A stretch of DNA of 64,000 nt from Gymnothorax reevesii (taxonomy: Eukaryota; Chordata; Actinopteri; Anguilliformes; Muraenidae): positions 113,210,219 to 113,274,218 of the forward strand of contig CM056577.1 of the NCBI GenBank assembly GCA_029721435.1, in the 5' to 3' direction. This document shows positions 1-64,000 of this stretch, piece after piece. The translations under genes and the position numbers were made by a program. The notes below the pieces were generated by a model. It was not told the DNA's origin and made no database searches. It worked only from the letters and a program-made list of their open reading frames with translations. Each line of letters opens with the position of its first letter. Within the stretch, counting starts at the first letter, position 1.

Positions 1-1040
1 GCCTTCATTCTCACGACCACCAAGACATTCACACCAACTGCAGGAGGAGGCTAGATCCCTTTGGGAATGCACAACGTGTATCCATTATTCTGAAAGAATA
101 CAAATGCGATAGTATCTTAGACTCTATCATTCGAGATTCAGTCACAAGTCACCAAACTGTCACATTGGCCCCTGAAAAGATGAGCAACTCGCGCGGTATC
201 ACAGTCGAGAAGACTCGATTTTGCTTCCGAGAGCCACCCGGTGTATTGCTAAAGAGAAAATATCAGCGATATATGAAAAGCCGCAGTACCCATCTCAGAC
301 TAATAGTGAGCATTATTCAGAAGTCTCCAAATTAAAGATTAACACCGAGACAGGAAAGACAAACGCGAAGATTCTTCTGCGCAAGCATTAATTTATAACG
401 GATACCAGCGGTGCTGTCAGAAAGCGCATCCCTTTAAACCTAGCTACTACACCTTGTCTGCAGGTGCATGGTATACAGTAGACAGATTTTGCTGTGTTGC
501 AATGTGTTCTAATATTTGTTTAAATGTTTGCTTTTCTTTTGACAGATATTGGACAGCTTGGAGCGCTTTGTCTCTGGCGACAGGAAATTCAATTCAAGAC
601 TAATGTATAGCTCCAGAATATATTTTACCATTGAGTAAGGGGAACTTTAATTAAATAGGCGCCACATTGTATCGGACATTTTAATAATATAAAGTTTATA
701 CTTGCATTTCTAAGACATTGAAATAAGAAAGCAGATAAAAAAATAAAGTGATAATGCTGCTGACGGGAAATTTCCTCAATCAATTTTTCATCATTAGTTG
801 GAGCATACTATAACGTTGCAATTTGCTTATACTTCAGGAAACTTTGCACAATGTCAGTCAGTTCAATTTCAACTGATACTTTTTATATGTAGGCTACTGC
901 CTAAGAACAATGGATACTTGACAATAAAAGCTAGGAATTTGAGCAAGCGTTTTTGTCTATGCGCCCATATTATTTGCCTTTAAATTTGAACATACATGCC
1001 TTTAATTGATAATGTCTCATTAGATAAATGTCTGAATCAA

Positions 1041-1273
1041 TCATTTTGCAACTGCGCAAAAATAGATTTAGTCATTTCGGAACTGAAAGGTCCAAGACGA
1101 CACTTCAGCACTTGGAAAATGGTAAGCTTGGCAAAAACAAGACAGTTGTGAATTTCAGCTGTGACGACTTTGTCAGTCATTTTGTTCCATTATGTAATTA
1201 TTATCAGAGAATGGTTAATTGATGGTAATATCTGGATGTGCCTAAGCAGATAACGCTTAACATAAAGAGCATT
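1041..1273 (-). pseudogene. Decayed second U4 promoter and RNA 5' end
   Basis: Three signals of the intact U4 gene recur in the same order and nearly the same spacing. First, an RNA-start-like stretch ending at 1063 reads ATTTTTGCGCAGTTGC on the minus strand, against ATCTTTGCGCAGTGGC in U4. Second, the decamer AAAATGGTAA of the PSE is 53-62 bases upstream (52-61 in the real gene). Third, GAGCATT of the distal site is 204 bases upstream (219 in the real gene) and is followed by a hairpin. The RNA body is not recognisable as U4 and no Sm site or 3' stem is seen. Equivalent start points lie at 3358, 5579, 7800, 10021, 12238, 14459, 16680, 18901, 21118, 23339, 25560, 27781, 30002, 32223, 34444, 36665, 38886, 41107, 43328, 45549, 47770, 49992, 55218, 57439, 59661 and 61882. 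Chance similarity cannot be excluded. Confidence 0.45.
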
Positions 1274-1284
1274 GCTGAAAATCC

Positions 1285-1309
1285 ACAGGGGTCCGCTTTT
1301 GACCCCTGT
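1285..1309. repeat. Perfect 9-bp inverted repeat in the spacer
   Basis: ACAGGGGTC and GACCCCTGT flank a 7-base loop. It lies just beyond the decayed second distal element at 1267, in the same relative place as the hairpin at 2039-2060 occupies beside the intact one. It is kept in nearly all units. Units 24 and 26 have one change in the left arm (CGGGGGTC). Confidence 0.6.
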
Positions 1310-1441
1310 CATTGCCCCGAGTGTTAAAGACAAGAACAATCAGTTGTGAAGGTTCGGCTGCGTGTGGAACCGTACGCGGCTCTTGGTCCATCATTTTTCA
1401 AAGACCTCTCCCAGGTTATTCTGCAATTTTTAAGGCCTGTT

Positions 1442-1589
1442 ACCAAATTGTTTCACAGATTCATTACATTTGCTATGCATTCATTTGCCTGTATTTAAAC
1501 AACCAGAAAAAATTGACCAAATTGTTTCACAGATTCGTTACATTTGCTATGCATTCATTTGCCTGTATTTAAACAACCAGAAAAAATTG
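1442..1589. repeat. 74-bp tandem duplication unique to unit 1
   Basis: Bases 1442-1515 are repeated at 1516-1589 with one visible difference (CATTACA against CGTTACA). All other units carry this segment once. It lies just left of the U4 3' end, in the presumed transcript-termination flank, and fully explains why unit 1 is 74 bp longer. Confidence 0.95.
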
Positions 1590-1625
1590 ACCAGTAGTCA
1601 CTGCTAAATCCAGAAGAACAATTCT

Positions 1626-1640
1626 TCATTAATTTAATAC
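1626..1640 (-). terminator. Candidate snRNA 3' box of U4 copy 1
   Basis: Read on the minus strand, 10 nt past the RNA 3' end, is GTATTAAATTAATGA. It loosely fits the vertebrate snRNA 3' box (GTTT, short gap, AAA, then a purine-rich AGA end), which directs Integrator-dependent 3' formation. The spacing is right but the match is partial. The same stretch lies 11-25 bases left of nearly every U4 copy, with single changes in a few. Confidence 0.45.
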
Positions 1641-1650
1641 GACATATATA

Positions 1651-1795
1651 GCAGTCCCCGAAGAGTCTGTCAAAAATTGCCAAATCTGCTGATATTTCAA
1701 GCTGATCCAGCGGGGTATTGGGTTAAGTTTTCAACCAGCAATAATCGCGCCTCGGTTACACCTCATGGGCTACGATACTGCCACTGCGCAAAGAT
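1651..1795 (-). ncRNA. U4 spliceosomal snRNA variant, copy 1
   Basis: U4 pairs with U6 in the U4/U6.U5 tri-snRNP and is displaced by Brr2 when the spliceosome is activated. The minus strand gives a 145-nt RNA that aligns without gaps to human U4 as I recall it. The 5' stem II strand (TTTGCGCAGTGGC, about 4-16) is present. A kink-turn stem-loop (20-53) keeps U31-G32-A33 and G43-A44. Next come a stem I strand at 56-62, the TTGAAAACTT linker, CCCAATACCCCGC, an Sm site AATTTTTG (118-125), and a 3' stem with a TTCG loop. Differences from human include A60G and A61G, and both strands of the central hairpin. Copy 1 has U130A, an A-A mismatch in the 3' stem. The promoter lies at 1837-1856 and 2010-2028. 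Whether this copy is expressed is unknown. Confidence 0.93.
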
Positions 1796-1836
1796 AAGTT
1801 CGATTAATTAAAAGGGAATGGCCCAGCCGAGCCCAT

Positions 1837-1856
1837 CAATTTTTTCAAAATGGTAA
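1837..1856 (-). promoter_or_regulatory. PSE-like element of U4 copy 1
   Basis: On the minus strand this reads TTACCATTTTGAAAAAATTG, at -42 to -61 from the U4 5' end. It fits the vertebrate proximal sequence element (TCACC-type start followed by a TGAAA-type half), which SNAPc binds to position RNA polymerase II. There is no TATA box at -25 to -30, as expected for a Pol II rather than a Pol III snRNA gene. The element is unchanged in all copies I read except copy 12, which has one substitution. Confidence 0.8.
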
Positions 1857-2009
1857 TCTTTTTTGCAAAATTTGTTAAAAATATATGTCACCTATCTAGT
1901 GACTACACAACAAAACCATGCAACCCTTAACATATGATTTTTGAAGCAATCAATTTCATTTCAAAAGTGGAACGGTAGCCTCGCCAACTATTTAAAAAAA
2001 AATTGGAAA

Positions 2010-2028
2010 CACGGAGCATTCTGGGTAA
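2010..2028 (-). promoter_or_regulatory. Distal element: ZNF143/Staf-type site of U4 copy 1
   Basis: On the minus strand this reads TTACCCAGAATGCTCCGTG. It closely matches the Staf/ZNF143 consensus (YYWCCCRNMATSCMYYRCR), including the CCC and ATGC cores. It lies at -215 to -233, the usual place for the distal sequence element of vertebrate snRNA genes. A perfect 8-bp hairpin adjoins it at 2039-2060. The same site stands upstream of every U4 copy. It differs by one base outside the core in copies 15, 18, 22 and 23, and inside the core in copy 26. Confidence 0.8.
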
Positions 2029-2038
2029 TAAAGGTGAG

Positions 2039-2060
2039 GGTTCCACCTTTGTGTGGAACC
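2039..2060. repeat. Perfect inverted repeat beside the distal element
   Basis: GGTTCCAC and GTGGAACC flank a 6-base loop, directly distal to the ZNF143-type site. The same hairpin occurs in every unit at the same offset, about 244-265 bases upstream of the U4 start. It could be a dimeric protein-binding site or part of the distal enhancer. No specific factor can be assigned from sequence. Confidence 0.6.
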
Positions 2061-3871
2061 ACCGGCCCTTTACTGCTCCCGATTTACACACCCGGGCACA
2101 TTTCCTGAAAAATACTGATTCAGCAGTATGTAGGCTACTATCCAATTGCATAGTCAGTTCAAACATTGAAAATGTACTCACTTTGGATTTGTGATGATAA
2201 GAATTCCACATTTCCGAAAAGAAATAGAAAAATCATCGGTGCTTCATTCAACTTATGACTCAAATCCCCGCACCATTCATTATAAGGGATCAATGGCCTT
2301 CATTCTCACGACCACCAAGACATTCACACCAACTGCAGGAGGAGGCTAGATCCCTTTGGGAATGCACAACGTGTATCCATTATTCTGAAAGAATACAAAT
2401 GCGATAGTATCTTAGACTCAATCATTCGCGATTCAGTCACAAGTCACCAAACTGTCACATTGGCCCCTGAAAAGATGAGCAACTCGCGCGGTATCACAGT
2501 CGAGAAGACTCGATTTTGCTTCCGAGAGCCACCCGGTGTATTGCTAAAGAGAAAATATCAGCGATATATGAAAAGCCGCAGTACCCATCTCAGACTAATA
2601 GTGAGCATTATTCAGAAGTCTCCAAATTAAAGATTAACACCGAGACAGGAAAGACAAGCGCGAAGATTCTTCTGCGCAAGCATTAATTTATAACGGATAC
2701 CAGCGGTGCTGTCAGAAAGCGCATCCCTTTAAACCTAGCTACTACACCTTGTCTGCAGGTGCATGGTATACAGTAGACAGATTTTGCTGTGTTGCAATGT
2801 GTTCTAATATTTGTTTAAATGTTTGCTTTTCTTTTGACAGATATTGTACAGCTTGGAGCGCTTTGTCTCTGGCGACAGGAAATTCAATTCAAGACAAATG
2901 TATAGCTCCAGAATATATTTTACCATTGAGTAAGGGGAACTTTAATTAAATAGGCGCCACATTGTATCGGACATTTTAATAATATAAAGTTTATACTTGC
3001 ATTTCTAAGACATTGAAATAAGTAAGCAAATAAATAAATAAAGTGATAATGCTGCTGACGGCAAATTTCCTCAATCAATTTTTCATCATTAGTTGGAGCA
3101 TACTATAACGTTGCAATTTGCTTATACTTCAGGAAACTTTGCACAATGTCAGTCAGTTCAATTTCAACTGATACTTTTTATATGTAGGCTACTGCCTAAG
3201 AACAATGGATACTTGACAATAAAAGCTAGGAATTTGAGCAAGCGTTTTTGTCTATGCGCCCATATTATTTGCCTTTAAATTTGAACATACATGCCTTTAA
3301 TTGATAATGTCTCATTAGATAAATGTCTGAATCAATCATTTTGCAACTGCGCAAAAATAGATTTAGTCATTTCGGAACTGAAAGGTCCAAGACGACACTT
3401 CAGCACTTGGAAAATGGTAAGCTTGGCAAAAACAAGACAGTTGTGAATTTCAGCTGTGACGACTTTGTCAGTCATTTTGTTCCATTATGTAATTATTATC
3501 AGAGAATGGTTAATTGATGGTAATATCTGGATGTGCCTAAGCAGATAACGCTTAACATAAAGAGCATTGCTGAAAATCCACAGGGGTCCGCTTTTGACCC
3601 CTGTCATTGCCCCGAGTGTTAAAGACAAGAACAATCAGTTGTGAAGGTTCGGCTGCGTGTGGAACCGTACGCGGCTCTTGGTCCATCATTTTTCAAAGAC
3701 CTCTCCCAGGTTATTCTGCAATTTTTAAGGCCTGTTACCAAATTGTTTCACAGATTCATTACATTTGCTATGCATTCATTTGCCTGTATTTAAACAACCA
3801 GAAAAAATTGATCAGTAATCACTGCTAAATCCAGAAGGACAATTCTTCAGTAATTTAATACGACATATATA

Positions 3872-4016
3872 GCAGTCCCCGAAGAGACTGTCAAAAATTG
3901 CCAAATCTGCTGATATTTCAAGCTGATCCAGCGGGATATTGGGTCAAGTTTTCAACCAGCAATAATCGCGCCTCGGTTACATCTCATGGGCTACGATACT
4001 GCCACTGCGCAAAGAT
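3872..4016 (-). ncRNA. U4 snRNA variant, copy 2
   Basis: PSE at 4058-4077 and ZNF143-type site at 4231-4249 are intact. Relative to the array consensus it carries G35A, which breaks a G-C pair in the loop-side stem of the kink-turn hairpin, plus A72G and C81U in the single-stranded linker before the central hairpin. The Sm site and the fully paired 3' stem are kept. The kink-turn change could weaken 15.5K or Prp31 binding. Confidence 0.9.
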
Positions 4017-6092
4017 AAGTTCGATTAATTAAAAGGGAATGGCCCAGCCGAGCCCATCAATTTTTTCAAAATGGTAATCTTTTTTGCAAAATTTGTTAAA
4101 AATATATGTCACCTATCTAGTGACTACACAACAAAACCATGCAACCCTTAACATATGATTTTTGAAGCAATCAATTTCATTTCAAAAGTGGAACGGTAGC
4201 CTCGCCAACTATTTAAAAAAAAATTGGAAACACGGAGCATTCTGGGTAATAAAGGTGAGGGTTCCACCTTTGTGTGGAACCACCGGCGCTTTACTGCTCC
4301 CGATTTACACACCCGGGCACATTTCCTGAAAAATACTGATTCAGCAGTATGTAGGCTACTATCCAATTGCATAGTCAGTTCAAACATTGAAAATGTACTC
4401 ACTTTGGATTTGTGATGATAAGAATTCCACATTTCCGAAAAGAAATAGAAAAATCATCGGTGCTTCATTCAACTTATGACTCAAATCCCCGCACCATTCA
4501 TTATAAGGGATCAATGGCCTTCATTCTCACGACCACCAAGACATTCACACCAACTGCAGGAGGAGGCTAGATCCCTTTGGGAATGCACAACGTGTATCCA
4601 TTATTCTGAAAGAATACAAATGCGATAGTATCTTAGACTCAATCATTCGCGATTCAGTCACAAGTCACCAAACTGTCACATTGGCCCCTGAAAAGATGAG
4701 CAACTCGCGCGGTATCACAGTCGAGAAGACTCGATTTTGCTTCCGAGAGCCACCCGGTGTATTGCTAAAGAGAAAATATCAGCGATATATGAAAAGCCGC
4801 AGTACCCATCTCAGACTAATAGTGAGCATTATTCAGAAGTCTCCAAATTAAAGATTAACACCGAGACAGGAAAGACAAGCGCGAAGATTCTTCTGCGCAA
4901 GCATTAATTTATAACGGATACCAGCGGTGCTGTCAGAAAGCGCATCCCTTTAAACCTAGCTACTACACCTTGTCTGCAGGTGCATGGTATACAGTAGACA
5001 GATTTTGCTGTGTTGCAATGTGTTCTAATATTTGTTTAAATGTTTGCTTTTCTTTTGACAGATATTGTACAGCTTGGAGCGCTTTGTCTCTGGCGACAGG
5101 AAATTCAATTCAAGACAAATGTATAGCTCCAGAATATATTTTACCATTGAGTAAGGGGAACTTTAATTAAATAGGCGCCACATTGTATCGGACATTTTAA
5201 TAATATAAAGTTTATACTTGCATTTCTAAGACATTGAAATAAGTAAGCAAATAAATAAATAAAGTGATAATGCTGCTGACGGCAAATTTCCTCAATCAAT
5301 TTTTCATCATTAGTTGGAGCATACTATAACGTTGCAATTTGCTTATACTTCAGGAAACTTTGCACAATGTCAGTCAGTTCAATTTCAACTGATACTTTTT
5401 ATATGTAGGCTACTGCCTAAGAACAATGGATACTTGACAATAAAAGCTAGGAATTTGAGCAAGCGTTTTTGTCTATGCGCCCATATTATTTGCCTTTAAA
5501 TTTGAACATACATGCCTTTAATTGATAATGTCTCATTAGATAAATGTCTGAATCAATCATTTTGCAACTGCGCAAAAATAGATTTAGTCATTTCGGAACT
5601 GAAAGGTCCAAGACGACACTTCAGCACTTGGAAAATGGTAAGCTTGGCAAAAACAAGACAGTTGTGAATTTCAGCTGTGACGACTTTGTCAGTCATTTTG
5701 TTCCATTATGTAATTATTATCAGAGAATGGTTAATTGATGGTAATATCTGGATGTGCCTAAGCAGATAACGCTTAACATAAAGAGCATTGCTGAAAATCC
5801 ACAGGGGTCCGCTTTTGACCCCTGTCATTGCCCCGAGTGTTAAAGACAAGAACAATCAGTTGTGAAGGTTCGGCTGCGTGTGGAACCGTACGCGGCTCTT
5901 GGTCCATCATTTTTCAAAGACCTCTCCCAGGTTATTCTGCAATTTTTAAGGCCTGTTACCAAATTGTTTCACAGATTCATTACATTTGCTATGCATTCAT
6001 TTGCCTGTATTTAAACAACCAGAAAAAATTGATCAGTAATCACTGCTAAATCCAGAAGGACAGTTCTTCATTAATTTAATACGACATATATA

Positions 6093-6237
6093 GCTGTTCC
6101 CGAAGAGACTGTCAAAAATTGCCAAATCTTCTGATATTTCAAGCTGATTCAGCGGGGTATTGGGTTAAATTTTCAACCAGCAACAATCGCGCCTCGGTTA
6201 CACCTCATGGGCTACGATACTGCCACTGCGCAAAGAT
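6093..6237 (-). ncRNA. U4 snRNA variant, copy 3
   Basis: PSE 6279-6298, ZNF143-type site 6452-6470. Changes from consensus are A54G, C69U, G89A, C108A, G140A and U143A. The last two break two pairs in the 3' terminal stem, and C69U falls in the normally conserved linker after stem I. The Sm site is intact. By eye it is identical to copy 7, 8,880 bp away. The number of changes suggests relaxed constraint or a distinct subtype. Confidence 0.88.
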
Positions 6238-8313
6238 AAGTTCGATTAATTAAAAGGGAATGGCCCAGCCGAGCCCATCAATTTTTTCAAAATGGTAATC
6301 TTTTTTGCAAAATTTGTTAAAAATATATGTCACCTATCTAGTGACTACACAACAAAACCATGCAACCCTTAACATATGATTTTTGAAGCAATCAATTTCA
6401 TTTCAAAAGTGGAACGGTAGCCTCGCCAACTATTTAAAAAAAAATTGGAAACACGGAGCATTCTGGGTAATAAAGGTGAGGGTTCCACCTTTGTGTGGAA
6501 CCACCGGCCCTTTACTGCTCCCGATTTACACACCCGGGCACATTTCCTGAAAAATACTGATTCAGCAGTATGTAGGCTACTATCCAATTGCATAGTCAGT
6601 TCAAACATTGAAAATGTACTCACTTTGGATTTGTGATGATAAGAATTCCACATTTCCGAAAAGAAATAGAAAAATCATCGGTGCTTCATTCAACTTATGA
6701 CTCAAATCCCCGCACCATTCATTATAAGGGATCAATGGCCTTCATTCTCACGACCACCAAGACATTCACACCAACTGCAGGAGGAGGCTAGATCCCTTTG
6801 GGAATGCACAACGTGTATCCATTATTCTGAAAGAATACAAATGCGATAGTATCTTAGACTCAATCATTCGCGATTCAGTCACAAGTCACCAAACTGTCAC
6901 ATTGGCCCCTGAAAAGATGAGCAACTCGCGCGGTATCACAGTCGAGAAGACTCGATTTTGCTTCCGAGAGCCACCCGGTGTATTGCTAAAGAGAAAATAT
7001 CAGCGATATATGAAAAGCCGCAGTACCCATCTCAGACTAATAGTGAGCATTATTCAGAAGTCTCCAAATTAAAGATTAACACCGAGACAGGAAAGACAAG
7101 CGCGAAGATTCTTCTGCGCAAGCATTAATTTATAACGGATACCAGCGGTGCTGTCAGAAAGCGCATCCCTTTAAACCTAGCTACTACACCTTGTCTGCAG
7201 GTGCATGGTATACAGTAGACAGATTTTGCTGTGTTGCAATGTGTTCTAATATTTGTTTAAATGTTTGCTTTTCTTTTGACAGATATTGTACAGCTTGGAG
7301 CGCTTTGTCTCTGGCGACAGGAAATTCAATTCAAGACAAATGTATAGCTCCAGAATATATTTTACCATTGAGTAAGGGGAACTTTAATTAAATAGGCGCC
7401 ACATTGTATCGGACATTTTAATAATATAAAGTTTATACTTGCATTTCTAAGACATTGAAATAAGTAAGCAAATAAATAAATAAAGTGATAATGCTGCTGA
7501 CGGCAAATTTCCTCAATCAATTTTTCATCATTAGTTGGAGCATACTATAACGTTGCAATTTGCTTATACTTCAGGAAACTTTGCACAATGTCAGTCAGTT
7601 CAATTTCAACTGATACTTTTTATATGTAGGCTACTGCCTAAGAACAATGGATACTTGACAATAAAAGCTAGGAATTTGAGCAAGCGTTTTTGTCTATGCG
7701 CCCATATTATTTGCCTTTAAATTTGAACATACATGCCTTTAATTGATAATGTCTCATTAGATAAATGTCTGAATCAATCATTTTGCAACTGCGCAAAAAT
7801 AGATTTAGTCATTTCGGAACTGAAAGGTCCAAGACGACACTTCAGCACTTGGAAAATGGTAAGCTTGGCAAAAACAAGACAGTTGTGAATTTCAGCTGTG
7901 ACGACTTTGTCAGTCATTTTGTTCCATTATGTAATTATTATCAGAGAATGGTTAATTGACGGTAATATCTGGATGTGCCTAAGCAGATAACGCTTAACAT
8001 AAAGAGCATTGCTGAAAATCCACAGGGGTCCGCTTTTGACCCCTGTCATTGCCCCGAGTGTTAAAGACAAGAACAATCAGTTGTGAAGGTTCGGCTGCGT
8101 GTGGAACCGTACGCAGCTCTTGGTCCATCATTTTTCAAAGACCTCTCCCAGGTTATTCTGCAATTTTTAAGGCCTGTTACCAAATTGTTTCACAGATTCA
8201 TTACATTTGCTATGCATTCATTTGCCTGTATTTAAACAACCAGAAAAAATTGATCAGTAATCACTGCTAAATCCAGAAGGACAGTTCTTCATTAATTTAA
8301 TACGACATATATA

Positions 8314-8458
8314 GCAGTTCCCGAAGAGACTGTCAAAAATTGCCAAATCTTCTGATATTTCAAGCTGATTCAGCGGGGTATTGGGTTAAATTTTCAACCA
8401 GCAACAATCGCGCCTCGGTTACACCTCATGGGCTACGATACTGCCACTGCGCAAAGAT
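8314..8458 (-). ncRNA. U4 snRNA variant, copy 4
   Basis: PSE 8500-8519, ZNF143-type site 8673-8691. It belongs to the same subtype as copy 3 (A54G, C69U, G89A, C108A) and has G140A, but keeps U143, so its 3' stem is less damaged. The Sm site is intact. By eye it is identical to copy 8. Confidence 0.88.
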
Positions 8459-10534
8459 AAGTTCGATTAATTAAAAGGGAATGGCCCAGCCGAGCCCATC
8501 AATTTTTTCAAAATGGTAATCTTTTTTGCAAAATTTGTTAAAAATATATGTCACCTATCTAGTGACTACACAACAAAACCATGCAACCCTTAACATATGA
8601 TTTTTGAAGCAATCAATTTCATTTCAAAAGTGGAACGGTAGCCTCGCCAACTATTTAAAAAAAAATTGGAAACACGGAGCATTCTGGGTAATAAAGGTGA
8701 GGGTTCCACCTTTGTGTGGAACCACCGGCGCTTTACTGCTCCCGATTTACACACCCGGGCACATTACCTGAAAAATACTGATTCAGCAGTATGTAGGCTA
8801 CTATCCAATTGCATAGTCAGTTCAAACATTGAAAATGTACTCACTTTGGATTTGTGATGATAAGAATTCCACATTTCCGAAAAGAAATAGAAAAATCATC
8901 GGTGCTTCATTCAACTTATGACTCAAATCCCCGCACCATTCATTATAAGGGATCAATGGCCTTCATTCTCACGACCACCAAGACATTCACACCAACTGCA
9001 GGAGGAGGCTAGATCCCTTTGGGAATGCACAACGTGTATCCATTATTCTGAAAGAATACAAATGCGATAGTATCTTAGACTCAATCATTCGCGATTCAGT
9101 CACAAGTCACCAAACTGTCACATTGGCCCCTGAAAAGATGAGCAACTCGCGCGGTATCACAGTCGAGAAGACTCGATTTTGCTTCCGAGAGCCACCCGGT
9201 GTATTGCTAAAGAGAAAATATCAGCGATATATGAAAAGCCGCAGTACCCATCTCAGACTAATAGTGAGCATTATTCAGAAGTCTCCAAATTAAAGATTAA
9301 CACCGAGACAGGAAAGACAAGCGCGAAGATTCTGCTGCGCAAGCATTAATTTATAACGGATACCAGCGGTGCTGTCAGAAAGCGCATCCCTTTAAACCTA
9401 GCTACTACACCTTGTCTGCAGGTGCATGGTATACAGTAGACAGATTTTGCTGTGTTGCAATGTGTTCTAATATTTGTTTAAATGTTTGCTTTTCTTTTGA
9501 CAGATATTGTACAGCTTGGAGCGCTTTGTCTCTGGCGACAGGAAATTCAATTCAAGACAAATGTATAGCTCCAGAATATATTTTACCATTGAGTAAGGGG
9601 AACTTTAATTAAATAGGCGCCACATTGTATCGGACATTTTAATAATATAAAGTTTATACTTGCATTTCTAAGACATTGAAATAAGTAAGCAAATAAATAA
9701 ATAAAGTGATAATGCTGCTGACGGCAAATTTCCTCAATCAATTTTTCATCATTAGTTGGAGCATACTATAACGTTGCAATTTGCTTATACTTCAGGAAAC
9801 TTTGCACAATGTCAGTCAGTTCAATTTCAACTGATACTTTTTATATGTAGGCTACTGCCTAAGAACAATGGATACTTGACAATAAAAGCTAGGAATTTGA
9901 GCAAGCGTTTTTGTCTATGCGCCCATATTATTTGCCTTTAAATTTGAACACACATGCCTTTAATTGATAATGTCTCATTAGATAAATGTCTGAATCAATC
10001 ATTTTGCAACTGCGCAAAAATAGATTTAGTCATTTCGGAACTGAAAGGTCCAAGACGACACTTCAGCACTTGGAAAATGGTAAGCTTGGCAAAAACAAGA
10101 CAGTTGTGAATTTCAGCTGTGACGACTTTGTCAGTCATTTTGTTCCATTATGTAATTATTATCAGAGAATGGTTAATTGATGGTAATATCTGGATGTGCC
10201 TAAGCAGATAACGCTTAACATAAAGAGCATTGCTGAAAATCCACAGGGGTCCGCTTTTGACCCCTGTCATTGCCCCGAGTGTTAAAGACAAGAACAATCA
10301 GTTGTGAAGGTTCGGCTGCGTGTGGAACCGTACGCGGCTCTTGGTCCATCATTTTTCAAAGACCTCTCCCAGGTTATTCTGCAATTTTTAAGGCCTGTTA
10401 CCAAATTGTTTCACAGATTCATTACATTTGCTATGCATTCATTTGCCTGTATTTAAACAACCAGAAAAAATTGACCAGTAATTACTGCTAAATCCAGAAG
10501 GTCAATTCTTCATTAATTTAATACGACATATATA

Positions 10535-10679
10535 GCAGTCCCCGAAGAGTCTGTCAATAATTGCCAAATCTGCTGATATTTCAAGCTGATCCAGCGGGGT
10601 ATTGGGTTAAGTTTTCAACCAGCAATTATCGCGCCTCGGTTACACCTCATGGGCTACGATACTGCCACTGCGCAAAGAT
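10535..10679 (-). ncRNA. U4 snRNA variant, copy 5 (altered Sm site)
   Basis: PSE 10721-10740, ZNF143-type site 10894-10912. U122A turns the Sm site AATTTTTG into AATTATTG, interrupting the U-run that binds the Sm ring. It also has U53A at the base of the 5' stem-loop and U130A in the 3' stem. Sm assembly is needed for snRNA stability and cap hypermethylation, so this copy is a likely pseudogene. Copy 9 repeats it. Confidence 0.85.
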
Positions 10680-12751
10680 AAGTTCGATTAATTAAAAGGG
10701 AATGGCCCAGCCGAGCCCATCAATTTTTTCAAAATGGTAATCTTTTTTGCAAAATTTGTTAAAAATATATGTCACCTATCTAGTGACTACACAACAAAAC
10801 CATGCAACCCTTGACATATGATTTTTGAAGCAATCAATTTCATTTCAAAAGTGGAACGGTAGCCTCGCCAACTATTTAAAAAAAAATTGGAAACACGGAG
10901 CATTCTGGGTAATAAAGGTGAGGGTTCCACCTTTGTGTGGAACCACCGGCCCTTTACTGCTCCCGATTTACACACCCGGGCACATTTCCTGAAAAATACT
11001 GATTCAGCAGTATGTAGGCTACTATCCAATTGCATAGTCAGTTCAAACATTGAAAATGTACTCACTTTGGATTTGTGATGATAAGAATTCCACATTTCCG
11101 AAAAGAAATAGAAAAATCATCGGTGCTTCATTCAACTTATGACTCAAATCCCCGCACCATTCATTATAAGGGATCAATGGCCTTCATTCTCACGACCACC
11201 AAGACATTCACACCAACTGCAGGAGGAGGCTAGATCCCTTTGGGAATGCACAACGTGTATCCATTATTCTGAAAGAATACAAATGCGATAGTATCTTAGA
11301 CTCAATCATTCGCGATTCAGTCACAAGTCACCAAACTGTCACATTGGCCCCTGAAAAGATGAGCAACTCGCGCGGTATCACAGTCGAGAAGACTCGATTT
11401 TGCTTCCGAGAGCCACCCGGTGTATTGCTAAAGAGAAAATATCAGCGATATATGAAAAGCCGCAGTACCCATCTCAGACTAATAGTGAGCATTATTCAGA
11501 AGTCTCCAAATTAAAGATTAACACCGAGACAGGAAAGACAAGCGCGAAGATTCTTCTGCGCAAGCATTAATTTATAACGGATACCAGCGGTGCTGTCAGA
11601 AAGCGCATCCCTTTAAACCTAGCTACTACACCTTGTCTGCAGGTGCATGGTATACAGTAGACAGATTTTGCTGTGTTGCAATGTGTTCTAATATTTGTTT
11701 AAATGTTTGCTTTTCTTTTGACAGATATTGTACAGCTTGGAGCGCTTTGTCTCTGGCGACAGGAAATTCAATTCAAGACAAATGTATAGCTCCAGAATAT
11801 ATTTTACCATTGAGTAAGGGGAACTTTAATTAAATAGGCGCCACATTGTATCGGACATTTTAATAATATAAAGTTTATACTTGCATTTCTAAGACATTGA
11901 AATAAGTAAGCAAATAAATAAAGTGATAATGCTGCTGACGGCAAATTTCCTCAATCAATTTTTCATCATTAGTTGGAGCATACTATAACGTTGCAATTTG
12001 CTTATACTTCAGGAAACTTTGCACAATGTCAGTCAGTTCAATTTCAACTGATACTTTTTATATGTAGGCTACTGCCTAAGAACAATGGATACTTGACAAT
12101 AAAAGCTAGGAATTTGAGCAAGCGTTTTTGTCTATGCGCCCATATTATTTGCCTTTAAATTTGAACATACATGCCTTTAATTGATAATGTCTCATTAGAT
12201 AAATGTCTGAATCAATCATTTTGCAACTGCGCAAAAATAGATTTAGTCATTTCGGAACTGAAAGGTCCAAGACGACACTTCAGCACTTGGAAAATGGTAA
12301 GCTTGGCAAAAACAAGACAGTTGTGAATTTCAGCTGTGACGACTTTGTCAGTCATTTTGTTCCATTATGTAATTATTATCAGAGAATGGTTAATTGATGG
12401 TAATATCTGGATGTGCCTAAGCAGATAACGCTTAACATAAAGAGCATTGCTGAAAATCCACAGGGGTCCGCTTTTGACCCCTGTCATTGCCCCGAGTGTT
12501 AAAGACAAGAACAATCAGTTGTGAAGGTTCGGCTGCGTGTGGAACCGTACGCGGCTCTTGGTCCATCATTTTTCAAAGACCTCTCCCAGATTATTCTGCA
12601 ATTTTTAAGGCCTGTTACCAAATTGTTTCACAGATTCATTACATTTGCTATGCATTCATTTGCCTGTATTTAAACAACCAGAAAAAATTGACCAGTAGTC
12701 ACTGCTAAATCCAGAAGGACAATTCTTCATTAATTTAATACGACATATATA

Positions 12752-12896
12752 GCAGTCCCCGAAGAGTCTGTCAAAAATTGCCAAATCTGCTGATATTTCA
12801 AGCTGTTCCAGCGGGGTATTGGGTTAAGTTTTCAACCAGCAATAATCGCGCCTCGGTTACACCTCATGGGCTACGATACTGCCACTGCGCAAAGAT
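12752..12896 (-). ncRNA. U4 snRNA variant, copy 6
   Basis: PSE 12938-12957, ZNF143-type site 13111-13129. Two changes from consensus are seen: U91A in the loop of the rewired central hairpin and U130A in the 3' stem. The Sm site, the 5' stem-loop and the U6-pairing segments match consensus. There is also a C-to-T change between promoter and start, near 12928. Copy 10 is the same by eye. Confidence 0.9.
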
Positions 12897-14972
12897 AAGT
12901 TCGATTAATTAAAAGGGAATGGCCCAGTCGAGCCCATCAATTTTTTCAAAATGGTAATCTTTTTTGCAAAATTTGTTAAAAATATATGTCACCTATCTAG
13001 TGACTACACAACAAAACCATGCAACCCTTAACATATGATTTTTGAAGCAATCAATTTCATTTCAAAAGTGGAACGGTAGCCTCGCCAACTATTTAAAAAA
13101 AAATTGGAAACACGGAGCATTCTGGGTAATAAAGGTGAGGGTTCCACCTTTGTGTGGAACCACCGGCCCTTTACTGCTCCCGATTTACACACCCGGGCAC
13201 ATTTCCTGAAAAATACTGATTCAGCAGTATGTAGGCTACTATCCAATTGCATAGTCAGTTCAAACATTGAAAATGTACTCACTTTGGATTTGTGATGATA
13301 AGAATTCCACATTTCCGAAAAGAAATAGAAAAATCATCGGTGCTTCATTCAACTTATGACTCAAATCCCCGCACCATTCATTATAAGGGATCAATGGCCT
13401 TCATTCTCACGACCACCAAGACATTCACACCAACTGCAGGAGGAGGCTAGATCCCTTTGGGAATGCACAACGTGTATCCATTATTCTGAAAGAATACAAA
13501 TGCGATAGTATCTTAGACTCAATCATTCGCGATTCAGTCACAAGTCACCAAACTGTCACATTGGCCCCTGAAAAGATGAGCAACTCGCGCGGTATCACAG
13601 TCGAGAAGACTCGATTTTGCTTCCGAGAGCCACCCGGTGTATTGCTAAAGAGAAAATATCAGCGATATATGAAAAGCCGCAGTACCCATCTCAGACTAAT
13701 AGTGAGCATTATTCAGAAGTCTCCAAATTAAAGATTAACACCGAGACAGGAAAGACAAGCGCGAAGATTCTTCTGCGCAAGCATTAATTTATAACGGATA
13801 CCAGCGGTGCTGTCAGAAAGCGCATCCCTTTAAACCTAGCTACTACACCTTGTCTGCAGGTGCATGGTATACAGTAGACAGATTTTGCTGTGTTGCAATG
13901 TGTTCTAATATTTGTTTAAATGTTTGCTTTTCTTTTGACAGATATTGTACAGCTTGGAGCGCTTTGTCTCTGGCGACAGGAAATTCAATTCAAGACAAAT
14001 GTATAGCTCCAGAATATATTTTACCATTGAGTAAGGGGAACTTTAATTAAATAGGCGCCACATTGTATCGGACATTTTAATAATATAAAGTTTATACTTG
14101 CATTTCTAAGACATTGAAATAAGTAAGCAAATAAATAAATAAAGTGATAATGCTGCTGACGGCAAATTTCCTCAATCAATTTTTCATCATTAGTTGGAGC
14201 ATACTATAACGTTGCAATTTGCTTATACTTCAGGAAACTTTGCACAATGTCAGTCAGTTCAATTTCAACTGATACTTTTTATATGTAGGCTACTGCCTAA
14301 GAACAATGGATACTTGACAATAAAAGCTAGGAATTTGAGCAAGCGTTTTTGTCTATGCGCCCATATTATTTGCCTTTAAATTTGAACATACATGCCTTTA
14401 ATTGATAATGTCTCATTAGATAAATGTCTGAATCAATCATTTTGCAACTGCGCAAAAATAGATTTAGTCATTTCGGAACTGAAAGGTCCAAGACGACACT
14501 TCAGCACTTGGAAAATGGTAAGCTTGGCAAAAACAAGACAGTTGTGAATTTCAGCTGTGACGACTTTGTCAGTCATTTTGTTCCATTATGTAATTATTAT
14601 CAGAGAATGGTTAATTGATGGTAATATCTGGATGTGCCTAAGCAGATAACGCTTAACATAAAGAGCATTGCTGAAAATCCACAGGGGTCCGCTTTTGACC
14701 CCTGTCATTGCCCCGAGTGTTAAAGACAAGAACAATCAGTTGTGAAGGTTCGGCTGCGTGTGGAACCGTACGCGGCTCTTGGTCCATCATTTTTCAAAGA
14801 CCTCTCCCAGGTTATTCTGCAATTTTTAAGGCCTGTTACCAAATTGTTTCACAGATTCATTACATTTGCTATGCATTCATTTGCCTGTATTTAAACAACC
14901 AGAAAAAATTGATCAGTAATCACTGCTAAATCCAGAAGGACAGTTCTTCATTAATTTAATACGACATATATA

Positions 14973-15117
14973 GCTGTTCCCGAAGAGACTGTCAAAAATT
15001 GCCAAATCTTCTGATATTTCAAGCTGATTCAGCGGGGTATTGGGTTAAATTTTCAACCAGCAACAATCGCGCCTCGGTTACACCTCATGGGCTACGATAC
15101 TGCCACTGCGCAAAGAT
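14973..15117 (-). ncRNA. U4 snRNA variant, copy 7
   Basis: PSE 15159-15178, ZNF143-type site 15332-15350. It carries the six changes of copy 3 (A54G, C69U, G89A, C108A, G140A, U143A). It is the counterpart of copy 3 in the second 8,880-bp block. Confidence 0.88.
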
Positions 15118-17193
15118 AAGTTCGATTAATTAAAAGGGAATGGCCCAGCCGAGCCCATCAATTTTTTCAAAATGGTAATCTTTTTTGCAAAATTTGTTAA
15201 AAATATATGTCACCTATCTAGTGACTACACAACAAAACCATGCAACCCTTAACATATGATTTTTGAAGCAATCAATTTCATTTCAAAAGTGGAACGGTAG
15301 CCTCGCCAACTATTTAAAAAAAAATTGGAAACACGGAGCATTCTGGGTAATAAAGGTGAGGGTTCCACCTTTGTGTGGAACCACCGGCCCTTTACTGCTC
15401 CCGATTTACACACCCGGGCACATTTCCTGAAAAATACTGATTCAGCAGTATGTAGGCTACTATCCAATTGCATAGTCAGTTCAAACATTGAAAATGTACT
15501 CACTTTGGATTTGTGATGATAAGAATTCCACATTTCCGAAAAGAAATAGAAAAATCATCGGTGCTTCATTCAACTTATGACTCAAATCCCCGCACCATTC
15601 ATTATAAGGGATCAATGGCCTTCATTCTCACGACCACCAAGACATTCACACCAACTGCAGGAGGAGGCTAGATCCCTTTGGGAATGCACAACGTGTATCC
15701 ATTATTCTGAAAGAATACAAATGCGATAGTATCTTAGACTCAATCATTCGCGATTCAGTCACAAGTCACCAAACTGTCACATTGGCCCCTGAAAAGATGA
15801 GCAACTCGCGCGGTATCACAGTCGAGAAGACTCGATTTTGCTTCCGAGAGCCACCCGGTGTATTGCTAAAGAGAAAATATCAGCGATATATGAAAAGCCG
15901 CAGTACCCATCTCAGACTAATAGTGAGCATTATTCAGAAGTCTCCAAATTAAAGATTAACACCGAGACAGGAAAGACAAGCGCGAAGATTCTTCTGCGCA
16001 AGCATTAATTTATAACGGATACCAGCGGTGCTGTCAGAAAGCGCATCCCTTTAAACCTAGCTACTACACCTTGTCTGCAGGTGCATGGTATACAGTAGAC
16101 AGATTTTGCTGTGTTGCAATGTGTTCTAATATTTGTTTAAATGTTTGCTTTTCTTTTGACAGATATTGTACAGCTTGGAGCGCTTTGTCTCTGGCGACAG
16201 GAAATTCAATTCAAGACAAATGTATAGCTCCAGAATATATTTTACCATTGAGTAAGGGGAACTTTAATTAAATAGGCGCCACATTGTATCGGACATTTTA
16301 ATAATATAAAGTTTATACTTGCATTTCTAAGACATTGAAATAAGTAAGCAAATAAATAAATAAAGTGATAATGCTGCTGACGGCAAATTTCCTCAATCAA
16401 TTTTTCATCATTAGTTGGAGCATACTATAACGTTGCAATTTGCTTATACTTCAGGAAACTTTGCACAATGTCAGTCAGTTCAATTTCAACTGATACTTTT
16501 TATATGTAGGCTACTGCCTAAGAACAATGGATACTTGACAATAAAAGCTAGGAATTTGAGCAAGCGTTTTTGTCTATGCGCCCATATTATTTGCCTTTAA
16601 ATTTGAACATACATGCCTTTAATTGATAATGTCTCATTAGATAAATGTCTGAATCAATCATTTTGCAACTGCGCAAAAATAGATTTAGTCATTTCGGAAC
16701 TGAAAGGTCCAAGACGACACTTCAGCACTTGGAAAATGGTAAGCTTGGCAAAAACAAGACAGTTGTGAATTTCAGCTGTGACGACTTTGTCAGTCATTTT
16801 GTTCCATTATGTAATTATTATCAGAGAATGGTTAATTGACGGTAATATCTGGATGTGCCTAAGCAGATAACGCTTAACATAAAGAGCATTGCTGAAAATC
16901 CACAGGGGTCCGCTTTTGACCCCTGTCATTGCCCCGAGTGTTAAAGACAAGAACAATCAGTTGTGAAGGTTCGGCTGCGTGTGGAACCGTACGCAGCTCT
17001 TGGTCCATCATTTTTCAAAGACCTCTCCCAGGTTATTCTGCAATTTTTAAGGCCTGTTACCAAATTGTTTCACAGATTCATTACATTTGCTATGCATTCA
17101 TTTGCCTGTATTTAAACAACCAGAAAAAATTGATCAGTAATCACTGCTAAATCCAGAAGGACAGTTCTTCATTAATTTAATACGACATATATA

Positions 17194-17338
17194 GCAGTTC
17201 CCGAAGAGACTGTCAAAAATTGCCAAATCTTCTGATATTTCAAGCTGATTCAGCGGGGTATTGGGTTAAATTTTCAACCAGCAACAATCGCGCCTCGGTT
17301 ACACCTCATGGGCTACGATACTGCCACTGCGCAAAGAT
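17194..17338 (-). ncRNA. U4 snRNA variant, copy 8
   Basis: PSE 17380-17399, ZNF143-type site 17553-17571. Same variant set as copy 4 (A54G, C69U, G89A, C108A, G140A), of which it is the 8,880-bp block duplicate. Confidence 0.88.
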
Positions 17339-19414
17339 AAGTTCGATTAATTAAAAGGGAATGGCCCAGCCGAGCCCATCAATTTTTTCAAAATGGTAAT
17401 CTTTTTTGCAAAATTTGTTAAAAATATATGTCACCTATCTAGTGACTACACAACAAAACCATGCAACCCTTAACATATGATTTTTGAAGCAATCAATTTC
17501 ATTTCAAAAGTGGAACGGTAGCCTCGCCAACTATTTAAAAAAAAATTGGAAACACGGAGCATTCTGGGTAATAAAGGTGAGGGTTCCACCTTTGTGTGGA
17601 ACCACCGGCGCTTTACTGCTCCCGATTTACACACCCGGGCACATTACCTGAAAAATACTGATTCAGCAGTATGTAGGCTACTATCCAATTGCATAGTCAG
17701 TTCAAACATTGAAAATGTACTCACTTTGGATTTGTGATGATAAGAATTCCACATTTCCGAAAAGAAATAGAAAAATCATCGGTGCTTCATTCAACTTATG
17801 ACTCAAATCCCCGCACCATTCATTATAAGGGATCAATGGCCTTCATTCTCACGACCACCAAGACATTCACACCAACTGCAGGAGGAGGCTAGATCCCTTT
17901 GGGAATGCACAACGTGTATCCATTATTCTGAAAGAATACAAATGCGATAGTATCTTAGACTCAATCATTCGCGATTCAGTCACAAGTCACCAAACTGTCA
18001 CATTGGCCCCTGAAAAGATGAGCAACTCGCGCGGTATCACAGTCGAGAAGACTCGATTTTGCTTCCGAGAGCCACCCGGTGTATTGCTAAAGAGAAAATA
18101 TCAGCGATATATGAAAAGCCGCAGTACCCATCTCAGACTAATAGTGAGCATTATTCAGAAGTCTCCAAATTAAAGATTAACACCGAGACAGGAAAGACAA
18201 GCGCGAAGATTCTGCTGCGCAAGCATTAATTTATAACGGATACCAGCGGTGCTGTCAGAAAGCGCATCCCTTTAAACCTAGCTACTACACCTTGTCTGCA
18301 GGTGCATGGTATACAGTAGACAGATTTTGCTGTGTTGCAATGTGTTCTAATATTTGTTTAAATGTTTGCTTTTCTTTTGACAGATATTGTACAGCTTGGA
18401 GCGCTTTGTCTCTGGCGACAGGAAATTCAATTCAAGACAAATGTATAGCTCCAGAATATATTTTACCATTGAGTAAGGGGAACTTTAATTAAATAGGCGC
18501 CACATTGTATCGGACATTTTAATAATATAAAGTTTATACTTGCATTTCTAAGACATTGAAATAAGTAAGCAAATAAATAAATAAAGTGATAATGCTGCTG
18601 ACGGCAAATTTCCTCAATCAATTTTTCATCATTAGTTGGAGCATACTATAACGTTGCAATTTGCTTATACTTCAGGAAACTTTGCACAATGTCAGTCAGT
18701 TCAATTTCAACTGATACTTTTTATATGTAGGCTACTGCCTAAGAACAATGGATACTTGACAATAAAAGCTAGGAATTTGAGCAAGCGTTTTTGTCTATGC
18801 GCCCATATTATTTGCCTTTAAATTTGAACACACATGCCTTTAATTGATAATGTCTCATTAGATAAATGTCTGAATCAATCATTTTGCAACTGCGCAAAAA
18901 TAGATTTAGTCATTTCGGAACTGAAAGGTCCAAGACGACACTTCAGCACTTGGAAAATGGTAAGCTTGGCAAAAACAAGACAGTTGTGAATTTCAGCTGT
19001 GACGACTTTGTCAGTCATTTTGTTCCATTATGTAATTATTATCAGAGAATGGTTAATTGATGGTAATATCTGGATGTGCCTAAGCAGATAACGCTTAACA
19101 TAAAGAGCATTGCTGAAAATCCACAGGGGTCCGCTTTTGACCCCTGTCATTGCCCCGAGTGTTAAAGACAAGAACAATCAGTTGTGAAGGTTCGGCTGCG
19201 TGTGGAACCGTACGCGGCTCTTGGTCCATCATTTTTCAAAGACCTCTCCCAGGTTATTCTGCAATTTTTAAGGCCTGTTACCAAATTGTTTCACAGATTC
19301 ATTACATTTGCTATGCATTCATTTGCCTGTATTTAAACAACCAGAAAAAATTGACCAGTAATTACTGCTAAATCCAGAAGGTCAATTCTTCATTAATTTA
19401 ATACGACATATATA

Positions 19415-19559
19415 GCAGTCCCCGAAGAGTCTGTCAATAATTGCCAAATCTGCTGATATTTCAAGCTGATCCAGCGGGGTATTGGGTTAAGTTTTCAACC
19501 AGCAATTATCGCGCCTCGGTTACACCTCATGGGCTACGATACTGCCACTGCGCAAAGAT
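19415..19559 (-). ncRNA. U4 snRNA variant, copy 9 (altered Sm site)
   Basis: PSE 19601-19620, ZNF143-type site 19774-19792. It shares U53A, U122A and U130A with copy 5, so its Sm site reads AATTATTG. Block duplication has doubled a probably defective gene. Confidence 0.85.
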
Positions 19560-21631
19560 AAGTTCGATTAATTAAAAGGGAATGGCCCAGCCGAGCCCAT
19601 CAATTTTTTCAAAATGGTAATCTTTTTTGCAAAATTTGTTAAAAATATATGTCACCTATCTAGTGACTACACAACAAAACCATGCAACCCTTGACATATG
19701 ATTTTTGAAGCAATCAATTTCATTTCAAAAGTGGAACGGTAGCCTCGCCAACTATTTAAAAAAAAATTGGAAACACGGAGCATTCTGGGTAATAAAGGTG
19801 AGGGTTCCACCTTTGTGTGGAACCACCGGCCCTTTACTGCTCCCGATTTACACACCCGGGCACATTTCCTGAAAAATACTGATTCAGCAGTATGTAGGCT
19901 ACTATCCAATTGCATAGTCAGTTCAAACATTGAAAATGTACTCACTTTGGATTTGTGATGATAAGAATTCCACATTTCCGAAAAGAAATAGAAAAATCAT
20001 CGGTGCTTCATTCAACTTATGACTCAAATCCCCGCACCATTCATTATAAGGGATCAATGGCCTTCATTCTCACGACCACCAAGACATTCACACCAACTGC
20101 AGGAGGAGGCTAGATCCCTTTGGGAATGCACAACGTGTATCCATTATTCTGAAAGAATACAAATGCGATAGTATCTTAGACTCAATCATTCGCGATTCAG
20201 TCACAAGTCACCAAACTGTCACATTGGCCCCTGAAAAGATGAGCAACTCGCGCGGTATCACAGTCGAGAAGACTCGATTTTGCTTCCGAGAGCCACCCGG
20301 TGTATTGCTAAAGAGAAAATATCAGCGATATATGAAAAGCCGCAGTACCCATCTCAGACTAATAGTGAGCATTATTCAGAAGTCTCCAAATTAAAGATTA
20401 ACACCGAGACAGGAAAGACAAGCGCGAAGATTCTTCTGCGCAAGCATTAATTTATAACGGATACCAGCGGTGCTGTCAGAAAGCGCATCCCTTTAAACCT
20501 AGCTACTACACCTTGTCTGCAGGTGCATGGTATACAGTAGACAGATTTTGCTGTGTTGCAATGTGTTCTAATATTTGTTTAAATGTTTGCTTTTCTTTTG
20601 ACAGATATTGTACAGCTTGGAGCGCTTTGTCTCTGGCGACAGGAAATTCAATTCAAGACAAATGTATAGCTCCAGAATATATTTTACCATTGAGTAAGGG
20701 GAACTTTAATTAAATAGGCGCCACATTGTATCGGACATTTTAATAATATAAAGTTTATACTTGCATTTCTAAGACATTGAAATAAGTAAGCAAATAAATA
20801 AAGTGATAATGCTGCTGACGGCAAATTTCCTCAATCAATTTTTCATCATTAGTTGGAGCATACTATAACGTTGCAATTTGCTTATACTTCAGGAAACTTT
20901 GCACAATGTCAGTCAGTTCAATTTCAACTGATACTTTTTATATGTAGGCTACTGCCTAAGAACAATGGATACTTGACAATAAAAGCTAGGAATTTGAGCA
21001 AGCGTTTTTGTCTATGCGCCCATATTATTTGCCTTTAAATTTGAACATACATGCCTTTAATTGATAATGTCTCATTAGATAAATGTCTGAATCAATCATT
21101 TTGCAACTGCGCAAAAATAGATTTAGTCATTTCGGAACTGAAAGGTCCAAGACGACACTTCAGCACTTGGAAAATGGTAAGCTTGGCAAAAACAAGACAG
21201 TTGTGAATTTCAGCTGTGACGACTTTGTCAGTCATTTTGTTCCATTATGTAATTATTATCAGAGAATGGTTAATTGATGGTAATATCTGGATGTGCCTAA
21301 GCAGATAACGCTTAACATAAAGAGCATTGCTGAAAATCCACAGGGGTCCGCTTTTGACCCCTGTCATTGCCCCGAGTGTTAAAGACAAGAACAATCAGTT
21401 GTGAAGGTTCGGCTGCGTGTGGAACCGTACGCGGCTCTTGGTCCATCATTTTTCAAAGACCTCTCCCAGATTATTCTGCAATTTTTAAGGCCTGTTACCA
21501 AATTGTTTCACAGATTCATTACATTTGCTATGCATTCATTTGCCTGTATTTAAACAACCAGAAAAAATTGACCAGTAGTCACTGCTAAATCCAGAAGGAC
21601 AATTCTTCATTAATTTAATACGACATATATA

Positions 21632-21776
21632 GCAGTCCCCGAAGAGTCTGTCAAAAATTGCCAAATCTGCTGATATTTCAAGCTGTTCCAGCGGGGTATT
21701 GGGTTAAGTTTTCAACCAGCAATAATCGCGCCTCGGTTACACCTCATGGGCTACGATACTGCCACTGCGCAAAGAT
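21632..21776 (-). ncRNA. U4 snRNA variant, copy 10
   Basis: PSE 21818-21837, ZNF143-type site 21991-22009. It carries U91A and U130A as in copy 6, of which it is the block duplicate. Sm site intact. Confidence 0.9.
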
Positions 21777-23852
21777 AAGTTCGATTAATTAAAAGGGAAT
21801 GGCCCAGTCGAGCCCATCAATTTTTTCAAAATGGTAATCTTTTTTGCAAAATTTGTTAAAAATATATGTCACCTATCTAGTGACTACACAACAAAACCAT
21901 GCAACCCTTAACATATGATTTTTGAAGCAATCAATTTCATTTCAAAAGTGGAACGGTAGCCTCGCCAACTATTTAAAAAAAAATTGGAAACACGGAGCAT
22001 TCTGGGTAATAAAGGTGAGGGTTCCACCTTTGTGTGGAACCACCGGCCCTTTACTGCTCCCGATTTACACACCCGGGCACATTTCCTGAAAAATACTGAT
22101 TCAGCAGTATGTAGGCTACTATCCAATTGCATAGTCAGTTCAAACATTGAAAATGTACTCACTTTGGATTTGTGATGATAAGAATTCCACATTTCCGAAA
22201 AGAAATAGAAAAATCATCGGTGCTTCATTCAACTTATGACTCAAATCCCCGCACCATTCATTATAAGGGATCAATGGCCTTCATTCTCACGACCACCAAG
22301 ACATTCACACCAACTGCAGGAGGAGGCTAGATCCCTTTGGGAATGCACAACGTGTATCCATTATTCTGAAAGAATACAAATGCGATAGTATCTTAGACTC
22401 AATCATTCGCGATTCAGTCACAAGTCACCAAACTGTCACATTGGCCCCTGAAAAGATGAGCAACTCGCGCGGTATCACAGTCGAGAAGACTCGATTTTGC
22501 TTCCGAGAGCCACCCGGTGTATTGCTAAAGAGAAAATATCAGCGATATATGAAAAGCCGCAGTACCCATCTCAGACTAATAGTGAGCATTATTCAGAAGT
22601 CTCCAAATTAAAGATTAACACCGAGACAGGAAAGACAAGCGCGAAGATTCTTCTGCGCAAGCATTAATTTATAACGGATACCAGCGGTGCTGTCAGAAAG
22701 CGCATCCCTTTAAACCTAGCTACTACACCTTGTCTGCAGGTGCATGGTATACAGTAGACAGATTTTGCTGTGTTGCAATGTGTTCTAATATTTGTTTAAA
22801 TGTTTGCTTTTCTTTTGACAGATATTGTACAGCTTGGAGCGCTTTGTCTCTGGCGACAGGAAATTCAATTCAAGACAAATGTATAGCTCCAGAATATATT
22901 TTACCATTGAGTAAGGGGAACTTTAATTAAATAGGCGCCACATTGTATCGGACATTTTAATAATATAAAGTTTATACTTGCATTTCTAAGACATTGAAAT
23001 AAGTAAGCAAATAAATAAATAAAGTGATAATGCTGCTGACGGCAAATTTCCTCAATCAATTTTTCATCATTAGTTGGAGCATACTATAACGTTGCAATTT
23101 GCTTATACTTCAGGAAACTTTGCACAATGTCAGTCAGTTCAATTTCAACTGATACTTTTTATATGTAGGCTACTGCCTAAGAACAATGGATACTTGACAA
23201 TAAAAGCTAGGAATTTGAGCAAGCGTTTTTGTCTATGCGCCCATATTATTTGCCTTTAAATTTGAACATACATGCCTTTAATTGATAATGTCTCATTAGA
23301 TAAATGTCTGAATCAATCATTTTGCAACTGCGCAAAAATAGATTTAGTCATTTCGGAACTGAAAGGTCCAAGACGACACTTCAGCACTTGGAAAATGGTA
23401 AGCTTGGCAAAAACAAGACAGTTGTGAATTTCAGCTGTGACGACTTTGTCAGTCATTTTGTTCCTTTATGTAATTATTATCAGAGAATGGTTAATTGATG
23501 GTAATATCTGGATGTGCCTAAGCAGATAACGCTTAACATAAAGAGCATTGCTGAAAATCCACAGGGGTCCGCTTTTGACCCCTGTCATTGCCCCGAGTGT
23601 TAAAGACAAGAACAATCAGTTGTGAAGGTTCGGCTGCGTGTGGAACCGTACGCGGCTCTTGGTCCATCATTTTTCAAAGTCCTCTCCCAGGTTATTCTGC
23701 AATTTTTAAGGCCTGTTACCAAATTGTTTCACAGATTCGTTACATTTGCTATGCATTCATTTGCCTGTATTTAAACAACCAGAAAAAATTGACCAGTAGT
23801 CACTGCTAAATCCAGAAGGACAATTCTTCATTAATTTAATACGACATATATA

Positions 23853-23997
23853 GCAGTCCCCGAAGAGCCTGTCAAAAATTGTCAAATCTGCTGATATTTC
23901 AAGCTGATCCAGCGGGGTATTGGGTTAAGTTTTCAACCAGCAATAATCGCGCCTCGGTTACACCTCATGGGCTACGATACTGCCACTGCGCAAAGAT
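23853..23997 (-). ncRNA. U4 snRNA variant, copy 11
   Basis: PSE 24039-24058, ZNF143-type site 24212-24230. It has U130G, a G-A mismatch in the 3' stem, and G116A just before the Sm site, which removes an outer pair of the central hairpin region. The Sm site itself is intact. It is the first copy past the end of the 8,880-bp identity. Confidence 0.88.
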
Positions 23998-26073
23998 AAG
24001 TTCGATTAATTAAAAGGGAATGGCCCAGCCGAGCCCATCAATTTTTTCAAAATGGTAATCTTTTTTGCAAAATTTGTTAAAAATATATGTCACCTATCTA
24101 GTGACTACACAACAAAACCATGCAACCCTTAACATATGATTTTTGAAGCAATCAATTTCATTTCAAAAGTGGAACGGTAGCCTCGCCAACTATTTAAAAA
24201 AAAATTGGAAACACGGAGCATTCTGGGTAATAAAGGTGAGGGTTCCACCTTTGTGTGGAACCACCGGCCCTTTACTGCTCCCGATTTACACACCCGGGCA
24301 CATTTCCTGAAAAATACTGATTCAGCAGTATGTAGGCTACTATCCAATTGCATAGTCAGTTCAAACATTGAAAATGTACTCACTTTGGATTTGTGATGAT
24401 AAGAATTCCACATTTCCGAAAAGAAATAGAAAAATCATCGGTGCTTCATTTAACTTATGACTCAAATCCCCGCACCATTCATTATAAGGGATCAATGGCC
24501 TTCATTCTCACGACCACCAAGACATTCACACCAACTGCAGGAGGAGGCTAGATCCCTTTGGGAATGCACAACGTGTATCCATTATTCTGAAAGAATACAA
24601 ATGCGATAGTATCTTAGACTCAATCATTCGCGATTCAGTCACAAGTCACCAAACTGTCACATTGGCCCCTGAAAAGATGAGCAACTCGCGCGGTATCACA
24701 GTCGAGAAGACTCGATTTTGCTTCCGAGAGCCACCCGGTGTATTGCTAAAGAGAAAATATCAGCGATATATGAAAAGCCGCAGTACCCATCTCAGACTAA
24801 TAGTGAGCATTATTCAGAAGTCTCCAAATTAAAGATTAACACCGAGACAGGAAAGACAAACGCGAAGATTCTTCTGCGCAAGCATTAATTTATAACGGAT
24901 ACCAGCGGTGCTGTCAGAAAGCGCATCCCTTTAAACCTAGCTACTACACCTTGTCTGCAGGTGCATGGTATACAGTAGACAGATTTTGCTGTGTTGCAAT
25001 GTGTTCTAATATTTGTTTAAATGTTTGCTTTTCTTTTGACAGATATTGTACAGCTTGGAGCGCTTTGTCTCTGGCGACAGGAAATTCAATTCAAGACAAA
25101 TGTATAGCTCCAGAATATATTTTACCATTGAGTAAGGGGAACTTTAATTAAATAGGCGCCACATTGTATCGGACATTTTAATAATATAAAGTTTATACTT
25201 GCATTTCTAAGACATTGAAATAAGTAAGCAAATAAATAAATAAAGTGATAATGCTGCTGACGGCAAATTTCCTCAATCAATTTTTCATCATTAGTTGGAG
25301 CATACTATAACGTTGCAATTTGCTTATACTTCAGGAAACTTTGCACAATGTCAGTCAGTTCAATTTCAACTGATACTTTTTATATGTAGGCTACTGCCTA
25401 AGAACAATGGATACTTGACAATAAAAGCTAGGAATTTGAGCAAGCGTTTTTGTCTATGCGCCCATATTATTTGCCTTTAAATTTGAACATACATGCCTTC
25501 AATTGATAATGTCTCATTAGATAAATGTCTGAATCAATCATTTTGCAACTGCGCAAAAATAGATTTAGTCATTTCGGAACTGAAAGGTCCAAGACGACAC
25601 TTCAGCACTTGGAAAATGGTAAGCTTGGCAAAAACAAGACAGTTGTGAATTTCAGCTGTGACGACTTTGTCAGTCATTTTGTTCCATTATGTAATTATTA
25701 TCAGAGAATGGTTAATTGATGGTAATATCTGGATGTGCCTAAGCAGATAACGCTTAACATAAAGAGCATTGCTGAAAATCCACAGGGGTCCGCTTTTGAC
25801 CCCTGTCATTGCCCCGAGTGTTAAAGACAAGAACAATCAGTTGTGAAGGTTCGGCTGCGTGTGGAACCGTACGCGGCTCTTGGTCCATCATTTTTCAAAG
25901 ACCTCTCCCAGGTTATTCTGCAATTTTTAAGGCCTGTTACCAAATTGTTTCACAGATTCATTACATTTGCTATGCATTCATTTGCCTGTATTTAAACAAC
26001 CAGAAAAAATTGATCAGTAATCACTGCTAAATCCAGAAGGACAGTTCTTCTTTAATTTAATACGACATATATA

Positions 26074-26218
26074 GCAGTCCCCGAAGAGACTGTCAAAAAT
26101 TGCCAAATCTTCTGATATTTCAAGCTGATTCAGCGGGGTATTGGGTTAAGTTTTCAACCAGCAATAATCGCGCCTCGGTTACACCTCATGGGCTACGATA
26201 CTGCCACTGCGCAAAGAT
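26074..26218 (-). ncRNA. U4 snRNA variant, copy 12
   Basis: PSE 26260-26279, with one substitution (TTACCATTTTAAAAAAATTG on the minus strand). ZNF143-type site 26433-26451 intact. The RNA differs from consensus at G89A and C108A only. The Sm site and 3' stem are intact. It looks intermediate between the copy 3/4 subtype and the consensus. Confidence 0.9.
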
Positions 26219-28294
26219 AAGTTCGATTAATTAAAAGGGAATGGCCCAGCCGAGCCCATCAATTTTTTTAAAATGGTAATCTTTTTTGCAAAATTTGTTA
26301 AAAATATATGTCACCTATCTAGTGACTACACAACAAAACCATGCAACCCTTAACATATGATTTTTGAAGCAATCAATTTCATTTCAAAAGTGGAACGGTA
26401 GCCTCGCCAACTATTTAAAAAAAAATTGGAAACACGGAGCATTCTGGGTAATAAAGGTGAGGGTTCCACCTTTGTGTGGAACCACCGGCCCTTTACTGCT
26501 CCCGATTTACACACCCGGGCACATTTCCTGAAAAATACTGATTCAGCAGTATGTAGGCTACTATCCAATTGCATAGTCAGTTCAAACATTGAAAATGTAC
26601 TCACTTTGGATTTGTGATGATAAGAATTCCACATTTCCGAAAAGAAATAGAAAAATCATCGGTGCTTCATTCAACTTATGACTCAAATCCCCGCACCATT
26701 CATTATAAGGGATCAATGGCCTTCATTCTCACGACCACCAAGACATTCACACCAACTGCAGGAGGAGGCTAGATCCCTTTGGGAATGCACAACGTGTATC
26801 CATTATTCTGAAAGAATACAAATGCGATAGTATCTTAGACTCAATCATTCGCGATTCAGTCACAAGTCACCAAACTGTCACATTGGCCCCTGAAAAGATG
26901 AGCAACTCGCGCGGTATCACAGTCGAGAAGACTCGATTTTGCTTCCGAGAGCCACCCGGTGTATTGCTAAAGAGAAAATATCAGCGATATATGAAAAGCC
27001 GCAGTACCCATCTCAGACTAATAGTGAGCATTATTCAGAAGTCTCCAAATTAAAGATTAACACCGAGACAGGAAAGACAAGCGCGAAGATTCTTCTGCGC
27101 AAGCATTAATTTATAACGGATACCAGCGGTGCTGTCAGAAAGCGCATCCCTTTAAACCTAGCTACTACACCTTGTCTGCAGGTGCATGGTATACAGTAGA
27201 CAGATTTTGCTGTGTTGCAATGTGTTCTAATATTTGTTTAAATGTTTGCTTTTCTTTTGACAGATATTGGACAGCTTGGAGCGCTTTGTCTCTGGCGACA
27301 GGAAATTCAATTCAAGACAAATGTATAGCTCCAGAATATATTTCACCATTGAGTAAGGGGAACTTTAATTAAATAGGCGCCACATTGTATCGGACATTTT
27401 AATAATATAAAGTTTATACTTGCATTTCTAAGACATTGAAATAAGTAAGCAAATAAATAAATAAAGTGATAATGCTGCTGACGGCAAATTTCCTCAATCA
27501 ATTTTTCATCATTAGTTGGAGCATACTATAACGTTGCAATTTGCTTATACTTCAGGAAACTTTGCACAATGTCAGTCAGTTCAATTTCAACTGATACTTT
27601 TTATATGTAGGCTACTGCCTAAGAACAATGGATACTTGACAATAAAAGCTAGGAATTTGAGCAAGCGTTTTTGTCTATGCGCCCATATTATTTGCCTTTA
27701 AATTTGAACATACATGCCTTTAATTGATAATGTCTCATTAGATAAATGTCTGAATCAATCATTTTGCAACTGCGCAAAAATAGATTTAGTCATTTCGGAA
27801 CTGAAAGGTCCAAGACGACACTTCAGCACTTGGAAAATGGTAAGCTTGGCAAAAACAAGACAGTTGTGAATTTCAGCTGTGACGACTTTGTCAGTCATTT
27901 TGTTCCATTATGTAATTATTATCAGAGAATGGTTAATTGATGGTAATATCTGGATGTGCCTAAGCAGATAACGCTTAACATAAAGAGCATTGCTGAAAAT
28001 CCACAGGGGTCCGCTTTTGACCCCTGTCATTGCCCCGAGTGTTAAAGACAAGAACAATCAGTTGTGAAGGTTCGGCTGCGTGTGGAACCGTACGCGGCTC
28101 TTGGTCCATCATTTTTCAAAGACCTCTCCCAGGTTATTCTGCAATTTTTAAGGCCTGTTACCAAATTGTTTCACAGATTCATTACATTTGCTATGCATTC
28201 ATTTGCCTGCATTTAAACAACCAGAAAAAATTGACCAGTAGTCACTGCTAAATCCAGAAGGACAATTCTTCATTATTTTAATACGATATATATA

Positions 28295-28439
28295 GCAGTC
28301 CCCGAAGAGACTGTCAAACATTGCCAAATCTGCTGATATTTCAAGCTGATTCAGCGGGGTATTGGGTTAAGTTTTCAACCAGCAATAATCGCGCCTCGGT
28401 TACACCTCATGGGCTACGATACTGCCACTGCGCAAAGAT
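28295..28439 (-). ncRNA. U4 snRNA variant, copy 13 (altered Sm site)
   Basis: PSE 28481-28500, ZNF143-type site 28654-28672. U121G changes the Sm site to AATGTTTG. G89A turns a G-U pair of the proposed central hairpin into A-U. The 3' stem is intact. It is probably impaired in Sm assembly. Copy 16 is its duplicate at a 6,663-bp lag. Confidence 0.86.
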
Positions 28440-30515
28440 AAGTTCGATTAATTAAAAGGGAATGGCCCAGCCGAGCCCATCAATTTTTTCAAAATGGTAA
28501 TCTTTTTTGCAAAATTTGTTAAAAATATATGTCACCTATCTAGTGACTACACAACAAAACCATGCAACCCTTAACATATGATTTTTGAAGCAATCAATTT
28601 CATTTCAAAAGTGGAACGGTAGCCTCGCCAACTATTTAAAAAAAAATTGGAAACACGGAGCATTCTGGGTAATAAAGGTGAGGGTTCCACCTTTGTGTGG
28701 AACCACCGGCCCTTTACTGCTCCCGATTTACACACCCGGGCACATTTCCTGAAAAATACTGATTCAGCAGTATGTAGGCTACTATCCAATTGCATAGTCA
28801 GTTCAAACATTGAAAATGTACTCACTTTGGATTTGTGATGATAAGAATTCCACATTTCCGAAAAGAAATAGAAAAATCATCGGTGCTTCATTCAACTTAT
28901 GACTCAAATCCCCGCACCATTCATTATAAGGGATCAATGGCCTTCATTCTCACGACCACCAAGACATTCACACCAACTGCAGGAGGAGGCTAGATCCCTT
29001 TGGGAATGCACAACGTGTATCCATTATTCTGAAAGAATACAAATGCGATAGTATCTTAGACTCAATCATTCGCGATTCAGTCACAAGTCACCAAACTGTC
29101 ACATTGGCCCCTGAAAAGATGAGCAACTCGCGCGGTATCACAGTCGAGAAGACTCGATTTTGCTTCCGAGAGCCACCCGGTGTATTGCTAAAGAGAAAAT
29201 ATCAGCGATATATGAAAAGCCGCAGTACCCATCTCAGACTAATAGTGAGCATTATTCAGAAGTCTCCAAATTAAAGATTAACACCGAGACAGGAAAGACA
29301 AGCGCGAAGATTCTTCTGCGCAAGCATTAATTTATAACGGATACCAGCGGTGCTGTCAGAAAGCGCATCCCTTTAAACCTAGCTACTACACCTTGTCTGC
29401 AGGTGCATGGTATACAGTAGACAGATTTTGCTGTGTTGCAATGTGTTCTAATATTTGTTTAAATGTTTGCTTTTCTTTTGACAGATATTGTACAGCTTGG
29501 AGCGCTTTGTCTCTGGCGACAGGAAATTCAATTCAAGACAAATGTATAGCTCCAGAATATATTTTACCATTGAGTAAGGGGAACTTTAATTAAATAGGCG
29601 CCACATTGTATCGGACATTTTAATAATATAAAGTTTATACTTGCATTTCTAAGACATTGAAATAAGTAAGCAAATACATAAATAAAGTGATAATGCTGCT
29701 GACGGCAAATTTCCTCAATCAATTTTTCATCATTAGTTGGAGCATACTATAACGTTGCAATTTGCTTATACTTCAGGAAACTTTGCACAATGTCAGTCAG
29801 TTCAATTTCAACTGATACTTTTTATATGTAGGCTACTGCCTAAGAACAATGGATACTTGACAATAATAGCTAGGAATTTGAGCAAGCGTTTTTGTCTATG
29901 CGCCCATATTATTTGCCTTTAAATTTGAACATACATGCCTTTAATTGATAATGTCTCATTAGATAAATGTCTGAATCAATCATTTTGCAACTGCGCAAAA
30001 ATAGATTTAGTCATTTCGGAACTGAAAGGTCCAAGACGACACTTCAGCACTTGGAAAATGGTAAGCTTGGCAAAAACAAGACAGTTGTGAATTTCAGCTG
30101 TGACGACTTTGTCAGTCATTTTGTTCCATTATGTAATTATTATCAGAGAATGGTTAATTGATGGTAATATCTGGATGTGCCTAAGCAGATAACGCTTAAC
30201 ATAAAGAGCATTGCTGAAAATCCACAGGGGTCCGCTTTTGACCCCTGTCATTGCCCCGAGTGTTAAAGACAAGAACAATCAGTTGTGAAGGTTCGGCTGC
30301 GTGTGGAACCGTACGCGGCTCTTGGTCCATCATTTTTCAAAGACCTCTCCCAGGTTATTCTGCAATTTTTAAGGCCTGTTACCAAATTGTTTCACAGATT
30401 CATTACATTTGCTATGCATTCATTTGCCTGTATTTAAACAACCAGAAAAAATTGACCAGTAGTCACTGCTAAATCCAGAAGGACAATTCTTCATTAATTT
30501 AATACGACATATATA

Positions 30516-30660
30516 GCAGTCCCCGAAGAGACTGTCAAAAATTGCCAAATCTGCTGATATTTCAAGCTGATCCAGTGGGGTATTGGGTTAAGTTTTCAAC
30601 CAGCAATAATCGCGCCTCGGTTACACCTCATGGGCTACGATACTGCCACTGCGCAAAGAT
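30516..30660 (-). ncRNA. U4 snRNA variant, copy 14
   Basis: PSE 30702-30721, ZNF143-type site 30875-30893. The single change seen is G85A, at the outer pair of the central hairpin. Everything else matches the array consensus, so this is one of the cleaner copies. Confidence 0.92.
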
Positions 30661-32736
30661 AAGTTCGATTAATTAAAAGGGAATGGCCCAGCCGAGCCCA
30701 TCAATTTTTTCAAAATGGTAATCTTTTTTGCAAAATTTGTTAAAAATATATGTCACCTATCTAGTGACTACACAACAAAACCATGCAACCCTTAACATAT
30801 GATTTTTGAAGCAATCAATTTCATTTCAAAAGTGGAACGGTAGCCTCGCCAACTATTTAAAAAAAAATTGGAAACACGGAGCATTCTGGGTAATAAAGGT
30901 GAGGGTTCCACCTTTGTGTGGAACCACCGGCCCTTTACTGCTCCCGATTTACACACCCGGGCACATTTCCTGAAAAATACTGATTCAGCAGTATGTAGGC
31001 TACTATCCAATTGCATAGTCAGTTCAAACATTGAAAATGTACTCACTTTGGATTTGTGATGATAAGAATTCCACATTTCCGAAAAGAAATAGAAAAATCA
31101 TCGGTGCTTCATTCAACTTATGACTCAAATCCCCGCACCATTCATTATAAGGGATCAATGGCCTTCATTCTCACGACCACCAAGACATTCACACCAACTG
31201 CAGGAGGAGGCTAGATCCCTTTGGGAATGCACAACGTGTATCCATTATTCTGAAAGAATACAAATGCGATAGTATCTTAGACTCAATCATTCGCGATTCA
31301 GTCACAAGTCACCAAACTGTCACATTGGCCCCTGAAAAGATGAGCAACTCGCGCGGTATCACAGTCGAGAAGACTCGATTTTGCTTCCGAGAGCCACCCG
31401 GTGTATTGCTAAAGAGAAAATATCAGCGATATATGAAAAGCCGCAGTACCCATCTCAGACTAATAGTGAGCATTATTCAGAAGTCTCCAAATTAAAGATT
31501 AACACCGAGACAGGAAAGACAAGCGCGAAGATTCTTCTGCGCAAGCATTAATTTATAACGGATACCAGCGGTGCTGTCAGAAAGCGCATCCCTTTAAACC
31601 TAGCTACTACACCTTGTCTGCAGGTGCATGGTATACAGTAGACAGATTTTGCTGTGTTGCAATGTGTTCTAATATTTGTTTAAATGTTTGCTTTTCTTTT
31701 GACAGATATTGTACAGCTTGGAGCGCTTTGTCTCTGGCGACAGGAAATTCAATTCAAGACAAATGTATAGCTCCAGAATATATTTTACCATTGAGTAAGG
31801 GGAACTTTAATTAAATAGGCGCCACATTGTATCGGACATTTTAATAATATAAAGTTTATACTTGCATTTCTAAGACATTGAAATAAGTAAGCAAATAAAT
31901 AAATAAAGTGATAATGCTGCTGACGGCAAATTTCCTCAATCAATTTTTCATCATTAGTTGGAGCATACTATAACGTTGCAATTTGCTTATACTTCAGGAA
32001 ACTTTGCACAATGTCAGTCAGTTCAATTTCAACTGATACTTTTTATATGTAGGCTACTGCCTAAGAACAATGGATACTTGACAATAAAAGCTAGGAATTT
32101 GAGCAAGCGTTTTTGTCTATGCGCCCATATTATTTGCCTTTAAATTTGAACATACATGCCTTTAATTGATAATGTCTCATTAGATAAATGTCTGAATCAA
32201 TCATTTTGCAACTGCGCAAAAATAGATTTAGTCATTTCGGAACTGAAAGGTCCAAGACGACACTTCAGCACTTGGAAAATGGTAAGCTTGGCAAAAACAA
32301 GACAGTTGTGAATTTCAGCTGTGACGACTTTGTCAGTCATTTTGTTCCGTTATGTAATTATTATCAGAGAATGGTTAATTGATGGTAATATCTCGATGTG
32401 CCTAAGCAGATAACGCTTAACATAAAGAGCATTGCTGAAAATCCACAGGGGTCCGCTTTTGACCCCTGTCATTGCCCCGAGTGTTAAAGACAAGAACAAT
32501 CAGTTGTGAAGGTTCGGCTGCGTGTGGAACCGTACGCGGCTCTTGGTCCATCATTTTTCAAAGTCCTCTCCCAGGTTATTCTGCAATTTTTAAGGCCTGT
32601 TACCAAATTGTTTCACAGATTCATTACATTTGCTATGCATTCATTTGCCTGTATTTAAACAACCAGAAAAAATTGACCAGTAGTCACTGCTAAATCCAGA
32701 AGGACAATTCTTCATTAATTTAATACGACATATATA

Positions 32737-32881
32737 GCAGTCCCCGAAGAGACTGTCAAAAATTGCCAAATCTGCTGATATTTCAAGCTGATCCAGCGGG
32801 GTATTGGGTTAAATTTTCAACCAGCAATAATCGCGCCTCGGTTACACCTCCTGGGCTACGATACTGCCACTGCGCAAAGAT
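32737..32881 (-). ncRNA. U4 snRNA variant, copy 15 (U31G)
   Basis: PSE 32923-32942. The ZNF143-type site 33096-33114 carries one change outside its core. U31G replaces the flipped-out uridine that 15.5K/SNU13 holds in the kink-turn, and C69U alters the linker. Sm site and 3' stem are intact. It may bind 15.5K poorly. Confidence 0.88.
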
Positions 32882-34957
32882 AAGTTCGATTAATTAAAAG
32901 GGAATGGCCCAGCCGAGCCCATCAATTTTTTCAAAATGGTAATCTTTTTTGCAAAATTTGTTAAAAATATATGTCACCTATCTAGTGACTACACAACAAA
33001 ACCACGCAACCCTTAACATATGATTTTTGAAGCAATCAATTTCATTTCAAAAGTGGAACGGTAGCCTCGCCAACTATTTAAAAAAAAATTGGAAACACGT
33101 AGCATTCTGGGTAATAAAGGTGAGGGTTCCACCTTTGTGTGGAACCACCGGCCCTTTACTGCTCCCGATTTACACACCCGGGCACATTTCCTGAAAAATA
33201 CTGATTCAGCAGTTTGTAGGCTACTATCCAATTGCATAGTCAGTTCAAACATTGAAAATGTACTCACTTTGGATTTGTGATGATAAGAATTCCACATTTC
33301 CGAAAAGAAATAGAAAAATCATCGGTGCTTCATTCAACTTATGACTCAAATCCCCGCACCATTCATTATAAGGGATCAATGGCCTTCATTCTCACGACCA
33401 CCAAGACATTCACACCAACTGCAGGAGGAGGCTAGATCCCTTTGGGAATGCACAACCTGTATCCATTATTCTGAAAGAATACAAATGCGACAGTATCTTA
33501 GACTCAATCATTCGCGATTCAGTCACAAGTCACCAGACTGTCACATTGGCCCCTGAAAAGATGAGCAACTCGCGCGGTATCACAGTCGAGAAGACTCGAT
33601 TTTGCTTCCGAGAGCCACCCGGTGTATTGCTAAAGAGAAAATATCAGCGATATATGAAAAGCCGCAGTACCCATCTCAGACTAATAGTGAGCATTATTCA
33701 GAAGTCTCCAAATTAAAGATTAACACCGAGACAGGAAAGACAAGCGCGAAGATTCTTCTGCGCAAGCATTAATTTATAACGGATACCAGCGGTGCTGTCA
33801 GAAAGCGCATCCCTTTAAACCTAGCTACTACACCTTGTCTGCAGGTGCATGGTATACAGTAGACAGATTTTGCTGTGTTGCAATGTGTTCTAATATTTGT
33901 TTAAATGTTTGCTTTTCTTTTGACAGATATTGTACAGCTTGGAGCGCTTTGTCTCTGGCGACAGGAAATTCAATTCAAGACAAATGTATAGCTCCAGAAT
34001 ATATTTTACCATTGAGTAAGGGGAACTTTAATTAAATAGGCGCCACATTGTATCGGACATTTTAATAATATAAAGTTTATACTTGCATTTCTAAGACATT
34101 GAAATAAGTAAGCAAATAAATAAATAAAGTGATAATGCTGCTGACGGCAAATTTCCTCAATCAATTTTTCATCATTAGTTGGAGCATACTATAACGTTGC
34201 AATTTGCTTATACTTCAGGAAACTTTGCACAATGTCAGTCAGTTCAATTTCAACTGATACTTTTTATATGTAGGCTACTGCCTAAGAACAATGGATACTT
34301 GACAATAAAAGCTAGGAATTTGAGCAAGCGTTTTTGTCTATGCGCCCATATTATTTGCCTTTAAATTTGAACATACATGCCTTTAATTGATAATGTCTCA
34401 TTAGATAAATGTCTGAATCAATCATTTTGCAACTGCGCAAAAATAGATTTAGTCATTTCGGAACTGAAAGGTCCAAGACGACACTTCAGCACTTGGAAAA
34501 TGGTAAGCTTGGCAAAAACAAGACAGTTGTGAATTTCAGCTGTGACGACTTTGTCAGTCATTTTGTTCCATTATGTAATTATTATCAGAGAATGGTTAAT
34601 TGATGGTAATATCTGGATGTGCCTAAGCAGATAACGCTTAACATAAAGAGCATTGCTGAAAATCCACAGGGGTCCGCTTTTGACCCCTGTCATTGCCCCG
34701 AGTGTTAAAGACAAGAACAATCAGTTGTGAAGGTTCGGCTGCGTGTGGAACCGTACGCGGCTCTTGGTCCATCATTTTTCAAAGACCTCTCCCAGGTTAT
34801 TCTGCAATTTTTAAGGCCTGTTACCAAATTGTTTCACAGATTCATTACATTTGCTATGCATTCATTTGCCTGCATTTAAACAACCAGAAAAAATTGACCA
34901 GTAGTCACTGCTAAATCCAGAAGGACAATTCTTCATTATTTTAATACGATATATATA

Positions 34958-35102
34958 GCAGTCCCCGAAGAGACTGTCAAACATTGCCAAATCTGCTGAT
35001 ATTTCAAGCTGATTCAGCGGGGTATTGGGTTAAGTTTTCAACCAGCAATAATCGCGCCTCGGTTACACCTCATGGGCTACGATACTGCCACTGCGCAAAG
35101 AT
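34958..35102 (-). ncRNA. U4 snRNA variant, copy 16 (altered Sm site)
   Basis: PSE 35144-35163, ZNF143-type site 35317-35335. Same U121G Sm-site change and G89A as copy 13, of which it is the 6,663-bp-lag duplicate. Confidence 0.86.
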
Positions 35103-37178
35103 AAGTTCGATTAATTAAAAGGGAATGGCCCAGCCGAGCCCATCAATTTTTTCAAAATGGTAATCTTTTTTGCAAAATTTGTTAAAAATATATGTCACCT
35201 ATCTAGTGACTACACAACAAAACCATGCAACCCTTAACATATGATTTTTGAAGCAATCAATTTCATTTCAAAAGTGGAACGGTAGCCTCGCCAACTATTT
35301 AAAAAAAAATTGGAAACACGGAGCATTCTGGGTAATAAAGGTGAGGGTTCCACCTTTGTGTGGAACCACCGGCCCTTTACTGCTCCCGATTTACACACCC
35401 GGGCACATTTCCTGAAAAATACTGATTCAGCAGTATGTAGGCTACTATCCAATTGCATAGTCAGTTCAAACATTGAAAATGTACTCACTTTGGATTTGTG
35501 ATGATAAGAATTCCACATTTCCGAAAAGAAATAGAAAAATCATCGGTGCTTCATTCAACTTATGACTCAAATCCCCGCACCATTCATTATAAGGGATCAA
35601 TGGCCTTCATTCTCACGACCACCAAGACATTCACACCAACTGCAGGAGGAGGCTAGATCCCTTTGGGAATGCACAACGTGTATCCATTATTCTGAAAGAA
35701 TACAAATGCGATAGTATCTTAGACTCAATCATTCGCGATTCAGTCACAAGTCACCAAACTGTCACATTGGCCCCTGAAAAGATGAGCAACTCGCGCGGTA
35801 TCACAGTCGAGAAGACTCGATTTTGCTTCCGAGAGCCACCCGGTGTATTGCTAAAGAGAAAATATCAGCGATATATGAAAAGCCGCAGTACCCATCTCAG
35901 ACTAATAGTGAGCATTATTCAGAAGTCTCCAAATTAAAGATTAACACCGAGACAGGAAAGACAAGCGCGAAGATTCTTCTGCGCAAGCATTAATTTATAA
36001 CGGATACCAGCGGTGCTGTCAGAAAGCGCATCCCTTTAAACCTAGCTACTACACCTTGTCTGCAGGTGCATGGTATACAGTAGACAGATTTTGCTGTGTT
36101 GCAATGTGTTCTAATATTTGTTTAAATGTTTGCTTTTCTTTTGACAGATATTGTACAGCTTGGAGCGCTTTGTCTCTGGCGACAGGAAATTCAATTCAAG
36201 ACAAATGTATAGCTCCAGAATATATTTTACCATTGAGTAAGGGGAACTTTAATTAAATAGGCGCCACATTGTATCGGACATTTTAATAATATAAAGTTTA
36301 TACTTGCATTTCTAAGACATTGAAATAAGTAAGCAAATACATAAATAAAGTGATAATGCTGCTGACGGCAAATTTCCTCAATCAATTTTTCATCATTAGT
36401 TGGAGCATACTATAACGTTGCAATTTGCTTATACTTCAGGAAACTTTGCACAATGTCAGTCAGTTCAATTTCAACTGATACTTTTTATATGTAGGCTACT
36501 GCCTAAGAACAATGGATACTTGACAATAATAGCTAGGAATTTGAGCAAGCGTTTTTGTCTATGCGCCCATATTATTTGCCTTTAAATTTGAACATACATG
36601 CCTTTAATTGATAATGTCTCATTAGATAAATGTCTGAATCAATCATTTTGCAACTGCGCAAAAATAGATTTAGTCATTTCGGAACTGAAAGGTCCAAGAC
36701 GACACTTCAGCACTTGGAAAATGGTAAGCTTGGCAAAAACAAGACAGTTGTGAATTTCAGCTGTGACGACTTTGTCAGTCATTTTGTTCCATTATGTAAT
36801 TATTATCAGAGAATGGTTAATTGATGGTAATATCTGGATGTGCCTAAGCAGATAACGCTTAACATAAAGAGCATTGCTGAAAATCCACAGGGGTCCGCTT
36901 TTGACCCCTGTCATTGCCCCGAGTGTTAAAGACAAGAACAATCAGTTGTGAAGGTTCGGCTGCGTGTGGAACCGTACGCGGCTCTTGGTCCATCATTTTT
37001 CAAAGACCTCTCCCAGGTTATTCTGCAATTTTTAAGGCCTGTTACCAAATTGTTTCACAGATTCATTACATTTGCTATGCATTCATTTGCCTGTATTTAA
37101 ACAACCAGAAAAAATTGACCAGTAGTCACTGCTAAATCCAGAAGGACAATTCTTCATTAATTTAATACGACATATATA

Positions 37179-37323
37179 GCAGTCCCCGAAGAAACTGTCA
37201 AAAATTGCCAAATCTGCTGATATTTCAAGCTGATCCAGTGGGGTATTGGGTTAAGTTTTCAACCAGCAATAATCGCGCCTCGGTTACACCTCATGGGCTA
37301 CGATACTGCCACTGCGCAAAGAT
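37179..37323 (-). ncRNA. U4 snRNA variant, copy 17
   Basis: PSE 37365-37384, ZNF143-type site 37538-37556. It has G85A as in copy 14, its block partner, plus a private C131U that turns a G-C pair of the 3' stem into G-U. The private change shows the copies diverged after duplication. Confidence 0.91.
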
Positions 37324-39399
37324 AAGTTCGATTAATTAAAAGGGAATGGCCCAGCCGAGCCCATCAATTTTTTCAAAATGGTAATCTTTTTTGCAAAATT
37401 TGTTAAAAATATATGTCACCTATCTAGTGACTACACAACAAAACCATGCAACCCTTAACATATGATTTTTGAAGCAATCAATTTCATTTCAAAAGTGGAA
37501 CGGTAGCCTCGCCAACTATTTAAAAAAAAATTGGAAACACGGAGCATTCTGGGTAATAAAGGTGAGGGTTCCACCTTTGTGTGGAACCACCGGCCCTTTA
37601 CTGCTCCCGATTTACACACCCGGGCACATTTCCTGAAAAATACTGATTCAGCAGTATGTAGGCTACTATCCAATTGCATAGTCAGTTCAAACATTGAAAA
37701 TGTACTCACTTTGGATTTGTGATGATAAGAATTCCACATTTCCGAAAAGAAATAGAAAAATCATCGGTGCTTCATTCAACTTATGACTCAAATCCCCGCA
37801 CCATTCATTATAAGGGATCAATGGCCTTCATTCTCACGACCACCAAGACATTCACACCAACTGCAGGAGGAGGCTAGATCCCTTTGGGAATGCACAACGT
37901 GTATCCATTATTCTGAAAGAATACAAATGCGATAGTATCTTAGACTCAATCATTCGCGATTCAGTCACAAGTCACCAAACTGTCACATTGGCCCCTGAAA
38001 AGATGAGCAACTCGCGCGGTATCACAGTCGAGAAGACTCGATTTTGCTTCCGAGAGCCACCCGGTGTATTGCTAAAGAGAAAATATCAGCGATATATGAA
38101 AAGCCGCAGTACCCATCTCAGACTAATAGTGAGCATTATTCAGAAGTCTCCAAATTAAAGATTAACACCGAGACAGGAAAGACAAGCGCGAAGATTCTTC
38201 TGCGCAAGCATTAATTTATAACGGATACCAGCGGTGCTGTCAGAAAGCGCATCCCTTTAAACCTAGCTACTACACCTTGTCTGCAGGTGCATGGTATACA
38301 GTAGACAGATTTTGCTGTGTTGCAATGTGTTCTAATATTTGTTTAAATGTTTGCTTTTCTTTTGACAGATATTGTACAGCTTGGAGCGCTTTGTCTCTGG
38401 CGACAGGAAATTCAATTCAAGACAAATGTATAGCTCCAGAATATATTTTACCATTGAGTAAGGGGAACTTTAATTAAATAGGCGCCACATTGTATCGGAC
38501 ATTTTAATAATATAAAGTTTATACTTGCATTTCTAAGACATTGAAATAAGTAAGCAAATAAATAAATAAAGTGATAATGCTGCTGACGGCAAATTTCCTC
38601 AATCAATTTTTCATCATTAGTTGGAGCATACTATAACGTTGCAATTTGCTTATACTTCAGGAAACTTTGCACAATGTCAGTCAGTTCAATTTCAACTGAT
38701 ACTTTTTATATGTAGGCTACTGCCTAAGAACAATGGATACTTGACAATAAAAGCTAGGAATTTGAGCAAGCGTTTTTGTCTATGCGCCCATATTATTTGC
38801 CTTTAAATTTGAACATACATGCCTTTAATTGATAATGTCTCATTAGATAAATGTCTGAATCAATCATTTTGCAACTGCGCAAAAATAGATTTAGTCATTT
38901 CGGAACTGAAAGGTCCAAGACGACACTTCAGCACTTGGAAAATGGTAAGCTTGGCAAAAACAAGACAGTTGTGAATTTCAGCTGTGACGACTTTGTCAGT
39001 CATTTTGTTCCATTATGTAATTATTATCAGAGAATGGTTAATTGATGGTAATATCTCGATGTGCCTAAGCAGATAACGCTTAACATAAAGAGCATTGCTG
39101 AAAATCCACAGGGGTCCGCTTTTGACCCCTGTCTTTGCCCCGAGTGTTAAAGACAAGAACAATCAGTTGTGAAGGTTCGGCTGCGTGTGGAACCGTACGC
39201 GGCTCTTGGTCCATCATTTTTCAAAGACCTCTCCCAGGTTATTCTGCAATTTTTAAGGCCTGTTACCAAATTGTTTCACAGATTCATTACATTTGCTATG
39301 CATTCATTTGCCTGTATTTAAACAACCAGAAAAAATTGACCAGTAGTCACTGCTAAATCCAGAAGGACAATTCTTCATTAATTTAATACGACATATATA

Positions 39400-39544
39400 G
39401 CAGTCCCCGAAGAGACTGTCAAAAATTGCCAAATCTGCTGATATTTCAAGCTGATCCAGCGGGGTATTGGGTTAAGTTTTCAACCAGCAATAATCGCGCC
39501 TCGGTTACACCTCCTGGGCTACGATACTGCCACTGCGCAAAGAT
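39400..39544 (-). ncRNA. U4 snRNA variant, copy 18 (U31G)
   Basis: PSE 39586-39605. ZNF143-type site 39759-39777 with the same non-core change as copy 15. The only RNA change from consensus I see is U31G in the kink-turn. Confidence 0.89.
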
Positions 39545-41620
39545 AAGTTCGATTAATTAAAAGGGAATGGCCCAGCCGAGCCCATCAATTTTTTCAAAAT
39601 GGTAATCTTTTTTGCAAAATTTGTTAAAAATATATGTCACCTATCTAGTGACTACACAACAAAACCACGCAACCCTTAACATATGATTTTTGAAGCAATC
39701 AATTTCATTTCAAAAGTGGAACGGTAGCCTCGCCAACTATTTAAAAAAAAATTGGAAACACGTAGCATTCTGGGTAATAAAGGTGAGGGTTCCACCTTTG
39801 TGTGGAACCACCGGCCCTTTACTGCTCCCGATTTACACACCCGGGCACATTTCCTGAAAAATACTGATTCAGCAGTTTGTAGGCTACTATCCAATTGCAT
39901 AGTCAGTTCAAACATTGAAAATGTACTCACTTTGGATTTGTGATGATAAGAATTCCACATTTCCGAAAAGAAATAGAAAAATCATCGGTGCTTCATTCAA
40001 CTTATGACTCAAATCCCCGCACCATTCATTATAAGGGATCAATGGCCTTCATTCTCACGACCACCAAGACATTCACACCAACTGCAGGAGGAGGCTAGAT
40101 CCCTTTGGGAATGCACAACGTGTATCCATTATTCTGAAAGAATACAAATGCGACAGTATCTTAGACTCAATCATTCGCGATTCAGTCACAAGTCACCAAA
40201 CTGTCACATTGGCCCCTGAAAAGATGAGCAACTCGCGCGGTATCACAGTCGAGAAGACTCGATTTTGCTTCCGAGAGCCACCCGGTGTATTGCTAAAGAG
40301 AAAATATCAGCGATATATGAAAAGCCGCAGTACCCATCTCAGACTAATAGTGAGCATTATTCAGAAGTCTCCAAATTAAAGATTAACACCGAGACAGGAA
40401 AGACAAGCGCGAAGATTCTTCTGCGCAAGCATTAATTTATAACGGATACCAGCGGTGCTGTCAGAAAGCGCATCCCTTTAAACCTAGCTACTACACCTTG
40501 TCTGCAGGTGCATGGTATACAGTAGACAGATTTTGCTGTGTTGCAATGTGTTCTAATATTTGTTTAAATGTTTGCTTTTCTTTTGACAGATATTGTACAG
40601 CTTGGAGCGCTTTGTCTCTGGCGACAGGAAATTCAATTCAAGACAAATGTATAGCTCCAGAATATATTTTACCATTGAGTAAGGGGAACTTTAATTAAAT
40701 AGGCGCCACATTGTATCGGACATTTTAATAATATAAAGTTTATACTTGCATTTCTAAGACATTGAAATAAGTAAGCAAATAAATAAATAAAGTGATAATG
40801 CTGCTGACGGCAAATTTCCTCAATCAATTTTTCATCATTAGTTGGAGCATACTATAACGTTGCAATTTGCTTATACTTCAGGAAACTTTGCACAATGTCA
40901 GTCAGTTCAATTTCAACTGATACTTTTTATATGTAGGCTACTGCCTAAGAACAATGGATACTTGACAATAAAAGCTAGGAATTTGAGCAAGCGTTTTTGT
41001 CTATGCGCCCATATTATTTGCCTTTAAATTTGAACATACATGCCTTTAATTGATAATGTCTCATTAGATAAATGTCTGAATCAATCATTTTGCAACTGCG
41101 CAAAAATAGATTTAGTCATTTCGGAACTGAAAGGTCCAAGACGACACTTCAGCACTTGGAAAATGGTAAGCTTGGCAAAAACAAGACAGTTGTGAATTTC
41201 AGCTGTGACGACTTTGTCAGTCATTTTGTTCCATTATGTAATTATTATCAGAGAATGGTTAATTGATGGTAATATCTGGATGTGCCTAAGCAGATAACGC
41301 TTAACATAAAGAGCATTGCTGAAAATCCACAGGGGTCCGCTTTTGACCCCTGTCATTGCCCCGAGTGTTAAAGACAAGAACAATCAGTTGTGAAGGTTCG
41401 GCTGCGTGTGGAACCGTACGCGGCTCTTGGTCCATCATTTTTCAAAGACCTCTCCCAGGTTATTCTGCAATTTTTAAGGCCTGTTACCAAATTGTTTCAC
41501 AGATTCATTACATTTGCTATGCATTCATTTGCCTGTATTTAAACAACCAGAAAAAATTGACCAGTAGTCACTGCTAAATCCAAAAGGACAATTCTTCATT
41601 AATTTAATACGACATATATA

Positions 41621-41765
41621 GCAGTCCCCGAAGAGACTGTCAAAAATTGCCAAATCTGCTGATATTTCAAGCTGATCCAGCGGGGTATTGAATTAAGTTT
41701 TCAACCAGCAATAATCGCGCCTCGGTTACACCTCATGGGCTACGATACTGCCACTGCGCAATGAT
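41621..41765 (-). ncRNA. U4 snRNA variant, copy 19
   Basis: PSE 41807-41826, ZNF143-type site 41980-41998. U4A lies in the 5' strand that pairs with U6 (stem II). C74U and C75U alter the conserved CCC before the central hairpin. Sm site and 3' stem are intact. The stem II change makes normal U6 pairing slightly weaker. Confidence 0.89.
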
Positions 41766-43841
41766 AAGTTCGATTAATTAAAAGGGAATGGCCCAGCCGA
41801 GCCCATCAATTTTTTCAAAATGGTAATCTTTTTTGCAAAATTTGTTAAAAATATATGTCACCTATCTAGTGACTACACAACAAAACCATGCAACCCTTAA
41901 CATATGATTTTTGAAGCAATCAATTTCATTTCAAAAGTGGAACGGTAGCCTCGCCAACTATTTAAAAAAAAATTGGAAACACGGAGCATTCTGGGTAATA
42001 AAGGTGAGGGTTCCACCTTTGTGTGGAACCACCGGCCCTTTACTGCTCCCGATTTACACACCCGGGCACATTTCCTGAAAAATACTGATTCAGCAGTATG
42101 TAGGCTACTATCCAATTGCATAGTCAGTTCAAACATTGAAAATGTACTCACTTTGGATTTGTGATGATAAGAATTCCACATTTCCGAAAAGAAATAGAAA
42201 AATCATCGGTGCTTCATTCAACTTATGACTCAAATCCCCGCACCATTCATTATAAGGGATCAATGGCCTTCATTCTCACGACCACCAAGACATTCACACC
42301 AACTGCAGGAGGAGGCTAGATCCCTTTGGGAATGCACAACGTGTATCCATTATTCTGAAAGAATACAAATGCGATAGTATCTTAGACTCAATCATTCGCG
42401 ATTCAGTCACAAGTCACCAAACTGTCACATTGGCCCCTGAAAAGATGAGCAACTCGCGCGGTATCACAGTCGAGAAGACTCGATTTTGCTTCCGAGAGCC
42501 ACCCGGTGTATTGCTAAAGAGAAAATATCAGCGATATATGAAAAGCCGCAGTACCCATCTCAGACTAATAGTGAGCATTATTCAGAAGTCTCCAAATTAA
42601 AGATTAACACCGAGACAGGAAAGACAAGCGCGAAGATTCTTCTGCGCAAGCATTAATTTATAACGGATACCAGCGGTGCTGTCAGAAAGCGCATCCCTTT
42701 AAACCTAGCTACTACACCTTGTCTGCAGGTGCATGGTATACAGTAGACAGATTTTGCTGTGTTGCAATGTGTTCTAATATTTGTTTAAATGTTTGCTTTT
42801 CTTTTGACAGATATTGGACAGCTTGGAGCGCTTTGTCTCTGGCGACAGGAAATTCAATTCAAGACTAATGTATAGCTCCAGAATATATTTTACCATTGAG
42901 TAAGGGGAACTTTAATTAAATAGGCGCCACATTGTATCGGACATTTTAATAATATAAAGTTTATACTTGCATTTCTAAGACATTGAAATAAGAAAGCAGA
43001 TAAATAAATAAAGTGATAATGCTGCTGACGGGAAATTTCCTCAATCAATTTTTCATCATTAGTTGGAGCATACTATAACGTTGCAATTTGCTTATACTTC
43101 AGGAAACTTTGCACAATGTCAGTCAGTTCAATTTCAACTGATACTTTTTATATGTAGGCTACTGCCTAAGAACAATGGATACTTGACAATAAAAGCTAGG
43201 AATTTGAGCAAGCGTTTTTGTCTATGCGCCCATATTATTTGCCTTTAAATTTGAACATACATGCCTTTAATTGATAATGTCTCATTAGATAAATGTCTGA
43301 ATCAATCATTTTGCAACTGCGCAAAAATAGATTTAGTCATTTCGGAACTGAAAGGTCCAAGACGACACTTCAGCACTTGGAAAATGGTAAGCTTGGCAAA
43401 AACAAGACAGTTGTGAATTTCAGCTGTGACGACTTTGTCAGTCATTTTGTTCCGTTATGTAATTATTATCAGAGAATGGTTAATTGATGGTAATATCTGG
43501 ATGTGCCTAAGCAGATAACGCTTAACATAAAGAGCATTGCTGAAAATCCACAGGGGTCCGCTTTTGACCCCTGTCATTGCCCCGAGTGTTAAAGACAAGA
43601 ACAATCAGTTGTGAAGGTTCGGCTGCGTGTGGAACCGTACGCGGCTCTTGGTCCATCATTTTTCAAAGACCTCTCCCAGGTTATTCTGCAATTTTTAAGG
43701 TCTGCTACCAAATTGTTTCACAGATTCATTACATTTGCTATGCATTCATTTGCCTGTATTTAAACAAGCAGAAAAAATTGACCAGTAATCATTGCTAAAT
43801 CCAGAAAGACAATTCTTCATTAATTTAATACGACATATATA

Positions 43842-43986
43842 GCAGCCCCCGAAGAGACTGTCAAAAATTGCCAAATCTGCTGATATTTCAAGCTGATCCA
43901 GCGGGGTGTTGGGTTAAGTTTTCAACCAGCAATAATCGCGCCTCGGTTACAGCTCATGGGCTACGATACTGCCACTGCGCAAAGGT
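43842..43986 (-). ncRNA. U4 snRNA variant, copy 20
   Basis: PSE 44028-44047, ZNF143-type site 44201-44219. Changes are U2C, G35C (kink-turn hairpin stem), U79C and A141G (3' stem). Sm site intact. Its unit also shares rare spacer variants with unit 1. Confidence 0.88.
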
Positions 43987-46062
43987 AAGTTTGATTAATT
44001 AAAAGGGAATGGCCCAGCCGAGCCCATCAATTTTTTCAAAATGGTAATCTTTTTTGCAAAATTTGTTAAAAATATATGTCACCCATCTAGTGACTACACA
44101 ACAAAACCATGCAACCCTTAACATATGATTTTTGAAGCAATCAATTTCATTTCAAAAGTGGAACGGTAGCCTCGCCAACTATTTAAAAAAAAATTGGAAA
44201 CACGGAGCATTCTGGGTAATAAAGGTGAGGGTTCCACCTTTGTGTGGAACCACCGGCCCTTTACTGCTCCCGATTTACACACCCGGGCACATTTCCTGAA
44301 AAATACTGATTCAGCAGTATGTAGGCTACTATCCAATTGCATAGTCAGTTCAAACATTGAAAATGTACTCACTTTGGATTTGTGATGATAAGAATTCCAC
44401 ATTTCCGAAAAGAAATAGAAAAATCATCGGTGCTTCATTCAACTTATGACTCAAATCCCCGCACCATTCATTATAAGGGATCAATGGCCTTCATTCTCAC
44501 GACCACCAAGACATTCACACCAACTGCAGGAGGAGGCTAGATCCCTTTGGGAATGCAAAACGTGTATCCATTATTCTGAAAGAATACAAATGCGATAGTA
44601 TCTTAGACTCAATCATTCGCGATTCAGTCACAAGTCACCAAACTGTCACATTGGCCCCTGAAAAGATGAGCAACTCGCGCGGTATCACAGTCGAGAAGAC
44701 TCGATTTTGCTTCCGAGGGCCACCCGGTGTATTGCTAAAGAGAAAATATCAGCGATATATGAAAAGCCGCAGTACCCATCTCAGACTAATAGTGAGCATT
44801 ATTCAGAAGTCTCCAAATTAAAGATTAACACCGAGACAGGAAAGACAAGCGCGAAGATTCTTCTGCGCAAGCATTAATTTATAACGGATACCAGCGGTGC
44901 TGTCAGAAAGCGCATCCCTTTAAACCTAGCTACTACACCTTGTCTGCAGGTGCATGGTATACAGTAGACAGATTTTGCTGTGTTGCAATGTGTTCTTATA
45001 TTTGTTTAAATGTTTGCTTTTCTTTTGACAGATATTGTACAGCTTGGAGCGCTTTGTCTCTGGCGACAGGAAATTCAAATCAAGACAAACGTATAGCTCC
45101 AGAATATATTTTACCATTGAGTAAGGGGAACTTTAATTCAATAGGCGCCACATTGTATCGGACATTTTAATAATATAAAGTTTATACTTGCATTTCTAAG
45201 ACATTGAAATAAGTAAGCAAATAAATAAATAAAGTGATAATGCTGCTGACGGCAAATTTCCTCAATCAATTTTTCATCATTAGTTGGAGCATACTATAAC
45301 GTTGCAATTTGCTTATACTTCAGGAAACTTTGCACAATGTCAGTCAGTTCAATTTCAACTGATACTTTTTATATGTAGGCTACTGCCTAAGAACAATGGA
45401 TACTTGACAATAAAAGCTAGGAATTTGAGCAAGCGTTTTTGTCTATGCGCCCATATTATTTGCCTTTAAATTTGAACATACATGCCTTTAATTGATAATG
45501 TCTCATTAGATAAATGTCTGAATCAATCATTTTGCAACTGCGCAAAAATAGATTTAGTCATTTCGGAACTGAAAGGTCCAAGACGACACTTCAGCACTTG
45601 GAAAATGGTAAGCTTGGCAAAAACAAGACAGTTGTGAATTTCAGCTGTGACGACTTTGTCAGTCATTTTGTTCCATTATGTAATTATTATCAGAGAATGG
45701 TTAATTGATGGTAATATCTGGATGTGCCTAAGCAGATAACGCTTAACATAAAGAGCATTGCTGAAAATCCACAGGGGTCCGCTTTTGACCCCTGTCATTG
45801 CCCCGAGTGTTAAAGACAAGAACAATCAGTTGTGAAGGTTCGGGTGCGTGTGGAACCGTACGCGGCTCTTGGTCCATCATTTCTCAAAGACCTCTCCCAG
45901 GCTATTCTGCAATTTTAGAGGCCTGTTACCAAATTGTTTCACAGATTCATTACATTTGCTATGCATTCATTTGCCTGTATTTAAACAACCAGAAAAAATT
46001 GACCAGAAGTCACTGCTAAATCCAGAAGGACAATTCTTCATTAATTTAATACGACATATATA

Positions 46063-46207
46063 GCAGTCCCCGAAGAGACTGTCAAAAATTGCCAAATTTG
46101 CTGATATTTCAAGCCGATTCAGCGGGGTATTGGGATAAGTTTTCAAACAGCAATAATCGCGCCTCGGTTACACCTCATGGGCTACGATACTGCCACTGCG
46201 CAAAGAT
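46063..46207 (-). ncRNA. U4 snRNA variant, copy 21
   Basis: PSE 46249-46268, ZNF143-type site 46422-46440. Changes are G61U in stem I (loses a pair with U6), A73U, G89A, A93G and G110A. Sm site and 3' stem intact. It is one of the more diverged copies, and its whole unit holds more private changes than its neighbours. Confidence 0.87.
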
Positions 46208-48284
46208 AAGTTCGATTAATTAAAAGGGAATGGCCCAGCCGAGCCCATCAATTTTTTCAAAATGGTAATCTTTTTTGCAAAATTTGTTAAAAATATATGT
46301 CACCTATCTAGTGACTACACAACAAAACCATGCAACCCTTAACATATGATTTTTGAAGCAATCAATTTCATTTCAAAAGTGGAACGGTAGCCTCGCCAAC
46401 TATTTAAAAAAAAATTGGAAACACGGAGCATTCTGGGTAATAAAGGTGAGGGTTCCACCTTTGTGTGGAACCACCGGCCCTTTACTGCTCCCGATTTACA
46501 CACCCGGGCACATTTCCTGAAAAATACTGATTCAGCAGTATGTAGGCTACTATCCAATTGCATAGTCAGTTCAAACATTGAAAATGTACTCACTTTGGAT
46601 TTGTGATGATAAGAATTCCACATTTCCGAAAAGAAATAGAAAAATCATCGGTGCTTCATTCAACTTATGACTCAAATCCCCGCACCATTCATTATAAGGG
46701 ATCAATGGCCTTCATTCTCACGACCACCAAGACATTCACACCAACTGCAGGAGGAGGCTAGATCCCTTTGGGAATGCACAACGTGTATCCATTATTCTGA
46801 AAGAATACAAATGCGATAGTATCTTAGACTCAATCATTCGCGATTCAGTCACAAGTCACCAAACTGTCACATTGGCCCCTGAAAAGATGAGCAACTCGCG
46901 CGGTATCACAGTCGAGAAGACTCGATTTTGCTTCCGAGAGCCACCCGGTGTATTGCTAAAGAGAAAATATCAGCGATATATGAAAAGCCGCAGTACCCAT
47001 CTCAGACTAATAGTGAGCATTATTCAGAAGTCTCCAAATTAAAGATTAACACCGAGACAGGAAAGACAAACGCGAAGATTCTTCTGCGCAAGCATTAATT
47101 TATAACGGATACCAGCGGTGCTGTCAGAAAGCGCATCCCTTTAAACCTAGCTACTACACCTTGTCTGCAGGTGCATGGTATACAGTAGACAGATTTTGCT
47201 GTGTTGCAATGTGTTCTAATATTTGTTTAAATGTTTGCTTTTCTTTTGACAGATATTGGACAGCTTGGAGCGCTTTGTCTCTGGCGACAGGAAATTCAAT
47301 TCAAGACAAATGTATAGCTCCAGAATATATTTTACCATTGAGTAAGGGGAACTTTAATTAAATAGGCGCCACATTGTATCGGACATTTTAATAATATAAA
47401 GTTTATACTTGCATTTCTAAGACATTGAAATAAGTAAGCAAATAAATAAATAAAGTGATAATGCTGCTGATGGCAAATTTCCTCAATCAATTTTTCATCA
47501 TTAGTTGGAGCATACTATAACGTTGCAATTTGCTTATACTTCAGGAAACTTTGCACAATGTCAGTCAGTTCAATTTCAACTGATACTTTTTATATGTAGG
47601 CTACTGCCTAAGAACAATGGATACTTGACAATAAAAGCTAGGAATTTGAGCAAGCGTTTTTGTCTATGCGCCCATATTATTTGCCTTTAAATTTGAACAT
47701 ACATGCCTTTAATTGATAATGTCTCAATAGATAAATGTCTGAATCAATCATTTTGCAACTGCGCAAAAATAGATTTAGTCATTTCGGAACTGAAAGGTCC
47801 AAGACGACACTTCAGCACTTGGAAAATGGTAAGCTTGGCAAAAACAAGACAGTTGTGAATTTCAGCTGTGACGACTTTGTCAGTCATTTTGTTCCATTAT
47901 GTAATTATTATCAGAGAATGGTTAATTGATGGTAATATCTGGATGTGCCTAAGCAGATAACGCTTAACATAAAGAGCATTGCTGAAAATCCACAGGGGTC
48001 CGCTTTTGACCCCTGTCATTGCCCCGAGTGTTAAAGACAAGAACAATCAGTTGTGAAGGTTCGGCTGCGTGTGGAACCGTACGCGGCTCTTGGTCCATCA
48101 TTTTTCAAAGACCTCTCCCAGGTTATTCTGCAATTTTTAAGGCCTGTTACCAAATTGTTTCACAGATTCATTACATTTGCTATGCATTCATTTGCCTGTA
48201 TTTAAACAACCAGAAAAAAATTGACCAGTAGTTACTGCTAAATCCAGAAGGACAATTCTTCATTAATTTAATACGACATATATA

Positions 48285-48429
48285 GCAGTCCCCGAAGAGA
48301 CTGTCAAAAATTGCCAAATCTGCTGATATTTCAAGCTGATCCAGCGGGGTATTGGGTTAAGTTTTCAACCAGCAATAATCGCGCCTCGGTTACACCTCCT
48401 GGGCTACGATACTGCCACTGCGCAAACAT
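48285..48429 (-). ncRNA. U4 snRNA variant, copy 22 (U31G)
   Basis: PSE 48471-48490. ZNF143-type site 48644-48662 with the non-core change of copy 15. Changes are C3G near the RNA start and U31G in the kink-turn. Its spacer variants match those around copies 15 and 23. Confidence 0.88.
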
Positions 48430-50504
48430 AAGTTCGATTAATTAAAAGGGAATGGCCCAGCCGAGCCCATCAATTTTTTCAAAATGGTAATCTTTTTTGC
48501 AAAATTTGTTAAAAATATATGTCACCTATCTAGTGACTACACAACAAAACCACGCAACCCTTAACATATGATTTTTGAAGCAATCAATTTCATTTCAAAA
48601 GTGGAACGGTAGCCTCGCCAACTATTTAAAAAAAAATTGGAAACACGTAGCATTCTGGGTAATAAAGGTGAGGGTTCCACCTTTGTGTGGAACCACCGGC
48701 CCTTTACTGCTCCCGATTTACACACCCGGGCACATTTCCTGAAAAATACTGATTCAGCAGTTTGTAGGCTACTATCCAATTGCATAGTCAGTTCAAACAT
48801 TGAAAATGTACTCACTTTGGATTTGTGATGATAAGAATTCCACATTTCCGAAAAGAAATAGAAAAATCATCGGTGCTTCATTCAACTTATGACTCAAATC
48901 CCCGCACCGTTCATTATAAGGGATCAATGGCCTTCATTCTCACGACCACCAAGACATTCACACCAACTGCAGGAGGAGGCTAGATCCCTTTGGGAATGCA
49001 CAACCTGTATCCATTATTCTGAAAGAATACAAATGCGACAGTATCTTAGACTCAATCATTCGCGATTCAGTCACAAGTCACCAGACTGTCACATTGGCCC
49101 CTGAAAAGATGAGCAACTCGCGCGGTATCACAGTCGAGAAGACTCGATTTTGCTTCCGAGAGCCACCCGGTGTATTGCTAAAGAGAAAATATCAGCGATA
49201 TATGAAAAGCCGCAGTACCCATCTCAGACTAATAGTGAGCATTATTCAGAAGTCTCCAAATTAAAGATTAACACCGAGACAGGAAAGACAAGCGCGAAGA
49301 TTCTTCTGCGCAAGCATTAATTTATAACGGATACCAGCGGTGCTGTCAGAAAGCGCATCCCTTTAAACCTAGCTACTACACCTTGTCTGCAGGTGCATGG
49401 TATACAGTAGACAGAGTTTGCTGTGTTGCAATGTGTTCTAATATTTGTTTAAATGTTTGCTTTTCTTTTGACAGATATTGTACAGCTTGGAGCGCTTTGT
49501 CTCTGGCGACAGGAAATTCAATTCAAGACAAATGTATAGCTCCAGAATATATTTTACCATTGAGTAAGGGGAACTTTAATTAAATAGGCGCCACATTGTA
49601 TCGGACATTTTAATAATATAAAGTTTATACTTGCATTTCTAAGACATTGAAATAAGTAAGCAAATAAATAAATAAAGTGATAATGCTGCTGACGGCAAAT
49701 TTCCTCAATCAATTTTTCATCATTAGTTGGAGCATACTATAACGTTGCAATTTGCTTATACTTCAGGAAACTTTGCACAATGTCAGTCAGTTCAATTTCA
49801 ACTGATACTTTTTATATGTAGGCTACTGCCTAAGAACAATGGATACTTGACAATAAAAGCTAGGAATTTGAGCAAGCGTTTTTGTCTATGCGCCCATATT
49901 ATTTGCCTTTAAATTTGAACATACATGCCTTTAATTGATAATGTCTCATTAGATAAATGTCTGAATCAATCATTTTGCAACTGCGCAAAAATAGATTTAG
50001 TCATTTCGGAACTGAAAGGTCCAAGACGACACTTCAGCACTTGGAAAATAGTAAGCTTGGCAAAAACAAGACAGTTGTGAATTTCAGGTGTGACGACTTT
50101 GTCAGTCATTTTGTTCCATTATGTAATTATTATCAGAGAATGGTTAATTGATGGTAATATCTGGATGTGCCTAAGCAGATAACGCTTAACATAAAGAGCA
50201 TTGCTGAAAATCCACAGGGGTCCGCTTTTGACCCCTGTCATTGCCCCGAGTGTTAAAGACAAGAACAATCAGTTGTGAAGGTTCGGCTGCGTGTGGAACC
50301 GTACGCGGCTCTTGGTCCATCATTTTTCAAAGACCTCTCCCAAGTTATTCTGCAATTTTTAAGGCCTGTTACCATTTGTTTCACAGATTCATTACATTTG
50401 CTATGCATTCATTTGCCTGTATTTAAACAACCAGAAAAAATTGACCAGTAGTCACTGCTAAATCCAGAAGGACAATTCTTCATTAATTTAATACGACATA
50501 TATA

Positions 50505-50649
50505 GCAGTCCCCGAAGAGACTGTCAAAAATTGCCAAATCTGCTGATATTTCAAGCTGATCCAGCGGGGTATTGGGTTAAGTTTTCAACCAGCAATAATC
50601 GCGCCTCGGTTACACCTCCTGGGCTACGATACTGCCACTGCGCAAAGAT
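50505..50649 (-). ncRNA. U4 snRNA variant, copy 23 (U31G, unit split by transposon)
   Basis: PSE 50691-50710, ZNF143-type site 50864-50882 with the non-core change. The only RNA change seen is U31G. The transposon inserted at 51137, about 490 bp upstream of the start, leaves the gene and both promoter elements whole but separates them from the rest of the array. Confidence 0.89.
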
Positions 50650-51134
50650 AAGTTCGATTAATTAAAAGGGAATGGCCCAGCCGAGCCCATCAATTTTTTC
50701 AAAATGGTAATCTTTTTTGCAAAATTTGTTAAAAATATATGTCACCTATCTAGTGACTACACAACAAAACCACGCAACCCTTAACATATGATTTTTGAAG
50801 CAATCAATTTCATTTCAAAAGTGGAACGGTAGCCTCGCCAACTATTTAAAAAAAAATTGGAAACACGTAGCATTCTGGGTAATAAAGGTGAGGGTTCCAC
50901 CTTTGTGTGGAACCACCGGCCCTTTACTGCTCCCGATTTACACACCCGGGCACATTTCCTGAAAAATACTGATTCAGCAGTTTGTAGGCTACTATCCAAT
51001 TGCATAGTCAGTTCAAACATTGAAAATGTACTCACTTTGGATTTGTGATGATAAGAATTCCACATTTCCGAAAAGAAATAGAAAAATCATCGGTGCTTCA
51101 TTCAACTTATGACTCAAATCCCCGCACCATTCAT

Positions 51135-51136
51135 TA
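51135..51136. other. Target-site duplication TA, left
   Basis: Uninterrupted units read CATTCATTATAAGGG here. Unit 23 reads CATTCATTA, then the element, then TATAAGGG, so TA is duplicated. The partner is at 54141-54142. Confidence 0.85.
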
Positions 51137-51156
51137 CACACTAAAAAATGCTGGGT
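51137..51156 (+). repeat. Terminal inverted repeat, left
   Basis: CACACTAAAAAATGCTGGGT. It pairs with the reverse complement of 54121-54140, with two mismatches in 20. Confidence 0.9.
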
Positions 51157-51465
51157 GAATTTCATGACTCAATCGTTGGGTCGTTGAAAACAGACCCAGA
51201 TTGGGTGACTAATTTAGTCTTGGGTGAAATATCTTTGGGTCTTTTATTGTTGTTGCAAAAATATTAACCACAACCTGGGTCACCGCAACGGACTACACTG
51301 CACAATACCCAGGTCCTGGTCATTAAGTACTAATTGCTGGGTGAACTGAAGGACCCATTTGATGGGTCCGTTAATATTGGGTGATTAATTTAGTCTTGGA
51401 TTAAATATCTGTGGGTCTTTTTTGTTGCGGCGCGAACATTGACCTCAAACTGGGTAACCACAACG
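51149..51465 (+). repeat. Subterminal tandem duplication, left end of the transposon
   Basis: Two diverged direct copies, 51149-51290 and 51335-51465, both start TGCTGGGTGAA, share TTAATTTAGTCTTGG or a close form in the middle, and end near CACAACG/CCGCAACG. Subterminal repeats of this type often bind transposase. Here they may reflect duplication of the element's end. Confidence 0.75.
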
Positions 51466-51910
51466 CTGGGTCCCATTCCCGCTGCACCATACCCATTTAA
51501 TGGGTCAATTTTCCCGCTGCTGTGGATTGCCGACAGGGGCAAGGGACGATCCTCGGACCTTGGAAGTAAGTGGCTTTATTTCATATTAATATTATTCAGC
51601 CTTGCCAATATTCACGACATAGCACGGCTCATACATGCCAACTCTACCGCCTTTGCGGCTTTTTTTATTCAGAATGAATGAAAAAATTATTGTCTATAGC
51701 GGTACAGTTGGAATGTATAACGTACACGGCATCTTGTGTGTTAGGCTATTGCTTACGTTAGCTGTTGTCTGTTAGGCTACCGAGCTAAGCCTTCTGGCTA
51801 CGGAGCCAGTGCTACTGATACTGTAGGCTGGTCGGATTAACGTAAATAGAAAACTGAGTTTAAACTAGGCTGGAGGCTGGCGGTACGGAGCCCACCGGCC
51901 AGACCCCAAC
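51466..51910. other. Transposon interior, left part, no gene recognised
   Basis: An 80-codon open frame crosses from the left subterminal repeats into this stretch but shows no known motif. A strong splice-donor-like GTAAGT lies at 51566-51571 after CCTTGGAA. I see nothing else that can be named. Confidence 0.5.
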
Positions 51911-52030
51911 GAGTCGTTATATTTACTTGCCAGGTGTTCCGTCGATTTCTCTTACCTATAGACCGATTCAACGGTCAAAATAATAAAAGGAGAAATCGAA
52001 AGAACACCAGGCAAGTAAACCTAGCGACTC
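51911..52030. repeat. Long imperfect hairpin inside the transposon
   Basis: Arms 51911-51951 and 51990-52030 are complementary over GAGTCG/CGACTC and over a 28-base core (TACTTGCC...GATTTCTC) with three mismatches. The 38-base loop contains its own perfect small hairpin, GACCG-ATTCAA-CGGTC, at 51961-51976. The structure could be a nested small inverted-repeat element or a foldback. The RNA would form a stable stem either way round. Confidence 0.8.
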
Positions 52031-52520
52031 GCTTGCCTGTTCGGGCAAGTTGCTAAAAATAGTAAAAGTATAAGTCCTCCGCTGGCCGTGTCGCTGGCCG
52101 TGAAGCTGTGGGGTACGGGGCTGTGGGGGTGCAGAGCGATGTGGGGCGGAGGCTGGCTAACCACAGCACGATACAATAGCTTTCTATGATGCTGAGCTGA
52201 TGCCACGAACTGCATTTATAAAATAGGCAGAGGAATAGCTTAACATAAGACGTACTGAGCAAGAGACCGCAACAGAGAGGGAGAAGCCATCACTAATTGT
52301 AAAGCTAAGTAACTAGCAGTTTGGTAAAATAACTAGCTGACTGCTAACCGCTAAGCAAATGTAAGTACCATTTCTGAGTTGAGCGTAAAAAACAGCAAGA
52401 CACTCGCGAATAAAGAGAGCTATTTTCTCTGCTGCCGAGCCTCGCTTCTCCCCAAAAAAAGACTGCAACTGTCGGTTTATTTCGTGAAACGAGTGAGGAA
52501 CATCAGAGCTGTATACGTTA
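52031..52520. other. Transposon interior, GC-richer stretch without a recognised gene
   Basis: It contains a short direct repeat, CGCTGGCCGTG, at about 52080-52101. The two overlapping minus-strand open frames of 64 and 69 codons, covering about 52021-52262, have no recognisable domain. It may be the upstream region or 5' part of the captured gene fragment that follows. Confidence 0.45.
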
Positions 52521-52524
52521 AAGG

Positions 52525-52563
52525 ACTACAGCTCCCATGATCCCACGCTACTCCATGACGTCA
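52525..52563 (+). promoter_or_regulatory. Promoter-like cluster: ZNF143-type site and CRE
   Basis: ACTACAGCTCCCATGATCCC at 52525 fits the extended ZNF143 motif of vertebrate promoters (ACTACA, then a CCCA/ATG-type core). A perfect palindromic cyclic-AMP response element, TGACGTCA, lies at 52556-52563. The pair looks like a core promoter of an ordinary vertebrate gene, about 500 bp upstream of the SAM-like frame. Activity is inference. Confidence 0.55.
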
Positions 52564-52967
52564 TACAGCTTCGTTTTTTGACTGTTCAGAAAATTACCAT
52601 GGACCTTGAAAATTACACATTCAACTACATTTTCTTCAGATTTTTTTTTTATCTTGTATGTGTGAATTTGTGATAACGTCAAGACGTCAAGCCTATATTA
52701 AAAATTGATTTCAATAAGTTATTTATAGTTGTCAAAACTATAAAAAAGGAGTGTCACATTGGCCTTTTATTATAGCCTATAAATATATTCATCCAGACTA
52801 AGACTAAGCATAAAAATGGATGGTCATCTTTGTTGACATTTGATAGCTGCTTAAATTAAACAATTTCTATTTGGGTGTAACTAAAAACTGACAACTTGCC
52901 TGACTGAGCTAGTGGGGAAAAAAAAAACCTTAACCTTGAACCCTGTTGTTGTCGCAGCCTGGCCTAT
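52564..52967. other. AT-rich transposon interior without a recognised feature
   Basis: Between the promoter-like cluster and the SAM-like frame. It is AT-rich with T-runs and A-runs and has no long open frame. It could be first-intron or 5' UTR sequence of the captured fragment. Confidence 0.45.
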
Positions 52968-53048
52968 ATGTTTCATCTGAGCATTTATGGAGATATAAAT
53001 GTAATGTTGATAACTGATTGCTGTCTCTTTGGTCTCATTTCCTACTCC

Positions 53049-53115
53049 ATGGCTGAGTACGTAAAAGAGCGACTCAGATCACGGAATCTTGAAGAACTCA
53101 TCCCGAAATTTGAAG
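53049..53115 (+). pseudogene. SAM-domain-like N-terminal exon fragment captured by the transposon
   Basis: From the ATG at 53049 the frame reads MAEYVKERLRSRNLEELIPKF, resembling the first two helices of a sterile alpha motif domain (the V..WL...LEEL...F pattern) as found at the start of some fish SAMD3-like proteins. A splice-donor-like G|GTATAG follows at 53115. A good acceptor (TTTTTTGTTCACAG) ends at 53505, but joining the two gives a stop at 53535-53537 after about 32 residues. It lacks the rest of the SAM domain, so a functional protein is unlikely. The frame is also open upstream to 52968. Captured host gene fragment is my inference. Confidence 0.5.
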
Positions 53116-53169
53116 GTATAGTAAATCTGTCTTTTGCCTCACTCTGTGTTGGGGCTCTCTGTCATTAAG

Positions 53170-53214
53170 TGTGTGCGCACATGTGTGTGCCTGTGTGTGC
53201 GTTTGTGTGCGTAC
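53170..53214 (+). repeat. GT-rich microsatellite
   Basis: A degenerate run of GTGTGTGC-type repeats in the presumed intron between the SAM-like exon and the next acceptor. Confidence 0.85.
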
Positions 53215-53505
53215 AGAAAGGACGCTGGCTGCTTCTCCATGTGTGTGAATGAGAAGAGTCAGGTGCTTTGGCTGTCATGAAAAGTGCCATAGAAATGCAG
53301 TGAATCATTATAAATATTGAACTGTTCGTGAAATGTGAGGGACACTTGAAGGCAATATTCTACTTTCCCCATGTAGTCCATGTCAAAATAACAATGATTC
53401 TGTACCACTGTAAGGAGTATTAAACTTCCCCTATTTGACTTAACATTTATTTCAGTAAAATTATGAAAGTTCCTCATTCCTGAATGGAATCTTTTTTGTT
53501 CACAG

Positions 53506-53700
53506 ATTGGAACCAACATGCCAGAGTATCTCAGTGAAGCCAATGCTGCTCATGAAGCTGTCTGCCAGAGAGGATGGCAGTCTGAGGGCCTAACGCTCCA
53601 TCAGCCCCAACCAGCAGCACCCTCTGTCCACCTCTCACTTTCTCACATTTGTATTTTTAATGATTTTGTACTGTTTAAAATATGTATCAAATAATATACA
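53506..53700 (+). pseudogene. Possible downstream exon or 3' UTR-like remnant in the transposon
   Basis: It begins just after an acceptor-like polypyrimidine tract and CAG. One frame is open from 53506 for about 60 codons (starting IGTNMPEYLSEANAAHEAV), but it is not the frame joined to the SAM-like exon under the GT-AG junction chosen. AT-rich sequence follows. No canonical AATAAA is seen. I do not recognise the peptide. Confidence 0.35.
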
Positions 53701-53784
53701 ATGTAAATAAGCAGTTTCTGTGTTGTCTGTTATTTATTTAGAACCGAATAAGAAAAGCCCATAAAAAGTATCAAATTAACAAAT

Positions 53785-53945
53785 GGGTAAGAAATGCCCA
53801 GCACTGGGTAAAGAATTTCAGAGTTAACTAAATAACATCAACCCAACAAAAGGGTAAAAATAAACCAATGCTGGGTAAGAAATGCCCAGCATTGGGTAAA
53901 GAATTTCAACATTAACTAAATAACATTGACCCAGCAAAAGGTGAA
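53785..53945 (+). repeat. Subterminal tandem duplication, right end of the transposon
   Basis: Two direct copies at a lag of 88 bp start at 53785 and 53873, both GGGTAAGAAATGCCCAGCA, and both contain GTTAACTAAATAACAT or ATTAACTAAATAACAT. More GGGT/ACCC motifs follow up to the right inverted repeat. The minus-strand open frame across 53824-54030 is only a by-product of these repeats. Confidence 0.8.
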
Positions 53946-54120
53946 GAGTGACCCACACTACTGGCTCAAAGTCACCCATTTTTGGGTGAAATAGGTTGAC
54001 CCAGTATGTTGGGTCAAAATTGTGACCCAAGTGCCTTGGGTCCTTTTGACCCAGTGCCTAGTAGGTGATATAGTGACTACCCATTGGGTCACTGAAATTA
54101 CCCAATTTGGGTGATTATTG

Positions 54121-54140
54121 ACCCAGCAGTTTTTAGAGTG
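54121..54140 (-). repeat. Terminal inverted repeat, right
   Basis: On the minus strand this reads CACTCTAAAAACTGCTGGGT, the counterpart of the left end. Confidence 0.9.
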
Positions 54141-54142
54141 TA
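54141..54142. other. Target-site duplication TA, right
   Basis: Second copy of the TA created on insertion. The array sequence continues with TAAGGGATC. Confidence 0.85.
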
Positions 54143-55731
54143 TAAGGGATCAATGGCCTTCATTCTCACGACCACCAAGACATTCACACCAACTGCAGGA
54201 GGAGGCTAGATCCCTTTGGGAATGCACAACCTGTATCCATTATTCTGAAAGAATACAAATGCGATAGTATCTTAGACTCAATCATTCGCGATTCAGTCAC
54301 AAGTCACCAGACTGTCACATTGGCCCCTGAAAAGATGAGCAACTCGCGCGGTATCACAGTCGAGAAGACTCGATTTTGCTTCCGAGAGCCACCCGGTGTA
54401 TTGCTAAAGAGAAAATATCAGCGATATATGAAAAGCCGCAGTACCCATCTCAGACTAATAGTGAGCATTATTCAGAAGTCTCCAAATTAAAGATTAACAC
54501 CGAGACAGGAAAGACAAGCGCGAAGATTCTTCTGCGCAAGCATTAATTTATAACGGATACCAGCGGTGCTGTCAGAAAGCGCATCCCTTTAAACCTAGCT
54601 ACTACACCTTGTCTGCAGGTGCATGGTATACAGTAGACAGATTTTGCTGTGTTGCAATGTGTTCTAATATTTGTTTAAATGTTTGCTTTTCTTTTGACAG
54701 ATATTGTACAGCTTGGAGCGCTTTGTCTCTGGCGACAGGAAATTCAATTCAAGACAAATGTATAGCTCCAGAATATATTTTACCATTGAGTAAGGGGAAC
54801 TTTAATTAAATAGGCGCCACATTGTATCGGACATTTTAATAATATAAAGTTTATACTTGCATTTCTAAGACATTGAAATAAGTAAGCAAATAAATAAATA
54901 AAGTGATAATGCTGCTGACGGCAAATTTCCTCAATCAATTTTTCATCATTAGTTGGAGCATACTATAACGTTGCAATTTGCTTATACTTCAGGAAACTTT
55001 GCACAATGTCAGTCAGTTCAATTTCAACTGATACTTTTTATATGTAGGCTACTGCCTAAGAACAATGGATACTTGACAATAAAAGCTAGGAATTTGAGCA
55101 AGCGTTTTTGTCTATGCGCCCATATTATTTGCCTTTAAATTTGAACATACATGCCTTTAATTGATAATGTCTCATTAGATAAATGTCTGAATCAATCATT
55201 TTGCAACTGCGCAAAAATAGATTTAGTCATTTCGGAACTGAAAGGTCCAAGACGACACTTCAGCACTTGGAAAATGGTAAGCTTGGCAAAAACAAGACAG
55301 TTGTGAATTTCAGGTGTGACGACTTTGTCAGTCATTTTGTTCCATTATGTAATTATTATCAGAGAATGGTTAATTGATGGTAATATCTGGATGTGCCTAA
55401 GCAGATAACGCTTAACATAAAGAGCATTGCTGAAAATCCACGGGGGTCCGCTTTTGACCCCTGTCATTGCCCCGAGTGTTAAAGACAAGAACAATCAGTT
55501 GTGAAGGTTCGGCTGCGTGTGGAACCGTACGCGGCTCTTGGTCCATCATTTTTCAAAGACCTCTCCCAGGTTATTCTGCAATTTTTAAGGCCTGTTACCA
55601 AATTGTTTCACAGATTCATTACATTTGCTATGCATTCATTTGCCTGTATTTAAACAACCAGAAATAATTGACCAGTAGTCACTGCTAAATCCAAAAGGAC
55701 AATTCTTCATTAATTTAATACGACATATATA

Positions 55732-55876
55732 GCAGTACCCGAAGAGACTGTCAAAAATTGCCAAATCTGCTGATATTTCAAGCTGATCCAGCGGGGTATT
55801 GGGTTAAGTTTTCAACCAGCAATAATCGCGCCTCGGTTACACCTCATGGGCTACGATACTGCCACTGCGCAAAGAT
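55732..55876 (-). ncRNA. U4 snRNA variant, copy 24
   Basis: PSE 55918-55937, ZNF143-type site 56091-56109. The only change is G140U in the 3' stem. First gene to the right of the transposon. Same sequence as copy 26. Confidence 0.92.
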
Positions 55877-57953
55877 AAGTTCGATTAATTAAAAGGGAAT
55901 GGCCCAGCCGAGCCCATCAATTTTTTCAAAATGGTAATCTTTTTTGCAAAATTTGTTAAAAATATATGTCACCTATCTAGTGACTACACAACAAAACCAT
56001 GCAACCCTTAACATATGATTTTTGAAGCAATCAATTTCATTTCAAAAGTGGAACGGTAGCCTCGCCAACTATTTAAAAAAAAATTGGAAACACGGAGCAT
56101 TCTGGGTAATAAAGGTGAGGGTTCCACCTTTGTGTGGAACCACCGGCCCTTTACTGCTCCCGATTTACACACCCGGGCACATTTCCTGAAAAATACTGAT
56201 TCAGCAGTATGTAGGCTACTATCCAATTGCATAGTCAGTTCAAACATTGAAAATGTACTCACTTTGGATTTGTGATGATAAGAATTCCACATTTCCGAAA
56301 AGAAATAGAAAAATCATCGGTGCTTCATTCAACTTATGACTCAAATCCCCGCACCATTCATTATAAGGGATCAATGGCCTTCATTCTCACGACCACCAAG
56401 ACATTCACACCAACTGCAGGAGGAGGCTAGATCCCTTTGGGAATGCACAACGTGTATCCATTATTCTGAAAGAATACAAATGCGATAGTATCTTAGACTC
56501 TATCATTCGAGATTCAGTCACAAGTCACCAAACTGTCACATTGGCCCCTGAAAAGATGAGCAACTCGCGCGGTATCACAGTCGAGAAGACTCGATTTTGC
56601 TTCCGAGAGCCACCCGGTGTATTGCTAAAGAGAAAATATCAGCGATATATGAAAAGCCGCAGTACCCATCTCAGACTAATAGTGAGCATTATTCAGAAGT
56701 CTCCAAATTAAAGGTTAACACCGAGACAGGAAAGACAAGCGCGAAGATTCTTCTGCGCAAGCATTAATTTATAACGGATACCAGCGGTGCTGTCAGAAAG
56801 CGCATCCCTTTAAACCTAGCTACTACACCTTGTCTGCAGGTGCATGGTATACAGTAGACAGATTTTGCTGTGTTGCAATGTGTTCTAATATTTGTTTAAA
56901 TGTTTGCTTTTCTTTTGACAGATATTGTACAGCTTGGAGCGCTTTGTCTCTGGCGACAGGAAATTCAATTCAAGACAAATGTATAGCTCCAGAATATATT
57001 TTACCATTGAGTAAGGGGAACTTTAATTAAATAGGCGCCACATTGTATCGGACATTTTAATAATATAAAGTTTATACTTGCATTTCTAAGACATTGAAAT
57101 AAGTAAGCAAATAAATAAATAAAGTGATAATGCTGCTGACGGCAAATTTCCTCAATCAATTTTTCATCATTAGTTGGAGCATACTATAACGTTGCAATTT
57201 GCTTATACTTCAGGAAACTTTGCACAATGTCAGTCAGTTCAATTTCAACTGATACTTTTTATATGTAGGCTACTGCCTAAGAACAATGGATACTTGACAA
57301 TAAAAGCTAGGAATTTGAGCAAGCGTTTTTGTCTATGCGCCCATATTATTTGCCTTTAAATTTGAACATACATGCCTTTAATTGATAATGTCTCATTAGA
57401 TAAGTGTCTGAATCAATCATTTTGCAACTGCGCAAAAATAGATTTAGTCATTTCGGAACTGAAAGGTCCAAGACGACACTTCAGCACTTGGAAAATGGTA
57501 AGCTTGGCAAAAACAAGACAGTTGTGAATTTCAGCTGTGACGACTTTGTCAGTCATTTTGTTCCATTATGTAATTATTATCAGAGAATGGTTAATTGATG
57601 GTAATATCTGGATGTGCCTAAGCAGATAACGCTTAACATAAAGAGCATTGCTGAAAATCCACAGGGGTCCGCTTTTGACCCCTGTCATTGCCCCGAGTGT
57701 TAAAGACAAGAACAATCAGTTGTGAAGGTTCGGCTGCGTGTGGAACCGTACGCGGCTCTTGGTCCATCATTTTTCAAGGACCTCTCCCAGGTTATTCTGC
57801 AATTTTTAAGGCCTGTTACCAAATTGTTTCACAGATTCATTACATTTGCTATGCATTCATTTACCTGTTTTTAAACAACCAGAAAAAAATTGACCAGTAG
57901 TCACTGCTAAGTCCAGAAAGACAATCCTTCATTAATTTAATACGACATATATA

Positions 57954-58098
57954 GCAGTCCCCGAAGAGACTGTCAAAAATTGCCAAATCTGCTGATATTT
58001 CAAGCTGATCCAGCGGGGTATTGGGTTAAGTTTTCAACCAGCAATAATCGCGCCTCGGTTACACCTCATGGGCTACGATACTGCCACTGCGCAAAGAT
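57954..58098 (-). ncRNA. U4 snRNA variant, copy 25 (array consensus)
   Basis: PSE 58140-58159, ZNF143-type site 58313-58331. By my reading this copy equals the array consensus at every RNA position, with intact kink-turn, Sm site and a fully paired TTCG-capped 3' stem. It is a good candidate for a functional gene. Confidence 0.94.
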
Positions 58099-60174
58099 AA
58101 GTTCGATTAATTAAAAGGGAATGGCCCAGCCGAGCCCATCAATTTTTTCAAAATGGTAATCTTTTTTGCAAAATTTGTTAAAAATATATGTCACCTATCT
58201 AGTGACTACACAACAAAACCATGCAACCCTTAACATATGATTTTTGAAGCAATCAATTTCATTTCAAAAGTGGAACGGTAGCCTCGCCAACTATTTAAAA
58301 AAAAATTGGAAACACGGAGCATTCTGGGTAATAAAGGTGAGGGTTCCACCTTTGTGTGGAACCACCGGCCCTTTACTGCTCCCGATTTACACACCCGGGC
58401 ACATTTCCTGAAAAATACTGATTCAGCAGTATGTAGGCTACTATACAATTGCATAGTCAGTTCAAACATTGAAAATGTACTCACTTTGGATTTGTGATGA
58501 TAAGAATTCCACATTTCCGAAAAGAAATAGAAAAATCATCGGTGCTTCATTCAACTTATGACTCAAATCCCCGCACCATTCATTATAAGGGATCAATGGC
58601 CTTCATTCTCACGACCACCAAGACATTCACACCAACTGCAGGAGGAGGCTAGATCCCTTTGGGAATGCACAACGTGTATCCATTATTCTGAAAGAATACA
58701 AATGCGATAGTATCTTAGTCTCAATCATTCGCGATTCAGTCACAAGTCACCAAACTGTCACATTGGCCCCTGAAAAGATGAGCAACTCGCGCGGTATCAC
58801 AGTCGAGAAGACTCGATTTTGCTTCCGAGAGCCACCCGGTGTATTGCTAAAGAGAAAATATCAGCGATATATGAAAAGCCGCAGTACCCATCTCAGACTA
58901 ATAGTGAGCATTATTCAGAAGTCTCCAAATTAAAGATTAACACCGAGACAGGAAAGACAAGCGCGAAGATTCTTCTGCGCAAGCATTAATTTATAACGGA
59001 TACCAGCGGTGCTGTCAGAAAGCGCATCCCTTTAAACCTAGCTACTACACCTTGTCTGCAGGTGCATGGTATACAGTAGACAGATTTTGCTGTGTTGCAA
59101 TGTGTTCTAATATTTGTTTAAATGTTTGCTTTTCTTTTGACAGATATTGGACAGCTTGGAGCGCTTTGTCTCTGGCGACAGGAAATTCAATTCAAGACAA
59201 ATGTATAGCTCCAGAATATATTTTACCATTGAGTAAGGGGAACTTTAATTAAATAGGCGCCACATTGTATCGGACATTTTAATAATATAAAGTTTATACT
59301 TGCATTTCTAAGACATTGAAATAAGTAAGCAAATAAATAAATAAAGTGATAATGCTGCTGACGGCAAATTTCCTCAATCAATTTTTCATCATTAGTTGGA
59401 GCATACTATAACGTTGCAATTTGCTTATACTTCAGGAAACTTTGCACAATGTCAGTCAGTTCAATTTCAACTGATACTTTTTATATGTAGGCTACTGCCT
59501 AAGAACAATGGATACTTGACAATAAAAGCTAGGAATTTGAGCAAGCGTTTTTGTCTATGCGCCCATATTATTTGCCTTTAAATTTGAACATACATGCCTT
59601 TAATTGATAATGTCTCATTAGATAAATGTCTGAATCAATCATTTTGCAACTGCGCAAAAATAGATTTAGTCATTTCGGAACTGAAAGGTCCAAGACGACA
59701 CTTCAGCACTTGGAAAATGGTAAGCTTGGCAAAAACAAGACAGTTGTGAATTTCAGGTGTGACGACTTTGTCAGTCATTTTGTTCCATTATGTAATTATT
59801 ATCAGAGAATGGTTAATTGATGGTAATATCTGGATGTGCCTAAGCAGATAACGCTTAACATAAAGAGCATTGCTGAAAATCCACGGGGGTCCGCTTTTGA
59901 CCCCTGTCATTGCCCCGAGTGTTAAAGACAAGAACAATCAGTTGTGAAGGTTCGGCTGCGTGTGGAACCGTACGCGGCTCTTGGTCCATCATTTTTCAAA
60001 GACCTCTCCCAGGTTATTCTGCAATTTTTAAGGCCTGTTACCAAATTGTTTCACAGATTCATTACATTTGCTATGCATTCATTTGCCTGTATTTAAACAA
60101 CCAGAAATAATTGACCAGTAGTCACTGCTAAATCCAAAAGGACAATTCTTCATTAATTTAATACGACATATATA

Positions 60175-60319
60175 GCAGTACCCGAAGAGACTGTCAAAAA
60201 TTGCCAAATCTGCTGATATTTCAAGCTGATCCAGCGGGGTATTGGGTTAAGTTTTCAACCAGCAATAATCGCGCCTCGGTTACACCTCATGGGCTACGAT
60301 ACTGCCACTGCGCAAAGAT
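60175..60319 (-). ncRNA. U4 snRNA variant, copy 26 (distal element broken)
   Basis: PSE 60361-60380 intact. In the ZNF143-type site (60534-60552) the base at 60548 changes CCC of the core to CAC on the minus strand, which should weaken factor binding. The RNA has G140U only, as in copy 24. The RNA may be sound but poorly transcribed. Confidence 0.91.
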
Positions 60320-62396
60320 AAGTTCGATTAATTAAAAGGGAATGGCCCAGCCGAGCCCATCAATTTTTTCAAAATGGTAATCTTTTTTGCAAAATTTGTT
60401 AAAAATATATGTCACCTATCTAGTGACTACACAACAAAACCATGCAACCCTTAACATATGATTTTTGAAGCAATCAATTTCATTTCAAAAGTGGAACGGT
60501 AGCCTCGCCAACTATTTAAAAAAAAATTGGAAACACGGAGCATTCTGTGTAATAAAGGTGAGGGTTCCACCTTTGTGTGGAACCACCGGCCCTTTACTGC
60601 TCCCGATTTACACACCCGGGCACATTTCCTGAAAAATACTGATTCAGCAGTATGTAGGCTACTATCCAATTGCATAGTCAGTTCAAACATTGAAAATGTA
60701 CTCACTTTGGATTTGTGATGATAAGAATTCCACATTTCCGAAAAGAAATAGAAAAATCATCGGTGCTTCATTCAACTTATGACTCAAATCCCCGCACCAT
60801 TCATTATAAGGGATCAATGGCCTTCATTCTCACGACCACCAAGACATTCACACCAACTGCAGGAGGAGGCTAGATCCCTTTGGGAATGCACAACGTGTAT
60901 CCATTATTCTGAAAGAATACAAATGCGATAGTATCTTAGACTCAATCATTCGCGATTCAGTCACAAGTCACCAAACTGTCACATTGGCCCCTGAAAAGAT
61001 GAGCAACTCGCGCGGTATCACAGTCGAGAAGACTCGATTTTGCTTCCGAGAGCCACCCGGTGTATTGCTAAAGAGAAAATATCAGCGATATATGAAAAGC
61101 CGCAGTACCCATCTCAGACTAATAGTGAGCATTATTCAGAAGTCTCCAAATTAAAGGTTAACACCGAGACAGGAAAGACAAGCGCGAAGATTCTTCTGCG
61201 CAAGCATTAATTTATAACGGATACCAGCGGTGCTGTCAGAAAGCGCATCCCTTTAAACCTAGCTACTACACCTTGTCTGCAGGTGCATGGTATACAGTAG
61301 ACAGATTTTGCTGTGTTGCAATGTGTTCTAATATTTGTTTAAATGTTTGCTTTTCTTTTGACAGATATTGTACAGCTTGGAGCGCTTTGTCTCTGGCGAC
61401 AGGAAATTCAATTCAAGACAAATGTATAGCTCCAGAATATATTTTACCATTGAGTAAGGGGAACTTTAATTAAATAGGCGCCACATTGTATCGGACATTT
61501 TAATAATATAAAGTTTATACTTGCATTTCTAAGACATTGAAATAAGTAAGCAAATAAATAAATAAAGTGATAATGCTGCTGACGGCAAATTTCCTCAATC
61601 AATTTTTCATCATTAGTTGGAGCATACTATAACGTTGCAATTTGCTTATACTTCAGGAAACTTTGCACAATGTCAGTCAGTTCAATTTCAACTGATACTT
61701 TTTATATGTAGGCTACTGCCTAAGAACAATGGATACTTGACAATAAAAGCTAGGAATTTGAGCAAGCGTTTTTGTCTATGCGCCCATATTATTTGCCTTT
61801 AAATTTGAACATACATGCCTTTAATTGATAATGTCTCATTAGATAAGTGTCTGAATCAATCATTTTGCAACTGCGCAAAAATAGATTTAGTCATTTCGGA
61901 ACTGAAAGGTCCAAGACGACACTTCAGCACTTGGAAAATGGTAAGCTTGGCAAAAACAAGACAGTTGTGAATTTCAGCTGTGACGACTTTGTCAGTCATT
62001 TTGTTCCATTATGTAATTATTATCAGAGAATGGTTAATTGATGGTAATATCTGGATGTGCCTAAGCAGATAACGCTTAACATAAAGAGCATTGCTGAAAA
62101 TCCACAGGGGTCCGCTTTTGACCCCTGTCATTGCCCCGAGTGTTAAAGACAAGAACAATCAGTTGTGAAGGTTCGGCTGCGTGTGGAACCGTACGCGGCT
62201 CTTGGTCCATCATTTTTCAAGGACCTCTCCCAGGTTATTCTGCAATTTTTAAGGCCTGTTACCAAATTGTTTCACAGATTCATTACATTTGCTATGCATT
62301 CATTTACCTGTTTTTAAACAACCAGAAAAAAATTGACCAGTAGTCACTGCTAAGTCCAGAAAGACAATCCTTCATTAATTTAATACGACATATATA

Positions 62397-62541
62397 GCAG
62401 TCCCCGAAGAGACTGTCAAAAATTGCCAAATCTGCTGATATTTCAAGCTGATCCAGCGGGGTATTGGGTTAAGTTTTCAACCAGCAATAATCGCGCCTCG
62501 GTTACACCTCATGGGCTACGATACTGCCACTGCGCAAAGAT
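62397..62541 (-). ncRNA. U4 snRNA variant, copy 27 (array consensus)
   Basis: PSE 62583-62602, ZNF143-type site 62756-62774. Matches the array consensus throughout, like copy 25, its partner at a 4,443-bp lag. Last complete gene in the window; the next unit is cut before its U4. Confidence 0.94.
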
Positions 62542-64000
62542 AAGTTCGATTAATTAAAAGGGAATGGCCCAGCCGAGCCCATCAATTTTTTCAAAATGGT
62601 AATCTTTTTTGCAAAATTTGTTAAAAATATATGTCACCTATCTAGTGACTACACAACAAAACCATGCAACCCTTAACATATGATTTTTGAAGCAATCAAT
62701 TTCATTTCAAAAGTGGAACGGTAGCCTCGCCAACTATTTAAAAAAAAATTGGAAACACGGAGCATTCTGGGTAATAAAGGTGAGGGTTCCACCTTTGTGT
62801 GGAACCACCGGCCCTTTACTGCTCCCGATTTACACACCCGGGCACATTTCCTGAAAAATACTGATTCAGCAGTATGTAGGCTACTATACAATTGCATAGT
62901 CAGTTCAAACATTGAAAATGTACTCACTTTGGATTTGTGATGATAAGAATTCCACATTTCCGAAAAGAAATAGAAAAATCATCGGTGCTTCATTCAACTT
63001 ATGACTCAAATCCCCGCACCATTCATTATAAGGGATCAATGGCCTTCATTCTCACGACCACCAAGACATTCACACCAACTGCAGGAGGAGGCTAGATCCC
63101 TTTGGGAATGCACAACGTGTATCCATTATTCTGAAAGAATACAAATGCGATAGTATCTTAGTCTCAATCATTCGCGATTCAGTCACAAGTCACCAAACTG
63201 TCACATTGGCCCCTGAAAAGATGAGCAACTCGCGCGGTATCACAGTCGAGAAGACTCGATTTTGCTTCCGAGAGCCACCCGGTGTATTGCTAAAGAGAAA
63301 ATATCAGCGATATATGAAAAGCCGCAGTACCCATCTCAGACTAATAGTGAGCATTATTCAGAAGTCTCCAAATTAAAGATTAACACCGAGACAGGAAAGA
63401 CAAACGCGAAGATTCTTCTGCGCAAGCATTAATTTATAACGGATACCAGCGGTGCTGTCAGAAAGCGCATCCCTTTAAACCTAGCTACTACACCTTGTCT
63501 GCAGGTGCATGGTATACAGTAGACAGATTTTGCTGTGTTGCAATGTGTTCTAATATTTGTTTAAATGTTTGCTTTTCTTTTGACAGATATTGGACAGCTT
63601 GGAGCGCTTTGTCTCTGGCGACAGGAAATTCAATTCAAGACAAATGTATAGCTCCAGAATATATTTTACCATTGAGTAAGGGGAACTTTAATTAAATAGG
63701 CGCCACATTGTATCGGACATTTTAATAATATAAAGTTTATACTTGCATTTCTAAGACATTGAAATAAGTAAGCAAATAAATAAATAAAGTGATAATGCTG
63801 CTGACGGCAAATTTCCTCAATCAATTTTTCATCATTAGTTGGAGCATACTATAACGTTGCAATTTGCTTATACTTCAGGAAACTTTGCACAATGTCAGTC
63901 AGTTCAATTTCAACTGATACTTTTTATATGTAGGCTACTGCCTAAGAACAATGGATACTTGACAATAAAAGCTAGGAATTTGAGCAAGCGTTTTTGTCTA

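What the first reader, a model, noticed from the sequence alone, without database searches (positions are those of the whole stretch)
1..64000. A 27-copy tandem cluster of a divergent U4 snRNA, with complete Pol II snRNA promoters
The unit looks like anonymous satellite DNA, but the minus strand of every unit encodes a gap-free 145-nt U4-type RNA with PSE and ZNF143-type elements at canonical distances. The RNA is roughly 80% identical to human U4 by my count, against a human sequence recalled from memory. A normal vertebrate U4 would be expected to be far closer. A dedicated array of variant U4 could serve a stage with heavy snRNA demand, such as the oocyte; maternal and somatic snRNA types are known in zebrafish. 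The stage role is inference.
Basis: partly seen in the sequence, partly recalled or inferred. Interest (0 to 1): 0.88.

Follow-up and report, generated by a model that had tools for sequence, protein, structure and literature searches.

The report
Hypermutating tandem array of U4 genes
This stretch holds 27 side-by-side copies of a gene for U4, an RNA used in splicing, and the copies differ from one another about seven times more inside the gene and just after it than in the DNA between the genes, likely because being transcribed in the germline mutates them.

Summary
Rfam finds 27 full-length U4 genes, all on the minus strand (103.5-116.3 bits; gathering score 46), in 2217-2222-bp units; one spacer carries a 3,004-bp transposon-like insert. 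The consensus RNA is gap-free and 121 of 145 identical to human U4 as I recall it. A ZNF143-like site at -231 and a PSE-like element at -61 are exact in 26 of 27 genes each; a 3' box is not recognisable beyond chance.

Of 119 substitution events among 27 units, 64 fall in -5..+325 and 55 in the rest of the 2,221-bp unit. The densest interval, chosen without annotation, is -9..+326 (0 of 2000 permutations), starting at the predicted 5' end. RNA and 3' flank vary alike, and Rfam-conserved positions are not spared. Ten of 27 copies carry changes in the K-turn hairpin or the Sm site.

Best reading: likely transcription-associated mutagenesis in the germline, with copies exchanging sequence. It is reported for human snRNA genes; a tandem array displays it with a spacer control. 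The oocyte role is untested. One result weakens the mutation reading: closely related pairs show a smaller excess (9 of 32 differences).

The parts
1..64000 (-). tandem array of 2.22-kb units, 27 U4 genes seen, running past both window ends
1651..1795 (-). U4 gene 1
3872..4016 (-). U4 gene 2; G35>A in the K-turn hairpin
6093..6237 (-). U4 gene 3
8314..8458 (-). U4 gene 4
10535..10679 (-). U4 gene 5; Sm U-tract interrupted (T122>A)
12752..12896 (-). U4 gene 6
14973..15117 (-). U4 gene 7
17194..17338 (-). U4 gene 8
19415..19559 (-). U4 gene 9; Sm U-tract interrupted (T122>A)
21632..21776 (-). U4 gene 10
23853..23997 (-). U4 gene 11
26074..26218 (-). U4 gene 12; its PSE-like element carries one change
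28295..28439 (-). U4 gene 13; Sm U-tract interrupted (T121>G)
30516..30660 (-). U4 gene 14
32737..32881 (-). U4 gene 15; K-turn U31>G
34958..35102 (-). U4 gene 16; Sm U-tract interrupted (T121>G)
37179..37323 (-). U4 gene 17
39400..39544 (-). U4 gene 18; K-turn U31>G
41621..41765 (-). U4 gene 19
43842..43986 (-). U4 gene 20; G35>C in the K-turn hairpin
46063..46207 (-). U4 gene 21
48285..48429 (-). U4 gene 22; K-turn U31>G
50505..50649 (-). U4 gene 23; K-turn U31>G
55732..55876 (-). U4 gene 24
57954..58098 (-). U4 gene 25, equal to the array consensus
60175..60319 (-). U4 gene 26; its ZNF143-like site carries one change
62397..62541 (-). U4 gene 27, equal to the array consensus
57774..58103 (-). 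hypervariable zone (-5..+325), shown for gene 25; the same zone applies to the other genes
58145..58159 (-). PSE-like element TTACCATTTTGAAAA at -61 of gene 25 (exact in 26 of 27 genes)
   Evidence: PSE consensus recalled
58319..58329 (-). ZNF143-like site ACCCAGAATGC at -231 of gene 25 (exact in 26 of 27 genes)
   Evidence: ZNF143 consensus recalled
1442..1593 (.). 74-bp tandem duplication in the 3' flank of gene 1, inside the hypervariable zone
51137..54140 (.). 3,004-bp insertion with TA target-site duplication and imperfect inverted ends, about 490 bp upstream of gene 23

Best explanation
This is a tandem array of at least 27 U4 snRNA genes whose stretch from the predicted start site to about +325 differs among copies some seven times more than the spacer, likely because RNA polymerase II transcription in the germline mutates it (predicted transcription-associated mutagenesis), while exchange among copies would keep a working consensus. 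Steps shown: U4 identity by covariance model, unit structure, promoter-like elements, and the position, size and 5' edge of the hypervariable zone. Steps inferred: that the genes are transcribed, that this happens in the germline, that Pol II runs to about +325, and that transcription is the mutagen. Also inferred: because each copy is one of many, damaged copies (10 of 27 with changes in the K-turn hairpin or the Sm site) are tolerated until unequal exchange removes or spreads them, and such turnover could have carried the array consensus away from canonical U4 where the RNA tolerates change.
For: Position: in 27 gene-centred 2221-bp units, 64 of 119 substitution events lie in -5..+325; the densest interval, found without annotation, is -9..+326 (66 events), with 0 of 2000 permutations reaching its score; bootstrap 2.5-97.5% ranges are -54..+71 for the start and +205..+365 for the end. 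Direction: 10 events in -325..-1 against 64 in +1..+325, p = 9e-11. It does not stop with the RNA: 32 events in 145 nt of RNA and 34 in the next 219 nt, 26 units. Mean pairwise difference per site is 0.0272 inside and 0.0037 outside. The excess is alike in singletons (7.1x), doubletons (5.7x) and commoner variants (7.4x). With 18 of 27 genes kept after dropping nine duplicate-like ones: 63 events inside, 53 outside. Four sites carry three alleles, three of them in the zone, as recurrent mutation would give. Simulation, 15 runs per setting: seven-fold mutation in the spot gives 6.7-6.8x with flat flanks; barring conversion over the spot gives 1.7-2.7x with shoulders. [quoted passage not shown] passages of PMC11338827 link RNU4-2 variant density to open chromatin and very high expression; passages of PMC3874203 put the human U1 and U2 transcription units at about 1 kb.
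Against: No expression data. Among 11 closely related gene pairs listed, only 9 of 32 differences lie in the zone (28%; the whole set gives 54%, a uniform rate 15%), a smaller excess than the mutation model predicts; for nine of these pairs (the block-duplicate partners) it is 3 of 12. The pairs overlap and some were chosen for sharing zone alleles, which biases the count down. Distances in the zone hardly follow distances in the spacer (Mantel r 0.17 and 0.20, p about 0.1), so the zone does not share one genealogy with its flanks; exchange among copies explains this, but so could import from outside. Indels lean towards the zone only weakly, 3 inside against 2 outside (p = 0.026; counted by hand; one of the two outside is the transposon insertion, seen as its target-site duplication). 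T>A against A>T (13 to 3, p = 0.012) is one of six strand tests and does not survive correction. A 3' box was not recognised beyond chance.
Confidence: 0.66

Rival explanations
1. Gene conversion from other U4 loci outside the array brings variants into the RNA and its 3' flank, so the zone is diverse by import, not by local mutation.
For: Zone and spacer distances are almost uncoupled, and some zone haplotypes have several linked alleles, such as the five RNA changes shared by genes 3, 4, 7 and 8. The smaller zone excess in closely related pairs fits.
Against: At the 24 positions where the consensus differs from recalled human U4, 7 vary, and 3 of these 7 changes give the human base, near the one third expected by chance; half of the zone events are singletons (32 of 64); the donors would have to share some 180 nt of 3' flank and be as diverse themselves.
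Confidence: 0.15
2. The variants are assembly or polishing errors caused by reads from other U4 copies being placed on this array, and part of the copy number is an assembly product.
For: An exact 10,296-bp self-match at offset 8,880 could be an assembly duplicate.
Against: The zone runs about 180 nt past the RNA; almost all events in it are substitutions, not homopolymer indels; several zone variants are shared by neighbouring block copies and by promoter-side variants.
Confidence: 0.09
3. Mutation is uniform, but conversion between copies is blocked over the transcribed stretch, so old variants persist there.
For: Transcription or R-loops could in principle hinder exchange (recalled idea, no call).
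Against: Simulated blocking gives 1.7-2.7x with raised shoulders on both sides, where 6.6x in event density with an edge near +1 is seen (three settings, 15 runs each; observed values). The settings tried are few.
Confidence: 0.06
4. Selection for diverse U4 RNAs keeps different copies different.
For: The RNA varies strongly and changes fall on conserved positions too.
Against: The 219 nt after the RNA hold as many events (34) as the RNA (32), and K-turn and Sm-site changes are predicted to break the RNA (recalled biochemistry).
Confidence: 0.03

Closest known systems
Tandem snRNA gene arrays: human U2 (PMC9138887, start of abstract in the listing: 'tandemly repeated U2 snRNA genes'), Xenopus U1 and U2 (recalled), U4 sites mapped by FISH in a characid fish (PMC8056886, passages)
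   Same: many copies of one Pol II snRNA gene in one orientation with near-identical units
   Different: here the gene and its 3' flank vary far more than the spacer; I recall the known arrays as described for their uniformity, and did not test them
Hypermutable human snRNA genes (PMC13083260 and PMC11338827, passages; Seplyarskiy 2023 and Thornlow 2018 are cited there and not held)
   Same: raised variation tied to active snRNA genes, up to tenfold
   Different: those are population and de novo data on dispersed human genes; here the contrast is read among copies of one array, with an edge near the predicted start and a spacer control
Embryonic or maternal snRNA types (PMC4291461, passages: U4 isoform switching in Xenopus and chicken)
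   Same: more than one U4 sequence class is known in vertebrates, used at different stages
   Different: no expression known here; [quoted passage not shown]

Membership tests
U4 snRNA (RF00015) | covariance-model match over the whole model above the gathering score | tested here: met
   27 of 27 at 103.5-116.3 bits, model 1-138
U4 snRNA (RF00015) | pairing with U6 by stem I and stem II | tested here: met
   consensus nt 1-66 cofolds with a recalled human U6 segment into both helices, -41.1 kcal/mol (recalled human U4 -38.7); the host's own U6 is unknown
U4 snRNA (RF00015) | K-turn hairpin and Sm site | tested here: met
   consensus intact; U31 lost in 4 of 27, G35 changed in 2 of 27, Sm U-tract interrupted in 4 of 27
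U4 snRNA (RF00015) | TMG-capped RNA found in U4/U6 particles | not testable with these tools
   needs RNA
Vertebrate-type Pol II snRNA promoter | PSE near -55 with no TATA box near -30 | tested here: met
   PSE-like element at -61 in 26 of 27; no TATA box seen by eye in the printed -45..-1; PSE consensus recalled
Vertebrate-type Pol II snRNA promoter | distal element near -220 with a ZNF143 site and often an octamer | tested here: inconclusive
   ZNF143-like site at -231 in 26 of 27; no exact octamer (four spellings) within 400 bp in 0 of 27
Vertebrate-type Pol II snRNA promoter | 3' box within about 20 nt of the RNA | tested here: inconclusive
   best match has 4 mismatches at +156; 92% of control stretches do as well
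Transcription-associated mutagenesis locus | excess variation that begins at the start site and fades downstream | tested here: met
Transcription-associated mutagenesis locus | strand-asymmetric spectrum | tested here: inconclusive
   T>A 13 against A>T 3, p = 0.012, one of six tests
Transcription-associated mutagenesis locus | transcription in the germline | not testable with these tools
   no expression data
Maternal or oocyte-type snRNA genes | expression in oocyte or early embryo rather than soma | not testable with these tools
   no expression data; a zebrafish preprint sought by a recalled DOI is not held

The most novel reading that the evidence does not exclude
The array is a germline-active U4 source that mutates itself by being transcribed: hypermutation from +1 to about +325 plus exchange among copies keeps a standing pool of variant and broken U4 genes and has driven the array's U4 away from the canonical sequence, a mutational route by which embryonic and somatic snRNA types diverge.
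Probability: 0.27. Interest if true: 0.82.

Novelty: new variant of a known kind. Interest (0 to 1): 0.6.

Why it matters
Gene arrays are expected to show conserved genes and drifting spacers; this one shows the reverse, with an edge near the predicted start site. If the reading is right, any long-read assembly with a tandem snRNA array is a ready record of transcription-driven mutation in the germline: many parallel copies, each with its own spacer as control, in species with no trio data. The footprint could then tell active arrays from dead ones without RNA, and it bears on why human U4 (RNU4-2) is such a frequent site of new disease mutations.

Tried and rejected
Rejected: (a) chance clustering of variants: 0 of 2000 permutations reach the observed score of 51.7, maximum 11.9, and 120 simulations of uniform mutation with unequal crossing-over and conversion (four settings, 30 runs each) reach at most 15.2. 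(b) Blocked conversion over the zone: three settings. (c) Import of canonical U4 alleles: against recalled human U4 only. (d) Another RNA gene in the spacer: none at E up to 1 in the two units scanned. (e) A 3' box at +156: no better than chance. (f) Protein-coding content near the insertion: no Pfam match at E up to 0.1 for 5 of the 6 open stretches listed; three of the five lie in the insertion and two in unit DNA beside it.

Led nowhere: one scan of viral contigs for a U4 core word found 0; the window's own genome was never searched because the tool did not complete; the zebrafish preprint sought by a recalled DOI is not held, and the search for maternal-type snRNAs listed one paper, a review on rRNA fragments; two papers on tRNA and Pol III mutability are not held. 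A result against me: closely related pairs show a smaller zone excess. The host is unknown; I suspect a teleost from the look of the spacer and the insertion, which is a recalled impression and was not tested.

Corrected on checking: one of the two indels counted outside the zone is the transposon insertion itself, seen as its target-site duplication; promoter-side positions printed as -332, -218 and -123 are -333, -219 and -124 when the base before the RNA is -1. Neither changes the odds.
Full report
What is there. The Rfam scan of both strands gives 27 matches above the gathering score, all U4 (RF00015), all on the minus strand, each covering the whole model at 103.5-116.3 bits. The genes lie 2217-2222 bp apart. 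One interval is 5227 bp because a 3,004-bp element sits in the spacer at 51137..54140, about 490 bp upstream of gene 23. The window begins and ends inside spacer, so the array goes on in both directions. A permissive scan of two units finds no other RNA family.

The RNA. The consensus is 145 nt and aligns without gaps to human U4 as I recall it, 121 of 145 identical; of the 24 differences, 13 lie at positions 87-112, in the 3' stem-loop region. The K-turn hairpin, the Sm site and a terminal hairpin closed by UUCG are present in the consensus. Cofolding of nt 1-66 with a recalled human U6 segment forms both intermolecular helices, -41.1 kcal/mol against -38.7 for recalled human U4. So the consensus looks like a working U4. 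Individual copies often do not: U31 of the K-turn is G in genes 15, 18, 22 and 23, the Sm U-tract is interrupted in genes 5, 9, 13 and 16, and G35 is changed in genes 2 and 20, in all 10 of 27. That these would impair function is inferred from recalled U4 biochemistry.

The promoter. ACCCAGAATGC, a ZNF143-like site, begins at -231 in 26 of 27 genes, and TTACCATTTTGAAAA, a PSE-like element, at -61 in 26 of 27; an exact octamer (four spellings) was found within 400 bp of none of the 27. I see no TATA box in the printed stretch between the PSE-like element and the start. This is the layout of a Pol II snRNA gene. The 3' box could not be shown: the best match has four mismatches and 92% of control stretches do as well.

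The unexpected pattern. Among 26 complete units, diversity is highest in the first few hundred bases from the RNA start and low elsewhere. With 27 units centred on the genes there are 119 substitution events: 64 in -5..+325 and 55 in the remaining 1.89 kb. A scan for the densest interval, which knows nothing of the annotation, returns -9..+326; 0 of 2000 permutations reach its score, and bootstrap ranges are -54..+71 for the start and +205..+365 for the end. The 325 bp upstream hold 10 events and the 325 bp downstream 64 (p = 9e-11). Density climbs from 10 per 100 bp in the first 30 nt to 25-30 at +61..+200 and falls to background after +350. In the earlier alignment of 26 units the RNA has 32 events in 145 nt and the following 219 nt have 34. 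Positions that Rfam marks as conserved vary as often as the others, 11 of 54 against 17 of 87. Thus the RNA is not protected copy by copy; the zone ignores the end of the RNA and respects its beginning.

Why mutation driven by transcription is the best reading. The zone begins where transcription would begin, extends past the RNA as Pol II would, and is absent upstream, so neither the RNA's function nor the promoter's explains it. In passages of PMC13083260 active human snRNA genes are called hypermutable, up to tenfold; passages of PMC11338827 say that high transcription correlates with mutation rate and that RNU4-2 has high variant density; passages of PMC3874203 put the human U1 and U2 transcription units at about 1 kb. 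Seven-fold mutation in simulated arrays reproduces a 6.7-6.8x spot with flat flanks, while barring conversion over the spot yields 1.7-2.7x with shoulders (15 runs per setting). Since differences between array copies are inherited, the transcription would have to take place in the germline; the data do not say which sex or stage. [quoted passage not shown] it is at most a hint towards the female germline.

What speaks against it. In 11 closely related gene pairs only 9 of 32 differences lie in the zone, less than the 54% of the whole set, though more than the 15% of a uniform rate; for the nine block-duplicate pairs among them it is 3 of 12. The pairs overlap and some were picked by shared zone alleles. 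Zone and spacer distances are nearly uncorrelated (Mantel r 0.17 and 0.20; 0.43 between the two spacer halves), and without genes 20 and 21 and the duplicates the correlations turn negative. Pairs with only 1-2 spacer differences still average 9.8 zone differences (38 of 351 pairs). Exchange among copies would reshuffle zone and spacer in this way, and within the zone 15 of 496 pairs of shared variants are incompatible with a single tree; but import from an unseen donor locus would look similar. Import of canonical U4 is not favoured, since 3 of the 7 changes at the 24 diverged positions give the human base, near chance. The hint of strand asymmetry (T>A 13, A>T 3, p = 0.012) is one of six tests.

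Array dynamics. A stretch of 10,296 bp (4289..14584) recurs exactly at offset 8,880, so genes 3-6 and 7-10 are one recent block duplication or an assembly duplicate; genes 13-15 and 16-18, and genes 24-25 and 26-27, are imperfect block copies. Dropping nine duplicate-like genes leaves 63 events inside and 53 outside. Gene 1 carries a 74-bp tandem duplication at about +202, in the zone.

U4 identity, array and promoter are supported. The stage role stays open. PMC4291461 passages report U4 isoform switching in Xenopus and chicken development, which makes an early-stage role plausible; [quoted passage not shown] U4 sites have been mapped on fish chromosomes (PMC8056886 passages). The host could not be identified and its genome could not be searched.

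Verdict. The array itself is a new member of a known kind. The reversed pattern of variation makes it a new variant: a known mutational process would be displayed with unusual clarity and with an internal control. I hold the U4 array as shown and the mutational mechanism as likely, not proven.

Noticed in passing
51137..54140: 3,004-bp insertion with TA target-site duplication, imperfect 24-bp inverted ends (21 of 24) and TGGGT/ACCCA-rich ends; no Pfam domain in the three open stretches of it that were scanned: looks like a non-autonomous DNA transposon.
   Followed up: partly
4289..14584 and 13169..23464: 10,296-bp exact self-match at offset 8,880: a very recent four-unit block duplication or an assembly duplicate.
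   Followed up: partly
1442..1593: 74-bp tandem duplication in the 3' flank of gene 1, within the hypervariable zone.
   Followed up: partly
genes 15, 18, 22, 23 (RNA position 31): K-turn U31>G is shared by four genes that also share promoter-side variants at -333, -219 and -124, so a haplotype predicted to bind 15.5K poorly has spread in the array.
   Followed up: partly
59644..59660, minus strand: Short U4-like word TTTTTGCGCAGTTGCAA in the spacer, similar to the U4 5' end (read); probably chance.
   Followed up: no
hypervariable zone of the 27 genes: GC-to-AT changes are raised about 11-fold and AT-to-GC about five-fold over the spacer, so the spectrum differs from the spacer's and may point to the kind of damage.
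   Followed up: no
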